From Chitinophagales bacterium (lineage in GTDB: Bacteria; Bacteroidota; Bacteroidia; Chitinophagales; Saprospiraceae), in contig JAAFJY010000003.1 of the NCBI GenBank assembly GCA_013299105.1, positions 186,001 through 250,000 on the forward strand: a stretch of DNA of 64,000 nucleotides, written 5' to 3'. Each line of letters begins with the position of its first letter. Position 1 is the first letter of the stretch. Under the pieces are notes generated by a model. The model was given only the letters and a program-made list of their open reading frames with translations, was not told the DNA's origin and ran no database searches. The translations under genes and the position numbers were made by a program. Of this stretch, positions 1-64,000 are shown in pieces.

Positions 1-420
1 TTTGGTAATGTACACGGGGTGTACAAGCCTGGAAATGTGCAATTGACGCCCAAAATCCTGAAAAACTCACAGGAATTCATCCGTGCCAAGTACGGCATCG
101 CTGATTTGAATCCGGTGAACTTCGTATTCCACGGTGGTTCAGGTTCTTCTCGCGAAGAGATCCGCGAAGCCATTGAGTACGGGGCCGTAAAAATGAACAT
201 CGACACCGATATGCAATGGGCTACCTGGGATGGCATCAGGGCTTATTACGAAAAAAACAAGGCTTATCTGCAAGGCCAAATCGGAAACCCCGAAGGAGAG
301 GACAAGCCCAACAAGAAATATTACGATCCACGCGTGTGGTTGCGAGAAGGGGAGAAGAGCCTGATTTCACGTTTGAAGGTGGCCTTCGAAGACTTGAACT
401 GCGTAGACCGCAACAAATGA
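1..420 (+). CDS. fbaA: Class II fructose-bisphosphate aldolase, C-terminal part
   Basis: This is the 3' end of a glycolytic/gluconeogenic enzyme that splits fructose 1,6-bisphosphate into dihydroxyacetone phosphate and glyceraldehyde 3-phosphate, a zinc-dependent cytoplasmic reaction. The frame is open from base 1, so the start lies outside the window; 139 residues are visible. Recognisable family motifs are NVHGVYKPG (a zinc-ligand histidine region), VFHGGSGS (another zinc-ligand histidine and phosphate-binding glycines) and the late NIDTDMQWATWDG segment typical of the long type of class II enzyme found in Bacteroidetes and E. coli FbaA. The C-terminal WLREGEKS stretch is also usual. The gene is followed within a few bases by a GTTGAAAN octamer tract. 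Confidence 0.93.
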   Translation, partial: FGNVHGVYKPGNVQLTPKILKNSQEFIRAKYGIADLNPVNFVFHGGSGSSREEIREAIEYGAVKMNIDTDMQWATWDGIRAYYEKNKAYLQGQIGNPEGEDKPNKKYYDPRVWLREGEKSLISRLKVAFEDLNCVDRNK

Positions 421-426
421 TTTTTT

Positions 427-460
427 AGTTGAAAGGTTGAAATGTTGAAGGGTTGAAAAG
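427..460 (+). repeat. GTTGAAAN octamer tract after the aldolase gene
   Basis: About four imperfect copies of an 8-base unit (GTTGAAAN) begin a few bases after the aldolase stop codon. Closely similar tracts follow the lpdA, M48 protease and GNAT genes, and reverse-complement versions precede two genes of the sugar operon. No hairpin is evident. Function unknown. Confidence 0.7.
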
Positions 461-543
461 AAACCCCATTGTGTTCATCATTTTTTCTTCAACAGCACGC
501 TTGGGTTGTGTACTTTCGACATGGCCCAAGCGTTTTTGCTTTT

Positions 544-1047
544 ATGAAAACATTTGCCCATTTTTTTCTCTTGTTGGCCATTTTTGGCCTCTTGGCTTGT
601 GGTTCCAAAAAACAGACTTGTGCTAGCAGTCCGCAGGCCATGTTTACACCCGATATGCGAGGGGTAGAGCAACAACAATTCAAACTGATTGATCAAGTAA
701 ACAGCGAAGAAGAGGTGCTATTGAAAAATGGCCATCGCCTCAATATTTTACAAAGTGGCTGTGAAAAATTGCGCCAAGAATTCCGGTTCAGCATCCCCGG
801 ACGCATGAAAACCGACTCGGCTTTGGTGTGGGCCGAGCTGGCCATCCGCGAATTGAGCAACCTTGCACTGATGGATCAACGCCTGCTCCCGATGGGGCAA
901 TGGGCCATGGCCATCAACTCCAAAAAAGGGGAAATTCGATTGGCTGAAACACTTAGTTTAGGACAAGGGTTTTACGTAAAAATTGACCGCATTCCCAGCG
1001 CTGAAGATGTTATTCTTTTGGTGGTGTTTTCAAATTTTGTGGACTGA
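544..1047 (+). CDS. Putative lipoprotein of unknown function
   Basis: A 167-residue protein with no family I recognise. The start at 544 is chosen because it gives a classic lipoprotein signal: a short basic start, a hydrophobic run and a lipobox LLAC with the cysteine near residue 19. The frame is open further upstream to 469, but those residues do not resemble a signal peptide. The mature part has mixed alpha/beta character and a segment with an FSIPGRMKTDSALVWAELA-like core, with no catalytic motif. It probably resides on the periplasmic side of a membrane. No operon partner is apparent: the aldolase ends 124 bases upstream and a long non-coding stretch follows. Confidence 0.65.
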   Translation: MKTFAHFFLLLAIFGLLACGSKKQTCASSPQAMFTPDMRGVEQQQFKLIDQVNSEEEVLLKNGHRLNILQSGCEKLRQEFRFSIPGRMKTDSALVWAELAIRELSNLALMDQRLLPMGQWAMAINSKKGEIRLAETLSLGQGFYVKIDRIPSAEDVILLVVFSNFVD

Positions 1048-1278
1048 GCTTGTCGTTCGTCGAAAAATTTAGTGGGCTGTAAATCAATGTGTTTTCAAAA
1101 TTCGGAATCCTAAATTTATTTAAACGTCTATTTTTATGACTCTGATAAACATGAAGTTAACCAAATGATTGACACATTCCGTGTTGACCTTGCTTGGGAA
1201 AATTGCAAAGAAAAAATTTGACAGGAGCGGTACTTATGATTAGCTTTGTACCATCCAAAAAGGAAAGCGAAAAACCAG

Positions 1279-1386
1279 ATGAAGGTCATGTACAATACAC
1301 CAGCACTTCTCAAAGGCTATTGTGTCGCCGACTGTCAGGTTCGCGCCAGCCACCAGGTTTTTGCTTCCAGGTATTTTTTCCATTGA
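1279..1386 (+). CDS. Small ORF of uncertain status (35 codons) ahead of a strong terminator
   Basis: This frame starts with MKVMYNTPALLKGYCVADCQ and ends at 1386. The same frame stays open after the stop to about 1455 (EHFIRKDPRTFRKAEMQLFV), so it may be the remnant of a longer gene interrupted by a stop codon, or a small RNA locus rather than a protein. The only positive sign of transcription is the strong hairpin with a T-run at 1482-1512. No family is recognised. Confidence 0.2.
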   Translation: MKVMYNTPALLKGYCVADCQVRASHQVFASRYFFH

Positions 1387-1481
1387 GAGCACTTCATACG
1401 CAAAGATCCACGAACATTTCGCAAGGCCGAAATGCAGCTATTCGTGTCAAGAATATTTTAGTATCAGTAAGTTAGCTTCTG

Positions 1482-1512
1482 CTCCGCTATGCATCTCATG
1501 GCGGAGTTTTTT
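1482..1512 (+). terminator. Rho-independent terminator without an obvious gene
   Basis: A 10-bp stem (CTCCGCTATG with CATGGCGGAG, one G-T pair) closes a 5-base loop and is followed by six T residues. It is a textbook intrinsic terminator on the plus strand, yet the nearest clear gene upstream ends 435 bases earlier, implying a short transcript in between. Confidence 0.7.
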
Positions 1513-1552
1513 GTTTTTGGAAAATCTGGAGTTTTTAGCAAAACTATGGATG

Positions 1553-1587
1553 AAGTTGAAATGTTGAAGAGTTGAAATGTTGAATAG
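1553..1587 (+). repeat. GTTGAAAN octamer tract
   Basis: Imperfect tandem copies of the same 8-base unit as at 427-460, here in the intergenic region about 150 bases before lpdA. Confidence 0.65.
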
Positions 1588-1737
1588 AATGAGGCGTTTC
1601 CCAAAACATTTAGGCCAAGTTTTTACATGAAATTCTAAGTTTAGTCCTCATTTTTCGCAGCGCAGCCCTTATCTTGTGGCGATTTTGCCAAATAGCATTG
1701 GCTACGTTTTACCATAAATCTACAAACTCAACATAGC

Positions 1738-3135
1738 ATGGAGTTCGATGTAATCGTGATTGGCACAGGCCCTGGAGGATATGTTGCCGCCATTCGTGCC
1801 TCACAGTTGGGCCTCAAAACGGCTGTCATTGAAAAAGAAAGTCTGGGTGGGATTTGCCTCAACTGGGGCTGTATTCCCACCAAAGCATTGATCAAAAGTG
1901 CCCAAGTATTCGAATACATCAACCACGCAGCCGACTATGGCATCAAAATCGAAGGTGCCAGCGCCGATTGGGAAAGCATGGTGAAACGCAGCCGCGATGT
2001 GGCTGGAGGAATGAGCAAGGGTGTAAGCTTTTTGCTCAAAAAGAACAAAGTAACCGTCATTGACGGTTTTGGTGCACTTACTGCCGATAAAAAAGTAGAA
2101 GTAACTGATGCGCAAGGCAAAAAGACCAATTACAGCGCCAAGCATACCATCATCGCTACGGGTGGCCGTGCCAAGGGCCTGCCCAATGTACCCATCGACG
2201 GTGAAAAAGTGATCGACTACCGCAAAGCGATGGTTTTGGAAAAACAACCCAAGAGCATGGTGGTAATCGGCGCAGGAGCAATTGGGGTAGAATTCGCTTA
2301 TGTTTATGCCTCCATCGGCACCGAAGTAACGGTGGTTGAATTCATGGAACAAGGTCTTTTGCCGCGTGAAGACGTAGATGTGTCCAAGGAACTGGGCAAG
2401 ATTTACGCCAAAAAAGGCATTCGTGTACTCGGCAACTGGGCCGTGGAAAGTGTGGACACCAAGGGCAAAGGTTGCGTGGTAAAAGTAAAAGACCGCGCCA
2501 AAGGTACGGTTGAAGAAATCAAATGCGATGTGGTGCTCTCAGCTGCGGGTGTTGCCACCAACATCGAAGGCATTGGCCTGGAAGCCGCTGGGGTAAAAAC
2601 CGACCGTGGCCTGATCCAGGTGGACGAGTTTTACCGCACCAATGTACCCGGTATTTACGCCATTGGTGACGTAACGCCTGGCCCTGCACTGGCCCACGTA
2701 GCCAGCGCCGAGGGCATCACTTGTGTAGAAAAAATCGCTGGTCATCACCCACAGCCAATCGACTACAACAATATTCCATCTTGTACTTATTGCATCCCCG
2801 AAGTGGCTTCGGTGGGCATGACTGAGGCCCAGGCCAAAGAGAAAGGCTACGAAGTGAAGGTGGGCAAATTCCCCTTCAGCGCATCGGGCAAGGCCAGTGC
2901 TGCTGGTGATAAGTCGGGTTTTGTGAAACTGATTTTCGACGCCAAATATGGCGAACTACTTGGTGGCCACATGATCGGCAACAATGTAACCGAAATGGTG
3001 GCCGAATTGGTGGCCCTGCGCAAGCTGGAAACCACTGGCCACGAAATCATCAAAGCCATCCACCCGCACCCCACCATGAGCGAGGCGGTGATGGAAGCGG
3101 CGGCGGCGGCTTATGGCGAAGTGATCCACATTTGA
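1738..3135 (+). CDS. lpdA: Dihydrolipoyl dehydrogenase (E3)
   Basis: A 465-residue FAD-dependent oxidoreductase that reoxidises dihydrolipoamide with NAD+ in pyruvate, 2-oxoglutarate and branched-chain 2-oxoacid dehydrogenase complexes or the glycine cleavage system. The N-terminal FAD motif is GTGPGG (residues 9-14); the redox-active disulfide lies in GGICLNWGCIPTKA with Cys40 and Cys45; a second dinucleotide fold (IGAGAIGVEFAY) follows near residue 180; a YAIGD motif contacts FAD; and the C-terminal interface carries HPHPTMSE with the catalytic His-Glu pair. Length and motif order are full and normal. No E1 or E2 gene is adjacent, so it probably serves complexes encoded elsewhere. A bipartite terminator follows. 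Confidence 0.96.
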   Translation: MEFDVIVIGTGPGGYVAAIRASQLGLKTAVIEKESLGGICLNWGCIPTKALIKSAQVFEYINHAADYGIKIEGASADWESMVKRSRDVAGGMSKGVSFLLKKNKVTVIDGFGALTADKKVEVTDAQGKKTNYSAKHTIIATGGRAKGLPNVPIDGEKVIDYRKAMVLEKQPKSMVVIGAGAIGVEFAYVYASIGTEVTVVEFMEQGLLPREDVDVSKELGKIYAKKGIRVLGNWAVESVDTKGKGCVVKVKDRAKGTVEEIKCDVVLSAAGVATNIEGIGLEAAGVKTDRGLIQVDEFYRTNVPGIYAIGDVTPGPALAHVASAEGITCVEKIAGHHPQPIDYNNIPSCTYCIPEVASVGMTEAQAKEKGYEVKVGKFPFSASGKASAAGDKSGFVKLIFDAKYGELLGGHMIGNNVTEMVAELVALRKLETTGHEIIKAIHPHPTMSEAVMEAAAAAYGEVIHI

Positions 3136-3167
3136 GTTGAAAAGTTGAAATGTTGAAGGGTTGAAAA
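3134..3167 (+). repeat. GTTGAAAN octamer tract after lpdA
   Basis: Four imperfect 8-base units start directly at the lpdA stop codon, as after the aldolase, M48 and GNAT genes. Confidence 0.65.
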
Positions 3168-3200
3168 GAGCCCAACAACTCAGGTTTTCGGGCTAAAAGG

Positions 3201-3243
3201 CGCGACGTTGGTCGGGAAAATATCCCGGAACGTCGCGTTTTTT
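3201..3243 (+). terminator. Terminator downstream of lpdA
   Basis: A 9-bp outer stem (CGCGACGTT at 3201-3209 with AACGTCGCG at 3229-3237) encloses a second stem (CGGGA/TCCCG, 3213-3227) and is followed by a run of T residues. It closes the lpdA transcript. Confidence 0.8.
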
Positions 3244-3338
3244 ATGCTGCCCACTTAGAAGAAGGCGGAAATGGTAAACTTTCCTTAACTTGTCATGGCA
3301 TTTTGAGGCATACTACGCCGCCCAATGCTTTGCGTTTA

Positions 3339-3346
3339 TAATTTTG
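3339..3346 (+). promoter_or_regulatory. Candidate -7 element (TAATTTTG) for the M48 protease gene
   Basis: The octamer matches the Bacteroidetes -7 consensus TAnnTTTG and lies 46 bases before the start codon. A matching TTTG at the usual -33 distance is not seen, so the call is tentative. Confidence 0.35.
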
Positions 3347-3392
3347 TGGCGATTTTTGCATCTCGTCCTTTTTTACCCAAAAAATCAAAATC

Positions 3393-4862
3393 ATGGTAAA
3401 ACATATCATGCTGATAAGCTTTCGCTTAATGGTCTTTGGCCTCTTAATCCTGAGTGCATCCTGCGCTCGCAACCCAGTTACGGGCAAAAAGGAGTTTGCT
3501 GTCATGAGCGAACAACAGGAAATTGCCTTAGGAGCCAACTCAAATCCGCAGATTATTGCAGAATTTGGTGAGTACAATGACCAAAAAATCCAGGCTTTCA
3601 TTGACGAAAAAGGCCAGCAAATGGCCAAAATTTCACACCGACCCAATTTGCCTTTCCATTTTAAAGTACTGGATTCGGATGTGGTCAATGCCTTTGCTTT
3701 GCCAGGAGGATATGTCTATTTTACACGTGGCATCATGGCCCATTTCAACAACGAAGCGGAGTTTGCCGGGGTCTTGGGTCACGAAATTGGCCACGTAACC
3801 GCTCGACATGGGGTTTCACAACAATCTCAAAATATCCTGGTGCAATTGGGTTTGATTGTGGGCATGGTAGCGGTACCAGAATTGGCGCAATTTGGCAACG
3901 AATTGTCGCAGGGGGCTGGTTTGTTGATGCTCAAATTTGGCCGTGACGATGAGAGCCAGTCCGATAAACTGGGTGTGGAGTACTCCACTAAAATCGGCTA
4001 TGACGCCCGCGAAATGGCTGGCTTTTTCAAAACCATCAGCCGCTTGAGTGGTGGTCCTGAAGGCCGGGTTCCTACCTTTTTGTCCACTCACCCCGATCCC
4101 CTTGACCGCAATAAGAAAGTAGGTGAAATGGCCGAAGCGGAACAAAAGAAAACCAACAACTACAACCTGTCCGTGAACCGCGATGGCTACCTGCGCATGA
4201 TCGATGGCATCTCCTATGGCCCCGACCCGCAGCAGGGATATGTGGAAAGTGGCGTGTTTTACCACCCACAGTTTAAGTTCCAGTTCCCGGTTCCTTCCGA
4301 TTGGCGTTTGCAAAACTCACCCCAGCAGGTGCAAATGGCGCCCAAAGATGGAAAAGCAATGGTTGTTTTTGCACTGGCCCAACAGCAAAACCTGCGCGAA
4401 GCAGCCAATGCAGCCATTGCTCAAGACTCCTTCAAGCTCTTGAACCAGCAGAACGTAACGGTCAATGGTTATCCAGCCATCGCCATGACCGCCGAGCAAC
4501 TGAACCGCCAAACGGGCAAAACCATTCGTGCTTTGATCTATGTGATCCAGGCGGATAGCTACATTTATAAGTTTTATGGGTTGTCTTTGTCAACCGATTT
4601 CCAGAATTACGAAATGTTGTTCCAAAACACTTTCCGGGGTTTCCGCGAGCTGCGCGACCCCAACCGCATCAATGTGTTTGTGGAGCGGGTAAGGGTCAAA
4701 GATGTCAATCGTGCAGGAACCCTGGCCGATTACCTGCGCTCGCAAGGCGTTCCCGATAAGCGCCTGGAAGAACACGCCATCCTCAACGGCATGGAGCAAA
4801 CCGAACAGGTCAACCTGGGCATGCTGATCAAGGTGATTGAGAAGGGGACGGGGACGAATTGA
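3393..4862 (+). CDS. M48 family zinc metalloprotease, lipoprotein (BepA-like)
   Basis: A 489-residue predicted periplasmic protease. The N-terminus has a hydrophobic signal ending in a lipobox (SASC, Cys24), so it is probably lipid-anchored. The M48 zinc motif HEIGH occupies residues 130-134, followed by ARHG, and a later DDESQSDKLG segment carries the third zinc ligand. The family (Oma1/BepA/LoiP type) degrades or assists misfolded outer-membrane proteins. The second half holds an extra domain of about 150 residues, and the last 60 residues (FVERVRVKD...GTLADYL...LNGMEQTEQV) are a segment often found at the end of bacterial M48 lipoproteins and thought to bind peptidoglycan or substrate. It is a single-gene unit with a hairpin 45 bases downstream. 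Confidence 0.9.
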   Translation: MVKHIMLISFRLMVFGLLILSASCARNPVTGKKEFAVMSEQQEIALGANSNPQIIAEFGEYNDQKIQAFIDEKGQQMAKISHRPNLPFHFKVLDSDVVNAFALPGGYVYFTRGIMAHFNNEAEFAGVLGHEIGHVTARHGVSQQSQNILVQLGLIVGMVAVPELAQFGNELSQGAGLLMLKFGRDDESQSDKLGVEYSTKIGYDAREMAGFFKTISRLSGGPEGRVPTFLSTHPDPLDRNKKVGEMAEAEQKKTNNYNLSVNRDGYLRMIDGISYGPDPQQGYVESGVFYHPQFKFQFPVPSDWRLQNSPQQVQMAPKDGKAMVVFALAQQQNLREAANAAIAQDSFKLLNQQNVTVNGYPAIAMTAEQLNRQTGKTIRALIYVIQADSYIYKFYGLSLSTDFQNYEMLFQNTFRGFRELRDPNRINVFVERVRVKDVNRAGTLADYLRSQGVPDKRLEEHAILNGMEQTEQVNLGMLIKVIEKGTGTN

Positions 4863-4867
4863 TGAGA

Positions 4868-4904
4868 GAAGTTGAAAGGTTGAAGTGTTTAAATGTTGAA
4901 GAGA
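4868..4904 (+). repeat. GTTGAAAN octamer tract after the M48 gene
   Basis: Imperfect 8-base units begin a few bases after the stop codon, continuing the pattern of such tracts just downstream of genes. Confidence 0.6.
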
Positions 4905-4906
4905 GA

Positions 4907-4940
4907 GGTGCAAGTGGAGGGATTTTCGCTTGCACCTTTC
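4907..4940 (+). terminator. Probable terminator after the M48 protease gene
   Basis: A perfect 9-bp stem (AGGTGCAAG, 4907-4915, with CTTGCACCT, 4930-4938) has a 14-base loop. The following T-run is weak, so efficiency is uncertain. Confidence 0.45.
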
Positions 4941-5063
4941 GAGTTTATAGTAAAGTCTGCAAGCCTTTGACTATTGGAAATACGATTTAGAGCTACAGAG
5001 AAAATAACTTGTAAGAATTGGTGCTTTGCCCCGCTTTCACGCAGGGCATGACGCGGCGCGGGA

Positions 5064-5123
5064 TGGGAACACGGATGAAACGGATTCAACGGATTTACAC
5101 GGATTTCCAGCATGACGTTGACC
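5064..5123 (+). repeat. Dispersed repeat A, copy 1
   Basis: The core reads as an accumulation of CACGGATGAAACGG, GGATTTACACGG and ATTTCCAGCATGACGTTGACC. The same core occurs at 6511-6597, 15335-15416, 15840-15899 (reverse), 20048-20107 and 60031-60060 (reverse). The last two sit inside complete MITE-like elements, so this copy is probably a decayed or partial element. Confidence 0.75.
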
Positions 5124-5223
5124 CCACTTAACTCAAAATTTGTCCTGCCAATTTTTATAACTTATTCTTTTACCATCCCTTATTTCTGTTCGATATTACC
5201 ATGAAACCAAAATCACATCCTGC

Positions 5224-5268
5224 ATCGTGTAACCCTGGACTTCAGTCCGGGGACCAAGCGCACCCCTC
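5224..5268 (+). repeat. Dispersed repeat B, copy 1
   Basis: Contains CCCTGGACTTCAGTCCGGGG followed by a GCACCCCTC segment. A near-identical inverted copy lies at 62721-62764, almost 57 kb away. The rest of the 4863-5320 intergenic region shows no gene. Confidence 0.65.
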
Positions 5269-5320
5269 AGTCACATCTTGCATCTATCCGGCAGTTGCAT
5301 CAAAAGTGCCGCTTGACTGC

Positions 5321-6412
5321 TCACTCCTTACCCTCAATTCTGACCCAGTTTTTTCTATCCCTCCCTTCTTTTTTCACCCCTACCCGGTACCGACTTGGAT
5401 TAAAATCTAATTTCTCTCCCACCTCCAAAACCCGCTTAAATTGTGTTTTTTGGTAAAAAGGCCTAAGCGTATCAATATAAAATTTGGTGAACTCGGCTTC
5501 ACTTTGCCCCCTGAACTGCGGCAAGCCAATGGGTTTGTACACCCGCACATAATCGACCAAAAAATCCTCGAAAACACCAGTACCAGGAGCCGGGCAACAA
5601 GGCCCCGAATTGATGATCAGGTCCATTTTGTGCCAGCGGCACATGTCGCTCGGCCCGGCAGGTGGGTAGTAAGAGCTCAGGCCAGGGACATATTCACCCA
5701 GGGTTTTGAGGTGCAAACCATCCACAAACCAGGCCAGTGAATCGGGTGTCCACACCAGGGTCCAGGTGTGAAATTCATTGGACAGGGGTTTTGGCAGGCG
5801 ATAAAAGTCGGAGCGGCTGCCGCGATTATCCGGCCCTTCGTGGTCGTGCCAGTAGTGGGTGGCAAAAAACTCGCGCCCCCGCCGCCCATCGTATTCAAAC
5901 ACATCAATTTCACTGTCGGCGGTATTGCCCACTAGCCAAAAGGCGGGGTAAGTACCATAAGTAGCTGGTAATTTGCAGCGGATTTCAAATAGCCCAAACA
6001 AGTAACCTCCAGGCGTGGCATTGATCGGGTTTTGGCAAAACGCCAGCGGATAATCGTCGTGCAGGCTGCGGATCATGGCGCTGCTGTAGCCCGGAGATTC
6101 ACCGTTGCATTCCAGGTTTTCTGATTTGGTTTGTAAAAAAAGCTGTCCATTTTTGATTTGCAAATTTCGTGTGCGCATACAGGAGCCTGTACAGCCACAG
6201 GAAGGGTAAAAAGAGCGGATGCTATCGCGGTAAGTATCCGGAAATTGAAAAACCCAGTTGGGAATCAAGCTGTTGAGGCTGCTGTTGCCCTCAAACTCCT
6301 CGGCAAATTGCAGGGCCCAAGCGCTGCGATCCAGCACGGTTTGGCCAAATAAAATTGGTCCAAACGCCAAAAAAAGGCAGTAAAGCGCCCAGATTCTTCT
6401 TTCTTTCCGCAT
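5321..6412 (-). CDS. Secreted glycoside hydrolase family 16 protein
   Basis: A 363-residue protein with an N-terminal signal peptide (hydrophobic residues 8-23) and a GH16 jelly-roll domain. The GH16 catalytic signature ExDxxE is present as EIDVFE at residues 168-173, where the first Glu is the nucleophile, the Asp assists and the last Glu is the acid/base. Conserved surroundings include PAFWLVG before it and TWTLVWTPDSLAWFVDG after it. The family cleaves beta-1,3/1,4-glucans or marine galactans; the substrate cannot be read from sequence alone. Four cysteines near residues 72-78 are unusual for the family. No T9SS tail is seen, so it may be periplasmic. It is encoded alone on the minus strand, convergent with the M48 gene. 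Confidence 0.88.
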   Translation of the reverse strand: MRKERRIWALYCLFLAFGPILFGQTVLDRSAWALQFAEEFEGNSSLNSLIPNWVFQFPDTYRDSIRSFYPSCGCTGSCMRTRNLQIKNGQLFLQTKSENLECNGESPGYSSAMIRSLHDDYPLAFCQNPINATPGGYLFGLFEIRCKLPATYGTYPAFWLVGNTADSEIDVFEYDGRRGREFFATHYWHDHEGPDNRGSRSDFYRLPKPLSNEFHTWTLVWTPDSLAWFVDGLHLKTLGEYVPGLSSYYPPAGPSDMCRWHKMDLIINSGPCCPAPGTGVFEDFLVDYVRVYKPIGLPQFRGQSEAEFTKFYIDTLRPFYQKTQFKRVLEVGEKLDFNPSRYRVGVKKEGRDRKNWVRIEGKE

Positions 6413-6510
6413 TTGTTGTAACTTTTAGCCGAATTTTCAAATTGCCTTTTGGCCACTGAAAAGATAGCATGTAAAAATTGACAAGTACTTTGGCTCGCTG
6501 CGCGAGCTTG

Positions 6511-6597
6511 TATGGGAACACGGATGGAACGGATGAAACTGATCTACACGGATTTCCAACATGATTTTGACCATTGTGTTGACCATGACGTTGACCT
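6511..6597 (+). repeat. Dispersed repeat A, copy 2
   Basis: Repeat A core with GGAACACGGATGGAACGG, ACACGGATTTCC and a doubled GACGTTGACC-like tail. It is preceded by the palindrome GCTCGCTGCGCGAGC at about 6494-6508, which also precedes the core in the complete element at 19982-20153. It occupies the GH16/OPT divergent intergenic region. Confidence 0.7.
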
Positions 6598-6698
6598 ACA
6601 TGGCTCAAATCGGTGCTTTCAGTTTTTAGAAACTGCCTTGAAACTGTTTCTGATGCTTTCACGATCCCTAACCACACCTTATAACTGCTGAAACAAAC

Positions 6699-8741
6699 AT
6701 GGAAAACCACCACACCGATCAAGTCAAACCTTACATCGCGGCTGACAACCACAGCGTGAAGGAATTCACCGTTCGTGCCATTCTTTTGGGGGCGCTTTTT
6801 GGCATCATTTTTGGTGCTGCCACGGTCTATCTGGCCCTCAAGGCAGGCTTGACTGTTTCTGCTTCTATTCCCATCGCGGTTTTGGCCATTTCCTTGGGTC
6901 GCCGCTTTTTGGGCACCACCATTTTGGAAAACAACATCATCCAGACCACCGGCTCTGCGGGGGAATCCATTGCCGCCGGGGTGGTCTTTACCTTGCCTGC
7001 TTTCCTGTTTTTGTCGGACCCCAGCGTGGGCGACAATTACTTCAAGTACGGCACGATCATGATCCTGGCTTGCTTTGGTGGCATCCTGGGCACCTTAATG
7101 ATGATCCCCTTGCGCAAGTCTTTGATCGTCAAAGAACACAAAAATTTACCGTATCCCGAAGGAACGGCTTGTGCATCGGTCTTGATTGCGGGTGAAAAAG
7201 GTGGGGACTTGGCCAAAACCGCCTACCTGGGTCTGGGCGTAGCCTTTTTGTATGCTTTTGCTCAAAAAGTGCTGCATTTGATCGCGGAGACTCCCACTTT
7301 TGTTACTAAAATCACCAATAAATATTTACCAGCGGCCACGGTCAATGGCGAAATCACGCCTGAATACTTGGGGGTAGGCTACATCATTGGGCCGCGCATT
7401 GCTGGGGTCTTGGTGGCTGGTGGGGTATTGGCATGGTTGGGTTTGATCCCACTTTTGGCCTCCTTGGTGCCCGCCGAAACCATCGCTTTGCAACTCGTCA
7501 AACTTGGTAACCTGGCCAGTTTGGACAGCGCTGGCGGCCCTGGGGGCTGGGACCCGGCCTCCAAAAGTTTTGGTAACATTGCCGCAGCCATTTACCGGGC
7601 TTATGTGCGGCAAATTGGTGCTGGTGCAGTGGCAGCGGGCGGTTTCATCACCTTGATCAAAACCATTCCAACCATCGTGGCGTCCTTCCGCGAAAGCTTT
7701 GGCTCGTTCAAAGGGGGCGAAGGCGAAAAATCAGTGGCTCGTACTGATCAGGACTTGTCGATCAAAGTAGTGGCTATTGGCTCTTTGGCTTTGGTGATTT
7801 TGCTGGCCATTTTGCCCCAAATTCCAGGTACTTCGATTGGCGGGAAATTGCTACTGGGCATCCTGATCATCGTGTTTGGCTTCTTTTTTGTGACCGTTTC
7901 CAGCCGCATTGTGGGCTTGATTGGCACCAGTTCCAACCCTGTTTCGGGCATGACCATTGCCACTTTGATGGGCACGGCTTTGATTTTTATTGCTTTTGGC
8001 CTCACGGGCAAAACATACGAACCGATGGTTTTGGTAGTGGGTGGCATGATCTGCATTGGTGCGGCCAACGCCGGGGCCACCTCCCAAGACCTCAAGACGG
8101 GTTATTTGGTGGGTGCTACGCCGAAATACCAGCAAATGGCCTTGTTTGTGGGGGCAGTAGTATCGGCCTTGGCCATTGGTTTTACCATGAAAGTGCTCGA
8201 CACACCTACACCAGAGATGGTTTCGCAAGGCATTTATCATGCCATTGGTACAGACAAATACCCAGCCCCACAAGGTACTTTGATGGCCACCTTGATCAAA
8301 GGTTTACTGAGCTTCAACCTCGACTGGCAGTATGTGCTCGTGGGGGCATTTCTGGCCATTACCATTGAATTGTGTGGCGTGAAATCCCTTTCTTTCGCAG
8401 TGGGCGCTTATTTGCCCCTTTCTACTACCTTGCCAATCTGGATTGGTGGGGTTTTACGGGGATTTGTGGACAAAAGGCGCGCAGGTAAAGTGAAAAACGA
8501 AGCCGATGAAGAACTGAGCAAGGGGAACCTCTTCGCCACTGGTCTGGTAGCAGGTGGGGCTTTGATGGGCGTGGTGGTTGCTTTGTTGTCGGTAAATGAA
8601 GGTGTTGCAGGAGCAATCGGAAAACTCAACCTGGAGCCCGCGCTGCACCATGCGATGGGGGAAGGGGGCTTTCAGTTATTGGGTGTTGCCTTTTTTGCAC
8701 TGATGGGCTTCATTTTGTACCGCATAGCTACCAGGGACTAA
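6699..8741 (+). CDS. OPT family oligopeptide transporter
   Basis: A 680-residue, highly hydrophobic inner-membrane protein with about 14-16 membrane segments. It begins with the family hallmark FTVRAILLGALFGIIFGAATVYLALKAGLT in its first membrane segment and later contains the TTGSAGESIAAGVVFTLPA and NLPYPEGTACASVLIAGE blocks, both diagnostic for bacterial OPT proteins. The family imports small peptides (or metal-chelate conjugates in plants) using the proton gradient; the substrate here is unknown. Length is normal and the reading frame intact. It appears monocistronic, with the start at the first ATG after a roughly 290-base divergent intergenic region. A palindromic repeat element follows its 3' end. 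Confidence 0.92.
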   Translation: MENHHTDQVKPYIAADNHSVKEFTVRAILLGALFGIIFGAATVYLALKAGLTVSASIPIAVLAISLGRRFLGTTILENNIIQTTGSAGESIAAGVVFTLPAFLFLSDPSVGDNYFKYGTIMILACFGGILGTLMMIPLRKSLIVKEHKNLPYPEGTACASVLIAGEKGGDLAKTAYLGLGVAFLYAFAQKVLHLIAETPTFVTKITNKYLPAATVNGEITPEYLGVGYIIGPRIAGVLVAGGVLAWLGLIPLLASLVPAETIALQLVKLGNLASLDSAGGPGGWDPASKSFGNIAAAIYRAYVRQIGAGAVAAGGFITLIKTIPTIVASFRESFGSFKGGEGEKSVARTDQDLSIKVVAIGSLALVILLAILPQIPGTSIGGKLLLGILIIVFGFFFVTVSSRIVGLIGTSSNPVSGMTIATLMGTALIFIAFGLTGKTYEPMVLVVGGMICIGAANAGATSQDLKTGYLVGATPKYQQMALFVGAVVSALAIGFTMKVLDTPTPEMVSQGIYHAIGTDKYPAPQGTLMATLIKGLLSFNLDWQYVLVGAFLAITIELCGVKSLSFAVGAYLPLSTTLPIWIGGVLRGFVDKRRAGKVKNEADEELSKGNLFATGLVAGGALMGVVVALLSVNEGVAGAIGKLNLEPALHHAMGEGGFQLLGVAFFALMGFILYRIATRD

Positions 8742-8806
8742 TTGCCTGAGGAGTTAGAAGAAAAAATGATGTGAATTTTCATCGGTATCTCCCAACAGCG
8801 CCTTTC

Positions 8807-8916
8807 TTCGGAGAGAGACGTTTGTAGCTCGAAAATGCCGAGGTCATGTGGGCACTTCATCCGAAGTGCCAATTGAGACCCCGTCGCTGTGGCTACAAAC
8901 GTCAAAGTTCTCCGAA
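8807..8916. repeat. Palindromic element C, full copy
   Basis: Outer arms 8807-8828 (TTCGGAGAGAGACGTTTGTAGC) and 8892-8916 are inverted repeats sharing TTCGGAGA and ACGTTTGTAGC. An inner hairpin GGCACTT/AAGTGCC spans 8851-8870. A shortened copy of its right half lies at 45551-45620. The remainder of 8742-9125 has no gene. Confidence 0.7.
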
Positions 8917-9125
8917 CTTTTACTCGCCTCAAGATCAGTGGGGTAATTGATTTTAGGACGACCATTTAAAGTATCAGAAAAGCTGCTGGGGGGATCAACT
9001 TGATCGTTTACAACTCCCTTAAAGGACTCCAAAGCAGACTTTTTGATTGTCTTGAAAATGGATTGAGAACTTACACCTTTGGCGACGACATTATTTGAGA
9101 ATTTACACAACGATTGAATAAAACT

Positions 9126-9635
9126 ATGGAATCGAACCGAGTTGAAATTGGGATCAACAAACTGACCAGTGGATTGATGTTGGCAGTGATTTTGGTGTTT
9201 TTTGTGCTGATTGCTCCAAGGTTGTTTGACGCGGGAGGGAATTTGCGGGCAGGCTTCGTGCTTTTGATGTCGCCGTTTTTGTTATTTGCCCTTTTGCAGT
9301 TTGCACTCTTGGGTCGAAGCTTGCTTTCCAAAGAGGTACAGTTGATCATCGACGAAAATGCGCTTTGGCTTTTCCCCCAGCGGGATGGTGGGGTACAAGT
9401 GGACTGGCGCGATATCACCGGGCTGGAAACGGGCAAGTACCTGGGGATGTCCTATATCCTGGTGAAACTGCGCAACCCACAAGCCTATGCCAGTAAGCCT
9501 AAAAACCAACGTCTAGCCGGGGCTTTTACGGGCAACATGAAATCACATGGTACGCCGATCGTTTTGCAAACTTCCAGCTACAACCGGACCCATGACGAGA
9601 TTTTGCAATTGTTACAAAACCACGGCAAAGGTTAA
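9126..9635 (+). CDS. Small membrane protein with cytoplasmic PH-like domain (STM3941-like)
   Basis: A 169-residue protein. Two hydrophobic segments (about residues 14-32 and 42-62) are followed by a soluble region with LIIDENALWLFP, VDWRDITGLE and a GTPIVLQTSSYN strand, a pattern typical of bacterial PH-like membrane proteins such as the STM3941 family. The role of that family is unknown. The ATG at 9126 is preferred over a TTG four codons upstream. It lies 139 bases before the sugar operon on the same strand and could be co-transcribed, but an AT-rich repeat tract (GGTTAATG-type) separates them. Confidence 0.6.
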   Translation: MESNRVEIGINKLTSGLMLAVILVFFVLIAPRLFDAGGNLRAGFVLLMSPFLLFALLQFALLGRSLLSKEVQLIIDENALWLFPQRDGGVQVDWRDITGLETGKYLGMSYILVKLRNPQAYASKPKNQRLAGAFTGNMKSHGTPIVLQTSSYNRTHDEILQLLQNHGKG

Positions 9636-9667
9636 TGGTTAGTTGTTAATGGTTAATTGTTAATGGC
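9632..9667 (+). repeat. GGTTAATGGTTAGTTGTTAAT tract
   Basis: A low-complexity tract of related 7-8-base units overlaps and follows the stop codon of the preceding gene. A similar tract sits at 59826-59852 and, as a strict heptamer array in the other orientation, at 45784-45825. Confidence 0.55.
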
Positions 9668-9712
9668 CGGGAACCTGCGGGCGAGAATTTAGGAACTTTC
9701 ACGTGAGCCCCT

Positions 9713-9745
9713 CTCCTCAACCTCTCAACTCCTCAACTTTCTACC
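9713..9745 (+). repeat. CTCAACCTCTCAACTCCTCAAC tract
   Basis: Reverse-strand-like version of the octamer tracts (TTGAGxAGTTGAG when read from the other strand), in the leader of the MFS gene. A similar tract occurs at 11245-11282 between the next two genes. Confidence 0.5.
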
Positions 9746-9774
9746 TCGTCTTTTTTCAAAAAACTGCTTTTTCC

Positions 9775-11235
9775 ATGCTAGACATCCAAAAACGCTTGAG
9801 CCCGGCATTTTACGCCATTTTGAGTTTGCCCTCCACGGCGATGGGTTTTGCCCTTTCGGTGCAAATTTCGGCCTTGAGCTGGATTTTGGGCACCAAATAT
9901 GGCTTGGAAATCGACAAAATCGGCCTGGTCTGGGCGGCTGGGCCACTGGCGGGTATTTTTGGCCAGGTCATCATCGGTTTGATCAGCGATGAAGTGTGGT
10001 TTTGGGGCGGTCGGCGCAGGCCATTTATCTTGATCGGTGGCACTTTGGCGGCTTTGATGTTGCTGGCTTTGCCCAGTATTGATCGCATTGGCGATGTATT
10101 GGGCTTGGGGCTTTTGCCTACTGCGATTGTAGTGGCTTTGACCCTCGATTTGGCCATCAACATCAGTTTCAACCCTACCCGTTCCATCATCACCGACGTG
10201 ACTCCGCCTGGTGAAAAACGCACCCAGGGCTACACCTGGATGCAGACCATTTCGGGTTTTTTTGGGGTGGCTGCTTATGCGGTGGGGGCAATTTGGGACA
10301 ACTATGTGCTGATTTACTTTGGAGCGATTTTGCTCTTGGTTTTGGCCATTTTCCCTCCATTTTTCATCAGCGAACCCAGGGAACTACCTGGTGCAGCGGA
10401 TGGTAAATCGAGCGCCAAAGCTTCGTTTAGTGCCATTTTATACGCCATCCAGCCTTTGTGGGGTTATATTTTGTATGCTTTCTACTTTATTGTCTTGAAA
10501 GTAATGGGAACCGAAGGCTCCGATTTTTTCAATGGCTTGATCCAGGGTGCCAGTTTAGGGTTACTCATCATTCCTGGATTCATGTTATTTGCTAGGGGAA
10601 AACAAACTTTTGGTCCGTATGCCCCTGGTTTGATCGACTTTCAAAAAATCCTGTTTGCCCATTCTTTCACCTGGATTGGCATCCAAAGCATGTTCATTTA
10701 CATGTTCAACTACGTGCAGGACAAGTTACCCGATTTGGACAATGTGGACCAAGGGCGCATCGTATCCTGGGCCTTTTTGCTGTTCAATGGGGTCGCCGCC
10801 TTGTTGCCCGCTCTGGTGTTGGAGCCTTTGACTCGCCGCATTGGCGTAGTGCGCACCCACTGGATTTGCCTTGCGATCATGGCCCTGGGCTATGCGGCAA
10901 TGTTCTTCTTTGGGAGCAGTGCAGCAGCGATTTACTTGCTGATCGGCATTTGTGGCATCGGCTGGTCGGCTACGGTGAGTTTGCCTTTTTCGATCATGTC
11001 CCAAAAAATCGATCAATCGCGCATGGGCATGTACATGGGCTTGTTCAACCTGGCTGTGACCCTGCCCCAATTGGTCGCCAGTCTGGGTGTAGGTACTTTT
11101 GTTGGGCAATCCGACAACAAAAGTGTGTTGTTTGTCATTTGCGCTGGGTGTTTAGCCCTTTCCGCCTTACTTTGGCGTTTCGTTGGCGAAACTGAAGCTG
11201 TTAAAAGCGATGGTGTACCTGCTGGCGCGCATTGA
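9775..11235 (+). CDS. MFS sugar transporter (SLC45/GPH-like), first gene of sugar operon
   Basis: A 486-residue inner-membrane transporter with about 12 membrane segments. The start at 9775 (MLDIQKRLSPAFYAILSLP) is chosen because the membrane-segment pattern begins there; upstream in-frame codons overlap a CTCAAC repeat tract and look non-coding. The MFS motif A-like loop after the second segment reads SDEVWFWGGRRRPFIL, as in SLC45-type sucrose/maltose carriers. The gene is followed after 51 bases by a DUF1080 protein and then by a sugar dehydrogenase, which suggests that it imports a sugar or keto-sugar processed by those enzymes. A distant relative lies at 60280-61782. Confidence 0.82.
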   Translation: MLDIQKRLSPAFYAILSLPSTAMGFALSVQISALSWILGTKYGLEIDKIGLVWAAGPLAGIFGQVIIGLISDEVWFWGGRRRPFILIGGTLAALMLLALPSIDRIGDVLGLGLLPTAIVVALTLDLAINISFNPTRSIITDVTPPGEKRTQGYTWMQTISGFFGVAAYAVGAIWDNYVLIYFGAILLLVLAIFPPFFISEPRELPGAADGKSSAKASFSAILYAIQPLWGYILYAFYFIVLKVMGTEGSDFFNGLIQGASLGLLIIPGFMLFARGKQTFGPYAPGLIDFQKILFAHSFTWIGIQSMFIYMFNYVQDKLPDLDNVDQGRIVSWAFLLFNGVAALLPALVLEPLTRRIGVVRTHWICLAIMALGYAAMFFFGSSAAAIYLLIGICGIGWSATVSLPFSIMSQKIDQSRMGMYMGLFNLAVTLPQLVASLGVGTFVGQSDNKSVLFVICAGCLALSALLWRFVGETEAVKSDGVPAGAH

Positions 11236-11244
11236 TGCATTTCT

Positions 11245-11282
11245 CCTAAACTTCTCAACTTCTCAACTCTTCAACTTCTCAA
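11245..11282 (+). repeat. CTTCTCAA octamer tract between operon genes
   Basis: Four CTTCTCAAC-like units fill the 51-base gap between the MFS and DUF1080 genes, right up to the start codon. Confidence 0.55.
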
Positions 11283-11286
11283 AAAA

Positions 11287-13173
11287 ATGAAGGTATTGAC
11301 CCAAACCGTTCTATCATTCCTTTTCCTAGCCCTGGCTTGGGGGCTTCAGGGGCAAGACTCGCCCTTGAAAGCACTCAGCTTGGATGACATGAGCAATTTT
11401 CGGACCACGGGCAGCAATTGGCAAATCGTGGGCGAGGTGCAAATGGACCGCAGTGGCGGCATGAGCAGCAGCCCTGGCAAAGGCATTTTGCTCAATAACG
11501 TAGGCCCAAAAGACCACGACCTGATCGAGGGTTACGCCAAAGCCCAGCAATGGGACAAAATGAACGCCTACCGTTTAATGACGGGTTTTGAGCACGGCGA
11601 CATCGAGCTCGAACTGGAGTTCATGCTACCCAAGGGCTCTAATTCCGGGATTTACTTGCAAGGCCGCTACGAGGTGCAATTGTTCGACTCTTGGGGTACT
11701 AAGTCGGCCAAGTACAGCGACCTGGGCGGCATTTACCGCAACTGGGAAACCGAACCAGCCAAAATTTACATGGGTAAGGCCCCACAAGCCAACGCGGCCA
11801 AGGCACCGGGTTTATGGCAAAAAATGTACATCTCTTTCCAGGCACCACGTTTTGATGCACAGGGTAAAAAGGTAGAAAATGCCCGTTTCAACAAGGTCCT
11901 CATCAATGGGGTCTTGGTGCATGAGAACATTGAAGTACCGCTGCCAACCGGTGGCCCGCTCGAAAACAACGAAACCGCAATGGGCCCAATTTTTATCCAG
12001 GGGGATCACGGTGCAGTGGCGTTTCGCAATATTCGCTACCGCAGCCTGGGCGCTGGTACTGCAACAGTGGGCGACCTGGTTTACCGTTATTTTGAAGGCA
12101 AATACAAGGTGGTCAGCGACTTTGCCACCACCACGCCCAAAATTGGCGGCAACACCAAGGATATCACGAGTGAGTTGTTGGAACGTGAAGATTCTTATGG
12201 CCTTGCTTTCAACGGCAATGTCACCGTACCTGCGGATGCCGATTATACCTTTACCACCTTGTTTACAGGCGGAGTGAAATTGGAAGTCAATGGCAAAACC
12301 GTGGTGGAAAACCAGACCCCCGACGGCTGGTGGGGCAATCGCAATGGCACCATCAACCTCAAAGCAGGTACGCACCCTTTTGTTTTTTACTACTACAAAG
12401 ATGCACCTTGGATGCCGCCGCGGCTGGCCTTGTATGCGGAAGGGCCTGCGATCAAACGCACGATGCTGACCACCTATAGCTCGTATCCTCCCAACCCCAA
12501 CCCGGAGCCACAGATTTATGTGAATGTGCAAAACAAGCCCCGGCTTTTGCGCGCCTTCCTCGATTTTGATGGCGACAACCAGCGCCGCCTGACCCATACC
12601 ATCGGCGTGGGCGAACCAAGCGGGGTGCATTATGTCTATGACCTCAAAGCAGGCAACCTCGCCTGCGTATGGCGCGGCAATTTCATCGACGCTTACCCGA
12701 TGTGGAACGACCGGGGTGATGGTTCTTTCCGTCCAAGGGGCTTGACCCAGTTTTTGTTCATGGGCCAAACTTTTGGCGTGCTCAAGGGCGGGCAAGGCGC
12801 TTTCCCTACCGTTTACGACGAAAAAGACTTCGACAGCAAAGGCTACCGCATGAACAACGTGACCGATCGCCCGATTTTCCGCTACACTTACCAGGGCATG
12901 GAAGTGGAAGACCGCGTTCAACCCAGCGAAGACCAGCAATCCATCCTGCGTGAAATCAATGTAGGTGGCAACATTCCTGTGGGCGCACACGCCAAGTTTG
13001 CTGAAGGGAAAAGCATTCGCCAATTGGCTGAAGGCGGCTTCAGCATCGACGACAAGTACTACATCCTGCCCGAACGTGGTGCCGGCCCGATGATGATCCG
13101 TACCCAGGGCGATAAGCAGGAACTGATTGCTCCGGTTGCTGCTGGCGTGATCCGTTATTCGATCGTGTGGTAA
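11287..13173 (+). CDS. Secreted DUF1080 (3-keto-disaccharide hydrolase-like) protein with PA14 domain
   Basis: A 628-residue protein with a signal peptide (cleavage expected after GLQGQ, about residue 22). Residues about 35-255 form a DUF1080 domain, recognisable by FEHGDIELELEFMLPKGSNSGIYLQGRYEVQLFD, DLGGIYRNW and GPIFIQGDHGAVAFRNIRYR. Residues about 265-400 resemble a PA14 domain (YFEGKYKVVSDF, DYTFTTLFTGGVKLEVNG, WGNRNGTINLKAGTHPF). The last 220 residues form a beta-rich domain I cannot name. DUF1080 proteins are now known as 3-keto-disaccharide hydrolases that cleave glycosides oxidised at C3; PA14 domains bind carbohydrate. The dehydrogenase gene starts 31 bases downstream, consistent with an oxidise-then-cleave pathway outside the inner membrane. 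Confidence 0.83.
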   Translation: MKVLTQTVLSFLFLALAWGLQGQDSPLKALSLDDMSNFRTTGSNWQIVGEVQMDRSGGMSSSPGKGILLNNVGPKDHDLIEGYAKAQQWDKMNAYRLMTGFEHGDIELELEFMLPKGSNSGIYLQGRYEVQLFDSWGTKSAKYSDLGGIYRNWETEPAKIYMGKAPQANAAKAPGLWQKMYISFQAPRFDAQGKKVENARFNKVLINGVLVHENIEVPLPTGGPLENNETAMGPIFIQGDHGAVAFRNIRYRSLGAGTATVGDLVYRYFEGKYKVVSDFATTTPKIGGNTKDITSELLEREDSYGLAFNGNVTVPADADYTFTTLFTGGVKLEVNGKTVVENQTPDGWWGNRNGTINLKAGTHPFVFYYYKDAPWMPPRLALYAEGPAIKRTMLTTYSSYPPNPNPEPQIYVNVQNKPRLLRAFLDFDGDNQRRLTHTIGVGEPSGVHYVYDLKAGNLACVWRGNFIDAYPMWNDRGDGSFRPRGLTQFLFMGQTFGVLKGGQGAFPTVYDEKDFDSKGYRMNNVTDRPIFRYTYQGMEVEDRVQPSEDQQSILREINVGGNIPVGAHAKFAEGKSIRQLAEGGFSIDDKYYILPERGAGPMMIRTQGDKQELIAPVAAGVIRYSIVW

Positions 13174-13204
13174 AATTCCTTCCCAATCAAAGTTTATTCA
13201 AATC

Positions 13205-15196
13205 ATGAGATATATCAAACAAACCGGGCTGCTGATCCTTGGCCTGCTCGCTGTGCAATTGTTCAGCAGTTTTGTGCTGGATACCAAGGTGCCAAAGTTG
13301 ACACCTCCTCCTGCCAAAACCCCCACCGAAGATGACTATTACAAAATCGTCACTTTGCCAGCGCCCGAAGGTGTGCTGCTGGAAGTAGGTGGAATTACGA
13401 CCCTGCAAGATGGCCGTTTGGCGGTCTGTACTCGCCGTGGCGATGTCTATTTGGTAGAAAACCCCGCCATGATCAACGGCACTTACCCGGTGTTCAAGCA
13501 GTTTGCTTCGGGTTTGCACGAGCCTTTGGGCTTGGCTTACCGCAGCAATGCCCTGTTCACGGCCCAACGCGGCGAATTGACCAAATTGATGGACACCGAC
13601 GGCGATGACCAGGCCGATGTGTACGAAACAGTGTATGCCTGGCCACTTTCCGGGCACTACCACGAGTATTCTTACGGTCCAAAATTTGCGCCCGATGGCA
13701 GCATGTTTGTAAGCGGCAACGTGGCCTTTGGCAACGAAGAATGGTGGCGGGGCGAAAGCCGGGTGCCCATGCGTGGCTGGTCGATGCGCATCACGCCCAA
13801 TGGTGAGATGGAGCCTTGGGCAACGGGCCACCGTTCGCCCTGTGGCTTGGGGATCATCGACGGCGAATTGTTTTACGACGACAACCAGGGCGATTACATG
13901 GGCTCTGGCGGCATTTGGCACCTCAAAAAAGGCGCGTTCACGGGGCACCCAGCGGGTTTGAAATGGACGGGTCAGGAAAATTCACCCCTGAAATTGAGCG
14001 CGGACAAGTTCAATAGCATTGTTGATCCGCGAAAAACCAAAAAAGACGGAGCCTTCATCAAGCCCGAAAACGTGGCCGATGAAAAGAACCCTCAAACTTT
14101 GTACGAAGTCAAGCAACAAGTGCCCGAAATCCAAATGCCAGCAGTTTGGCTGCCGCATGGTATCCTGGGGATCTCGAACGCTGAAATCATAGTGGACGAA
14201 ACCAAGGGCGCTTTTGGTCCATTTGCGGGCCAGGTTTTTGTGGGCGACCAGGGCCAAAGCCGCATCATGCGGGTGGTTTTGGAAAAAGTCAAGGGCGAAT
14301 ACCAAGGCGTGGCTTTTGATTTCCGCAGTGGCTTCCAATCGGGCGTTTTGCGCATGACCTGGGGGCACGATGGCTCCTTGTACGCGGGCTTGACCAATCG
14401 CGGTTGGGGCTCGGCGGGGACCACTACTTCCGGTTTACAGCGCTTGTTCTGGACGGGCAAAGTGCCGATGGAAATGAAAACCGTAAAGGCGATGCCCGAC
14501 GGCTTTGAGATCGAATTCACGCACCCGGTGGACAAGGCCAAGGCCGAAGACCTGGCTTCTTATGGTGGCAAAAGCTTCATTTACAAGTACCACCCCGTGT
14601 ACGGCAGCCCACCCATCCGTGAAACCCCACTCGACATCAAAGGTGTGAAGGTATCGTCAGATGGCCTGAAAGTGCGCCTGGTGGTGGCCAACCTGAGCCA
14701 ATACCACATCCACGAGCTCAAAATGGACGGGATTCGCTCCGCAGACGGCCTGCCAGTTTTGCACCCCACCGCTTTTTACACCCTCAACAACATTCCAGAG
14801 GGTGCCAAGTTGGCGGCGAATGAACTGAGCACCAAGCGCAGCGTAGCGCCTGTGGCCAAGGCAGTTGATCCAAAAATCAAAGTACCCAAGGCCAAAAAAG
14901 GCAAAGAAGTATCGATGGCCAAGGCCCCAACTTACGACAAAGTACAACCCCTGCTCGCCAAATGGACTTGCTTGGGTTGCCACAATACCACCACCCGTCA
15001 GATCGGCCCTTCGTTTACGGAGATTTCGAAGCGCAAATACAGCGATGAAAAAATCGTGGAGTTGATCTACAACCCGCAGCCCCAAAACTGGCCGGATTAT
15101 TCGACCGAAATGGCGGCGATGCCGCAGGTGCCGAAGAAGGAAGCCCTGCAAATGGCCGCCTGGATCAACTCACTGGCCAAGGAGAACAATCCTTGA
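13205..15196 (+). CDS. Secreted glucose/sorbosone dehydrogenase-like beta-propeller fused to cytochrome c
   Basis: A 663-residue exported protein. An N-terminal hydrophobic segment (residues 7-25) is the signal. Residues about 45-430 resemble the glucose/L-sorbosone dehydrogenase propeller family (LEVGGITTLQDGRLAVCTRRGDVYLVENP, HEPLGLAYR, DTDGDDQADVYETVY). A beta-rich linker follows. The last 90 residues are a c-type cytochrome domain with haem motif CLGCH and a probable axial Met in EMAAMPQ. The arrangement implies sugar oxidation with electrons passed to the respiratory chain. Whether PQQ is bound cannot be decided by eye. It is the last gene of the transporter-hydrolase-dehydrogenase operon; a terminator lies 32 bases after its stop. 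Confidence 0.85.
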   Translation: MRYIKQTGLLILGLLAVQLFSSFVLDTKVPKLTPPPAKTPTEDDYYKIVTLPAPEGVLLEVGGITTLQDGRLAVCTRRGDVYLVENPAMINGTYPVFKQFASGLHEPLGLAYRSNALFTAQRGELTKLMDTDGDDQADVYETVYAWPLSGHYHEYSYGPKFAPDGSMFVSGNVAFGNEEWWRGESRVPMRGWSMRITPNGEMEPWATGHRSPCGLGIIDGELFYDDNQGDYMGSGGIWHLKKGAFTGHPAGLKWTGQENSPLKLSADKFNSIVDPRKTKKDGAFIKPENVADEKNPQTLYEVKQQVPEIQMPAVWLPHGILGISNAEIIVDETKGAFGPFAGQVFVGDQGQSRIMRVVLEKVKGEYQGVAFDFRSGFQSGVLRMTWGHDGSLYAGLTNRGWGSAGTTTSGLQRLFWTGKVPMEMKTVKAMPDGFEIEFTHPVDKAKAEDLASYGGKSFIYKYHPVYGSPPIRETPLDIKGVKVSSDGLKVRLVVANLSQYHIHELKMDGIRSADGLPVLHPTAFYTLNNIPEGAKLAANELSTKRSVAPVAKAVDPKIKVPKAKKGKEVSMAKAPTYDKVQPLLAKWTCLGCHNTTTRQIGPSFTEISKRKYSDEKIVELIYNPQPQNWPDYSTEMAAMPQVPKKEALQMAAWINSLAKENNP

Positions 15197-15227
15197 GCCT
15201 CGAATTGGGTTTGGTATGAACTACGGA

Positions 15228-15263
15228 TGGGGTAGGGGTTTTCCTTGCCCCATTTGTGTTTTT
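15228..15263 (+). terminator. Terminator closing the sugar operon
   Basis: A 10-bp stem with two wobble pairs (TGGGGTAGGG, 15228-15237, with CCTTGCCCCA, 15243-15252) and a GTTTT loop is followed by TTTGTGTTTTT. Confidence 0.65.
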
Positions 15264-15334
15264 GTGCCTCGGATTGCCTCGGAATTTTTAGGTTACCGCT
15301 GCGCGGTTTTTTGGCCGCTGCGCGACCCTTTTTT

Positions 15335-15416
15335 AGCACGCGGATGACGCGGATGACGCTGATTTACGCGGATTGCTAGTGTGATGTTGACGTGTGACGT
15401 TGACCATCATGTTGAC
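15335..15416 (+). repeat. Dispersed repeat A, copy 3
   Basis: Core with AGCACGCGGATGACGC, GATTTACGCGGATT and GTGACGTTGACCATCATGTTGAC. A GCTGCGCG-type palindrome precedes it at about 15299-15325, as in copies 2 and 5. Confidence 0.7.
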
Positions 15417-15440
15417 AAAAAGGCTCCCTTTTTAGCACGA

Positions 15441-15820
15441 TTTTCAATGGCGGGCGTGTAGAGACAGGGTATGCCCTGTCTAAGGCTAGGTAAGAATTTA
15501 TAGGACCCTAATGTTTGGTGATTTTTTTGTAAAAACTTGATTTTCAATAATTTTTATGAAAAAAATTGACCAGCTTTTCTAGCGCACTACTTCATAAATT
15601 TCAAACAAACGACGATCTTTTGGCGTGTAAAAAATCCAAATGCAAGTTGACATTTGGCCTATCGTATGATCGTTTTCTTGGCGTGAGGCAAGGGTAAATT
15701 GTAAGATAGGAAGTAGTTGAACCTTGAAGAAAAATTCCTTTAATCTTCTATGTTTTTTGTTTTCCTAACGTTGCTTTAGACAGGGCATGCCCTGTCTCTA
15801 CAGCTCCGCGATTGGAATTT
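15441..15820. mobile_element. MITE-like element with palindromic termini
   Basis: The left end (15458-15486, GTAGAGACAGGGTATGCCCT...) and right end (15773-15801) are inverted copies differing at two or three positions, and each end is itself a palindrome around GACAGGG-ATGCCCTGTC. Weaker inverted similarity extends outward to 15441 and 15820. The 280-base interior is AT-rich and has an open minus-strand frame from about 15768 to 15579 ending in WIFYTPKDRRLFEIYEVVR, whose only ATG gives 24 residues. No transposase is present. It may be a non-autonomous transposon or a gene remnant between two repeats. Confidence 0.5.
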
Positions 15821-15839
15821 AAAGGGTAAATTATCACGT

Positions 15840-15899
15840 GTCAACGTCACGCTGGCAATCCGTAAAAATCCGTAGCACCCGTTTCATCCGTGTTCCCCC
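15840..15899 (-). repeat. Dispersed repeat A, copy 4 (reverse orientation)
   Basis: Reads on the minus strand as GGAACACGGATGAAACGG, ACGGATT and GCCAGCGTGACGTTGAC. It is followed (plus-strand side) by the palindrome GGCTGCGCAGCAGCC. It abuts the 3' end of uvrA. Confidence 0.7.
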
Positions 15900-15980
15900 A
15901 ACAGGCTGCGCAGCAGCCCCCCTTGCGCAGCAAGCAAAAGGAAAATCAGCGGCCAAAAAAATCCGAGGCCCCAGCCACCC

Positions 15981-18827
15981 TCACCCCATCTTCTCCTTCA
16001 AATACCCCCCAGTAATCGACTCCTTCACCTTCAAAAGCCCCTCCGGCGCACCTTGGTACACCAAATGCCCGCCGCGTTTGCCAGCGTCCGGGCCCAGGTC
16101 GATCAGCCAATCTGCTGACTTGATCACTTCCAGGTTGTGCTCTACCACAATCACCGTATGGCCTTTTTCCACCAGGGCATTCAAGGCATCCAGGAGCTTG
16201 CGGATGTCGTGAAAATGCAGGCCAGTGGTGGGCTCGTCAAAAATGAAAAGTACGTGTTGGCTGCTGTTTTCCTGGTTGAGGAAAGAGGCCAGTTTTACCC
16301 TTTGCGCTTCGCCGCCGGAGAGGGTGCTGGAGCTTTGACCCAACTGCACGTAGCCGAGGCCTACGTCTTGCAAGGGTTTGATTTTCTGGATGATGTCTTT
16401 TTGATCGGCAAAAAACTCCAGGGCTTCGTCGATGCTCATGCAGAGTATTTCATAGATGTTTTTGCCCTTGTATTGCACTTCCAAAACCTCTGATTTGAAG
16501 CGTTGGCCCCGGCATACTTCGCATTCCAGGCGCACATCGGCCAGGAACTGCATTTCGATCACTTGTTCGCCTTCGCCTTTGCAGTTGTCGCAGCGGCCGC
16601 CGTCCACGTTGAAGGAAAAATGCTTGGGCTTGTAGGCGCGGATTTTCGACAATTGCTGGTCAGCAAACAACTCGCGAATGGGGTCGTAAGCCTTGACATA
16701 CGTGACCGGATTGGACCGCGAAGACTTGCCAATTGGGCTTTGGTTGATCATCTCAATGCCCGTGATTTTTTGGATCGAACCCTCCAGGCTGTCGTGTACG
16801 CCGGGGGCTTTGGGGCTGCTTTCGCCTTTTTCGCGCAGCAGGGCAGGGTGGAGGATCTGCTTCACCAGGGTGGTTTTGCCACTGCCTGAAACCCCGCTCA
16901 CTACCGTCAGGTTGTGCAAGGGGAATTTCACGTCGATGTTTTGCAGGTTGTTTTCCCTGGCCCCTTTTACCGTGATGAATTCGGTGGCCTTGCGGCGAAT
17001 CGTCGGCAGCGGAATTTCCATGCGCCCGCTCATGTACTGGGTGGTCAGGCTGTTGCTTGCTTCGTCGTAAATTTTGGCAAAAGGCCCGGCAAACACCACC
17101 TCGCCACCGTGAATCCCCGCTGCGGGGCCGATGTCAATGAGGTAATCCGAGTTTTTGATCAGGTCTTCTTCGTGCTCCACTACCACCACCGTATTGCCCA
17201 GGTCGCGCAGCGATTTGAGCACTTTCACCAGGCGTTCGGTATCGCGCGGGTGCAGGCCCACGCTGGGCTCGTCGAGCAGGTACATCGAGCTGGTCAGGTT
17301 GCTGCCCAACATGCGGGTGAGGTTGATGCGCTGGGTTTCGCCGCCGCTGAGGGTCGATGAAAGGCGGTTTATGGTAAGGTAGCCCAAGCCCAGGTCGCAC
17401 ATGAATTGCAGGCGGCTGCGGATTTCGTAAAGCAGGCGGTTGCCAATTTTTTGGTCGTATTCGTTGATCGGTACATCCACAAAAAACAGGAGCAATTCGT
17501 CGATGGGCTGGTCGATCAGCTCGCCGATGGCTTTTTTTCCCACTTTTACATAAGACGCTTCAGGACGCAGGCGCGAGCCTTCGCAAGTGGGGCAGGTGGT
17601 ACGGCCCCGGTAACGCGCCAGCATGACCCGGTTTTGCACCTTGTATGACTTCTCCTCCAGGTCTTTGAAAAAGGCGTTGATGCCAAAAAAATGGGCATTG
17701 CCTTTCCACAGCAAGCTTCTTTGTGTTTTGCTCAAATCCTGGTAAGGGGTGTGTACTGGAAAATCAAACTTGTGGGCGTGTTGCAGAAATTCTTCGAGCC
17801 AAAGGCCCAGTTTTTCACCTTTCCAGGGCGCGATGGCCCCGTCGTACACCGAAAGTGAGCGATTGGGAATGACCTTGTTTTCATCAATCCCCATCACCAT
17901 GCTGAAACCCTCACAAGTGGGGCAAGCGCCGAATGGGTTGTTGAAATTGAACAGTTGAGGGGTGGGTTCAATAAAGCTCAAACCATCCAATTCAAAGCGG
18001 GCATTGAAGCTGCGCATCTCGTTTTTGCCCAAAATCTCCACCAGGCACTCGCCTTCGCTTTCGTTGAAGGCGGTTTGCACCGAGTCGGCAACGCGGCGTT
18101 TGTTGTCCTCATCCTCCGACCCATTGACTACAAAGCGGTCGATCAAGATTAGAAAGGTATTTTCGGGGATCGCTGAGATTTTGCTTTTGAGCTGCTCATC
18201 CTTGCTGGCGATGAAGTCCTGGATGTCTTCCAGTTCGCCATTGCGCAACAGGCGAGTAAAGCCTTTTTGCAACAAGAGGGTCAATTCTTGCTGCAAACTG
18301 CGGTCGGCATACTTATAAGGTAAGGGAATGAACAATTGCACCCTGGTATCTTCAGGATGCGATTGGATGTAGTCAACCACGTCCCGGACCTCGTGTTTTT
18401 TGACCTGCTCGCCAGTGACAGGGGAGAAGGTGCGCCCCACGCGGGCATACAAGAGGCGCAGGTAGTCGTACACCTCGGTGAGCGTGCCTACGGTGGAGCG
18501 GGCATTGGCGGTGCTGACCTTTTGCTCGATCGCAATGGCCGGGCAGATGCCTTTGATGTAGTCCACGTCGGGTTTTTTCATGCGCCCCAAAAACTGGCGG
18601 GCGTAGGACGACAGGCTTTCGACATAACGTCTTTGCCCTTCGGCGTACAGGGTGTCCATTGTGATCGAGGACTTACCCGAACCAGATACACCAGTAACCA
18701 CTACCAATTGGTTTTTGGGGATTTCCAGGTCAATGTTTTTGAGGTTATTGGCCCGGGCCCCTTTGATCAGGATGGCCTGATCGGGGGAGGCTGGAGTTGG
18801 AGTGGTATTTTTGGCTTTGGTCTTCAT
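15981..18827 (-). CDS. uvrA: Excinuclease ABC subunit A (UvrA)
   Basis: A 948-residue DNA-damage sensor of nucleotide excision repair, which loads UvrB at lesions. It contains two ABC ATPase modules: Walker A motifs GVSGSGKSS (near residue 46) and GVSGSGKTT (in the second half), and signature motifs LSGGETQR and LSGGEAQR. Zinc-finger cysteine pairs are visible (CPTC in two places; CDNC and CEVC flanking the UvrA hairpin). A distinctive Bacteroidetes-type N-terminus (about 20 polar residues) precedes the first nucleotide-binding strand. Length is normal and the gene intact. It is transcribed alone from the minus strand, divergent from the sigma factor gene. Confidence 0.96.
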   Translation of the reverse strand: MKTKAKNTTPTPASPDQAILIKGARANNLKNIDLEIPKNQLVVVTGVSGSGKSSITMDTLYAEGQRRYVESLSSYARQFLGRMKKPDVDYIKGICPAIAIEQKVSTANARSTVGTLTEVYDYLRLLYARVGRTFSPVTGEQVKKHEVRDVVDYIQSHPEDTRVQLFIPLPYKYADRSLQQELTLLLQKGFTRLLRNGELEDIQDFIASKDEQLKSKISAIPENTFLILIDRFVVNGSEDEDNKRRVADSVQTAFNESEGECLVEILGKNEMRSFNARFELDGLSFIEPTPQLFNFNNPFGACPTCEGFSMVMGIDENKVIPNRSLSVYDGAIAPWKGEKLGLWLEEFLQHAHKFDFPVHTPYQDLSKTQRSLLWKGNAHFFGINAFFKDLEEKSYKVQNRVMLARYRGRTTCPTCEGSRLRPEASYVKVGKKAIGELIDQPIDELLLFFVDVPINEYDQKIGNRLLYEIRSRLQFMCDLGLGYLTINRLSSTLSGGETQRINLTRMLGSNLTSSMYLLDEPSVGLHPRDTERLVKVLKSLRDLGNTVVVVEHEEDLIKNSDYLIDIGPAAGIHGGEVVFAGPFAKIYDEASNSLTTQYMSGRMEIPLPTIRRKATEFITVKGARENNLQNIDVKFPLHNLTVVSGVSGSGKTTLVKQILHPALLREKGESSPKAPGVHDSLEGSIQKITGIEMINQSPIGKSSRSNPVTYVKAYDPIRELFADQQLSKIRAYKPKHFSFNVDGGRCDNCKGEGEQVIEMQFLADVRLECEVCRGQRFKSEVLEVQYKGKNIYEILCMSIDEALEFFADQKDIIQKIKPLQDVGLGYVQLGQSSSTLSGGEAQRVKLASFLNQENSSQHVLFIFDEPTTGLHFHDIRKLLDALNALVEKGHTVIVVEHNLEVIKSADWLIDLGPDAGKRGGHLVYQGAPEGLLKVKESITGGYLKEKMG

Positions 18828-19261
18828 GAACAGAGTAGAATGCTAGCTGAATTGCAGCGCACAAATTAAACAAAAAATGGCAAATCACAACGAGTTGATC
18901 AAAAAAATAAATTCTTTTTTGGAGAAAATGTTCACTCCATTGGCTGTTTTTTGTAGTCGAGCGGTCTGAGTCTAAATTTGTTGTCCAACTTGCACAATAT
19001 TTTATAAATAACTGAAAATCAATTATTTTAAACAACTCTTTTCGTGCTCTCCAAGTGTGTTTCCTGCGTTAAAGTTCAGTTAAATTTAAAAAAAATTGCG
19101 ACAATTGCTTTCAGGATAAAATAATGCGCCTATCTTTACGGCGTTGACGAATACAAATTTCGCTTCAGCGCCTCACGCAACAACAAGTCTATCGACAAGA
19201 AACTTCTACACTAAACGGTTTTGTGGTTTTTTTAATCCCATAGCTTTTAAACTATTTAGTT
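18828..19261. other. Divergent intergenic region uvrA / ECF sigma factor
   Basis: A 434-base AT-rich region without a gene. It must hold the promoters of both flanking genes. I see one candidate sigma-factor promoter (19105-19138) and no repeat of the families found elsewhere in the window. No convincing LexA-like palindrome was noticed in front of uvrA. Confidence 0.6.
19105..19138 (+). promoter_or_regulatory. Candidate promoter for the sigma factor gene
   Basis: TTGC at 19105-19108 and TATCTTTA at 19131-19138 approximate the Bacteroidetes TTTG/TAnnTTTG pair with a 22-base spacer. The resulting leader would be about 115 bases. Confidence 0.35.
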
Positions 19262-19843
19262 ATGCAAGTTTCTCAGTTGAATGATCAGCAGCTCATCGCC
19301 TGCTACCTGGAAGGAAACGAAAGAGCTTTCGAAGAATTGCTCAATCGCCACCAACAGAAGATCTACACTTCAATCTACCTCTTTGTTAAAGATCAATCTC
19401 TGGCTGAAGACATCTTTCAGGAAGTCTTCATCAAGATCATTGACACCCTGCGCCGCGGCAAATACAACCACGAAGGCAAGTTCCTGCAGTGGGCCATGCG
19501 CATCTCCTACAACATGTGTGTAGACTATTTCCGTCGGACCAAGCGCCGTCCAAAAGTATCTCCAACCGATACTTTTGACATCTTTGACGTGCTCCAAACG
19601 CCGGACTACAATTCCGAACAAACCATCATCCGCAGCCAAACGCACGACAAGGTGCGCCAATTGGTGGACATGTTGCCGCCTGAGCAACGTGAGGTGGTGA
19701 TCCTGCGCCATTACGCAGACATGAGCTTCAAGGAAATTGCGAAGTTGACCCGCGTGAGCATCAACACCGCTTTGGGCCGGATGCGTTATGCCCTGATCAA
19801 CATCCGCAAGATGGTGGAAGAAAAAGAAGTTATTTTGCAGTAA
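19262..19843 (+). CDS. RNA polymerase sigma factor, ECF/sigma-70 family
   Basis: A 193-residue sigma factor. Region 2 is seen in YLEGNERAFEELLNRHQQKIYT, DIFQEVFIKI and FLQWAMRISYNMCVDYFRR; region 4 is the helix-turn-helix LPPEQREVVILRHYADMSFKEIAKLTRVSINTALGRMRYALI. It directs RNA polymerase to a specific promoter set. No anti-sigma factor gene is adjacent, which is common for the constitutively used Bacteroidetes ECF-like factors. The gene is monocistronic: a long leader precedes it and a strong terminator follows 27 bases after the stop codon. Confidence 0.92.
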   Translation: MQVSQLNDQQLIACYLEGNERAFEELLNRHQQKIYTSIYLFVKDQSLAEDIFQEVFIKIIDTLRRGKYNHEGKFLQWAMRISYNMCVDYFRRTKRRPKVSPTDTFDIFDVLQTPDYNSEQTIIRSQTHDKVRQLVDMLPPEQREVVILRHYADMSFKEIAKLTRVSINTALGRMRYALINIRKMVEEKEVILQ

Positions 19844-19870
19844 TTCCCGTCACTGCTAAAACATATTGGA

Positions 19871-19908
19871 AAGCCTCTCTTGGGAAACTTGGAGAGGCTT
19901 TTGTTTTT
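19871..19908 (+). terminator. Terminator of the sigma factor gene
   Basis: A perfect 9-bp stem (AAGCCTCTC, 19871-19879, with GAGAGGCTT, 19892-19900) has a 12-base loop and is followed by TTGTTTTTG. Confidence 0.85.
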
Positions 19909-19981
19909 GTTTGGAGCCACAACCATTGCACGACTTCCGTTTGATGGGGCACAAGAACATGTTGTGGATGAAATGGATGAA

Positions 19982-20153
19982 GTGACAAGCCACGAATAAA
20001 CCTTACCAAATTGCAACTTCGTTGCCTCGCTGCGCGAGGCCATTTTTAGCACGCGGATGACGCAGATTTTCGCGGATTTCCAGCATGACGTTGACCATGA
20101 CGTTGACAACTGGCAATCAAAAAACTTGGTAAGGTTTATTTTTGAACCGTTAC
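19982..20153. mobile_element. MITE-like element D with 28-bp inverted termini, copy 1
   Basis: The 172-bp element starts with GTGACAAGCCACGAATAAAC (terminus to 20009) and ends with the inverted terminus 20126-20153 (TTGGTAAGGTTTATTTTTGA...). Inside are a CTCGCTGCGCGAG palindrome and the repeat A core (20048-20107). A second complete copy in the opposite orientation is at 59977-60279, with the same two distinguishable ends. No protein is encoded; movement would need a transposase in trans. A target-site duplication could not be resolved. Confidence 0.72.
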
Positions 20154-20166
20154 TTAGACAAAAAAA

Positions 20167-20382
20167 TCACCCTTCCCCTTTGAAATCAGTCTTGGCCAAA
20201 TAAACCAACACAAAACCACCCAATAACATTAGGAGTTTGAGCACCAGTCCAAAGCCAGGGCCCGCGAAATTGAGCCAAGTCAGGAAAGACAATTGCAGGC
20301 CCACAAAGCTGAGCACCAGAGCAGAAAAACCAAAAACTACCAAAAGGAAGCCAACTATTGTTTGCAGATTCTTGTTCATCAT
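20167..20382 (-). CDS. Small two-helix membrane protein of unknown function
   Basis: A 71-residue hydrophobic protein. Two membrane segments (about residues 9-29 and 42-62) are joined by a short GPGF-containing loop, and the C-terminus is basic/acidic (LAKTDFKGEG). Two adjacent ATG codons could serve as the start. No family is recognised. A TAnnTTTG-type element lies 17 bases upstream on the same strand. It is divergent from the HMG-CoA lyase gene. Its short length leaves doubt, but the clean hydrophobic periodicity and promoter support a real gene. Confidence 0.55.
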   Translation of the reverse strand: MMNKNLQTIVGFLLVVFGFSALVLSFVGLQLSFLTWLNFAGPGFGLVLKLLMLLGGFVLVYLAKTDFKGEG

Positions 20383-20398
20383 CGTGTGATTTCAGCTG

Positions 20399-20446
20399 CA
20401 AAATTACCAAAGCAAGCCCAATATTCATACCCATTTCCTAGTTTTG
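20399..20446. promoter_or_regulatory. Candidate divergent -7 elements
   Basis: TAATTTTG on the minus strand (20399-20406) faces the small membrane protein gene, and TAGTTTTG on the plus strand (20439-20446) faces the HMG-CoA lyase gene. Both match TAnnTTTG; neither has a clear -33 TTTG at the expected distance. Confidence 0.35.
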
Positions 20447-20466
20447 ACAAAAAGCTGTCCAACGCC

Positions 20467-21327
20467 ATGTCCGTAAAACTCATCGAATGCCCAAGAGATG
20501 CCATGCAAGGTCTGCACGATTTTGTGCCCACCGAGCTCAAGGCTGCCTACATCAACCTTTTGTTGCAGGCGGGATTCGATACTTTAGATTTTGGCAGTTT
20601 TGTTTCGCCCAAGGCCATTCCCCAAATGCGCGATACCGCCGAGGTCTTGGGCCAATTGAACCTAGGCCAAAGCCATACCCAACTCCTGGCCATCGTTGCC
20701 AATAGTCGGGGGGCGGAAGAAGCCGCTGGTTTTACGGAAATCAAGTACCTGGGCTACCCTTTTTCGGTATCAGAAACCTTTCAATTGCGCAATACCAACG
20801 CCACGATCGAAGAATCACTGGAACGGGTAGCCGACATCCAGGAGATTTGTGTACAAAAAAACAAGGACTTGGTCTTGTACATCTCGATGGGTTTTGGCAA
20901 TCCTTACGGCGACCCCTGGAACGCTGAAGTGGTGCGCCGTTGGGTGGATCGCCTCCAGCAATTGGGCATCCGCATTTTTCAGTTGTCGGATACCATTGGA
21001 GTGGCCTCGCCGCAGAGCATTCGTTATATTTTTTCGGACCTGATCAAGGCTTATCCGCAGCTAGAAATTGGGGCCCATTTTCACACCACGCCCAATGCCT
21101 GGCGCGAAAAAATGGAGGCGGCTTATGCCAGCGGTTGTCGCCGTTTTGACGGAGCCATCCGGGGGTATGGCGGCTGCCCAATGGCCAAAGACGAACTCAC
21201 TGGCAACATGGCCACCGAAAATATGCTGGCTTTTTTTGCGGAAAACCAGGAAGCTACTGGAGTTGATTTACCCGTCTTTCTGCGATCCATGGCCAAGAGC
21301 ATGGAGATTTTTAATTTTTACCATTGA
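20467..21327 (+). CDS. mvaB: Hydroxymethylglutaryl-CoA lyase
   Basis: A 286-residue TIM-barrel enzyme that cleaves HMG-CoA to acetyl-CoA and acetoacetate, the last step of leucine degradation. The start at 20467 (MSVKLIECPRDAMQGL) fits the family N-terminus; the frame is open further upstream over the divergent gene, which is not credible coding sequence. Diagnostic features are the ECPRDAMQG metal/substrate motif, GFGNPYGDPW, the metal-binding HFHTTPNA, and the family signature GAIRGYGGCPMAKDELTGN with catalytic Cys237. Related HMGL-like carboligases exist, but the GGCP signature favours a true lyase. It appears monocistronic; repeats begin directly after the stop codon. Confidence 0.9.
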   Translation: MSVKLIECPRDAMQGLHDFVPTELKAAYINLLLQAGFDTLDFGSFVSPKAIPQMRDTAEVLGQLNLGQSHTQLLAIVANSRGAEEAAGFTEIKYLGYPFSVSETFQLRNTNATIEESLERVADIQEICVQKNKDLVLYISMGFGNPYGDPWNAEVVRRWVDRLQQLGIRIFQLSDTIGVASPQSIRYIFSDLIKAYPQLEIGAHFHTTPNAWREKMEAAYASGCRRFDGAIRGYGGCPMAKDELTGNMATENMLAFFAENQEATGVDLPVFLRSMAKSMEIFNFYH

Positions 21328-21331
21328 GTTT

Positions 21332-21388
21332 TTTTGTCTGGATCAGAATATTTTGTCTGGATCAGAATATTTTGTCTGGATCAGAATT
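21332..21388 (+). repeat. Three tandem copies of a 19-base unit
   Basis: TTTTGTCTGGATCAGAATA repeats at 21332, 21351 and 21370 without gaps. Inverted copies lie at 22770-22804, so the units bracket about 1.4 kb containing the GxxExxY gene. The third unit is also the start of repeat module E. Confidence 0.85.
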
Positions 21389-21500
21389 TACAAGATTTCA
21401 GAATTACAGAATTACTTGTGTGACGTTGACTTTTATAAATTTAAAAAAATCACAGAATATGCCCGCTTTGCGGTCTTCAAGTGTCACTTACACCATAAAA
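21370..21500 (+). repeat. Repeat module E, copy 1
   Basis: About 130 bases: the TTTTGTCTGGATCAGAAT start, AGAATTACAGAATTACTTG, TGACGTTGAC, an AT-rich stretch and a GCCCGCTTTGCGGTCTTCAAG segment. Direct copies are at 21748-21868 and 22464-22594, an inverted copy at 22675-22804. Confidence 0.75.
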
Positions 21501-21512
21501 TTTGCTGAAATT

Positions 21513-21747
21513 GGGGCTGTATCAAAAGGTCAAAATGTGAACAAAGGATAATTTTCTAATGCCATGGCTACGCCATTTTGACCATTCTCCGCCTCTTACT
21601 GCTACCACAATGTCAGCCCTACGGGCTTTTTTTTACTCAAAAACCGCGTAGCGGTGGCATTGTGGTAGCTGAAATGCCGAGTGAGCCCTTTAAAACTGCG
21701 TAGCAGTGGCATTGGAACATTTTGACTTTGAGTTCTGAGACAGCCCC
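21513..21747. mobile_element. MITE with GGGGCTGT termini
   Basis: A 235-bp element whose ends, GGGGCTGTATCA...GTCAAAATGT and the inverse of GGGGCTGTCTCA...GTCAAAATGT, are imperfect inverted repeats of about 30 bp. Such GGGGCTGTCTCA ends are typical of IS5/IS1182-like transposons in Bacteroidetes (family knowledge). An internal 12-bp inverted repeat (21601-21612 with 21658-21669) flanks a small terminator-like hairpin AGCCCTACGGGCT plus T-run. No transposase frame is present. Confidence 0.65.
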
Positions 21748-21868
21748 CAGAATTCCAGAATTATAGAATTACTTGTGTTGACGTTGACCGAGCAAGAATT
21801 TAATAGAATTACAGCATTGGGCCGCTTTCATGCCGAGGCTTGGCACGGCGCGGACTACTACATTGACC
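21748..21868 (+). repeat. Repeat module E, copy 2 (diverged)
   Basis: Contains AGAATTCCAGAATTATAGAA, ACTTGTGTTGACGTTGACC and GGGCCGCTTTCATGCCGAGG, parallel to copy 1 but lacking the TTTTGTCTGGATCAG start, perhaps displaced by the neighbouring MITE. Confidence 0.6.
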
Positions 21869-21892
21869 AAATTAGGATTTGAAGGGATTTAA

Positions 21893-22285
21893 TCATATTT
21901 GACTATTTTGTTTATAGTTGTTGTTGAAAAGTAATTTTTGTTCCAGGCTTTTTGCGCCAAAATTGATCAACAAGCCTAAAGGGTAGTCGAATACCGATAA
22001 ATAATTTTTTACCTGTACAAGGTGGACATCTTCCAGTTTGGGCACTGCTTTTAGTTCTAAGATTATTCGATTGTCAACTACAAAATCAGCTCTTCTTGAA
22101 CCAACATTAACGCCGTCGTAATAAATTTCGTGGTCTAACTCTCTTGCGAAGGGGATGTCAGCCTTCTTAAGTTCAACTTCAAAACAACGTTGATAGATTA
22201 CTTCTTGAAAACCTGGCCCCATGACATTATGGATTTTCATGGCACAACCAATGATCTTGTAGGTGAGATGATCTTTTTCAAACAT
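21893..22285 (-). CDS. GxxExxY family protein (PD-(D/E)XK-like)
   Basis: A 130-residue protein with the family name motif in GPGFQEVIYQ (G-F-Q-E-V-I-Y, about residues 24-31) and a later core RRADFVVDNRIILELKAV that resembles the D...ExK active site of PD-(D/E)XK nucleases. The family is widespread in Bacteroidetes and cyanobacteria, often next to repeats, and its function is unknown. The conserved QVKNYLSVFDYPLGLLINFGAKSLEQKL tail is complete. It is an isolated gene surrounded on both sides by repeat module E and a MITE, consistent with life as a mobile or selfish locus; that link is inference. Confidence 0.88.
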   Translation of the reverse strand: MFEKDHLTYKIIGCAMKIHNVMGPGFQEVIYQRCFEVELKKADIPFARELDHEIYYDGVNVGSRRADFVVDNRIILELKAVPKLEDVHLVQVKNYLSVFDYPLGLLINFGAKSLEQKLLFNNNYKQNSQI

Positions 22286-22463
22286 GGAAAAATGAAATAA
22301 TAAAGTAAAAAATTAAATGGAAATGGTAGAATGAAAAATAGTCAGGTAGGTAATCAAAAATTATGCTATTAAAGTTAAGCACTTACTATGGTTTTTCAAA
22401 ATAAATCCTGAAAACTTCGGAGAAAATTTCAGAACAAGTAATTTCCATAGGCAAATAAGACTC

Positions 22464-22594
22464 TTTTGTCTAAATCAGAATTCTCAGGATTACAGAATTC
22501 ACAGAATTACTTGCATGACGTTGACTTTTCTAAATTTTAAAAAATTACAAAATATGCCTGCTTCGCGGCTTCAAGCGTCACTTATTCCACAAAA
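22464..22594 (+). repeat. Repeat module E, copy 3
   Basis: Aligns along its length with copy 1 (21370-21500): TTTTGTCTAAATCAGAATTC, ACAGAATTCACAGAATTACTTG, CATGACGTTGACTTTT, an AT-rich stretch, GCCTGCTTCGCGGCTTCAAG and CGTCACTTATTCCACAAAA. Confidence 0.75.
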
Positions 22595-22674
22595 ATCACA
22601 GCTTTTGTGACTTCTCCGAAGTTCTCAGTAAATCCTGAAAATTTTGTTTCAGACAAGAAGAGTATTGGTCAACG

Positions 22675-22804
22675 TGGTAGTCCGCGAAGCGGGCCAATTC
22701 TTAAATTCTTTCAAATTCTACTTTGGTCAACGTCTCGCAAGAAATTCTGAAATTCTGAAATTTCTGAAAATTCTGATCCAGACAAAATTCTGATCCAGAC
22801 AAAA
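22675..22804 (-). repeat. Repeat module E, copy 4 (inverted), with two 19-base units
   Basis: Reads on the minus strand as two tandem TTTTGTCTGGATCAGAAT units, AGAATTTC repeats, AGACGTTGACC and GGCCCGCTTCGCGG. It abuts the acyl-CoA dehydrogenase gene. Confidence 0.7.
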
Positions 22805-22847
22805 AAATACCAAGCTTAAATGGTTGAAACTACCCTTCCCCTAAGCC

Positions 22848-24056
<1,209 letters not shown>

Positions 24057-24156
24057 GTTAAAGTGGTTGGACTTGATGGATGCAAGGTAAGGGATTAAAA
24101 GGTTTCGCAGGTTTTTTACTGGCCAAAGATCAAGGCAATATCTTCTATTTTTTTAC

Positions 24157-24170
24157 AACAATATATTGTT
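24157..24170. promoter_or_regulatory. 14-bp perfect palindrome in the divergent region
   Basis: AACAATATATTGTT lies 100 bases upstream of the acyl-CoA dehydrogenase start and 350 bases before the giant gene. It could be a regulator site, but its AT content makes chance occurrence plausible. Confidence 0.25.
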
Positions 24171-24230
24171 TGTTTTTTTGAAAGTATTGTGGCTTTATTA
24201 TTTATTCTGTTTCACGCTGATTTATAGCTT

Positions 24231-24317
24231 TTTGCAAGCTTTTTAATTTATATTTTTGCAATCATGAAAAAAAAAGACATGCTAACAAGTAATTTTATTT
24301 TAGTAGTCCTATATTTG
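24231..24317 (+). promoter_or_regulatory. Candidate promoters of the giant surface-protein operon
   Basis: Two TAnnTTTG matches precede the gene: TATTTTTG at 24251-24258, with TTTG at 24231-24234 (short 16-base spacer), and TATATTTG at 24310-24317 without a clear -33 box. Either gives a leader of 200-260 bases. The rest of 24057-24520 is AT-rich and shows no gene. Confidence 0.35.
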
Positions 24318-24520
24318 TGGTCAATATCTCGATTGTTTAGAACATTAGGAGCACACACTGTTATCTGCTAAACCACCCTACCTTGTTCCAGACTAAAATG
24401 TTATCCAGGTAGTTGCAATAAGACGACCAAAATTGCAACACGAATTTTTGATGTTTTTTTGCGCCTTGCCATCAAGTAAACATTTGATGGCTAATAACAA
24501 TTTTGATCAAATCACGTCTC

Positions 24521-27500
24521 ATGATAAGAATTGTACGTTCCAGCCATCCAAGGATCGGCACCCCAAACCCATTCACTGCGCTGCCTTCACGAGGTAGGCT
24601 TCGACCTTTTTTGGCAACAGCGCTGTTTGCAATGTTTATGCTTACAGGGCTGCAAGCTCAAATTACGAGTGCAACCCTTAATGTTCCAGGCCCTTATTGT
24701 CCTGGTCAAGCTGTAGGTGTAAATTATGGTGGCACTGGCACGGGCATTTCACTTTTTTTGAGCAATACAAATAGCCCTGGAACCTTTGCAAATCCAGCAA
24801 TAGCTACAGCACCTAATCCGGGGGGGCTTATCTTAGGGGATTTGCCATTCGATTTAGCCCCAGGGACGTACAATTTTCGAGTGACTAATTCAAGTGTGCC
24901 GGCGGGTGGTGCAAACACAGGGAATTTCACTGTATCTACACGTACGCTTACCGGTAACTATTCCTCAATATCGAGCAGAGTATGTGTAGGAGACCAAATT
25001 ACGGTTCCATTTTCTACGAATTGTGCATTTCCTGCGAATAGCCAGTTTACGCTGGAGTTGAGCCAAGCCAATGGAAATTTTCCAGGTACGGTGATCAGTG
25101 GTGCTCCGGTCATTGGTACGGGCACTGGTAGTATTTCAGGGACGATTCCCAATGTGACTGAAAGCCTTAATTATAGGGTAAGGGTAGTGTCCAACCAAAG
25201 CCAGAATACCATTGGGCAAACGATATCGGCTGCTTCAAACACCTTTGAGGTAAAAAAAGGAACTACGGTCACGAATCCAGGAGGTCCTTTCTGCCAAGGT
25301 CAACAAAATATCACGGTCAGCTTCACGCCTAGTCAGACGACAACTTATCTGGTCACCAATTTCTTTCGCTTGGAGTTGAGTGATGCATCGGGAAGTTTTG
25401 CTACACCGACTGTATTGGATGAAATTCCCCTTCAAGGCACTGGAGTAGGTAGTGGTTCATTTACTTTTGGTTTGCCTTTCAATATCCCATTTGGTACTGG
25501 ATACCGGGTGCGGGTGGTTTCTACAAATCCGATTGATGATTGTCCACCAATTCCTTCGGCTCCTTTTACGATCAATGGTCCTGGTCCTCTAACGGTCAAT
25601 GACGTGACTGCTTGCTTAGGGGACATGGCTACTTTTACGGCCAATTTTGGCTCTCCAATGAACAGTACCACTTTTCAATGGTACAAAATGTGTGTTGGAC
25701 CGTTTGTGAACACCACTGCTGGCCTTACCACGGGGAACAATCCTGCGGTCACCAACGAGGTAGTAGCCAGTGGTTCCAATGTATATGTAGCGACTGGCGC
25801 TGGTTTGAGCATCTCTACCAATAGCGGAGGGACTTACACTTTGGTTCCCATTGCAGGTAACTTGGCGGTATATGATGTAGCTGTTAGTGGCACTAATGTT
25901 TATGCAGCTACGAATAACGGGATTTATTGGTCGACTACCGGAGGTGCTCCGGGATCTTTCACCAATCAAGTGCTTTCTGGTACATTTATCAATTCTCTTT
26001 TTGTATCTGGTACTAACGTGTTCGCTGGTACCTCGAATGGGGTGTACGTGTTTACAAACACAATGAGCCAAATATTCCATTTCACAACCGCAAATGGTTT
26101 GGGGAGTAACCAGGTCAATGCAGTTTATGTTGAAGGACCTAGACTTTATGCCGCCACTGGCAATGGGCTTTCAATTAATTTTAACTACCCGCTAGGAATT
26201 TTTTCTCCATTTTTCAATAGGACCTTCCTCAATAGTTCCTTAGCTGCCGACAATGTCAGGTCGGTGTTTGTTGCGGGCAACGTAGTTTATGCAGGTACCA
26301 CCAATGGCCTCTCTGTTTCGACCAATTTCGGGTTTACCTTTGCTGACAATTACTTGCCTGGGGAATCCATCAATGATCTTTGGGTAAGCAATGGATTAAT
26401 TTATGTGGCTACCAATAATGGGTTGAAAATAGGGACCAATGGCTCCAGTATCTTTACAGACTATAAAATTGAAGATGGGCTTGGCCAAAACGCAGTAAAT
26501 GGGGTATTTGTGGCACCAGGAAATGTGGTCTATGCAGCCACTGGCAATGGTATCTCGAAGGGAACTGCCTCTTTAACCCCCATACCAGGAGCCAATGGTA
26601 GCAGTTACTCTTTTACCGTTGCGTACCCTGATGCTTTGTGCAGGTACCAGGTAAGGGCTCAAAACGCCAATTGTCCAGCTGCTTCAAATTTTGGCGAGTT
26701 GCCTGTTTTTGTCCCTCAAATTTCCTTGGCGAGTGCTGGCCCTGCATCGACTTGTGCCAGTGCTGATGGTTTTATTGAAATACAGGGCCTTACTCCCAAT
26801 GCACCATACAAGATCAGCTATACTGGTGGTGGCAGCGGCTCTCCTTCTAATGGCGCTCAATTCACTGCGGATGTGAATGGGCGTTTCCGGATTAAGTTTT
26901 TGCCAGGGGGGACATATACTGTTCAAGTATTGAGCAATTTCTCACCCAGTTGCCCCTCCAACACGCTCACGGTGGTAGTGGCGCGCCCAGCGGAACCAGG
27001 ATTGCCAAGCTTTGTATCGGCACCGGCGGTGTGTGTAGGGCAGCCTTTAAAGATTACCATGGGTGCTTTGGGTGTCAATGAAGAGTATCGTTGGTTCACT
27101 AACGCAGCCACGACTACCACCTCCAACCCGATGAGTTCGGGGCCCGTTTATATGCCGATGCCAGCCCCGCTCAATAGTGGCAGCTATTGGGTACGAATTA
27201 GGAACACCTTGACCCAATGCGTTGGCGACTCCTTAAAGGTCGACTACATCATGAACACGGGCTTGAGCATCACCACTACCAAAACCAATCCCACTACTCC
27301 TGGAGGCAATGATGGAAGCATCACCATCTCAGGGTTGGCTCCCAATGCCAATTATACCCTCAACTATGGAGGCTTGGTAGGTACACCCGCTGCGGGACCA
27401 GTTGTTTCTGATGCCAATGGTAAGATTGTCATTACAGGTTTCACGGCAGGGGACGTGACGGGTATTTTTATTGTAGATCCTACCAAAAACTGCCCTTCCA

Positions 27501-30500
27501 ATGGGTACAATTGCACCTTGTTCGATCCTACCAATGACCCTGCGCTGGATAAACTCCAAACGGTAGTTTGCGAAATACCCGGCGTGATGGGGGGATACTT
27601 ACAACAAATTGACCCCACTGCTTGCGCTGATGGCAGCACCCACATTTCTGAGGGTCTCGGTGCGATTGCAGTAGGCCGGATTCGGCAAAGTGTCAGCTTG
27701 CCAGTAGGCAGTAATGACAAAGTGGAAATGCGGGGTTATGTGAAATTTGACCTGAGCAGAATACCCACTAACGCAACTATTACCAAAGTAGAATACCGCC
27801 CCAAGGCGATTCAAGGAGGATTCAGATCAATCTGCGATATTGATCAGGACAACATGATCATCAGCGCTACCGGAGATATTCAATTTGACATTACCCAGGT
27901 ACAAGATGGCAACTACAGCCCCTACACCAATTTCAATCCTGCGGTATTCCAAGACTTGTATGAAACCAAGTACAACGACTTTGTGATTGCCGCTGACGCG
28001 ACGGGAGCCATTACCAACTTGGGCCAAGTAGCAGTTGAAGATGTACAAAGAAGATTGAAAGGCGACAAGTTGTTCCAAATTGGCTTGCACCTTTCTGGCA
28101 ATGATTTTGACCTGCCAGTTTTCCAATTTCATGGCATTGTTTTTGCACCTTCAGCAGAACACGAGTTGTGCATCTCCTACACCCTGCGCGACTACGGTGA
28201 TTTACCAGAACCTAAATACGCTACCGATATTTTTGGCGGTTTGATCGGCCCTAGTCACGTGATCGACTCCATCGACTTGGATCCAACTTCTACTGGTATC
28301 AATCGCCAGCCAGCGATGTTCATTGGTGCGACACCTCCTGATCCTGAACTCAATGGGCAACCTAGTGCCTTGGCAGATGGTGACAATACGAATGGTGTAA
28401 ATGATGAAAACATTAACCGTGCTTGGTTTACCAATGCAGCTACTGCCGATTCGCTGATCGCAGGCAATACCATTGACCTTAAATTCAATGTGACCAACAA
28501 CTTGGCCGCCGCTTCCAATGTGGTAGCATTCATTGACTGGGATGGCGATGGCGTTTTTGAGAACGATACTGAGCGATTCACCACAACGGTAGGTCCTGGT
28601 ACTTCTCCGGTGACCTTCAATTTGACTATACCTACTTATGCAACGGGTAATGTGGGGGTTAGAATCCGCATGTCCTCAGCAGGGATTACCGACGCTTACG
28701 GCCCAATGCCCGATGGGGAAGTTGAAGATTACTTATTACAAGGTATTCGCGGCTTTGATTATGCCGACTTACCCGACGCGGAGGCTGCTGGTACTGCTGG
28801 TGCAACGGCTACCGGCAATTATGAGACTATTTACGCAGCCAATGGTAGCCGCGGCCCACGTCACTTGATCAATGCTGATTTGAAAATTGGCAACCTGATC
28901 GACGCTGAAGGCAATGGCCAACCACAGATCAATGCTTTTGGCGACGACATCAACGGCATCGACGACGAAGACGGAGTGATTCCTCCTGACTCGGTGGTTC
29001 GTGGCGCACCAGCCCGCTTCAAGGTGTTTGTGACCAACAAGACCAATGCTCCAGCTTACCTGGTAGGTTTTGTGGATTGGAACGACGATGGCAGCTTTGA
29101 AGACGGCTCGCCCAACCAAAAATCAGCAACCATCACGATTCCAGCGGGCGTGAGTGGCTATTACAATGTTGATTTTGTCGTGCCTACCTCACCAAGCCCA
29201 CTTCCTGATCGGGTGGCTTCTCGTTTCCGTTTGAGCAACGAAAATACCGCTGTTCGCTTCTCCACGGGCCCGGCCCAAGGGGTACCAACCGACATCCAAG
29301 GGGAAGTAGAAGACCTTTGGGTCAGCATTGTTGGGTATGACTGGGCCGACTTGTACGAACCCCGCTACATCACCGACAAAGCAGGTGGCCAGCCTGGTCC
29401 AAGCCACAAAATCAGGGCCATTGATCACGACAATAACCCTAATTCGCCCAATGTGTACGCCATGTACATCGGTGCTACACCTCCTGATCCTGAAACAGAC
29501 GCCTTCCCTGGCAAGCCAGCAAGTGGCGATGACCTCAATGGGGTAGACGATGAAGACTTAGCGGAAAGCAACTTCCTTCATCCAACTACTTTAACGTCTT
29601 ACCCGCTGATTTCGTCAACTCCAACGGTGTTCCGGGTTCCGGTTACCAACAACTCGAATCGCAGTGCAACCCTCTGGGCTTTCATCGACTGGAATGGAGA
29701 TGGTTCTTTCACTGGACCTGGTGAAACCAACTTTAAAACGGTGAGTGCTGGCTTTATTGGCAATATGGATTTCAGTTTGTTGGTGCCCAATATCGGTAAG
29801 CCTGATTCGATTGGCGTAAGGGTGCGCCTGACCTCAGGTGCGATCCTCGACGCCTACGGCCAGGCTCCTGATGGGGAAGTGGAAGATTTTATGGTGGAAT
29901 TGCGCGGCGTTGACTTCGGCGACTTGCCCGATGTAAGTGCCAACGTAGCCCCCAATGACTTCCAAACCACCAGCGCTAACAACGGCCCACGCCACGGTGT
30001 ACAAGTGAAGCCTTTGACTTTCATGGGCAAACTGATCGACACCGAAACCGACGGTAAGCCCAATGGCGAAGCTGACGGCGATGACAAAGACATACAACCT
30101 GACGATGAAGATGGCATCATTTTCCTTGGCCCATTGGTGCCAGGTAGGACTGCTCAATTGTCGTTTACGGGTACCAATAACAACACCAATCCAGCTACCC
30201 TGCACATGTGGGCCGACTGGAATGGAGATGGCATTCTGGAATATGTAAGTGGTACCACGATTGCGGCAATTACTACGGTAAATGCCCAGATCATCACTTT
30301 CAATGTGCCTTCAAACGCCACTTTCTTGGGGGGCAAGGTGTATTTCCGGTTCCGGTTCACCACTGATCCAGTGTTCAATGCCAACCCACAACCTACTGGT
30401 GCAGCTTGGGACGGTGAAGTAGAAGATTACTACAAGCCGATCTTCAAATTAGGCAACCTGGTGTGGGAAGACCGCAATCACAACGGCCTGCAAGACGCCG

Positions 30501-33500
30501 AGGAAATCAACTTGGGCATCAAAAACGTTCGCATCGTCTTGCGTTATGGTGGGGTGAACACCATCACAGGCGCTTTTGACTCTGTTACGCAAAAAACTGC
30601 TACTAATCCTCGGACCATCATCGTGGATGGTGGCAAGGACCTGATCCGCGACTCGATCCTGCAAACTTTCACCGACGACAAGGGCTTGTATTGCTTCACG
30701 GGCTTGATCGAAGGTGCATACCAAGTCATTGCTGTGGACACTTTCGGCCTGACGCCAACCCGTTTTGACTGGATCAAAAATGTAACGGAAGAAGACCTTG
30801 ACAGTGATGGCAAACCACTTAAAAACCCTTGGGATTATGTGAGTGGAGACCGCCGCCAGTCCAAGAGCCAAACCTTTTTGCTCACCGCCGACCGCATTGG
30901 CACCGATGAAGAAGGCATTCTTGACCAGGGTAATCCACAATTGTTGGATCCCAACGCCTTGAATGGATTCCCTGACGAAAGGGTAGAGCAGCGTCTTGAT
31001 TTCGGTTATGTAGGTCTTGACCTCGGCGACTTGGCCGAAAGTGGCAACAATCCTTCGGTAACCAACTTTATCACTACTGAAAATGGTACCAAACCAGAAG
31101 GTCCCAAGCACATCGTGACGCCTGACCTGCGCCTCGGCAAATGCCAGGACGTAGAATGGCAAGGCCAACCCGATCAAGATGCTGGTGCTGAGTTCAAACC
31201 CGGTCCTGATGCTGGCGGAGATGACCCGATTGCTAACTTCAGCAATTACCCGAATTTCCCTTACGATCCTTCACAAGGCCGCCGCTGGCCCTTCCACGAT
31301 GCAGCCAATGCTTGTGGAGACGACGAAGACGGTATTCGCTTCCTCACTCCAATGGTACCAGGCTACAACGCTTTGATGTCGGTGAAATACCACGCCAAAT
31401 TGAACCTGGATGGTCCTGATGCTTACCTGCATACTTGGATCGACTGGAACGGCGATGGCAATTTTGACGATGGTGCGGGCAACTACGATCCAGACGAACA
31501 CATCCGGTTCAGCCTGCTCGATGGCAAACCAGCCATTCTGGAGCCCAATACCAAGGCTTTAGAGTTGGAGATGAACTACTTGGTCAATGCCAATGACTCG
31601 ATCGTTTTGACCTTCAAGGTGCCTGCCAATGTGAAATACAACAATGGCAACATCCTGTCGCGTTTCCGCATCAGCTTTGACCCACGCATCGGGCCTAACG
31701 GCATCTTGGCCCCCAACCTCAACTTCCCCGACCCACAGCCAGGAGCAGTTTCTTCGCAGGTGCCTGGCGGGGTGATTCCTTATGGCGAGGTTGAAGACTA
31801 CTTCATTTCCCTGGCCAAAGTGGGCAACACGGTATTTGAAGACCGCGACTACGATGGATTCCAAGATGTACTCGAACCAGGCATCGCCAATGTGCCTATC
31901 AAATTACAATTTGCTGGTGCCGACGGTATCCTGAACAATGGCGATCCTTACGAATTTACTTATCACGATACCACCGATGCCAATGGACGTTATTTCTTCT
32001 GCGGCTTGTTGGGCAATGTAGACCCTTCTGGCATTCCCAATCCGGTTTACCAACTGATCGTTTCTGATCCAGCGGGCATGACCGCAACCTTCAACAACCC
32101 AGATCCATCTGACGACGCTTGCATTGACGACAATAGCAATGGTGACGACCTGTTGATCGACAACCGCATCACTACTGACACCTTTACCATCACCAATCCG
32201 ATGATGTTGTGTCTGGATGAAAACGCGCCACGCAACGACGTAGGTGGTTTGGTTGCAGGCAACAACCTGCCGCCAAGTGCCGATGCCTTGAACAACTTCC
32301 CGGATAACCAGTACGACGAAACGCGTGACTTTGGTTACACGGGCTTTGATTATGGTGATTTACCAATCAATTCAGTTTTGAAGGGCTCAAAATACTTGAC
32401 CCTGCGCGACTCAATGAATGCGCAGTTCAACAACCTGTTTGGGGCCAGACATGCCATCCAGCCTCGCCTGTTCTTGGGCCGTGGGGTGGACGGTGAGCTC
32501 AATGGCAAACCCGACGCTGATGCAGGTAGCAAAGCCGGAGGCGACGACGACGACCAGGGTGCCTTCAAAAAAGGCTTGACCGCCGACGACGAAACGGGTG
32601 TACGCCTGCTTTCGCCACTGATTCCTGGTGAGTATGCCTATATCAAGGTGAACTACACCTCTCAGGATACGGCTGCTGGCGGATATGTCAATCGTACCGC
32701 ATACCTTGATGCCTTCATTGACTGGAACGGCGATGGTGTATTGGACCCAACTACGGATGAGAAAGTGTTGTTTACGCACCAGGCCTTTTCGACTGGCTCG
32801 CCCTTCTCGACCAACAACGTACCTGATATTGCCGATACCCGCACGCCCGTGTTGCCTGCAACTGGTGCCAATGGGGTGGACAGTACGATCTTGGCCTTCT
32901 TGGTGCCTACCAATGCTGTTTACGACACTGGTACGGTATTCATGCGCTACCGATTGGGCTGGACCAACTACTCAGCGACTTTCCCAACGGCTTTCCCGAA
33001 CGGTTTGGAACCTGACAACAACAAGTTTCACATGAAGACTTCGCCCTACGTGAAGTCGTTCGAGAATAACCTTCCTCTGGGGGCTCCAGTTACCTTCAAC
33101 GATGTAGCTGGCGACCTCGGACGCTATCCTTACCCACAAGGTGAGGTGGAAGATTACGCCATTCCAGTTGCCAAAATTGGCAACCTGGCTTGGTTCGACC
33201 ACGATGTATTTGGCGATCAGGATGCCAACGAAGATGTAGTCGACTCGCTGCACTTGGTATTGATCTGGGGTGGGGTGAATGGTGCTACTGGGGCATTCGA
33301 CACCGTAGGTTACCAGACCAACCTTTCCTCTTTGGGTGCAGTGACCGACATTTTGTACAACCGCAGCATCGCGCCTCCAGGTGTAGGTACTTACACCCCT
33401 GGTGCCCTAGTAAAAACTGGTATTTCGCCTGCACAAGACAGCGGCATGTACTCCTTCCGTGGCTTGATTCCTGGTATTTACTACGTATTGCCGCTAAAAT

Positions 33501-36500
33501 ATTTTGCTACGGATAGTGCCACTTTTGTCAATGCCTGGCCCAAGCACCGCGTGGTAACCCTGCAAGACAATCCTGGGGTGGACGACAACAACGACAGCGA
33601 CGGCATCACCACTGGAGTCAGTGGCCCTAGAAGAGGCCCGGGTGCATTTGTGAAAATCGCCGACGGCAACAACCGCCAGCCCGAAGTATGTGTCAATGAC
33701 CGACCACTGGCTGAAAACGGTAAGCAAGATGCCCAAGACAACGCCAACCCATTCACACCTGTCTTCTTCCCTGACAACCAGTGGGACAAGTCGGTTGACA
33801 TCGGTTGGGTGGACGAACCAAACGTTGAAGCCAGCATGGACATCGTTGGGGTGAACTTCCCAACCAGCCAGATCTGCGGTAACTTCAATGTGATCACTCA
33901 CTTGTGCATCAAAAATCCACAAGAAGTGCCACTCGACAGCTTGCAGATGTTCTTCAACCTGTTGAATGCTTACGGTCCAGCCTTGTACACGGCTTCCAAG
34001 CCTATTGTAACCGTTGTTGACAGTGCGTTTGTGACCAACCCAAAGGATGTCAAAATTAAGAAATCCTCATTGGTTAACTACAACACCTCAGTAAATGCGA
34101 AAGCAAAAGACCTGCTGGTGGTTAACCCTAACTACAACGGTACGACCGATACCCGCTTGTTGATACCTACTTCTGAGTCTGCAAACTTTATCCTGCGCGG
34201 TGATTCAATCTTGTGTTTACAAATTGAGTTTGAAATCGACCCAACCAAGACCGCCAACTATCCTTGGATGTTGTCAGCTTTGGTAAGTGGTCGCGCCGTA
34301 GGGTTCAACAAGCAAACTGGCCTAAAGCGCCCATTGACTGACTTCCGTTACTTCCACCCACGTTTTGGCAAAACCATCGTGGTGTATGACTCTACGGATG
34401 AATTCGACGATCCAATGCCGATGGCCAGCCTGGCTTATCCTTTGGGCGGCGACAATATCCTGTTTGAAGGCATGGTTGCTGACCGCGGTTTGAAAGGCGA
34501 CTACCAACCACCATATGTATCGCCTAACGTAACGGGTCGTGACAAGTACATCGACGAAGACGACAAGGCGATCATGAACGATTCATGCTGGATCAAAACC
34601 AAGTGGAACAGTGGATACCAGGAATTCCAGATCGGTTTGGATGAAAACTGCGAAGCCATCATCAACGCCGACAAACTGGTGCCTAACTACATCCCTGTAT
34701 GTGGTTTTGACAAATACCCTATGGGTAGTTACTACCGCGTAATTATTCAGGACAAGCACACCGAAGAAACCCTTTGGGCTTCAGTTGACCGGGTGCCATT
34801 TGACGCCAGCAAATACTTGGATCGCAAGCTCATCTATAAGGTGAGAAGTGTGGCCAACCATTGCAATGTAATCTGGGGCCCCATCATTTTTGTGGACAAA
34901 CTGGCACCTGTGGTGACTTGCCCACCAACGACCTCTCGGAAGCTCAATTCCAAGAACCGGATCGTGGGTACGCATACCTTTATTTGCAGCGACATCGACA
35001 GCGTATTGAACGTGACCAGATCTTGGGCCGATTCCACTTACGCTTACTACACAGGCATTGCTACGGCTACCGATGCATGCAGCACCCCTCGCCTTGACAA
35101 TGTCAAGGATGAAATCGTCTTCATCTCGGATTGTGCCTTGTCGTCAACCAATGGCTTTATTTATGCACAAATTCGCCGGACGTTCACCTTTGCCGATGCA
35201 ATGGGCAACAAAGGCATTTGCCACCAATTGATTAACTTCTACCGCCCAAGGATTGTGCTACCAGTATGCAAGATTCTGGTGCCCAACAACAAAGCCAAAG
35301 GGGATACGCTCATTGCTTTGATTGATCTGGTAGGCAAGAAGTACGAACTTCCTCAAGCCGTGCCACATTATGTAAATGGTGCAGGAAATAAGGTCTACAT
35401 CACTGGACAAGACCTCTGTGGTTTTGCCTTCAACTACAAAGATGAAGTAACTTTTGTAACTGGTGAAGAAGGTGGTTGTGGTAAAAAGATCATCCGCCAC
35501 TGGTCAATCTTCGATTGGTGCTATGGCAAGGGTGAGAACTATCCCAACTACGTCATTCTACCCGATTCCAACAACACTTGCTACACTGATAGCAAGTGGG
35601 AAGGAGGCCGCTACTCCTGGAAACAGACGATTGTAGTAGGCGATGATGAAAAACCCATCATCCAAGCCTTGGACATCGACAACGACGGCAAAGTAGGTCA
35701 CTACTCCGGCGAACCACAAGCTGATCCAAAGGTAGCTACGTCAACTTATGATCCAGATGACGTATTGACCTTCTCTACCGGGCCAATGGATTGTACAGGT
35801 AGCTTCATCTTCAATCGCAGCAGCTTCAAAGTTATTGAGCAAAGCGACTGGTGCTACGACATCAAAGTCTTCGAGCGTGTAGCGATCAAGGACCTGGATG
35901 AGCGCCCAACTGGGAAGTTCGAAATGAAACTGGGCCCAACTGTCACCGTGAAAGGGGATTGTGCCAAAGGATTCCAGGTAACTGGTGTGCCGATGGTGGG
36001 CGACTGGTTTGTACAAGTTCGGGTTTACGATGCTTGCTACTCGTCCGACACTGCCATGATTCCGATCCGCATCCTGGACAAGATCGTTCCAGTGATGAAG
36101 TGTGACGACAAGTTCAACATCACCCTCGACAACCTGGGCAATGGACACATCGCAGCCAAGGACCTCGACGAAGGCAGCTGGGACAACTGTAAGCTCAAGT
36201 GGGTGAAAGTACGTCGCCCAGTCACGGATGCTTGTCAAGAAAGCTTAAAGACCATCATCCAATATGTTGATGCCAATAAAAATGGTAAAATCGACTCCTT
36301 GGATTATGTTGATTTGAACAAAAACAGGAAGGCAGACGAAGGCGAATTCTTCGAAATCGCCAAAGGCACCAAGCAGTTGATGACTCCGCTGATGGACACC
36401 GTACCGTTCTTCTGCTGCGACGGCGGTAGCCTGATGGTAGAATTGTGGGGTGAAGACAAGTTTGGCAACCGCAACTTCTGCTGGCATACTACTCAAATTG

Positions 36501-39238
36501 AGGACAAAACGCCAGTTGAGTGCATTGCTCCAAGTGCAGTTCGGATATTCTGTACCGACAAAAACCTGGGTACACTCGACAGTAAAGTCCAGTCTGCTCG
36601 TGCATTCGGTGATGTAGTCATCGTGCGTGGTGCAACTTGTGCAGCTGTTGATACCACTTACACGACGGTTAAGAAACTGAAGTGTGGAGCAGGTACCATT
36701 GAGCGCATCTGGACTTTGACCAAGAAAACTGCTCATGGCCCAATCGTAAGTACTTGCAAGCAAATCATAACGGTATTGCCACTGCGCGAGTACGACATCC
36801 GCTTCCCTAAAGACGTGGACACCCGCGATTGCAGCAAGCCATTGATCGATACGCTAAAAGTGGATGAGCACAGTTGCGACATCTTGGCGATCAACATCAC
36901 CGACAAGCGCTACGATAAGTCGGCTGATGAATGCTACAAGATCTTCCGCACTTACACCGTGATCGACTGGTGTGCATACGACGAGCGCTGCGGCGACCCA
37001 ATGGCTGCCAATGTAGCCTATGTGGTTGATCGCAAGTACAGCGACAATGGCTTGAGACCAGTCTTCGTATTGGTTCGTGATGAGGACCGCAACCAACGCG
37101 AAGAGTTCTACCTCTCTGCTGACGATGTGGTTCACAAAGGTGCACTGCTGAGTGATGGTATTGTTGAACCAAAGAACAACAACGACGAAAGCTTCACACC
37201 AAACTTCTGCGAAATTGCCTTCAGTGGCAGCGCCGAAGGTTTGCCAACTGGAGCTTACATTCACTCCTTTATGTACACCCAGGTGATCAAGGTTTACGAC
37301 GACATTCAACCTGTGGTGAGCGTAGTGCCTGATACAACTTGCATCCGCGATGGAGGCGATTGCTTGGCCAACCCTCAGATCATCGTGAACGCCAAGGACA
37401 ATTGCACCGACGATGTGACGATGGAAACCAACCTCTTGATGGTGGCTCCATTCCAGACCTTAGATCGGACGCAAATGATCCTTTACAGCACCACAAGTTG
37501 GGAGGTCAAAAAATTGGACAAAGGCAAGTTCGAGGTGAACATCAAAGACTTGCCGATGGGTAAGCACGACTTGATCGTGGTGGTTCGCGATGAGTGCGGC
37601 AACTTGAGCGCACCCACTCGCATCCCACTCATCATCGAAGACTGCAAAGGACCTGCACCGATCTGTATCAATGGCCTTAGCATTGAGTTGATGCCCAACG
37701 GCAGTGGCGATGGTTCTGCACTGGTATGGGCTACTGACTTCGTGGCTTCCAAAATCTTTGACTGCAACGGTCAAGGGCCGGAAACCCAAGGCAATGGTAA
37801 ATTGGTAACCAAATACTCAATCAACCGCGTTGGCAGCCCAGTATCGGCTACCCAAACCAGCTTGGCCTTCAACTGCAAAGATGCAGGCAAAATCATCCAG
37901 ATTGAGTTGCACGCTTGGGATGAGCTGGGTAACCATGACTTCTGCGTAACCTTCATCCAAGTACAGGACAACAACAAAGCTTGTGGCGGAACTGGTGGCA
38001 CAACCGAAACGGGTCAAATCGCAGGTTTGATCCTGACCGATGACGCCGAGCCAGTGCAAAGCGTAGCAGTTGAAGTAGGTGGCGCATCTACCCAGAAAGC
38101 CAATACAGGCAACAACGGTGGATTCAATATCGACAACTTGAAGAAAGGCGGTGACTATACAGTGAGTGCACAACACGACAAAGACCACGGCAACGGGGTG
38201 TCGACCTTCGACTTGGTGTTGATTCAGAAGCACATTCTGAATGTACAGCCGATCACCAGCCCATACCGCTTAATCGCTGCTGATGTCAACAACTCGAAGA
38301 CCATCACCACCCTCGATTTGATCCAGATTCGCAAGTTAATCTTGCAAATCGACGATAAGTTCAAGAGTGTACCTAGCTGGAAGTTCATTGATGCCACTTA
38401 CAAATTCCCGGATGCAACCAATCCGTTTGCCCAGGATTACCCTGAAGTGATCAACATCAATAACCTGACCGCACTGGCCAAGGCCGACTTCGTAGCCGTG
38501 AAAATGGGCGACGTTAACGGCAATGCTGCTACCAGTCCACAAGCCGTCAAGTCAGAAATTCGTACCAATCGCGCATTCTTGATCGAAGCCAAGGACGAAC
38601 TGATGAGAGCCAATCAGCAGTACGAGATTCCAGTTCGTGCCCGCGATTTGCAGCAGATCCAGGGTTACCAGTTTACGCTGAAATACGACCTGGCTGCGGT
38701 AGAATTGCTGAGTATGGATTACGGATTGTCCAAAACTGAAAACTTTGGTGTATTCGCAGATAAAGGTTTGATCACCAGCAGTTGGAACACCAGTACAACG
38801 GCCAAGCACGATCCAAACGCATACCTCTTTACCCTTGTATTCAAAGCCAAAACGACGGCAAAGGTAAGCGATGTGTTGAAGATCAACAGCCAACTCACTG
38901 CTGCGGAAGCCTACGATGTGCAAAACCAGACCATCGGAGTGAAGCTGACCTTTGACGCTGATCGTTTGAGTACCAATGCGCTTTTGCACCAAAATCAACC
39001 TAACCCATTCAGCGATGAAACCCTGATCGGCTTCTACCTGCCAAAGGCCGCCAAAGGTACTTTGACCATTCGCGACGCCAAGGGAAGTTTGGTTTACAGC
39101 GTAAAAGCACAGTACGTGAAAGGCGAAAACACGGTCCTGATTAAGCGCAATGAGCTGCGAGACAGCGGAGTTTTCTACTACACTTTTGAGACTGAAGATT
39201 TTGTTGACACCAAGAAAATGGTGTTGCTGACCCGATAA
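24521..39238 (+). CDS. Giant T9SS-secreted surface protein (4,905 residues) with propeller, GEVED, SdrD_B, dockerin- and cohesin-like modules
   Basis: The start at 24521 gives a signal peptide ending at GLQAQ (about residue 47); the frame is open six codons upstream from a TTG. Visible order: Ig/PKD-like modules (to about 385); seven repeats of the form YAATxNGLSxSTN (about 420-684), a predicted seven-bladed propeller inserted into an Ig-like domain; further Ig-like modules; six units ending in GEVED (residues 1399, 1594, 1785, 1965, 2422, 2874) rich in DxNGxDDED and FIDWNGDG motifs; three SdrD_B-like modules (GNLVWEDRNHNGLQD type) after the fourth, fifth and sixth GEVED; about 1,500 residues of cysteine-containing HYR-like modules; a carboxypeptidase-regulatory-like fold; a dockerin-like pair (about 4560-4610); a cohesin-like domain (about 4680-4815); and a T9SS sorting domain with NQPNPFSDET. 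It is probably an adhesin or matrix protein; role is inference. Confidence 0.88.
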   Translation: MIRIVRSSHPRIGTPNPFTALPSRGRLRPFLATALFAMFMLTGLQAQITSATLNVPGPYCPGQAVGVNYGGTGTGISLFLSNTNSPGTFANPAIATAPNPGGLILGDLPFDLAPGTYNFRVTNSSVPAGGANTGNFTVSTRTLTGNYSSISSRVCVGDQITVPFSTNCAFPANSQFTLELSQANGNFPGTVISGAPVIGTGTGSISGTIPNVTESLNYRVRVVSNQSQNTIGQTISAASNTFEVKKGTTVTNPGGPFCQGQQNITVSFTPSQTTTYLVTNFFRLELSDASGSFATPTVLDEIPLQGTGVGSGSFTFGLPFNIPFGTGYRVRVVSTNPIDDCPPIPSAPFTINGPGPLTVNDVTACLGDMATFTANFGSPMNSTTFQWYKMCVGPFVNTTAGLTTGNNPAVTNEVVASGSNVYVATGAGLSISTNSGGTYTLVPIAGNLAVYDVAVSGTNVYAATNNGIYWSTTGGAPGSFTNQVLSGTFINSLFVSGTNVFAGTSNGVYVFTNTMSQIFHFTTANGLGSNQVNAVYVEGPRLYAATGNGLSINFNYPLGIFSPFFNRTFLNSSLAADNVRSVFVAGNVVYAGTTNGLSVSTNFGFTFADNYLPGESINDLWVSNGLIYVATNNGLKIGTNGSSIFTDYKIEDGLGQNAVNGVFVAPGNVVYAATGNGISKGTASLTPIPGANGSSYSFTVAYPDALCRYQVRAQNANCPAASNFGELPVFVPQISLASAGPASTCASADGFIEIQGLTPNAPYKISYTGGGSGSPSNGAQFTADVNGRFRIKFLPGGTYTVQVLSNFSPSCPSNTLTVVVARPAEPGLPSFVSAPAVCVGQPLKITMGALGVNEEYRWFTNAATTTTSNPMSSGPVYMPMPAPLNSGSYWVRIRNTLTQCVGDSLKVDYIMNTGLSITTTKTNPTTPGGNDGSITISGLAPNANYTLNYGGLVGTPAAGPVVSDANGKIVITGFTAGDVTGIFIVDPTKNCPSNGYNCTLFDPTNDPALDKLQTVVCEIPGVMGGYLQQIDPTACADGSTHISEGLGAIAVGRIRQSVSLPVGSNDKVEMRGYVKFDLSRIPTNATITKVEYRPKAIQGGFRSICDIDQDNMIISATGDIQFDITQVQDGNYSPYTNFNPAVFQDLYETKYNDFVIAADATGAITNLGQVAVEDVQRRLKGDKLFQIGLHLSGNDFDLPVFQFHGIVFAPSAEHELCISYTLRDYGDLPEPKYATDIFGGLIGPSHVIDSIDLDPTSTGINRQPAMFIGATPPDPELNGQPSALADGDNTNGVNDENINRAWFTNAATADSLIAGNTIDLKFNVTNNLAAASNVVAFIDWDGDGVFENDTERFTTTVGPGTSPVTFNLTIPTYATGNVGVRIRMSSAGITDAYGPMPDGEVEDYLLQGIRGFDYADLPDAEAAGTAGATATGNYETIYAANGSRGPRHLINADLKIGNLIDAEGNGQPQINAFGDDINGIDDEDGVIPPDSVVRGAPARFKVFVTNKTNAPAYLVGFVDWNDDGSFEDGSPNQKSATITIPAGVSGYYNVDFVVPTSPSPLPDRVASRFRLSNENTAVRFSTGPAQGVPTDIQGEVEDLWVSIVGYDWADLYEPRYITDKAGGQPGPSHKIRAIDHDNNPNSPNVYAMYIGATPPDPETDAFPGKPASGDDLNGVDDEDLAESNFLHPTTLTSYPLISSTPTVFRVPVTNNSNRSATLWAFIDWNGDGSFTGPGETNFKTVSAGFIGNMDFSLLVPNIGKPDSIGVRVRLTSGAILDAYGQAPDGEVEDFMVELRGVDFGDLPDVSANVAPNDFQTTSANNGPRHGVQVKPLTFMGKLIDTETDGKPNGEADGDDKDIQPDDEDGIIFLGPLVPGRTAQLSFTGTNNNTNPATLHMWADWNGDGILEYVSGTTIAAITTVNAQIITFNVPSNATFLGGKVYFRFRFTTDPVFNANPQPTGAAWDGEVEDYYKPIFKLGNLVWEDRNHNGLQDAEEINLGIKNVRIVLRYGGVNTITGAFDSVTQKTATNPRTIIVDGGKDLIRDSILQTFTDDKGLYCFTGLIEGAYQVIAVDTFGLTPTRFDWIKNVTEEDLDSDGKPLKNPWDYVSGDRRQSKSQTFLLTADRIGTDEEGILDQGNPQLLDPNALNGFPDERVEQRLDFGYVGLDLGDLAESGNNPSVTNFITTENGTKPEGPKHIVTPDLRLGKCQDVEWQGQPDQDAGAEFKPGPDAGGDDPIANFSNYPNFPYDPSQGRRWPFHDAANACGDDEDGIRFLTPMVPGYNALMSVKYHAKLNLDGPDAYLHTWIDWNGDGNFDDGAGNYDPDEHIRFSLLDGKPAILEPNTKALELEMNYLVNANDSIVLTFKVPANVKYNNGNILSRFRISFDPRIGPNGILAPNLNFPDPQPGAVSSQVPGGVIPYGEVEDYFISLAKVGNTVFEDRDYDGFQDVLEPGIANVPIKLQFAGADGILNNGDPYEFTYHDTTDANGRYFFCGLLGNVDPSGIPNPVYQLIVSDPAGMTATFNNPDPSDDACIDDNSNGDDLLIDNRITTDTFTITNPMMLCLDENAPRNDVGGLVAGNNLPPSADALNNFPDNQYDETRDFGYTGFDYGDLPINSVLKGSKYLTLRDSMNAQFNNLFGARHAIQPRLFLGRGVDGELNGKPDADAGSKAGGDDDDQGAFKKGLTADDETGVRLLSPLIPGEYAYIKVNYTSQDTAAGGYVNRTAYLDAFIDWNGDGVLDPTTDEKVLFTHQAFSTGSPFSTNNVPDIADTRTPVLPATGANGVDSTILAFLVPTNAVYDTGTVFMRYRLGWTNYSATFPTAFPNGLEPDNNKFHMKTSPYVKSFENNLPLGAPVTFNDVAGDLGRYPYPQGEVEDYAIPVAKIGNLAWFDHDVFGDQDANEDVVDSLHLVLIWGGVNGATGAFDTVGYQTNLSSLGAVTDILYNRSIAPPGVGTYTPGALVKTGISPAQDSGMYSFRGLIPGIYYVLPLKYFATDSATFVNAWPKHRVVTLQDNPGVDDNNDSDGITTGVSGPRRGPGAFVKIADGNNRQPEVCVNDRPLAENGKQDAQDNANPFTPVFFPDNQWDKSVDIGWVDEPNVEASMDIVGVNFPTSQICGNFNVITHLCIKNPQEVPLDSLQMFFNLLNAYGPALYTASKPIVTVVDSAFVTNPKDVKIKKSSLVNYNTSVNAKAKDLLVVNPNYNGTTDTRLLIPTSESANFILRGDSILCLQIEFEIDPTKTANYPWMLSALVSGRAVGFNKQTGLKRPLTDFRYFHPRFGKTIVVYDSTDEFDDPMPMASLAYPLGGDNILFEGMVADRGLKGDYQPPYVSPNVTGRDKYIDEDDKAIMNDSCWIKTKWNSGYQEFQIGLDENCEAIINADKLVPNYIPVCGFDKYPMGSYYRVIIQDKHTEETLWASVDRVPFDASKYLDRKLIYKVRSVANHCNVIWGPIIFVDKLAPVVTCPPTTSRKLNSKNRIVGTHTFICSDIDSVLNVTRSWADSTYAYYTGIATATDACSTPRLDNVKDEIVFISDCALSSTNGFIYAQIRRTFTFADAMGNKGICHQLINFYRPRIVLPVCKILVPNNKAKGDTLIALIDLVGKKYELPQAVPHYVNGAGNKVYITGQDLCGFAFNYKDEVTFVTGEEGGCGKKIIRHWSIFDWCYGKGENYPNYVILPDSNNTCYTDSKWEGGRYSWKQTIVVGDDEKPIIQALDIDNDGKVGHYSGEPQADPKVATSTYDPDDVLTFSTGPMDCTGSFIFNRSSFKVIEQSDWCYDIKVFERVAIKDLDERPTGKFEMKLGPTVTVKGDCAKGFQVTGVPMVGDWFVQVRVYDACYSSDTAMIPIRILDKIVPVMKCDDKFNITLDNLGNGHIAAKDLDEGSWDNCKLKWVKVRRPVTDACQESLKTIIQYVDANKNGKIDSLDYVDLNKNRKADEGEFFEIAKGTKQLMTPLMDTVPFFCCDGGSLMVELWGEDKFGNRNFCWHTTQIEDKTPVECIAPSAVRIFCTDKNLGTLDSKVQSARAFGDVVIVRGATCAAVDTTYTTVKKLKCGAGTIERIWTLTKKTAHGPIVSTCKQIITVLPLREYDIRFPKDVDTRDCSKPLIDTLKVDEHSCDILAINITDKRYDKSADECYKIFRTYTVIDWCAYDERCGDPMAANVAYVVDRKYSDNGLRPVFVLVRDEDRNQREEFYLSADDVVHKGALLSDGIVEPKNNNDESFTPNFCEIAFSGSAEGLPTGAYIHSFMYTQVIKVYDDIQPVVSVVPDTTCIRDGGDCLANPQIIVNAKDNCTDDVTMETNLLMVAPFQTLDRTQMILYSTTSWEVKKLDKGKFEVNIKDLPMGKHDLIVVVRDECGNLSAPTRIPLIIEDCKGPAPICINGLSIELMPNGSGDGSALVWATDFVASKIFDCNGQGPETQGNGKLVTKYSINRVGSPVSATQTSLAFNCKDAGKIIQIELHAWDELGNHDFCVTFIQVQDNNKACGGTGGTTETGQIAGLILTDDAEPVQSVAVEVGGASTQKANTGNNGGFNIDNLKKGGDYTVSAQHDKDHGNGVSTFDLVLIQKHILNVQPITSPYRLIAADVNNSKTITTLDLIQIRKLILQIDDKFKSVPSWKFIDATYKFPDATNPFAQDYPEVININNLTALAKADFVAVKMGDVNGNAATSPQAVKSEIRTNRAFLIEAKDELMRANQQYEIPVRARDLQQIQGYQFTLKYDLAAVELLSMDYGLSKTENFGVFADKGLITSSWNTSTTAKHDPNAYLFTLVFKAKTTAKVSDVLKINSQLTAAEAYDVQNQTIGVKLTFDADRLSTNALLHQNQPNPFSDETLIGFYLPKAAKGTLTIRDAKGSLVYSVKAQYVKGENTVLIKRNELRDSGVFYYTFETEDFVDTKKMVLLTR
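25676..26610 (+). other. Seven-repeat beta-propeller insert within an Ig-like domain of the giant protein
   Basis: FQWYK (near 25676) is the usual first half of an Ig-like module, and PIPGANGSSYSFTV (near 26580) its usual continuation. Between them are seven units with cores YVATGAGLSIS, YAATNNGIYWS, FAGTSNGVYVF, YAATGNGLSIN, YAGTTNGLSVS, YVATNNGLKIG and YAATGNGISKG. This matches the two-component-regulator-type propeller repeat. Confidence 0.7.
28200..33166 (+). repeat. GEVED / SdrD_B repeat array of the giant protein
   Basis: Six GEVED-terminated units each start with a DYGDLPE/FDYADLPD-type motif followed by GPRHxI and carry DGDDxNGxDDED loops that look calcium-binding. The last three are each followed by an SdrD_B-like module (starting near 30446, 31808 and 33172). 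Units three-letter-similar but not identical at DNA level, so they are old duplications. Confidence 0.8.
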
Positions 39239-39250
39239 ACATGAAGTTCT

Positions 39251-39294
39251 CGTTCCGGCTGTTTTGATGATTCAAGGTGGCCGGAACGGGTTTT
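39251..39294 (+). terminator. Hairpin between the giant gene and the next gene
   Basis: A 9-bp perfect stem (CGTTCCGGC, 39251-39259, with GCCGGAACG, 39280-39288) is followed by GGTTTTC. The T-run is short, so it may attenuate rather than stop transcription into the three downstream genes. Confidence 0.5.
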
Positions 39295-39310
39295 CACAAA
39301 AACACAGATC

Positions 39311-39820
39311 ATGAAACATTCTACCTTTCTGTTGCTTGTGGCCTTCATGGCTTTGTTGGGCTCTAGCTTGGCAATTACGACTCAAGCCCAAAACCAAGTG
39401 CTCGAGGTCATCGGCACTGGTGGCGGAAAATTTACCACGCCCAAGTTCAGCATGGATTGGACCCTGGGTGAAACCGCCATTTCGTCTTGGTCTAATTCCG
39501 AGAAAGTGATAACGGTTGGTTTTCAGCAACCACGCTTGGAAGTGATTTTGGAGAAACCCAGAAGTGTTGCGCCCAGCGTAACCATTGCACCCAACCCCGT
39601 GCAAAGTATTCTGAACATTCAATTGGCTTTTGAAAGCAAAACCCAATTGAAAGCTCAATTGCTGGATGTACAAGGCAAGATTCTGGCCAAAAACATCCAA
39701 CTTAATCAGCGAAACACCGAATTGAATGTAGAAAACTTGCCATCAGGCTTGTATTTCCTGCACATCTATACTGCCTTGGGTGAACCTTTGGAAGTATTCA
39801 AAGTGGTGAAAAACAACTAA
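39311..39820 (+). CDS. Small secreted T9SS sorting-domain protein
   Basis: A 169-residue protein consisting of a signal peptide (residues 1-27, ending TTQAQ), a short beta-rich region (VLEVIGTGGGKFTTPKFSMDWTLGETAI...KVITVGFQQP) and a T9SS type A sorting domain of about 80 residues starting at VTIAPNPVQSILNIQL and ending GLYFLHIYTALGEPLEVFKVVKN. The middle GxxxWTLGE...TxGFQQP segment is common in short Bacteroidetes proteins that precede a sorting domain. It lies 72 bases after the giant gene and 35 bases before the next gene, so probably in one operon. Its function may be as a companion or carrier of the surface complex (inference). Confidence 0.85.
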   Translation: MKHSTFLLLVAFMALLGSSLAITTQAQNQVLEVIGTGGGKFTTPKFSMDWTLGETAISSWSNSEKVITVGFQQPRLEVILEKPRSVAPSVTIAPNPVQSILNIQLAFESKTQLKAQLLDVQGKILAKNIQLNQRNTELNVENLPSGLYFLHIYTALGEPLEVFKVVKNN

Positions 39821-39855
39821 GCAGCTCGATTCTTTCAATGCATAATCCTTGCAAC

Positions 39856-41667
39856 ATGAAAAAAATATTACTCTTGTTGGTCGTTTTGGTAACCCTCTTG
39901 GGCCAACAATTGAACGCTCAGGATGCGGTAGCCCAAGGCATGAACTACCAGGCCGTAGCCCGCGATGCTACCAATAAAATTATTGCAAATGCCATCATCG
40001 CCTTAAAAGTGTCATTGGCTTCTAAAGAAAATCCAGGCGGATTTTACACCGAAACCCACCGGGTAGTGACCGACCAAAATGGTTTGTTCAAAATCGTCAT
40101 CGGTGAGGGCAAAGAAGCAAATGGAGCTTTGAAAGATGTACCCTGGGCAAAGGAGCAAGTATGGCTCAACCTGGCCATCGATAGCAAAGCTGGCAATGAT
40201 TTCAAACAAGTGAGTTCGGCTAAATTGCTATCTGTACCTTATGCTTACCACGCCATGACCGCTTCGGAATTGGTGGGCGGTGGCGACGTGCCAGGAGCCA
40301 ATTCGGCAGAAGAGAAAAACCAGTCGATTTACTGGACCACAGGCGGCAACACCGCAACCCGCCCAGAAAATCACTTCCTCGGTACGCGTGACAACCAAGA
40401 TTTGGTAATCAAAACCAACAACGTGGTCCGCGCAATTGAGACCAAAACGGGCCAGTTGCAGATAAAAAGTGGCGTAGACGGCCCTGATGATGACATCAAA
40501 GCGTACCCTGTAACTGTCGAAGGCAGCAAGCAAGGCATTTGGATTCAGGTGAACGGCAGCCGTTCCACTGCGAACAACTTCTTGAATTTTGCCGATGCGG
40601 AAAAAACCTGGGGTACAGTAGAAGGCCAAACCCTCACTGAGCTCCAGAATAGTTCTGAATACAAAAACCAAGTAGCTCTTTTTGAATTGCAGTTGGTATC
40701 TCTAGCCGCCTCAGGCGTAGGCTTGGGGATTCAGATCAGCGGTTTGTTTGGCACTGGTTTTGGGGCAGCTGCAGCAGTGGGTGCCATCGCCACCTTGGCG
40801 GCCATTGTTGCCGAAGCCATTGCATTGGGCATTGAATATGACAATTGGGTAGAGAATACCGTCAATTCGGTTGGGGTGTCTTATACTTCTGGTTCTGGCG
40901 ACTATGCCGAGTGGTTGCGTCGTGCCCCCAAAGTAAGGGATTTGACTTATGGAGAAATAGTTGGGGTCAAAGGCGGCCAAGTATCCTTGAATACCCAAGG
41001 TGCCGACCACTTGATGGTCGTTTCGATGCGCCCAATCGTTTTGGGCAACGCACCCCAGAAAGCAGAAGAGCATTTGTTTGAAAAAGTGGCCTTCATGGGG
41101 CAAGTACCTGTACGCGTGGCTGGACCAGTCAAAATTGGCGATTACATTCTGCCTTCCGGCAACAAAGATGGATTTGGAGTAGCAGTACATCCAGAAGACA
41201 TGAAAATAGGCGATTACGCCAATATTGTAGGGGTAGCTTGGCAAGATGCCAAAGACCAAACCCTTAACATCGTCAACGTAGCAGTGGGCATCAATTCCAA
41301 CGACTTGAGCAAAAAAGTAGACGAATTGAACGCCAAAGTAGACCGCATCATGAACTACCTCGAAGGCAAAGGAAGCTTGGATGGCAGTGGCACGCTAGCA
41401 GCTACAACTGGTGAAAAACCGACTACTACCTTCCAAAAAACCTTGACCGATGAGGAATTCGATGCCTTGGTGGACAAAAATGAGACCATTTACAAGTACA
41501 TTTTCAGCAGCGTACAAGCTGAACTGAAAAAACGTGGTCACCAAAGCAGTCCGCAATTGGATGCCTTCTTTGAGAATCCAACGGAAACCATGAAGACACT
41601 GCGCCGCAATCCAGCTTACCTCACCCAATGGGCAATGGTGGATCAGAAGATCAAAGCCAAGCGTTAA
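39856..41667 (+). CDS. Secreted protein with phage-tail-like C-terminal module, paralog 1
   Basis: A 603-residue protein; the start at 39856 gives a clean signal peptide (ends LNAQ). Residues about 28-140 are the MNYQAVARDATNKIIAN...FYTETHRVVTDQNGLFKIVIGEG domain common in Bacteroidetes secreted and fibre-like proteins. About 155-260 contains SIYWTTGGNTATRPENHFLGT. Then comes a hydrophobic Gly/Ala-rich stretch (about 283-330), and a module with GVSYTSGSGDYAEWL, GEIVGVKGG, HLMVVSMRPIVLGN, GQVPVRVAGPVKIGDYILPSG that resembles the Peptidase_G2 autoproteolytic domain of phage tail proteins. The C-terminal 120 residues are helical. No T9SS tail. It is 13 bases from its paralog, same operon. Confidence 0.75.
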   Translation: MKKILLLLVVLVTLLGQQLNAQDAVAQGMNYQAVARDATNKIIANAIIALKVSLASKENPGGFYTETHRVVTDQNGLFKIVIGEGKEANGALKDVPWAKEQVWLNLAIDSKAGNDFKQVSSAKLLSVPYAYHAMTASELVGGGDVPGANSAEEKNQSIYWTTGGNTATRPENHFLGTRDNQDLVIKTNNVVRAIETKTGQLQIKSGVDGPDDDIKAYPVTVEGSKQGIWIQVNGSRSTANNFLNFADAEKTWGTVEGQTLTELQNSSEYKNQVALFELQLVSLAASGVGLGIQISGLFGTGFGAAAAVGAIATLAAIVAEAIALGIEYDNWVENTVNSVGVSYTSGSGDYAEWLRRAPKVRDLTYGEIVGVKGGQVSLNTQGADHLMVVSMRPIVLGNAPQKAEEHLFEKVAFMGQVPVRVAGPVKIGDYILPSGNKDGFGVAVHPEDMKIGDYANIVGVAWQDAKDQTLNIVNVAVGINSNDLSKKVDELNAKVDRIMNYLEGKGSLDGSGTLAATTGEKPTTTFQKTLTDEEFDALVDKNETIYKYIFSSVQAELKKRGHQSSPQLDAFFENPTETMKTLRRNPAYLTQWAMVDQKIKAKR

Positions 41668-41679
41668 AATCCAGCAGCG

Positions 41680-43581
41680 ATGAAAAAACTATTGAGCTTA
41701 CTCATCCTGCTTGTTTGGAGCAGTACGGCCATTTGGGCCCAAAAAGCCTTGCCGAGAGGGATCAACTACCAGGCTATTATGCGGGATCCCAGCGGTAAAT
41801 TGCTGGTCCAGCAACCTGTGGCATTGCGGTTTTCATTTGCCAAGAACGAAGGCGAAACCCAGGCTTTTTACACCGAAGTGCACCAGGTAACCACCGATGC
41901 CCTTGGTTTGATCAACCTGGTGATCGGCGAAGGAAAGGTAATGAGCGGAGATTTTGATAAAATTCCCTGGTCGCAAGGGTCGATCTGGTTTGGGGTCGAA
42001 GCGGATATTCAAGGCAACCAAGATTTCACGGTCCTGGGACGCTCACCCTTGTTGAGTGCGCCTTATGCCTTTCATGCCAATACCGCTTCTTCGATTGAAG
42101 GATCACCTAACTCGGCCAACGATCAGGATCAAAAGAACCAATCCATTTATTGGGTAACAGGAGGGAATACCGCCACCAGACCTGAGAATCACTTTACAGG
42201 TACGCGTGATAACCAAAACTTTGTACTGAAAACCAACCTCAGAACCAGGGCAGTTTTCACCAAAGAAGGCCAATTGCAAATCAAAAGTGGCGTGGACGGC
42301 ACCGATGATAGTCGCGATGCTTACCCTGTGCTCATCGAAGGTAGCAAACAAGGCATTTGGATTACCATTAGTGGTAATCGTAGCGAGTCTAACAATTTTG
42401 TCACGTTTGCAGATGCCGTAAAGACCTGGGGAACGATTGAAGGGCAAACTTTGGCCGAACTTCAAAACAGCTCTGAATACAAAAACCAAGTTGCTCTTTT
42501 TGAATTGGCCCTCGTATCAACTATCGCCCAAGGCGTTAGTTTTGCCATTACCGCCGCAGGTTATGTTGCAGCTGCCATTGCGGCTGGGGCGAGTATTATC
42601 TTTTCTTGGCAAGCTCCAGGATGGATTTTGGCAGGCGTAGGGGTAATTGCTGAAGGAGTAGGGGTGGCCACTGAAATCGCCTCCCTCATCATTTCCTACG
42701 ACGACTGGGTAGAAAACACGGTCAACGCAGTCGGGGTGTCTTATACTTCAGGTTCTGGTGACTACGCAGAGTGGCTCCCACGTGCGGTCAAAGAACGCGA
42801 CCTGATTTTTGGAGAGATTGTTGGCGTGAAAGGCGGCTTGGTTTCTCTGAATACCAGCAATGCCGATCACTTCATGGTGGTGTCAAAAATGCCAGCCGTG
42901 TTGGGCAATGCACCACAAGAAAAAGACAAGGCAGCTTTTGAAAAAATCGCTTTCATGGGCCAAGTACCCGTAAAAGTGCTCGGCAAGGTGGACGTAGGTG
43001 ACTACATCATCCCTTCGGGCAACAACGACGGCATGGGCGTAGCGGTAAATCCCAAAAAACTTGCTGCTGCCGACTTCTCCAAAATTGTTGGGGTAGCCTG
43101 GGAGGCGACCAAAGACGATGCCCCCGTATTGCATTACGTCAACGTGGCGGTAGGACTCAAGAAAAATGACCTGGCACCAAAAGTCGAAGAGTTGTCGAAT
43201 AAGGTCGATAACATCATGGCTTACTTGGAAGGCAAAGGCCCTTTGCATCCTGAAAATGCGGAAGCTACAGCAAACATGGCGAGTACTAACTCGACTCAGT
43301 CGCCATTGAACGCCAATACCACTACAGTTCCTGATCTGGATAAAATCTTTAGCGACCAGGAATTCGACCGTATGCTCGACGACAATGCCGATCAAATTGG
43401 GCAAATTTTCCAAGCAACGATCAAAGAATTAGAAAGACGGAATTTTGACTTGGAAAAACACCCTGAGATCAAATCCTTCTTGCACAATCCGATTCCAGGG
43501 ATCAAAGCAATGCGCCGCAACCCTACACTTGCCTCGAAATGGGGGCAGATTGATGCCAACTTTATACGAAATCGCAAGTGA
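41680..43581 (+). CDS. Secreted protein with phage-tail-like C-terminal module, paralog 2
   Basis: A 633-residue paralog of the preceding protein with the same layout: signal peptide (ends IWAQ), GINYQAIMRDPSGKLLVQQ domain, SIYWVTGGNTATRPENHFTGT block, hydrophobic stretch (about 285-340, longer here with two predicted segments), GVSYTSGSGDYAEWLP...GEIVGVKGG...HFMVVSKMPAVLGN and GQVPVKVLGKVDVGDYIIPSG, then a helical end closing with FLHNPIPGIKAMRRNP, matching FFENPTETMKTLRRNP in paralog 1. The hydrophobic segment and the linker before the tail are the most divergent parts. A bidirectional terminator follows. Function unknown; the domain similarity to tail fibres is an inference by eye. Confidence 0.75.
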   Translation: MKKLLSLLILLVWSSTAIWAQKALPRGINYQAIMRDPSGKLLVQQPVALRFSFAKNEGETQAFYTEVHQVTTDALGLINLVIGEGKVMSGDFDKIPWSQGSIWFGVEADIQGNQDFTVLGRSPLLSAPYAFHANTASSIEGSPNSANDQDQKNQSIYWVTGGNTATRPENHFTGTRDNQNFVLKTNLRTRAVFTKEGQLQIKSGVDGTDDSRDAYPVLIEGSKQGIWITISGNRSESNNFVTFADAVKTWGTIEGQTLAELQNSSEYKNQVALFELALVSTIAQGVSFAITAAGYVAAAIAAGASIIFSWQAPGWILAGVGVIAEGVGVATEIASLIISYDDWVENTVNAVGVSYTSGSGDYAEWLPRAVKERDLIFGEIVGVKGGLVSLNTSNADHFMVVSKMPAVLGNAPQEKDKAAFEKIAFMGQVPVKVLGKVDVGDYIIPSGNNDGMGVAVNPKKLAAADFSKIVGVAWEATKDDAPVLHYVNVAVGLKKNDLAPKVEELSNKVDNIMAYLEGKGPLHPENAEATANMASTNSTQSPLNANTTTVPDLDKIFSDQEFDRMLDDNADQIGQIFQATIKELERRNFDLEKHPEIKSFLHNPIPGIKAMRRNPTLASKWGQIDANFIRNRK

Positions 43582-43601
43582 TTTGGAAGTGATTGCTATT
43601 G

Positions 43602-43638
43602 AAAAAAGGCCGATGTGTAAAAAACGTCGGCCTTTTTT
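43602..43638. terminator. Bidirectional terminator between convergent genes
   Basis: A 12-bp stem (AAAAAAGGCCGA, 43602-43613, with TCGGCCTTTTTT, 43627-43638) carries A/T runs on both sides, so it can end the surface-protein operon on the plus strand and the kinase gene on the minus strand. Confidence 0.85.
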
Positions 43639-43644
43639 AATGGC

Positions 43645-44712
43645 TCAAATGGTGCCACTTGCCAAAGCTTTTACGCCCTTCTCACTCAGCGCCCTCACGC
43701 CCCAAATCAGCAGCGCAAAGCGCTCATCTTGGGTGAAGCCTTGTTTGTAACGGTAATAAATCTGCTGGATCACCACCGCATTTTTAAACAAGCCAAAGAC
43801 ATAGAAATAGAGGATGTTGTTGACTTTTTTTCCGCTTTTTGCCTCGTATCGCTCCAGTACTTCCTGCCGACTGAGGTTGCCAGAGAGCCAGGTCAGGTTG
43901 AACTGTTTTTCAAAGTCACTTTCGTGGGGTTCCACCCAGTAGGAGAGGGCCGTACCCAGGTCCATGCGAGGATCGCCGATAGTAGCCATTTCCCAATCGA
44001 GCAGCGCGATGATGTCGTTTAAATCTTGGTCAAGTACCACATTGTCGTACTTGTAGTCATTGTGCAAGAGGCTGGGGGCTTCTTCTGCGGGCATATTGGC
44101 TTGTAACCAGGCGCTGAGTTGTTCCATGTCTGCGATCTCATCGGTTTGCGACTTGCGGTAGCGCTCGCTCCAACCCACAACCTGGCGCTGGATATAGCCT
44201 TCGGGCTTGCCGATGTTGATCAGGCCGCTGCTTTGCAAGTCGATGGCGTGCAAATCGACCAGCGCATCGACCAGGGTTTCCGATAAGCGCTGCATGGTTT
44301 CGACGGGTAAATTAGCTTTACCTCCGTGTTTTCCCCTCAAAATTACCCCTTGTACCCGTTCCATCAGGTAAAATGGGCAATCCATCACCGTTTCATTTTC
44401 GCAAAAAGACAAAACTTTGGGTACGCGCCGATAGCCTGCCTGGGCCAGTAACGACAAAATGCGGAATTCTCGTCCCATGTCGTGCCCCCCCTTGATGTTT
44501 TTGGCCCCAAAAGGTGGTCGGCGCAGCACATAAGCACGCTCGGCTGTATCAAGTGCGTAAGTCAAGTTGGAATAACCGCCAGGGAATTGGGTCACTTGTG
44601 TAATCGCCCCAAAACCAAGGATTTGAGCATTAAGATAAGCCTCCAGGGCTGGAATGGGCAATTCTTCTCCAGGGCGAATTGGGATGGCAGCATCTGGCTT
44701 GATTTCGGACAT
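43645..44712 (-). CDS. Phosphotransferase family protein (APH/ACAD10-11-type kinase)
   Basis: A 355-residue protein with the aminoglycoside phosphotransferase (protein-kinase-like) fold. Visible motifs are an N-terminal FPGGYSNLTYAL nucleotide loop, YVLRRPPFG with the lysine-equivalent strand, the catalytic loop LLHNDYKYDNVVLD (HxDxxxxN) and the metal-binding LLDWEMATIGDPRMDLG. The RRPPFG and GHDMGREFRIL segments are characteristic of the kinase domain of human ACAD10/ACAD11 and its bacterial counterparts, which phosphorylate 4-hydroxyacyl-CoA so that the dehydrogenase partner can eliminate phosphate. True antibiotic resistance is unlikely. It is divergent from a carboxylesterase gene with an 18-bp palindrome between them. 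Confidence 0.85.
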   Translation of the reverse strand: MSEIKPDAAIPIRPGEELPIPALEAYLNAQILGFGAITQVTQFPGGYSNLTYALDTAERAYVLRRPPFGAKNIKGGHDMGREFRILSLLAQAGYRRVPKVLSFCENETVMDCPFYLMERVQGVILRGKHGGKANLPVETMQRLSETLVDALVDLHAIDLQSSGLINIGKPEGYIQRQVVGWSERYRKSQTDEIADMEQLSAWLQANMPAEEAPSLLHNDYKYDNVVLDQDLNDIIALLDWEMATIGDPRMDLGTALSYWVEPHESDFEKQFNLTWLSGNLSRQEVLERYEAKSGKKVNNILYFYVFGLFKNAVVIQQIYYRYKQGFTQDERFALLIWGVRALSEKGVKALASGTI

Positions 44713-44772
44713 GGGTTAAAAAATTTGCGAAAAGGTACAATTTTCATAGGTAAAATGAACGAAATGCCGATA

Positions 44773-44790
44773 TTTGAACGATCATTCAAA
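44773..44790. promoter_or_regulatory. 18-bp near-palindrome between divergent genes (candidate operator)
   Basis: TTTGAACGATCATTCAAA is symmetric except for one position pair. The 86-base gap between the kinase and carboxylesterase starts makes it a likely operator. Its TGAAyGATCrTTCA core resembles TetR-type acyl-CoA-responsive operators, but no regulator gene is adjacent. Confidence 0.45.
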
Positions 44791-44798
44791 TTTAGTCG

Positions 44799-45443
44799 AT
44801 GCAAGCACATCAAATCGCCGTTACCCGCACTGCACATTACTATACTTTAGGCGAAGCAGGGCCTGAAACCGAGTACTGGATCATCGCCTGCCACGGATAC
44901 GGGCAATTGGCCAAAAACTTCATCCGCAAGTTTGAATCCATCCAGCAAGACAATTTATTTGTATTGGCCCCCGAAGGCTTGTCGCGTTTTTATTGGAAAG
45001 ACTTTACGGGCGACGTAGGCGCTTCCTGGATGACCCGTGAAGACCGCCTGGACGAAATTGCCGATTTTTGCAACATGCTCCAGCAACTCTATGCCGAATA
45101 CCGTTCCAAGATGCCCAAGGCCAAACTGATCCTTTTTGGTTTTTCGCAGGGCTGCGCTACTCAATTGCGCTGGATCATGCGGGAGTTTCCCGATTTCGAG
45201 CGCCTCGTCATGTGGGGCGGTGCTATTCCCGATGACCTGGACTACCACACCCAGCCTGGTTTTTGGGACCAACACCCCATCGACTTTATTTGTGGCGACA
45301 AGGACCATTTCCTCACCCCAGAAATGGTGGAAAAGCATCGAAAACTGCTTGCATTCAAGCAATTGAAAGTAAATGAAACCTGGTTCGAAGGCGGGCACGA
45401 GGTCGACCGAGAGGTGCTGAAGGCTTGGTTTGCGGGCTTGTAA
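44799..45443 (+). CDS. Phospholipase/carboxylesterase-like alpha/beta hydrolase
   Basis: A 214-residue cytoplasmic serine hydrolase. The oxyanion-hole strand reads IIACHGYGQ, the nucleophile is Ser116 in GFSQG, the acid is probably the Asp in ICGDKDHFL, and the His lies in EGGHEVDREVL close to the C-terminus. Length and motif order fit the phospholipase/carboxylesterase (YpfH-like) family, which hydrolyses short acyl esters or lysophospholipids; the natural substrate is not predictable. It is divergent from the ACAD10/11-type kinase gene and may share its regulation. Confidence 0.85.
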   Translation: MQAHQIAVTRTAHYYTLGEAGPETEYWIIACHGYGQLAKNFIRKFESIQQDNLFVLAPEGLSRFYWKDFTGDVGASWMTREDRLDEIADFCNMLQQLYAEYRSKMPKAKLILFGFSQGCATQLRWIMREFPDFERLVMWGGAIPDDLDYHTQPGFWDQHPIDFICGDKDHFLTPEMVEKHRKLLAFKQLKVNETWFEGGHEVDREVLKAWFAGL

Positions 45444-45550
45444 TTACGCTTGTTGTGAGCTCTCATCCTTATCCAATGATGGCGCTTCCCTTATGCTGTG
45501 GCCTGACCACGGTTTGGATGAAGTAAGATGTCAAAATGAGGCCGATTTAA

Positions 45551-45620
45551 CGTCGCACTTCATCCGAAGCAGTGGATACAAACGTCAAAGTTCTCTGAAC
45601 TTTTGCTCGCCTGAAGATTG
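45551..45620 (+). repeat. Palindromic element C, truncated copy
   Basis: GCACTTCATCCGAAG, GGATACAAACGTCAAAGTTC and TCTGAACTTTTGCTCGCCTGAAGAT match 8852-8935, with an internal deletion of about 15-20 bases and no left arm. The rest of 45444-45821 shows no gene. Confidence 0.65.
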
Positions 45621-45783
45621 ATAGTGTGATTAGCATTTGGAAGACGGTTTATGCATTCAGCAAGGCTATAGGAATTTAAGAAAACTAATTTTCATCTACT
45701 TTGAAGGTGTACTGAGAATTTACCGCTTGAAAAAAAATGCTATGAATCTCTTGCACATTAATACAGCGTCTCCGAAATTTTAA

Positions 45784-45825
45784 CCACTAACCACTAACCA
45801 CTAACCACTAACCACTAACCACTAA
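45784..45825 (+). repeat. Six tandem CCACTAA heptamers
   Basis: Six exact copies of CCACTAA run without interruption into the stop codon of the glycerate kinase gene (45822-45824, on the minus strand). Such arrays are prone to slippage and could change the protein's last codons or mRNA 3' end. Confidence 0.9.
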
Positions 45826-46928
45826 ATCAGCCTTCCCACGCTAAACGCCACCTTCTCCAAATTCTCTGCCGTTGCTGCCAAAGCCTCAGCCAAGCTACAA
45901 GGCTTTGGCGTAATCGAAAACGCAGCTTTCAAACCCAAGTCTTTCAAAGTTTGAGGGCTTGCATCCAAGGCACCACATAGGGCAATCGCTGGTTTTAATT
46001 TGGCTCGATTGACGATGCCTGCGATCAATTTGCCATGCACAGTTTGGCTGTCCAAGCGACCTTCACCTGTAATAATCAGGTCGGCCCAAGCCACTTGCTG
46101 GTCAAAATGGGTCAAATCCATCACGGTGTCAATACCGCTTTTGAGGCTGGCATTCAGGAAATGCACCAAGCCAAACCCAAGCCCTCCGGCGGCCCCGGCC
46201 CCTGGTATTTGAGCTTTTTCGGCGGGTACTTTTGCAGCTTGGAGCAGGTTTTGGGCCCCTTTTTCCAATTGAAAGATGGCTGCATCATCGGCCCCTTTTT
46301 GCCGCGAATAGACCTGTGCAGCGCCATTTGGCCCCAAAAGCGGGTTTTTGACATCGCTCATCACGTCAAAAGTGATGCCTTCATATTTAGCCAAATCTGG
46401 ATTAACAATCGAGCGGATTTTGCCCAAATTTCCGCCAATGGGGGAGAGCTCATTTTTGCCCTCATCCAAAAATTGCCAGCCCAAAGCCGCCGCCATGCCG
46501 ATACCCAAGTCGTTGGTAGCAGAACCGCCGATGCCCAGAACGATGCGTTTCGCCCCGCATTGAATGGCATGATTCACCATTTCGCCTACACCAAAAGTGC
46601 TGGTTTTTAAAGGATTGCGCTCTTCATTTTGCAGCAGTTGCAAACCTGCCGCCTGGGCCATTTCAATAAACGCCGTTTGCTGGTCGTGGGAGAGGCTATA
46701 ACTTGCTTTTGTTTTCCTAGATAGCGGGTCTTGGACTTCTACCTCTATTTTCGTCAAACCCAAATGGTAGTTTAAAACATCAGACAAGCCTTCGCCACCA
46801 TCAGCGAGCGGGAAAATTCGGGTTTGAAAGGCCGGATTAGCCAAAAGCAGCCCCTTTTCAATTGCCAGACACACCGCAGTGGCGTCCAGGGCATCTTTGA
46901 AACTGTCGCAGGCAATTAGGATGTTCAT
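45822..46928 (-). CDS. Glycerate kinase (type II, GarK/GlxK family)
   Basis: A 368-residue enzyme that phosphorylates D-glycerate, usually to 2-phosphoglycerate, linking glyoxylate or sugar-acid breakdown to glycolysis. Typical features are the N-terminal MNILIACDSFKDALDA, the FPLADGGEGLSDVL motif, GIGGSATNDLGIGMAAALGWQF, GAGAAGGLGFGL, and DLIITGEGRLDSQTVHGK(L)IAGI near the C-terminus. Length is slightly below the usual 375-380 residues but all motifs are present. It is encoded alone on the minus strand; its stop codon lies inside a heptamer array. Confidence 0.92.
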   Translation of the reverse strand: MNILIACDSFKDALDATAVCLAIEKGLLLANPAFQTRIFPLADGGEGLSDVLNYHLGLTKIEVEVQDPLSRKTKASYSLSHDQQTAFIEMAQAAGLQLLQNEERNPLKTSTFGVGEMVNHAIQCGAKRIVLGIGGSATNDLGIGMAAALGWQFLDEGKNELSPIGGNLGKIRSIVNPDLAKYEGITFDVMSDVKNPLLGPNGAAQVYSRQKGADDAAIFQLEKGAQNLLQAAKVPAEKAQIPGAGAAGGLGFGLVHFLNASLKSGIDTVMDLTHFDQQVAWADLIITGEGRLDSQTVHGKLIAGIVNRAKLKPAIALCGALDASPQTLKDLGLKAAFSITPKPCSLAEALAATAENLEKVAFSVGRLI

Positions 46929-47043
46929 TGTGATTGGTTTGGTAATGTGATGGTGAAATTAGCGGATGTTAGAACATGGAGGTACTAATCCAAGATGGGA
47001 TTTAGCCTATCAGGCAAAAGAATATGACAAAATACTTATTCTT

Positions 47044-47104
47044 AGTATTTGAGCTAAAATAAGGTAAACAACTTTGCTTTTGAGGTTTAGTAAAAAAACA
47101 CAAC
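47044..47104 (+). repeat. 62-base dispersed repeat F, left copy
   Basis: AGTATTTGAGCTAAAATAAGGTAA...CTTTGCTTTTGAGGTTTAGTAAAAA. The inverted copy is at 54533-54594. Together they bracket 7.4 kb of accessory genes. The remainder of 46929-47352 is AT-rich with no gene. Confidence 0.75.
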
Positions 47105-47352
47105 TTCTTTTCAGTCAGTTGTTTATCTTTTTTCTCTAAATCCAAATCCGTTTAATTTATTTTTTATGCTTCCTTAGCCAAACTTGAAAAAGGAAAGTCA
47201 CCATCAGTACTGGCAACCTTTATATCCTAAAAACCCTCTTCAATCAATAGGCATTTAGTTTATCTTTGCTGTACAAGTTACGACCCATTTAACCATCAAG
47301 AGCACTCGAACGGGCAGCCGAAAAGCAGCCAGAAGGCACTAAATGAAACTCA

Positions 47353-48390
47353 ATGATCGCTACATTTCTTTTGAGCGCCGCTATCCAGGGTTTTTTGATT
47401 GCTTTGGCACTTATTTTGAAAAAGGCCAAAAACCGCCCTTCTAATATTTACTTGAGCTTATTGATTGTCTTTTTTTCTTTGGAATTACTCTTTTCCTGGG
47501 GCGGAATTTCAGGTTATAATAACTCCAAATATCGGATTCCATTTTGGCTGCTCAACTCGTATTTGACCATCCCTCCCGCAGTTTGGCTTTTTTTGAGACA
47601 CAATTCGGAAGCTAATTTTAAGTTTTCAACCAAGCACCTTTGGTTCTTTTTCCCTGCTTTAGTTGAAATAATGGTACATACAACGGCTTTTTCAGCCAAG
47701 GCAAATACCTGTATTTTGGAAAATCAAGCTTTTGGTTCTTCTTTATTGATTGGCTCCCTTTATTGTTGACCTTATTCATTCTGTGCTTGCAAGGGGCCAA
47801 AATTTTTAAAAATTATCAGCGTGCCCAACAAGTGGATAATCCCTTTTTGCGCTCTCATGCCTTAAAAATAGGCATAATTTTTATCCTGTTTTGCTGTCAT
47901 TTGGATTGCTGAAAGTGTACTGCATTACGATTTGAGAAGGTTGTTTGAAATTTGTGCGGCTATCATGTTGTTTGGACTAGCTTATCTTTCTTTTTTAAAT
48001 CCATCCTTTTTTGAAATTCCCAAGCAATTCCAGTTGAAAAAGTAGGAAGAGTTCAAAAACTACGATGACGAAAAAGAGTTCGCCAAACTAAGAGCACTTT
48101 TTACCCAGGACAAAATCTTTTTGCAACCCAAACTTTCACTTAAAGACCTTGCAGAAGAATTGAAATTACCTGCCAAATATATTTCTTACCTGATCAACAC
48201 TTACACCAGTTCTAATTTCAACGACTTCGTAAATAGATTCCGGGTAAATGAAATATTGCAAAAAATACCCACCGAAAAGCACAAGACCCTTCTAGGCATT
48301 GCTCTGGAAGCCGGATTCAATTCAAAATCTACCTTCAATCAAGTTTTTAAGCAGCATACAGGTAAGTCTCCTTCTGAGTTTTTAGAGTAA
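47353..48390 (+). pseudogene. Decayed membrane-bound AraC-type transcriptional regulator
   Basis: The remains read as one regulator split by three lesions. Frame 1 from 47353 encodes about 130 residues with several membrane helices (MIATFLLSAAIQGFLIALAL, YLSLLIVFFSLELLFSWGG). Near 47735 it must shift to another frame, which continues as WFFFIDWLPLLLTLFILCLQ and stops at 47910-47912. Reading returns to frame 1 near 47898 (VIWIAESVLHYDLRRLFEI), hits an in-frame TAG at 48043-48045 after QFQLKK, and resumes as EEFKNYDDEKEF before the C-terminal AraC helix-turn-helix (LSLKDLAEELKLPAKYISYLIN ... LLGIALEAGFNSKSTFNQVF, ends 48390). This fits the 'membrane sensor plus AraC' family. The HTH part could still be translated from an internal start, but it is probably non-functional. 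Confidence 0.8.
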
Positions 48391-48483
48391 AAAGTCCAAT
48401 ATCCCGATTTCGGACGTTCATGATCAGGTTACTGAGCGATTGAGTATGTTCTTGAACCGACCTTTGCCAAAAAATCGAACAAC

Positions 48484-49821
48484 ATGAAAAAGCATTTTTT
48501 CTTCTTCTTGGTCTTTCTTTGCCATACCCATGTTTTTGGACAAAATCACAGCGCTGTTGTTTTCAGCAAACTCTATCCTGACCTTGCACTGGACAAAAGC
48601 AAAGTTGAAAACTTCAGCTTGAAACTCGAAAAAGGGGGGATTTACCAGTTTTCTTTACAGCAGCAAGGCATCGCACTTTACTATGTACTAAAGAGCGAAT
48701 CGAATGCCCCGGTATTTGAATGCAACACGCCAGATGATATTGATGGGTATGAAAAATTTGAGTACAAACCTGAAAAATCAGGAACTTTTATCCTGCAAGT
48801 CAAGCGCTTTGAGCACGAGGAAAATACGGAAAGTGGAAAATTTACTCTGTTGGTCACCAGTTTGAGCAAAGCAGAGATTGCAGTACGTGAAAAAATCAAA
48901 GCTGAACTGGCTACTGAAAACCGGAAAACCGTTCAAACGATTGATATTGACCATTTTTGGGAAGCTTACGACAACTTAAAGTACTGTAAAACTCGAGATG
49001 ACAGTGTGAACTCATTTCAAAAATTATACCTTGATCGGGCAACTGACGGTTTGCTGGATTTCATTCAAGTGAGAGAATTCACAGCTAAAAAGTACGTTAC
49101 CTTGGTAACCAAGTATCCCCGATTTTACCAAAGTATACGCAAAAATACCTACCAAACGAAAAAGGTAGAGGCGGTGATCGACAGCGTTTTTTTCAACTTC
49201 AAAAAATTATATCCCAATTTCAAGCCCTTCAAAGTATGTTTTGCAATGGGCATTCTCAACACTGGTGGGACCATCTCGAACCAGTTTGTATTGATCGGCA
49301 CAGAAATCACGACCTCAACGGTTGAAGTGGACTTGTCGGAGTTTGGCAACACTGAATTTAGTAGAAATTTGGCCAAGACTGGCAACATTTTACAGTCCAT
49401 CAAAGGGATGATTGCCCACGAGTGTGTGCATACACAACAAAAAATGCCCAGCGGAAAGGAGATCAAATGTGAGCTGCTTTATCGCATCATGCGTGAAGGT
49501 TTTTGTGATTTCATCGGCACTTTGGTATCGAGTAACAAACTGGGAAGCAACCACGATTACGGGAATAAACACGAGGAACTGGTGTGGCGAGACCTGAAAA
49601 ATGAACTATGCAATGAAAACATTGGCAACTGGCTATACAACTACTCAACTGCAAAAGAAAAACCTGCCGATTTGGGTTATTTTTTAGGCTATAAAATTGC
49701 CGAGGAATATTACAACAATGCCAGCGACAAAAGGCAAGCGATTGTAGATATAGTCGAAATGACTGACCCTATCCGTTTTTTAGAGCTTAGTAAATATGAT
49801 CAAAAGCTGAGAAAGCAGTAA
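48484..49821 (+). CDS. Secreted predicted zinc metallopeptidase (HExxH) of unknown family
   Basis: A 445-residue protein with a signal peptide (ends HVFGQ). An N-terminal beta domain (about residues 25-130, GGIYQFSLQQQGIALYYVLKS ... SGTFILQVKRFEHEE) resembles bacterial pre-peptidase/PPC-type domains. The C-terminal region has HECVH at residues 312-316, followed 30 residues later by REGFCDFIGTL, which gives the HExxH...E arrangement of gluzincin-type peptidases as in DUF2268-like proteins. Substrate and role are unknown. It follows directly after the decayed AraC-type regulator and precedes another decayed gene, so it may be a survivor of an eroding locus. Base composition is more AT-rich than the core genes. 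Confidence 0.65.
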   Translation: MKKHFFFFLVFLCHTHVFGQNHSAVVFSKLYPDLALDKSKVENFSLKLEKGGIYQFSLQQQGIALYYVLKSESNAPVFECNTPDDIDGYEKFEYKPEKSGTFILQVKRFEHEENTESGKFTLLVTSLSKAEIAVREKIKAELATENRKTVQTIDIDHFWEAYDNLKYCKTRDDSVNSFQKLYLDRATDGLLDFIQVREFTAKKYVTLVTKYPRFYQSIRKNTYQTKKVEAVIDSVFFNFKKLYPNFKPFKVCFAMGILNTGGTISNQFVLIGTEITTSTVEVDLSEFGNTEFSRNLAKTGNILQSIKGMIAHECVHTQQKMPSGKEIKCELLYRIMREGFCDFIGTLVSSNKLGSNHDYGNKHEELVWRDLKNELCNENIGNWLYNYSTAKEKPADLGYFLGYKIAEEYYNNASDKRQAIVDIVEMTDPIRFLELSKYDQKLRKQ

Positions 49822-49893
49822 ACTGGAAGCCATCTGGCTGGGCGTATTTATGATTTTCCATATCCTGGCCAGATGACTCCTAAATTTAACCGC

Positions 49894-50393
49894 ATGAAAA
49901 CCTATATATTGCTCTATTTTAGTCTAATGCCTACTCATGACTAGCAAGAGTTTTACGACGTTGAAGCCGAGCTCCATGTCCGAAAAATGCAATTCACCTT
50001 CAATTTGAAAGCAAAAACATGGAACTCTAAAAGTGGAAGAATCTCGATGGGTTCTTGCATAAGCTGGGGGAGTTTGACCAACGCAACAAAATTAATCTTG
50101 AAGCAGATTTTTTCAAAGAACAAGTTGGCACCGTCAAATCCTATGTTGAACACCACCTGGACGTGATAAACAAAGAAAAACTCGCAACAATAATCGATTT
50201 TGAAAATAAAAACCTTGCTCCTGGTACACAAATGCTGAACAGCCTACAGTTGGTCCGGATCAGGGTAGCGCCTGAGAAAAAAGAAAATTATGCCGTTTTT
50301 GACTATTCGATTGGCCGGGGCCTCAGCAATTATTTAGTGGTAGTTTATATCGATGACCAAGGTGCTTTGTGTTATTTAGGCATGGAAAGTTGA
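49894..50393 (+). pseudogene. Decayed gene of unknown family
   Basis: The start MKTYILLYFSLMPTHD looks like a signal peptide, but an in-frame TAG follows at once; the same frame then continues as QEFYDVEAELHVRKMQFTFN. Near 50020 the coding sense moves to another frame (MEL, then TAA at 50028-50030, then KWKNLDGFLHKLGEFDQRNK) and stays open to 50393, ending LVVVYIDDQGALCYLGMES. Two stops and one frameshift make it a pseudogene. The intact part from about 50031 has no motif I recognise; its end resembles small export-targeted Bacteroidetes proteins of unknown function. Confidence 0.65.
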
Positions 50394-50418
50394 AATTTCA
50401 AAGATCGCCCAAATAGCT

Positions 50419-50856
50419 TCACCCCAAAACCATTAAGTCTAAAAAGGCCCCATCCAAGTGACCAAAGTCCTTGTCGTTAGACAGCAAGGGCAGTTGAAAA
50501 GCTGAGGCAGTTGCAGCTATCCAGAGATCATTTTTTCCCATGTTGCGGGATGAAACGGACAAAGGCATGTTTTGTAATTTTCCCTGGCTAAATGCGTCAA
50601 TTTCAGCATACTTTTGAAGGATAAGCTCTACATTTATGTCCAATACACCAAAATAAGTCTTGAGTAATTGTAAGTTCGCTGTCTTCGCCGCTCCCCAATT
50701 GTTTCTCAATGAGAGCGCATACAATTCTCCTAAACTTACAACAGAAATGAAGTTTTGTGAGGACCCAAGTTCAAATTCGGCAGCAATATTCACCCAAAAT
50801 GCATCTTGTTTTAAGGCATGAAGTAAGACATTTGTGTCTAAAAGATACCGTTTCAT
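50419..50856 (-). CDS. PIN-domain toxin (VapC-like)
   Basis: A 145-residue PIN-domain ribonuclease. Acidic active-site residues are visible at Asp7 (LLDTNVLL), Glu44 (SLGELYAL), Asp110 (GKNDLWIAATA) and Asp128/Asp130 (LLSNDKDFGHL). VapC-type toxins cleave tRNA or rRNA and arrest growth unless bound by a cognate antitoxin. The gene overlaps the upstream partner by four bases (ATGA), the usual sign of translational coupling. It occupies the accessory stretch bracketed by repeat F. Confidence 0.88.
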   Translation of the reverse strand: MKRYLLDTNVLLHALKQDAFWVNIAAEFELGSSQNFISVVSLGELYALSLRNNWGAAKTANLQLLKTYFGVLDINVELILQKYAEIDAFSQGKLQNMPLSVSSRNMGKNDLWIAATASAFQLPLLSNDKDFGHLDGAFLDLMVLG

Positions 50857-51179
50857 TTAGCTAATTGAGAGATTAACTCATCTATGGATTCAGGAATAGA
50901 CAGTTCTTCAGAGAATTGATTCAATCCTTCAAGGTCTGTTTGCCGATAAGTCTTATTGATTAGTGCATCCTCTAGACTGGTCGATAAATTGGGGTTCCTT
51001 AATACTATTTTGATTGGATCAACTAGACTTACTTCAGTAAAAGAATTCGAACTCAGATCGGTATTTTGTTTAAGCTTAACTGTTGATACTTTACTAACCT
51101 CTACGTAGTTTAATGTCTTCAGGTACTCCAAAAAGACCTGAAGGTATCGATCATCTACTTGTAACTTGATTTCTGACAT
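50853..51179 (-). CDS. Putative antitoxin partner of the PIN toxin
   Basis: A 108-residue protein with a predicted beta-alpha N-terminus (EIKLQVDDRYLQVFLEYLKTLNYVEV), a disordered middle and an acidic C-terminal tail (LSIPESIDELISQLAK) that could thread into the toxin. The N-terminal pattern is common among Bacteroidetes antitoxins coupled to PIN toxins. It is first in the operon, overlapping the toxin gene by four bases. A promoter-like element lies immediately upstream. It is assigned mainly by context. Confidence 0.72.
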   Translation of the reverse strand: MSEIKLQVDDRYLQVFLEYLKTLNYVEVSKVSTVKLKQNTDLSSNSFTEVSLVDPIKIVLRNPNLSTSLEDALINKTYRQTDLEGLNQFSEELSIPESIDELISQLAK

Positions 51180-51191
51180 GTAGTTTTTTTA

Positions 51192-51223
51192 CAAAAATAG
51201 TGGATTTTTAAGTATAAAGTCAA
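51192..51223 (-). promoter_or_regulatory. Candidate promoter of the toxin-antitoxin operon
   Basis: On the minus strand, TTG (from 51223) is followed after 21 bases by TATTTTTG (51199-51192), matching TAnnTTTG. The implied leader before the ATG at 51179 is very short. Confidence 0.4.
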
Positions 51224-51324
51224 GTTGCTTTCATCTCTAAGAGCTTTCATTTTATAAAAGACGCTTCTTTATTGAATCAATTTTTTCAAAATCCCCTATA
51301 TTTCCCCACCAAAGCACCCAAACC

Positions 51325-51900
51325 ATGATTACCTACACCACCGCCCAAAGCGAAGCCGACCTTCAAGGCATTTTGAGCCTGCAAAAAGCCAATTTGGTCA
51401 AAAACCTGGACCAAGAAGAAATCCAAAGCCAGGGTTTTGTGACCGTTGACCACACTTACGAACAAATGGCCGCCCTCAATGCCGTCGAAGCGCACCTGAT
51501 CGCCAAAGTGGATGAGGAAGTAGTCGGCTACTTGCTGTGCATGACTGCCGCTTCGGGCGCGGATATACCTGTTTTAGTGCCCTTGTTTGAGCTGTTTAAG
51601 GGCATTACTTACCAGGGTAAGCCCGTTTCGGATTACCATTACCTGGTGGTGGGACAGGTTTGTGTGGCCAAAGCCTATCGCGGCCAAGGGGTGCTTGACC
51701 AGGCTTATGCAGCTTATAGGCGTTTTTTTGGTAAAAAATACGATTTTGCCATCACTGAAATCGCTTTGAGCAATCCCCGTTCGCTCAATGGGCATCGGCG
51801 GGTGGGATTTGAAGTCATTCACCAATACACCGACCCGAAAAGTGGGGTAGAATGGGCGGTGGTGCTTTGGGATTGGCAAGGAGAGAACGAGTTGAGTTGA
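51325..51900 (+). CDS. GNAT family N-acetyltransferase
   Basis: A 191-residue acetyltransferase. The acetyl-CoA-binding motif A reads VGQVCVAKAYRGQGVLDQAY (R/QxxGxG/A type), with the preceding beta-bulge strand VVGYLLCMTAA and the following FAITEIALSNPRSLNGHRRVGFEVIHQY, which contains the conserved Asn and Arg-Val-Gly-Phe end. The substrate cannot be predicted. It starts 146 bases downstream of the divergent antitoxin gene; an octamer tract and the beta-lactamase-like gene follow. Confidence 0.85.
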   Translation: MITYTTAQSEADLQGILSLQKANLVKNLDQEEIQSQGFVTVDHTYEQMAALNAVEAHLIAKVDEEVVGYLLCMTAASGADIPVLVPLFELFKGITYQGKPVSDYHYLVVGQVCVAKAYRGQGVLDQAYAAYRRFFGKKYDFAITEIALSNPRSLNGHRRVGFEVIHQYTDPKSGVEWAVVLWDWQGENELS

Positions 51901-51930
51901 AAAGTTGAAGGGCTGAAATGTTGAAAAGAA
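51896..51930 (+). repeat. GTTGAAAN octamer tract after the GNAT gene
   Basis: About four units beginning at the stop codon, as seen after the aldolase, lpdA and M48 genes. Confidence 0.6.
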
Positions 51931-51951
51931 ACCAGCGTAATACACTACATC

Positions 51952-53448
51952 ATGCATAAACATCTATTTTCCGTCGTAATTGCTTTTTGCCTATTTGGCC
52001 CTTGTTTTGGACAATCTCAAGCTCAAAAAAACCAGGAATTCGACGCCTATACCGAGGCGGGCATGAAAAGCTGGCAAATGCCTGGCATGGCGGTGGTGCT
52101 GGTCAAAGATGGGCAAGTGATTTTCAAAAAAGCTTATGGCGTGCGAGAATTGGGCACTACCAACCTGGTAAATACCCAAACCCAGTTCGCTTGCGCCTCG
52201 ACCACCAAAGCGATGGTGGCGGTGTGTATGGGCATCCTCGTTGACGAGGGCAAAGTAAAATGGGACGATCCCGTGATAAAGTACTTGCCAGGCTTTCATG
52301 TGTACGACCCTCAGGTGACCCGCGAACTCAAGGTGCGCGACCTCTTTATCCACAACACGGGGGTGGGCAATGCCGACTTTTTGTGGACCATCATGAACGT
52401 ATCCAGTGAGGAGATTTTGAACAAAATGCAACTCGTAAAGCCCAGCTACTCCTTGCGGTCCAGCTTCATTTACCAAAACATTTTTTACCTCGCAGCAGGC
52501 AAGGTGATCGAAAAAGTGAGTGGTCAAAGTTGGGAAAACTTCATCCAAAGCCGGGTTTTCAAACCCCTGGGCATGAACAATACCTACCCCACTTCGAAAA
52601 GCACCCCGACCGCCAATCTTTCCAAGCCACATTTCAAAGTCAAAGGCGCGGTCAAAGTAATCGAGGCCACCAGCGCCGACCAAATCGGCCCTGCAGGCAG
52701 CGTGCATTCTTGCATTGACGACATGGCCACCTGGGTAAAGGTCATGCTCGACAGCAGCAAATACAGCGGTGGCCGCTTGCTAAAAGCCCAGACCTGGGCC
52801 GAAATGTTCCGCCCGCAAACGCTCATTCCCTTGGAGCAGTTTTACCCCACCATGCAAATCATCAAGCCCAATTGGACTTCTTATGGCCTGGGTTGGTTTC
52901 AGCACGATTACAAGGGTAAAAAAATCAACTACCACACGGGCAGTCTCGACGGCGAAATTGCTATAAACGCCCAAATGCCGGAAGAAAAAATCGGCCTCTA
53001 CGTTTTTGGCAATTTCGACCACGCCGAGTTGCGCCATGCCCTGGTGTACAAGGCTTTCGACCTCTTCGCTCTGGGCGGCAACCGCGACTGGAACGCTGAA
53101 TTCCTGAAATTGTACCAAGGCATCCAGGCCACTGCCGACAAAGCGGATGCCGATTTCGTGGCCAAAAGGGTGGCCAATACCAAGCCATCTAAAAACCTGG
53201 CAGAGTACGCCGGAAAATACAGCAACCCTTTGTACGGCGAGGCGCTGGTGGAAGTGCAAGGCAGCAATATAAAAGTTACCTTGAACCAGGTGCTTAAAGC
53301 CGTACTGAGCCATTGGCACTACGATACTTTCCGGGGCACTTATGAGCGCGATTGGAACGGCAATGCGCTCGGTATTTTTATGCTCAACGGGGAAGGAGCG
53401 GTAGAGAAGTTGAATTTTGAGGGTATGGAGTTTGTGACGGGGAAGTGA
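51952..53448 (+). CDS. Class C beta-lactamase-like serine hydrolase
   Basis: A 498-residue exported protein (signal peptide ends CFGQ). The catalytic SxxK motif is STTK at residues 83-86 and the YxN motif is YQN at 174-176. The third motif is probably HTG in NYHTGSLDGEIA. The C-terminal 100 residues (about 400-498, EYAGKYSNPLYGEALVEVQGSNIKVTLNQ) match the DUF3471 domain that often follows such hydrolases. Family members are esterases, peptidases or lactamases; resistance is not implied. A strong hairpin follows at 53463-53491. Confidence 0.9.
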   Translation: MHKHLFSVVIAFCLFGPCFGQSQAQKNQEFDAYTEAGMKSWQMPGMAVVLVKDGQVIFKKAYGVRELGTTNLVNTQTQFACASTTKAMVAVCMGILVDEGKVKWDDPVIKYLPGFHVYDPQVTRELKVRDLFIHNTGVGNADFLWTIMNVSSEEILNKMQLVKPSYSLRSSFIYQNIFYLAAGKVIEKVSGQSWENFIQSRVFKPLGMNNTYPTSKSTPTANLSKPHFKVKGAVKVIEATSADQIGPAGSVHSCIDDMATWVKVMLDSSKYSGGRLLKAQTWAEMFRPQTLIPLEQFYPTMQIIKPNWTSYGLGWFQHDYKGKKINYHTGSLDGEIAINAQMPEEKIGLYVFGNFDHAELRHALVYKAFDLFALGGNRDWNAEFLKLYQGIQATADKADADFVAKRVANTKPSKNLAEYAGKYSNPLYGEALVEVQGSNIKVTLNQVLKAVLSHWHYDTFRGTYERDWNGNALGIFMLNGEGAVEKLNFEGMEFVTGK

Positions 53449-53462
53449 GATGGGCATAAAAT

Positions 53463-53491
53463 ACCCCTCTACATTACACTTGTAGAGGGGT
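53463..53491. terminator. Hairpin between convergent genes
   Basis: A perfect 11-bp stem (ACCCCTCTACA with TGTAGAGGGGT) and a 7-base loop. On the minus strand it is followed by TATTTTAT, on the plus strand by no T-run, so it mainly terminates the minus-strand gene. Confidence 0.6.
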
Positions 53492-53512
53492 GAGTGTAGA
53501 AGGTTTTCCGGT

Positions 53513-53914
53513 TCATGGCCGATCTTTGATCACTTGCCATAACTTCAGCACTGCCCAAATTTCTACTGCTGCCAAGACGAGCAGGGCACCAGTATTGGCG
53601 GTAACTCCATCTAGTAAAAGGCCAACTACCACATCGCCCAGTTCAATAAAAACCCGTGAAATGAGCGTGATGAACAGCCACCGAGGGTTATTGGCCAAAA
53701 CGGAGATCAGCAAGGCCAGTACACTGCCCAAAATGCGCACCCCTGTACTTGCAAAGCCCATTTTGGCAGCGTAAGTATCCAGGCTGGCGTTGGGGAAACT
53801 AAGACTGGGGTTGAAGGTGTACACATAAAAAAAGAAGCTACCCGCAGCGATCAGGATCCAGGTAAAGATTTGGACAGGCTTGGGTATGCCTAAGGTTGAA
53901 TGTTGATTTTCCAT
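53513..53914 (-). CDS. DUF4345-like small membrane protein
   Basis: A 133-residue integral membrane protein with four hydrophobic segments (about residues 16-36, 58-75, 82-99 and 105-124). The pattern and the SFPNASLDTYAAKMGFASTGVRILGSVLALLISVLANNPRW region resemble DUF4345-type proteins. Function is unknown. An HxlR-type regulator is encoded divergently 211 bases away, a usual pairing in which the regulator controls its neighbour. A 10-bp palindrome lies 24 bases upstream of the start. Confidence 0.6.
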   Translation of the reverse strand: MENQHSTLGIPKPVQIFTWILIAAGSFFFYVYTFNPSLSFPNASLDTYAAKMGFASTGVRILGSVLALLISVLANNPRWLFITLISRVFIELGDVVVGLLLDGVTANTGALLVLAAVEIWAVLKLWQVIKDRP

Positions 53915-53937
53915 GTTTTGTTGGTGTTTTTAGAGTG

Positions 53938-53947
53938 TGTTTAAACA
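53938..53947. promoter_or_regulatory. Palindrome TGTTTAAACA upstream of the DUF4345-like gene
   Basis: A perfect 10-bp palindrome in the divergent region between the membrane protein and the HxlR-type regulator; a candidate binding site, but short and AT-rich. Confidence 0.3.
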
Positions 53948-54125
53948 TTGGAAGTTTAACCAGAAAACGAGTCGGATTTTGACTAACCCCTTATTAAAGA
54001 GTAGCAGGAAAAGCGGACTCTTGGCTCGAATACAAAACTATAAAGCAGTATCAAAAATATACTAACTTCACATTGAAATAGCACTATCTTTTAGGATACC
54101 GGATTTTTTAAAAAGCTGATAACCA

Positions 54126-54467
54126 ATGAGAAATAAGCAAAAGCAATTGCAAGTCAGGGATGTGCAAGATGTCATCAATGTGATTGGTGGGCGCTGGCGC
54201 GGAGCCATTTTAGCAAGTTTGTGCGACAAGGAAAAACGCTTCAATGAACTCAAAAGAGACTTGGGCAGTATTACTCCGCGCACCCTGATCAAAGAATTGA
54301 AGTACCTGGAGATGAATAAATTGGTTCAGCGTAGAGAGGAGAACCACCAGCTGAATGCCTATACTTATCGCTTAACCGAACACGGTCATTCCTTGGAACC
54401 TCTAATCGCCTCTATTGTAGTTTGGGGGCAAAAACACCGAAGTTTGATTTTGGGGCAAAAAGAGTGA
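54126..54467 (+). CDS. HxlR family transcriptional regulator
   Basis: A 113-residue winged-helix regulator. The family core is VINVIGGRWRGAILASLCDKEKRFNELKRDLGSITPRTLIKELKYLEMNKLVQRRE followed by YRLTEHGHSLEPLIASIVVWGQKH. HxlR proteins respond to aldehydes, hypochlorite or quinones via a conserved N-terminal cysteine; here the only cysteine is within ASLCDKE, a different position, so sensing by thiol oxidation is uncertain. It is divergent from the small membrane protein gene it may control. Confidence 0.9.
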   Translation: MRNKQKQLQVRDVQDVINVIGGRWRGAILASLCDKEKRFNELKRDLGSITPRTLIKELKYLEMNKLVQRREENHQLNAYTYRLTEHGHSLEPLIASIVVWGQKHRSLILGQKE

Positions 54468-54532
54468 GATTTCATCGTTTGTACAAAACAATAGATTCTC
54501 TAGGGGAGCGTAAAAAAATAAGGTAAATGGAT

Positions 54533-54594
54533 TTGTGTTCTTTTTTGCTGAACCTCAAAAGCAAATTTGCTTACCTTATTTTAGCTCAAATACT
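54533..54594 (-). repeat. 62-base dispersed repeat F, right copy (inverted)
   Basis: Reverse complement of 47044-47104 with about 85-90% identity by eye, immediately before the 3' end of the outer-membrane receptor gene. Confidence 0.75.
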
Positions 54595-54618
54595 AAATGA
54601 GCCCCACAACCTTTACCC

Positions 54619-57036
54619 TCACTCCTCCAGCATTTTCTTAGCAGCCCCTTTGTTCTGTTTGATCCGATAGTTAAAGGTCAAATTGACCTGGCGGGGGCGA
54701 GGTTGGAAAAAAAATTCGGTCTCAAAACCAGCACCATTGATCTGTGAGCGCCACTTGCGCGAATTGAACGCGTCCAAAACGCTGAGTGTAAGGGTACCTC
54801 TACGGTCCATGATGTCTTTGCTGGCCGATACGTCCACGAAATAAATGCCTTTGCGAATGCCTTGGGCGATTCTTTGCGGAGCTTCGTAGTTGCCCCGCAG
54901 TTGGATGTCCAGGTTTTTGGGCAAAGCGAACTTGGAGGTTTGACGGCAAAACCAGCTCTGGGCGGTTGCTTGGAAATTGGTAGAAAGGTTGCTGCCATCG
55001 ATATCCGCACGGAAGAAATTGGCGTTGAAATCCAGTTTCCACCATTTTGTAGGGGAGTAGCCACAAGTGAATTCTACCCCCACCGCATTTTCTGATTTGA
55101 GGTTTTGTGGGAAGGTTTGAGCAAAACCCCGCTCGTCGAGCATCCGAATGCGTTCAAAACGCCCCGTGGTGTTGCGGTAATAAATGGAAGAGGTAAAGGA
55201 CCCTTTGTCGAAAGTGCGGATATGCCCGATCTCATACACATCGCTGAATTCCGGCTGTAAATCGGGGTTGCCGCTAAAATAGTTGCGTTCATCGGTGTAG
55301 GTTACAAAGGGGGTGAGATCGTCGTACCTTGGCCTACGAATACGGCGGCTGTAACTGGCTTGGATGGCGTGGTTGTTGGGCAACTCCAGGGTCAGGTGAG
55401 CGCTGGGGAAAAGGTTGGCGTAGTTGCGCGGGTTGCGGTAATTAGTGGTTTCGAGCGCGGTAGTCACATCGGTGTATTCCCAGCGCAGGCCCCCTTGCCA
55501 GGAAAAACGCCCATGCTGATTGGCCGCGATGGCGTACACTCCCGTGATGTTTTCGAGGTAAGTGAAATAGTTGTCAAGACCCGGTAAAGGCTGGAATTTG
55601 CCATTGTCGTCTTGCTCCGACACCAAAAAATCGTTGACCATGTCGCGAAAACTGCTGCGCAAACCAGCCTCCACTTTGCCTTTCTTGGCTACTGGATGCA
55701 CGTAATCTACTTGTAACAGGTATTGCCTTTCGTATTCATCGTTGAGTGATTGCTGCACGGTAGCGAGGCTTTTCACCTCCGTTCCATCACTGCGAAAGGT
55801 TTGCTGGGGAAACAACTGATTACTGCTTTCCCAATAATTGAGGTATTTGGCCTCGGCAGTCAGTTCGCTGCCTTCACGTTTGAATTTGCGTTTCCACAGC
55901 AACTGGTACTCGGAATTTACCTCGTCTTCAGTTTCGTCCTGCTCGCGCAAGGTGTAGCCAAGGGGCGTATTGAGGTTTTGGAAAAAATCTTCGTAGCGGA
56001 GCTTGGAAAAGCGCTGGGCATCACTCCTCCGCCACAAATAGGAAGCGGTCAGGATGCTTTTGTCAGAGAAAAAATAGTCGATGCCGCCCCTCACACTGTT
56101 GTTCAGGCCACGGAAATCGTTATTGGTTGTTTGGCGCAGCAAGAAAGTAGAATCGCCATTGCGACGCTCTTGAAATAGGGTGCCTCGTCCGGGAGTCTCG
56201 CGCCAGGACAAGCCATAGTTGATGAAAAAATTGACTTTGCGGTGGCGGTAATTCAGGTTGGTAGCAGCTCCATAATTGACCGGATGACCCGAAACCAACT
56301 CAAAAGAACCATTGAAACCTTGTTTTTGGTCTTTTTTTAGGATGATGTTGATGATTCCTGCCGCACCCTCGGCCTCGTAACGCGCCGAGGGATTGGTGAT
56401 GATCTCTACCCGGTCGATCATATTTGCCTGAAGTTGTTGCAAGCCACTGCTGCCCTTGAAACTCACCAGCCCCGAAGGTTTGCCGTCAATTAGGATCCGC
56501 ACATTATCGCTGCCCCGCAGTTTGATGTCCCCTTCCGCATCAACCGATACCGAAGGAATATTGCTTAAGATTTCGGTCGCCGAGCCACCTGCATTGGCCA
56601 AATCCTTGCCCACGTTGAACACTTTTTTGTCAAGGCTCAAGACCATTGTGCTTTTTTCCGCACGTACTTCCGCACCATCCAGTTCCACCACTTTCGACTC
56701 CATGCGCAGCGTGCCCAGGTCGAGTTTATTTTGCTCCTTGCTCAGTACAAATTCGTTGCTGCGAAGTGGCTCAAAGCCCAGGAATTCGATCTCGGCCTTG
56801 TACTGGCCATAGGGTACCTGGATCGAAAAGGTCCCGTTTTCAGTGGTCAAGCCCCCAGCAACCAATTGATTATCGCTGGTTTTGAACACCCGCACGGTGG
56901 CATAAGCCAGTGCGGAAGCACTCGTGGCTTCTACTACTTTGCCACTGAGAGTGGCATTTTGAGCCAATAAATCAAAGCTTAAAAACAGCAAAAAAATGAA
57001 AAGCAGGCAAGTAGTTTTGATCCCAGATAAGCACAT
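54619..57036 (-). CDS. TonB-receptor-like outer-membrane beta-barrel protein
   Basis: An 805-residue outer-membrane protein. After a signal peptide (ends LLAQN) comes a carboxypeptidase-regulatory-like domain (ATLSGKVVEATSASALAYATVRVF, about 27-110), a plug-like domain (EILSNIPSVSVDAEGDIKLRGSDNVRILIDGKPSG ... IDRVEIITNPSARYEAEGAAGIINIILKK, about 135-235) and a C-terminal barrel of the OMP_b-brl_3 type that ends RQVNLTFNYRIKQNKGAAKK. No SusD partner is adjacent, so it is not a classical SusCD pair. The ligand is unknown. A TACATTTG promoter-like element lies about 70 bases upstream. Confidence 0.88.
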   Translation of the reverse strand: MCLSGIKTTCLLFIFLLFLSFDLLAQNATLSGKVVEATSASALAYATVRVFKTSDNQLVAGGLTTENGTFSIQVPYGQYKAEIEFLGFEPLRSNEFVLSKEQNKLDLGTLRMESKVVELDGAEVRAEKSTMVLSLDKKVFNVGKDLANAGGSATEILSNIPSVSVDAEGDIKLRGSDNVRILIDGKPSGLVSFKGSSGLQQLQANMIDRVEIITNPSARYEAEGAAGIINIILKKDQKQGFNGSFELVSGHPVNYGAATNLNYRHRKVNFFINYGLSWRETPGRGTLFQERRNGDSTFLLRQTTNNDFRGLNNSVRGGIDYFFSDKSILTASYLWRRSDAQRFSKLRYEDFFQNLNTPLGYTLREQDETEDEVNSEYQLLWKRKFKREGSELTAEAKYLNYWESSNQLFPQQTFRSDGTEVKSLATVQQSLNDEYERQYLLQVDYVHPVAKKGKVEAGLRSSFRDMVNDFLVSEQDDNGKFQPLPGLDNYFTYLENITGVYAIAANQHGRFSWQGGLRWEYTDVTTALETTNYRNPRNYANLFPSAHLTLELPNNHAIQASYSRRIRRPRYDDLTPFVTYTDERNYFSGNPDLQPEFSDVYEIGHIRTFDKGSFTSSIYYRNTTGRFERIRMLDERGFAQTFPQNLKSENAVGVEFTCGYSPTKWWKLDFNANFFRADIDGSNLSTNFQATAQSWFCRQTSKFALPKNLDIQLRGNYEAPQRIAQGIRKGIYFVDVSASKDIMDRRGTLTLSVLDAFNSRKWRSQINGAGFETEFFFQPRPRQVNLTFNYRIKQNKGAAKKMLEE

Positions 57037-57416
57037 GTTTGGCCAGAGTTTTTGCGAATAATGATGGGGTGAAGGTACGCAAAGATTTTTTGGTAGTCAT
57101 TCAAATGTAATGCTGGCTTGCGCTGAGATTCCTTGAAATAGCCTTGCAAATCTCATGAACTAGCCTTACATCTGTAGCACTACCGATTTTTTGAGGCCAT
57201 TCATTCTGAGGTGAAGAGGGGCATTTGAGCGCCAAAAAGATGATTCAAAAATTCATTTTTTTACGAGAAAAAGAAATTTCATCAAGTCAAAAATGGACAA
57301 GCAATGATCTGACCAGCAGATGTTTTAACAATATTTTACAAAAAACCACACAATACCAGAATTATACGCTTTCGTTTTGTTTGAAAACCAGCCTGTTCAT
57401 CCCAAAACCAGCTAAA
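57037..57416. other. Divergent intergenic region upstream of the receptor and discoidin-protein genes
   Basis: No gene is supported. On the minus strand TACATTTG (57109-57102) matches the -7 consensus for the receptor gene without a clear -33 box. The plus frame of the next gene is open through 57225-57416 but lacks coding character. Confidence 0.5.
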
Positions 57417-59828
57417 ATGTTCCGCAATTGTCTATTAGCCTTTGGCTTGCTTGGGATCTGTTTCTCCTGCATACCCAAGCCCGAACCCTATCCAGATGCC
57501 CCGGCTGAGGTCATCATGAATGCCGGGCAGAGCATTTCTGATCGCTTGAACAAGCACATCGAAGATTGGCTGGCAGGCAAAGCCCCCGCCCAGATTCCTA
57601 CCAACTTGATCCCTCCTGGAGTGGTTGACAACAAAGATTTTTACCTAAAAAAGCCTGAGGAAGTAAGTCCCAAAGAAGCTTGGGCTACGCGCTTGAGCAA
57701 GCCCATCAACTTCGACTCGGTGCGCCCAGCCATCCCTGATCCCAATGTTACCTACTTTTTTTTAGCTACCTGTTTGGCCCCTTTTGGCCATAAATTGGTG
57801 ATCGAAGGAGAGTTTCCACACGCCCGTTTTTTCAGCATCCAGGTCACGCCACCGCTCAATGGGCGGCAGTATGTGGCCAATCGGGTGTATGGTGGTGCCG
57901 AAGTATCGATCGTAGATGCCGACATTGAGCCCTTGCCTGGCAATGTCAACCCCTATCGCCCCAACAACGACCGCAATGTACCCAATCGCAAGTACCGGGT
58001 CACTTATGTCATGGCCAAAGGCGAGGGCGTGCCCCTGAACCAAGGTGCCTTTGTGTATCCTTACCGCAAAGCCAGCAATACGCGTTATGGCTCCTTGTTG
58101 GTTTACCAGGGGCCTTGGGGTGTCAAGGATTTTACCAACAAACCCATCCAAAGCGGCGGAAAATGGGACCTCGGCGGGGTGTGGATCCGCATATATGCCC
58201 CTGATCGGGCCAAAGGAGCCTTGGGAGGGATGCCTTTGCCCAAAGTGTGGATGGAAACACCCTCTGGGCAACGCTACTTCATTGGCTCCAATTTTTCTGC
58301 TTTTGCCAAAAGGGCCAACGCCACTTTTCCAGCCAGGGTGAGTGGTACTGCTGATCCATCTGTACATTTTTCGATGTCGGGCACGGGTTGGCACAAGTCC
58401 TGGGGCATTTTGCGCAGCATGTTGGTAGGAGCAGCTACTGCTAACGGTTGGATGCACCCCGATACCCTGGAAAAAATCCGCCAAGTGGACTTGGGCGTAT
58501 CTGGCCGAGGGGAAAAACAAGCCCCTCCGGGCAATTACGAGGCGCATTCAACCGTCAACAATTATTGCAATTACTTGGGCCGTGAAGTCATTGTGCCCCA
58601 GGGTAGGGTAGCGGTTTTGGTGGGGAAACTCCCTACTTTTCCGGTTACGAAAAATGGCGAAAGCAGACTTAACTCCGCAGAAGTGCGCTACTGGTCGATC
58701 TGTGGATACGATTTTGAAGCGACCAATTTTACCTCGGTGACTTCCTGTTACAATGCCGTGCGTGATGATGAGGTTTTGATCAACAAAAACCGGAATTTCA
58801 TCATTGCTTACTCCCGTCCGCAGGATCGACCGATTAATGCCAATGGCCAAAATGGCGTAACCTGGGTCAATTGGGGCCCTTTGTCTCGCTTGGGCTTGTT
58901 GCTGCGTTGGGTTGCAGTCGGCCCGGAGTGGACTTGCCCGCAAACGCCCCATGAGCAGGTCTTGGACTGGTCGAAATCGGACCCGACGGGCTCGCGCTAC
59001 GATTCCAGCCTGATCAATGTCAATTGGCACCGGGGTTTCATGCAGTGCTATTTGCCCAGGTTGGTATTGATGAGCAAAGCCGAATTTGAAGCCTTGGGGA
59101 ATCAGTTGGAGGCGGAGAATTTTCCGGTTTGGGCAGATCAACTCAGCTTGCCAAGCGCCGCCAATGAAGCCGCGCTAAAACCTGCAACGGCCAATAAAGC
59201 AGACGCAAAAAACCTGGCCGCATGGGCTTTTGACCAAAAACCCAAAACCAAATGGACCAGTTCCTTTGGCGACAACAAAGCCTGGATCAAAGTGGATTTG
59301 GGCAAAACCAAACGCATTTCTACCATCAAATTGATGTGGGGCTTTGGCGCAGCCAGCAAGTACAGCATTGAGGCGTCCAATGACGAGCAAAAGTGGACGG
59401 AAATTTTCAATACCGCATCCAGCGATGGGGGAGTGGACGTGCTGCAAAATCTTGCTACCCAAGCGCGTTACCTGCGCCTCAATGTCCTCGGAACCAATGT
59501 AGGCTGGAGTGAGTTGCTGGAAATGGAAGTATTCAGCAATGAAATGCCTTGCCTGGCTCAAAGCACCAGCACTTCAGAACAAGTCGAACTCCAAAATCGG
59601 ATTTTGCTCTATCCCAACCCTTGTCGCAATCAATTGTACGTCAATGATCCGGGCGGTTTTTTCCAAAACCAGCAAGCGCAAGTAAAAATCATCGCCGCCG
59701 ATGGTAGAACGGTATTGCAACAAAACCTGCAATCGCCATTGAATGTCAATGCCCTGAAAAAAGGCGTGTACTATCTGCAATTGCAACAAAAAGGGGTGCA
59801 GGTCAGCAAGCCCTTTTTGAAGCAGTAA
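57417..59828 (+). CDS. Exported protein with F5/8 type C (discoidin) domain and T9SS-type tail
   Basis: An 803-residue protein. The start at 57417 (MFRNCLLAFGLLGICFSCIPKPE) gives a signal sequence with a possible, non-ideal lipobox at Cys18; upstream in-frame codons are not signal-like. Residues about 30-570 form a large domain I do not recognise, with FARFFSIQVTPPLNGRQYV, DADIEPLPGNVNPYRPN and KYRVTYVMAKG blocks. About 580-715 is a discoidin-like carbohydrate-binding domain (WAFDQKPKTKWTSSFGDNKAWIKVDLGKTKRISTIKLMWG ... ARYLRLNVLG). The last 75 residues (LLYPNPCRNQLYVNDPGG ... GVYYLQLQQKG) resemble a T9SS sorting domain. A terminator follows. Probably cell-surface and sugar-binding. Confidence 0.78.
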   Translation: MFRNCLLAFGLLGICFSCIPKPEPYPDAPAEVIMNAGQSISDRLNKHIEDWLAGKAPAQIPTNLIPPGVVDNKDFYLKKPEEVSPKEAWATRLSKPINFDSVRPAIPDPNVTYFFLATCLAPFGHKLVIEGEFPHARFFSIQVTPPLNGRQYVANRVYGGAEVSIVDADIEPLPGNVNPYRPNNDRNVPNRKYRVTYVMAKGEGVPLNQGAFVYPYRKASNTRYGSLLVYQGPWGVKDFTNKPIQSGGKWDLGGVWIRIYAPDRAKGALGGMPLPKVWMETPSGQRYFIGSNFSAFAKRANATFPARVSGTADPSVHFSMSGTGWHKSWGILRSMLVGAATANGWMHPDTLEKIRQVDLGVSGRGEKQAPPGNYEAHSTVNNYCNYLGREVIVPQGRVAVLVGKLPTFPVTKNGESRLNSAEVRYWSICGYDFEATNFTSVTSCYNAVRDDEVLINKNRNFIIAYSRPQDRPINANGQNGVTWVNWGPLSRLGLLLRWVAVGPEWTCPQTPHEQVLDWSKSDPTGSRYDSSLINVNWHRGFMQCYLPRLVLMSKAEFEALGNQLEAENFPVWADQLSLPSAANEAALKPATANKADAKNLAAWAFDQKPKTKWTSSFGDNKAWIKVDLGKTKRISTIKLMWGFGAASKYSIEASNDEQKWTEIFNTASSDGGVDVLQNLATQARYLRLNVLGTNVGWSELLEMEVFSNEMPCLAQSTSTSEQVELQNRILLYPNPCRNQLYVNDPGGFFQNQQAQVKIIAADGRTVLQQNLQSPLNVNALKKGVYYLQLQQKGVQVSKPFLKQ

Positions 59829-59904
59829 TTAATGGTTAGTTGTTAGTTATTGGGTGGCGGAGGCTGATCAATAAATATGTAGAAAAAGCTATTACATTTA
59901 TGCA

Positions 59905-59949
59905 AAAAGCGCGCTGGAACACCAAGTCCCAACGCGCTTTTCATTTTTT
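59905..59949 (+). terminator. Terminator after the discoidin-protein gene
   Basis: A 9-bp stem (AAAAGCGCG, 59905-59913, with CGCGCTTTT, 59933-59941), helped by an inner TGG/CCA pair, is followed by CATTTTTT. Confidence 0.7.
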
Positions 59950-59976
59950 CATACTCATCCAAAAAAGTAAGACGTA

Positions 59977-60279
59977 GTAACGATTCAAAAATAAACCTTT
60001 CCAATTTTTGCGATTGCTAGTGGTCAACTTAATGGTCAACGTCATGCTGGAAATCCGCAAGAATGGGTGTGGAGTGTGCAAGTGTGAGTTCGGGTGTGGG
60101 AGCTTCGTGCTTTTACTTTTGTCTCCGATCGCTTGAAAACGGGATTTTCTCACACTCACCCCCAAACAACACACCCAAACCCAATTTTATCCGTGTTCCA
60201 AAAATGGCCTCGCGCAGCGAGGGCATAATCTATAAAGTACGCAGTTGCTATCTGGTAAGGTTTATTCGTGGCTTGTTAC
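59977..60279. mobile_element. MITE-like element D with 28-bp inverted termini, copy 2
   Basis: A 303-bp element. The left terminus (59977-60004, GTAACGATTCAAAAATAAAC...) and the right terminus (60252-60279, ...TTTATTCGTGGCTTGTTAC) match the two ends of copy 1 (19982-20153) in reverse order. It contains the repeat A core (60031-60060), an insertion of about 130 bases not found in copy 1 (60060-60185), ATCCGTGTTCC and the CCTCGCGCAGCGAGG palindrome. Its right end abuts the stop codon of the MFS gene (60280-60282). Confidence 0.72.
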
Positions 60280-61782
60280 TTAGTGCCCTCCGCCACCGCC
60301 GCTGACTTCTACCTCCATGTCAGCCTTGTTTTCGCTGACCAGGAAGCAAGACCCGGCAGCCAGGAGCATACAAATACCCGCTAAAACCAAGGCATTGCGC
60401 GGATCGTCGCCCAATACCGTCTTGTAGAAAAGTGGCACCGTCAACATGCCGATGAACTGTGGGATGCAGATGAAACCATTGAAAATGCCCATGTAAACCC
60501 CCATGCGCGCAGGCGAAACCGCGCTGGCCAGCAGCAAATATGGCATGGACATGATCGAACCCCAGGCCAAACCAATGAGGGTCATGCCTGTGAAGTAGAT
60601 CCATTTGCTATCGCTGAATAATACGCTGAAAAAGCCAATGGCGGCAATGCTCAGGAACACCGCGTGGGTAGCCCGACGGCTGCCGATGCGCTTGGCGATG
60701 GCGGGCAAAAAGATGGAAATCACAAAACAGGAAATACTGAACATGGCAAAACACAAGCTTCCCCACTTGCTACCGTCTTCAAAACCCTGAGGATTGGCTT
60801 CCGGGCTGGGCGCATCGAAGGCGTACTTGGCCACAGACAGCGAAAGGTATTGCCACATCAAAGGCAAGCCGTACCAGGTAAAAAACTTGACCCACCAAAG
60901 TTGGCGCATCACCTTGGGCATGGCAGACAAAGAGGCCAGAATTTCTTTAAAAACCGGCAATTGCAGCAACACGAACAACCCTACAAAAATGCCTCCTCCC
61001 CACATCAAACCAGTAGTTACTCCGGCTGCTCTAATCGCAAACAAAGTGCCCATGATTGCGGCACCAATGCAAAGTGCCAAGCGCCAGAAGCTGATACTTT
61101 TTTGCTCCTCAGCACTGAAAACGTGGGCTTTCTTGTAATCGTCATTTTCTGGCGGGTACTCATTGGTGGTGTACATGGTCCAGAAAATGGTAATCAAAAT
61201 TCCAGCGGCCCCGATGTAAAATGGGAAACGCACCGAATTGGGAATTTCATTACCCATTTCGTGGGTGATGGCCATAGAAATGCCAATCATGGGTAGGATA
61301 AAGGGCATCAGGTTGGCCAAAGTCTGGCCAAAACCCACCATAAACGACTGCACCGCAAAACCAGTTGGCCTTTGTTTTTCGTTGAGCATGTCGCCCACGA
61401 AGGCCCGGAAAGGCTCCATCGCGGAGTTGAGGCCAGCATCGAGCATCCACATCAAACAGGCAGCCATGAGCACCGAACTGGAATTGGGCATTAAAATCAT
61501 CGCAATGCTGCCCACAATGGCCCCGATGAAAACGTAAGGTTTGCGGCGGCCCCAACGTGGAGACCAGCTTTTGTCAGACAAAGCGCCGATGATGGGTTGC
61601 AGCAAAAGCCCGGTGAGCGGGCCAGCCAGCCAAAGGCCGGGAATGCTGCTTTCTTCTGCGCCCAGGTAGCGGTAAATCGGGCTCATGTTGGCCTGTTGGA
61701 GACCAAAGCCGTATTGGATTCCGAGGAAGCCAAAGCTCATGTTCCAAATCTGCCAAAAGGATAGATTAGGTTTGTTTTTCAC
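60280..61782 (-). CDS. MFS transporter, SLC45-like sugar carrier
   Basis: A 500-residue inner-membrane protein with about 12 membrane segments. The start codon is GTG at 61782; it is chosen because KNKPNLSFWQIWNMSFGFLGIQYGFGLQQANMSPIYRYLG is the conserved family N-terminus and a stop lies two codons upstream. The motif A-like loop reads GALSDKSWSPRWGRRKPYVFIGA, as in plant-type sucrose and bacterial maltose carriers. The C-terminus is acidic with a GGGGH end. It probably imports a di- or oligosaccharide by proton symport. It is isolated; its stop codon directly abuts a MITE-like element, so the final residues may have been shaped by that insertion. Confidence 0.85.
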   Translation of the reverse strand: MKNKPNLSFWQIWNMSFGFLGIQYGFGLQQANMSPIYRYLGAEESSIPGLWLAGPLTGLLLQPIIGALSDKSWSPRWGRRKPYVFIGAIVGSIAMILMPNSSSVLMAACLMWMLDAGLNSAMEPFRAFVGDMLNEKQRPTGFAVQSFMVGFGQTLANLMPFILPMIGISMAITHEMGNEIPNSVRFPFYIGAAGILITIFWTMYTTNEYPPENDDYKKAHVFSAEEQKSISFWRLALCIGAAIMGTLFAIRAAGVTTGLMWGGGIFVGLFVLLQLPVFKEILASLSAMPKVMRQLWWVKFFTWYGLPLMWQYLSLSVAKYAFDAPSPEANPQGFEDGSKWGSLCFAMFSISCFVISIFLPAIAKRIGSRRATHAVFLSIAAIGFFSVLFSDSKWIYFTGMTLIGLAWGSIMSMPYLLLASAVSPARMGVYMGIFNGFICIPQFIGMLTVPLFYKTVLGDDPRNALVLAGICMLLAAGSCFLVSENKADMEVEVSGGGGGH

Positions 61783-62009
61783 GAATCAAGAGGTATTGGT
61801 TGCTAATCAGAGTTTCATTTTTACAAAACAATCCAACGAAAGGAAGGGGCTGAACCGTGCGAAATGTGGTGTTTTGCCGTTGCAGGATACGAAAATTTTG
61901 CAAGTATGTGAAGAATGGGGTGGAAATTAGTGGATCGCAGTGAGCAGCGACATGGAAAACTTGTCGATTTAGGGAGAAAGTTGTATTTTTCAAAGCAAGA
62001 AAATGTGAT

Positions 62010-62620
62010 ATGGAAATTAAGGAGTTACCTGTACCAAAGGGCTTGGTTTACGAAACCTTCAACAATAAGACTTATTACCGGAAACATTACCGGGCAGTTT
62101 TGCAAGGCTCTAAAACCCTGGAAGAAATCAAGGGTCGGAGTATATTTCAGTCACTTATCGTCCAAGCCTTGGTGTTTTACCTCAAAAACACCTTGCCCAA
62201 AGACCTGTATTGGGTGCCTACCAATGAAGCAGGCCTGCACTTGGAACGCCACGAAAACATGGCCAACGACATTGCGATTGTCGAAAAGAAATCCCTGGAA
62301 AACCCACGATCCTTGCGCTATTACCAGCATCCACCCAAATTCGCCTTGGAAGTGGACATCAAAATCGAGCCCATCAGCACCGAAACCGAACCACCCACCG
62401 ACATCAGCATGTCGTACATTGTTGACAAATCTCAACGCTTACTCGACTTCGGTACCGAAGGCGTGGTGTGGATCATGCCCGCAGCCAGCAGATTTATGTG
62501 GCCTGCAGTACCCAAAACCTGGAGATTTTCACTTGGAATGACTGGGTTCCCTTGTTTGACGGCTACGGTTTTTGTTTGAAGGATATTTTGGTGGAGGAGG
62601 GGATTTTGGAAGGGGAATGA
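62010..62620 (+). pseudogene. Uma2 family endonuclease-like gene with a frameshift
   Basis: The first 160 residues match the Uma2 (DUF820) PD-(D/E)XK family: EAGLHLERHENMANDIAIV, FALEVDIKIEP and SYIVDKSQRLLDFGTEGVVWIMPAAS. Near 62490 the reading frame slips: the original frame gives an atypical end (stop at 62577-62579), whereas the next frame continues with a normal Uma2 ending, QIYVACSTQNLEIFTWNDWVPLFDGYGFCLKDIL, to a TGA at 62618-62620. A one-base change in this region therefore broke the gene, unless it is a sequencing error. The family's function is unproven; it is often multicopy in Bacteroidetes and cyanobacteria. Confidence 0.75.
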
Positions 62621-62720
62621 TCAAGACTTGCTGGTAAAATATCTGATCAAATCTGTTAATTCATCAAACTCTAAGGTACCCAATGGATGTAACTTCTGGA
62701 TAGATTTCAGATGGAACAAC

Positions 62721-62764
62721 GAGGGGTGCTCTTTACCCCAGACTGAAGTCCAGGGTTACACGAT
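62721..62764 (-). repeat. Dispersed repeat B, copy 2
   Basis: CCCCAGACTGAAGTCCAGGGTTAC and a GAGGGGTGC segment; inverted copy of 5224-5268. Confidence 0.65.
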
Positions 62765-62968
62765 TTTAGATGTAATCCTGAGAAAATATAATGTTATTTT
62801 ATTAAATTGAATTAACTATAAATTGGTATATTCATTATTTATATCGCCTTGCTGCAATAGAAATAGTATTAGTCAAGGGATATTTTCCAGCAATTCCCCG
62901 TTTGGGTGTAATTCGTTGATTTTGTTGTTATAAAAACTGAGATGTTTGATTTTCGTCTCAAAATAAAA

Positions 62969-63150
62969 AGAGTGCCGCTCGTACAAGTCTCCGGACTTAT
63001 ACGGCTATATTTGCGTCTCTGACGCATGAAGGAGTCTTGGCGACTTCTACGCAATAGGTTGATAGTCAAATTTTTATTAAAAATTTGTCAAACGTCAGAG
63101 ACGTGTAAATATTGGTAAAAGTCTGGAGGCTTTTACCAGCGCTCCGCTCT
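62969..63150. repeat. Long imperfect palindrome (182 bp)
   Basis: Outer arms 62969-63001 and about 63118-63150 are imperfect inverted repeats around AAGTCTCCGGACTT/AAGTCTGGAGGCTT. A perfect 11-bp inverted pair (CGTCTCTGACG at 63014-63024 with CGTCAGAGACG at 63093-63103) lies inside, and a perfect 21-base palindrome (CAAATTTTTATTAAAAATTTG, 63067-63087) sits near the centre. The rest of 62621-63483 is AT-rich with no gene apart from the leuS promoter. Confidence 0.65.
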
Positions 63151-63381
63151 ATTTTCAACTTGGCACAGCCTCTTTGAGACCTCAACACTCGCTTTTAGTG
63201 CTAAAAACTGTGTTTTTGCTTTCCAAATTTTTGTCCTATTTTCACAAGGCTTTATTTGTCAGCAAAATATGGTCCAAAGCGGGAATTGCTGGATATTTTC
63301 GATTAATGATTTACTTGATTTTAAGATTGAAACTGACAAAGCCGCTCTAAACTAAAGCCTGTAGATTACTTTACCACACTA

Positions 63382-63412
63382 TTTGTCAAGGAACCGCTTT
63401 TTCTTACCTTTG
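63382..63412 (+). promoter_or_regulatory. leuS promoter (TTTG-N19-TACCTTTG)
   Basis: TTTG at 63382-63385 and TACCTTTG at 63405-63412 fit the Bacteroidetes -33/-7 consensus exactly, with a 19-base spacer. The start codon follows 71 bases later. Confidence 0.65.
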
Positions 63413-63483
63413 ACCGCAATTCACAAAAACCAGGGAACTTTATGCCCCCCTGAGTAACGTTGTACCCGAACAAGACTGAGATC

Positions 63484-64000
63484 ATGGAATACCAACCACG
63501 CGAGATTGAACGAAAGTGGAAAGCCTACTGGGAAGAACACAAGGTTTACAAGGTCACTCACCAAAGTGACAAGCCCAAGTTTTATGTCCTCGATATGTTT
63601 CCTTACCCGTCTGGGGCGGGCTTGCACGTAGGGCACCCCCTCGGTTATGTCGCCTCTGACATCTACGCTCGTTACAAGCGCATGAGTGGGTTCAATGTCT
63701 TGCACCCCATGGGCTACGACGCCTTTGGTTTGCCTGCCGAACAATACGCCATCAGCACAGGAGTTCATCCCGCCAAGTCAACGGCAGAAAACATCCAGCG
63801 TTACCGCGAGCAGATGGACAACCTGGGCTTCAGCTACGATTGGGACCGCGAAGTGCAAACCTCCGACCCCAGCTACTACAAGTGGACCCAGTGGATTTTT
63901 GCGGAATTGTTTGCCCACTATTATGATGTGGACCAAAATAAAGCCCGCTCCATCAGCGATTTGACCGTTGCTTTTGCCCAAGCGGGCAGTGCAGGCGTCA
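63484..64000 (+). CDS. leuS: Leucine-tRNA ligase, N-terminal part
   Basis: The first 172 residues of the class I enzyme that charges tRNA-Leu. The start [20 protein letters not shown] is the normal LeuRS N-terminus; the catalytic HIGH signature appears as HVGHPLGY in [19 protein letters not shown], and [16 protein letters not shown] and FSYDWDREV follow in the usual order. The gene runs off the right edge, so the editing domain and KMSKS motif are not visible. A consensus promoter precedes it. Confidence 0.97.

Follow-up and report, generated by a model that had tools for sequence, protein, structure and literature searches.

Mosaic adhesive trimer (MAT) fibres of Bdellovibrio are localised by their authors to the surface of the predator, and in the available part of that account (PMC10769870) the surface element bound by the MAT N-terminal domain still awaits identification. 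These fibres and phage tail spikes are of kinds related to the products of a four-gene cassette in the window analysed here, a stretch of 64,000 nucleotides from a Chitinophagales bacterium. The locus is therefore less isolated than the original prediction had it, which knew of no described system of this make-up. The cassette appears to build a surface fibre with phage-tail-type folding domains, along with an anchor and a giant surface protein. Its core partnership is a 169-residue protein carrying a domain designated SD together with the fibre, rather than the giant protein together with the paralogs.

Results

Layout and conservation of the cassette

Four open reading frames, all on one strand as had been predicted (the forward strand), encode proteins of 4,905, 169, 609 and 633 residues. 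The first, the giant type IX secretion system (T9SS) surface protein P0001 (24521-39238), contains six GEVED and three SdrD_B stretches and a T9SS tail. A strong RNA hairpin (39242-39296, forward strand; MFE -30.4 kcal/mol, z -5.3) lies between it and the gene for P0002 (39311-39820), which has a signal peptide, the SD domain (about 39383-39574) and a T9SS tail. Fibre protein 1, P0003 (39838-41667, likely start 39856), and fibre protein 2, P0004 (41680-43581), follow the same plan, and their paralogy is evident from 52% identity across 616 columns. The gaps between successive genes are 72, 17 and 12 bases, the second becoming 35, the value first given, when translation is taken to start at the second ATG, 39856; the 12 bases separate the two fibre genes, and a canonical intrinsic terminator (43602-43640, forward strand; GC stem then six T, z -8.2) stands 3' of the second.

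Conservation of gene order was a test set beforehand. The order giant, small protein, fibre 1, fibre 2 is kept in two congeners, G002 and G004; the third, G003, keeps the cassette but arranges it as small protein, three fibres, giant. Because the order is conserved in congeners, the cassette is more than a chance association. Its flanks differ: in the window it is adjoined by genes for an acyl-CoA dehydrogenase and APH, in all three congeners by nuoA. A 231-residue gene adjoining the G003 cassette reads, by eye, as a response regulator. A phage origin of the locus itself was considered and rejected, as the scanned flanking genes are of metabolic or housekeeping types and no IMG/VR relative of the Peptidase_G2-like (G2) domain was confirmed: tblastn verified none among 87 pattern matches.

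The small T9SS protein

The predicted T9SS tail of P0002 passes both the Pfam and the NCBIfam cut-offs (TIGR04183, 38.2 against 23 bits), and Foldseek ranks 8qb1, a T9SS C-terminal domain, first for its AF2 model. P0001 and P0002 each end in the C-terminal sorting domain of T9SS type A substrates; the tail of the giant, also predicted, passes TIGR04183 (27.2 against 23) but misses the Pfam cut-off (17.8 against 27). SprA is encoded in the genome (2204 bits). A regular expression for a lipobox matched nowhere in the N-terminal 27-33 residues of P0002, P0003 or P0004. The SD domain of P0002 is an uncatalogued region of about 60 residues; no description of it, or of its pairing with fibres, surfaced in searches of an open-access library. 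Our own profile finds a T9SS tail on 68 of 68 SD proteins, a result that is partly circular since the profile was built from SD proteins; Pfam independently confirms the tail on P0002 and on the L101 protein. The small secreted protein probably anchors the surface fibre, and the tethering role first proposed fits it better than it fits the giant.

The fibre proteins

The paralogs are best read as fibre proteins in which an N-domain is followed by a short shaft, next by a hydrophobic helical hairpin and then by a gp12-like chaperone with predicted self-cleavage. Both have a Sec-type signal and, as predicted, lack a T9SS tail by Pfam and NCBIfam; our own profile likewise detects a tail on none of 118 G2-domain ORFs, a redundant set. 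The N-domain of fibre 1 (39913-40272), of the MNYQAVARD type, scores 35.8 bits (E 6.5e-9) against NF053851, below the cut-off of 60, and Bdello_MAT_N reaches E<=0.01 for 20 of 23 N-domains, which supports distant homology to the MAT fibre N-domain rather than membership in that family. Other N-domain ORFs of the order have S74 matches in the same ORF (G046:C294, for example), whereas the window fibres carry the G2-like domain. In the AF2 monomer model of fibre 1, pLDDT is below 50 for the shaft (residues 134-169) and the hairpin turn (300-313). Shaft and hairpin have evolved in concert between the paralogs, the ends of the proteins less so, which suggests that the two share a trimer or a partner; tree set B is weak here, G001 possibly being a mixed MAG (5% contamination).

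The hydrophobic stretch noted earlier is present in both paralogs, and in fibre 1 comprises residues 273-343 (40654-40866), delimited by hydropathy, charge counts and AF2 helices at 273-305 and 310-343. We favour an exposed tip, and give somewhat less than an even chance to a buried helix bundle that merely holds the trimer together. Two long predicted helices within a fibre would suit such a bundle, as would the 27 of 93 inserts whose KD19 is below 1.6. The other 66 inserts reach 1.6, however, and no N-domain plus shaft part does; moreover the 45-residue windows here are nearly chargeless, with one charge in P0003 and none in P0004, against at least five and at least four elsewhere past the signal peptide.

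The Peptidase_G2-like domain

The GDYAEW...GDYI.PSG module described earlier corresponds, in fibre 1, to a Peptidase_G2-like domain at 40900-41286. Its phage-tail label is supported by Peptidase_G2 matches, by a PHROG tail fibre match to P0004 (E 3.5e-4) and by the family profile, which retrieves the tailspike Dpo31 and phi29 gp12 from PDB; P0003 alone matched no PDB sequence, so that the profile is needed. Against PF11962 (cut-off 25), P0003 scores 16.9, its domain alone 21.0, and P0004 has no match, but a family member, the L101 fibre, exceeds the cut-off at 29.1, and the model matches 21 of 22 domains at E<=0.1. The top Foldseek matches are the gp12 fragment folds 3gqh and 3suc (E 7.9e-4), with a moderate TM of 0.54 on 3gqh, gp12 being the best fold in PDB; in BFVD a preneck appendage fold is matched at E 2.7e-7.

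The role of processing proposed at the outset can be given a concrete form, in which the module would act as a self-cleaving chaperone like phi29 gp12, with cleavage predicted before D355 in fibre 1 (codon 40900) and before D361 in fibre 2 (codon 42760). D355, Y356, A357 and E358 are invariant across 63 aligned fibres, in agreement with the pattern D-[YF]-A-E, and DYAE aligns with the site at which gp12 is cleaved, its D matching the first residue of 3gqh. The position just ahead of the scissile D is occupied by G in 64, by A in 28 and by E in 2 of 94 fibres; in gp12 it is a serine. This survey, which also supplied the inserts above, covers 94 of 101 distinct fibres, after removal of three without an IEG-type motif and four without DYAE, and passes over ORFs whose DYAE falls within the first 140 residues.

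Linkage of SD and fibre genes across genomes

In 60 genomes, at least 48 of 62 SD matches lie within 1.5 kb of a fibre match on the same strand, where about 0.13 would be expected; one of the 14 without a listed fibre nearby, G005:C110, adjoins an S74 gene. Among 64 testable fibre loci (out of 79, the 15 with less than 700 bases upstream being omitted), SD is upstream on the same strand within 1.5 kb at 52, and on either side at 53, counting L088, in which it lies downstream, inside the giant. A phylum sample of 99 genomes, 22 with N-domain matches and 9 with SD matches, places 10 of 14 SD matches within 1.5 kb of a same-strand N-domain match, and two more about 2.1 kb away. It is the N-domain, and not the G2 domain, that SD follows (table 51/4/2/7; Fisher p 1.7e-5, a value that is too small because the loci are non-independent). 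The loci are redundant and were left unthinned: L052 and L053 are contigs of L033 and L035, L123 is L041, and L116 and L118 are near-twins.

Linkage is weaker from the fibre side, where, by strict matches, 48 of 133 N-domain rows among the matches listed have SD within 1.5 kb, or 47 of 107 once tandem rows are joined. Within the phylum sample, divergent SD partners missed by the search explain much of this weakness. At 15 of 19 N-domain loci without an SD match retrieved from it, a T9SS-tailed protein of 156-182 residues is encoded directly upstream, and 8 of these 15 match the SD profile at E <=0.004; the remaining four loci have no small T9SS neighbour upstream. Just two of the 19 carry a G2 domain.

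Locus L067, with SD and a fibre shaft run together, is possibly misassembled and does not count as evidence here. In many Flavobacteriaceae the SD-fibre pair is accompanied by a barrel-like protein of about 214 residues (so judged by eye), for which BLAST finds 34 ORFs. The protein has no match in Pfam, and a search without a positive control did not find it in G000, G002, G003 or G004.

The giant protein

Orthologs of the giant occur in the three congeners, with 62-65% identity over 4,772-5,067 aligned columns. By phmmer against PDB sequences, the giant matches neither grappling hooks nor any other protein of solved structure at 0.01. Of the surface assembly first proposed, conservation of the assembly is supported and a central place of the giant is not: of 54 SD-plus-fibre loci, 25 (a lower bound) have a T9SS neighbour of 600 residues or more, the domains of the giant are unrelated from lineage to lineage, and a strong hairpin parts the giant gene from the rest of the cassette in three species (also L031, z -6.8, and L033, z -8.1, in these without a U-run). 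The same observations would suit an independent system of small protein and fibres beside which an unrelated adhesin came to lie by chance in this genus. We think that less likely, as in G003 the giant has moved to the other side yet remains in the cassette, the SD domain of L088 is part of the giant, fused immediately ahead of the T9SS tail, and many Flavobacteriaceae loci have a T9SS protein of about 1,800 residues directly downstream. The giant would rather be a lineage-specific, swappable companion adhesin.

Discussion

We moderately favour, by a little over even odds, a surface-fibre cassette in which SD docks fibres that have no T9SS signal of their own, a chaperone cleaves itself from those fibres, and the giant is a companion. 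The SD protein would use its own C-terminal signal for export by the type IX system and would remain at the cell surface. The fibres would reach the periplasm by Sec and trimerise with the help of the gp12-like C-terminal chaperone, which would then detach itself by a cut ahead of the DYAE motif. The SD domain would dock the N-terminal domain of the fibres encoded next door, and the mature fibre would terminate in the hydrophobic hairpin as its tip.

That the fibres stay unexposed, as periplasmic helpers in folding or export of the adjacent T9SS cargo with a G2-like domain that is a plain chaperone, accords with their Sec-type signal, their lack of a T9SS tail and the lack of a known route over the outer membrane, but is improbable given that their N-domain is similar to the one in MAT fibres, placed by the authors on the predator surface (PMC10769870, in its available part), that N-domains are also joined to collagen-like parts (by eye) and S74-like parts (S74 matches), and that repeat shafts are present in fibres outside the genus.

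A bolder extension of the docking model, for which we would claim little likelihood, makes SD a T9SS adaptor that carries signal-less fibres over the outer membrane in trans, autocleavage at the surface unsheathing the hydrophobic hairpin for insertion into a neighbouring cell's membrane, and the N-domain and SD a general Bacteroidota socket for phage-derived fibres. If fibres do use an adaptor for export, a new T9SS rule would follow, the signal being supplied by another protein. The position of the hairpin ahead of a chaperone with predicted self-cleavage hints at a tip exposed late and active on membranes. The anchor-fibre gene pair itself, recurring in many Bacteroidota, could account for the attachment of such fibres to the cell.

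Aureispira is related to the organism analysed here. Its grappling hook GhpA (PDB 9flw, 9fls) is, like P0001, a giant surface protein, but the cassette giant has no sequence match to it (phmmer, PDB sequences, 0.01), and GhpA surfaced only as a weak fold match of P0002 (E 0.03). With phi29 gp12 and Peptidase_G2 (PF11962), the cassette fibres have in common the chaperone fold and the DYAE/DFAE cleavage-site motif. They differ in lying in a bacterial operon, with fold relatives in BFVD and none confirmed among the 87 IMG/VR matches, and in having about 120 residues of coil and helices past the domain, a hairpin ahead of it and another P1 residue. Type B cargo of T9SS with a PorP/SprF partner, as described in the available part of PMC12618676, is likewise a surface protein encoded beside a dedicated partner that its display requires; in the cassette the signal for T9SS sits on the partner and is absent from the cargo.

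A close likeness is to MAT fibres (PMC10769870, available part), in which a signal peptide likewise precedes a beta-rich, conserved N-domain, with a shaft next and exchangeable parts at the C-terminus, among them an autocleaving chaperone of phage type. The window fibres differ in an N-domain that falls below the model cut-off, in a G2-like rather than S74 chaperone, in the hydrophobic hairpin and in a partner gene whose product is sorted by T9SS. Through that partner, SD becomes a small, defined candidate for the holder of the N-domain that the MAT study, in its available part, leaves open, and one that is genetically tied to such domains in many Bacteroidota lineages.

Conservation of the four-gene cassette

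All four ORFs lie on the plus strand at the positions of the original prediction: the giant protein P0001 (24521-39238), the 169-residue P0002 (39311-39820), and the two fibres, P0003 or fibre 1 (39838-41667) and P0004 or fibre 2 (41680-43581). A canonical terminator near 43640 marks the 3' end of the cassette. The type IX secretion (T9SS) tails claimed for the giant and the 169-residue protein are recognized by TIGR04183 at 27.2 and 38.2 bits, against a cut-off of 23, while no T9SS sorting domain matched either fibre, again as predicted. The fibres, rightly called paralogs, are 52% identical.

G002 and G004, each a different species of this genus, keep the giant-small-fibre1-fibre2 order, complete as far as the examined stretch reaches. 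In a third congeneric genome, G003, the order on a single strand is small-fibre1-fibre2-fibre3-giant, and G001 yields contig fragments with fibre pairs only. The giant is 62-65% identical in congeners across almost its full length. The cassette adjoins nuoA in G002, G003 and G004, and is flanked in the window by an acyl-CoA dehydrogenase gene on one side and an APH-family gene on the other; the cassette genes thus hold together despite changed surroundings.

The window's own genome has two further pairs of fibre and small protein of the P0002 (SD) type, G000:C25 (L047:7383-10260) and G000:C76:209653-210479, one of which encodes a 773-residue fibre with the same C-terminal domain type. Elsewhere in the window are two short tandem arrays with mutually reverse complementary units (21332-21387 and 22767-22804; GTCTGGATCAGAAT / ATTCTGATCCAGAC), a perfect heptamer array, TAACCAC x6.4, adjoining a glycerate kinase gene (45781-45825), a single 445-residue ORF with both a GldB-like and a DUF2268 match (48484-49821), and a further ORF of 867 residues with a T9SS-like tail (57225-59828).

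Architecture of the fibres

A profile of 22 fibre C-terminal domains, searched against solved structures, matched two proteins: tailspike Dpo31, in its chaperone domain (E 3.5e-5), and phi29 gp12 (3gqh, E 4.4e-4). Of the 22 domains, 21 match Pfam Peptidase_G2 at E<=0.1, the strongest at 4.9e-8, with both window fibres below its curated cut-off; we call the domain G2. The first residue of the 3gqh chain aligns with D355 of fibre 1, and a passage in PMC6542822 places the end of mature gp12* at residue 691, so that the GDYAEW motif coincides with the gp12 cleavage site. In an AF2 model of P0003 (mean pLDDT 78.8), a beta N-domain (residues 35-129) is followed by two helices (273-305 and 310-343) and then by the G2-like domain (347-483), with a helical tail behind it. 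Foldseek returned 3gqh and 3suc (E 7.9e-4) as top PDB matches for this model, and a preneck appendage protein (2.7e-7) as top match in BFVD. The Bdello_MAT_N model, from the mosaic adhesive trimer (MAT) fibres of Bdellovibrio, matches the N-domain in 20 of the 23 members compared, with E 1.6e-10 for the strongest match, the window N-domain falling below its cut-off.

An insert of 66-295 residues separates an IEG-type motif from the DYAE motif in 93 of the 94 fibres with both flanking motifs. Mean hydropathy over 19 residues reaches at least 1.6 in 66 of the 93 inserts, in none of the N-domain and shaft parts, and behind the DYAE motif in 2 fibres. In the window, a 45-residue stretch of fibre 1 carries 1 charge and one of fibre 2 carries 0. 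A cut before D355 (fibre 1) or D361 (fibre 2) would leave this hydrophobic hairpin as the terminus of the mature fibre.

A small T9SS protein domain linked to fibres

P0002 contains a domain of about 60 residues, SD, with the pattern ...WTLGE...GFHQP..., which matched no Pfam or NCBIfam model. G2-type fibres occur at 79 loci collected from GTDB, of which the 64 with at least 700 bases upstream were testable. An SD protein lies no more than 100 bases upstream of the fibre in 38 of these and within 1.5 kb upstream on the same strand in 14 more, where a barrel-like ORF intervenes every time; SD is downstream in L088, and the same search found none in 11. In Flavobacteriaceae a barrel-like protein of about 214 residues adjoins the SD and fibre genes (L101:7366-8010, with 33 relatives among the loci examined); it has no Pfam match and is possibly an outer-membrane platform. 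At L067:3554-4312 a single ORF joins the SD domain directly to a fibre shaft, either a fusion or a misassembly.

In the reverse direction, at least 48 of 62 SD matches in 60 related genomes have a same-strand fibre-type match within 1.5 kb, against about 0.13 expected under uniform placement; the fibre is downstream in at least 44 of the pairs. From the fibre side the linkage by strict matches is lower: among the matches listed for the 60 genomes, SD occurs within 1.5 kb of 48 of 133 N-domain rows, or 47 of 107 with tandem rows joined. A phylum sample of 99 genomes gave 14 SD matches in 9 genomes (3 of the 14 in the window's own) and N-domain matches in 22. Read by hand, 10 of the 14 lie within 1.5 kb of an N-domain match, 2 about 2.1 kb away and 2 without one.

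We examined 19 phylum-sample N-domain loci without an adjoining SD match, all from N-domain rows at E 1e-7 or better and exclusive of both loci where SD is about 2.1 kb off. A T9SS-tailed protein of 156-182 residues lies directly upstream on the same strand in 15, which argues that the small-protein/fibre pairing extends beyond the reach of the SD profile. Eight of the 15 match an SD profile at E 0.004 or better; the other 7 are SD-like in length, position and tail, and by eye they also have a common core. L143 has an SD-bearing ORF downstream, and L128, L144 and L145 have no such small T9SS neighbour. Only 2 of the 19 loci have a G2 domain. The 15 divergent small T9SS proteins directly upstream of N-domain genes (within L127-L142, other families of the phylum) have a core resembling ...FSAGE... 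or ...SVGQ....

SD accompanies the N-domain. Both occur in 51 of the 64 testable loci, the N-domain only in 4, SD only in 2 and neither in 7 (Fisher p 1.7e-5, uncorrected for kinship among related loci). Of the four, L062 encodes a divergent T9SS-tailed protein next to the fibre, the neighbour in L078 is SD-like by eye, and L080 stops short of the expected SD site, leaving L079 as a true exception; the two SD-only loci have fragmented fibres. Within the same order of bacteria, N-domains are also joined to other kinds of end, judged by eye, among them S74-like and collagen-like ones, and several SD genes adjoin N-domain genes whose ORF includes S74, at G046:C294, G046:C145, G018:C192, G016:C28 and G017:C258. 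Fibres without the N-domain often have a phage-tail-collar-like protein of about 330 residues next downstream (8 ORFs, BLAST). These 8, collar-like by eye, follow fibres without N-domain and SD in L074, L081, L084, L096, L102 (two), L110 and L120.

The giant, a probable companion

A T9SS protein of at least 600 residues stands beside at least 25 of 54 SD-plus-fibre loci, and 4 more have a cut ORF at that place. Its domains are unrelated by lineage: GEVED and SdrD_B in the window, LRR in L101, PKD and fn3 in L043, a glycine-rich domain in L040. In L088 the SD domain lies within the giant, immediately ahead of its T9SS tail. From this patchy presence, the unrelated domains and the L088 arrangement, the giant looks like a replaceable companion, a system member in some lineages. 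Three species share a strong hairpin between giant and SD (z -5.3, -6.8 and -8.1), in two of them without a U-run, which suggests that giant and SD are separately controlled rather than plainly co-expressed. In G003, where the giant is last, there is no comparable hairpin upstream of SD (z -0.7).

Evolution of the fibre pair

Segment trees of the fibres conflict with one another. For the N-domain, fibre 2 of four sets groups together (W2, B2, D2, H2; W for the window), with support of 55 only, and D1 joins H1 (91) with W1 beside them. For the middle (146-345), the groups are W1 + W2 + B2 (98), C1-C3 (93), D + H (77) and S + T (98). Pairwise identities agree: W1 and W2 share 41% in the N-domain, 69% in the shaft and 58% in the hairpin, and W1 and H1 share 63, 60 and 47%. 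Judged from these sequences, gene conversion of the fibre middle may have occurred, which would fit paralogs intertwined in one trimer or with a common partner; recent partial duplication is an alternative source of the shared middle.

Proposed mechanism and relation to known systems

The abstract of PMC9143113 describes T9SS type A proteins as attached to anionic LPS following export; SD would accordingly be a surface anchor, held on the cell by its own tail. SD is the habitual neighbour of the fibre N-domain, and the fibre, lacking a T9SS tail, might exit through the translocon bound to SD, or by a different route. For MAT fibres, the part of PMC10769870 that treats the N-domain states that the surface element it presumably binds remains to be found. 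The module of fibre and putative dock is real and conserved and, as far as our searches went, undescribed in the open-access literature. It is assembled from known kinds of parts; its novelty lies in the SD domain, in the link between this domain and the N-domain, and in a hydrophobic hairpin preceding the predicted cleavage site.
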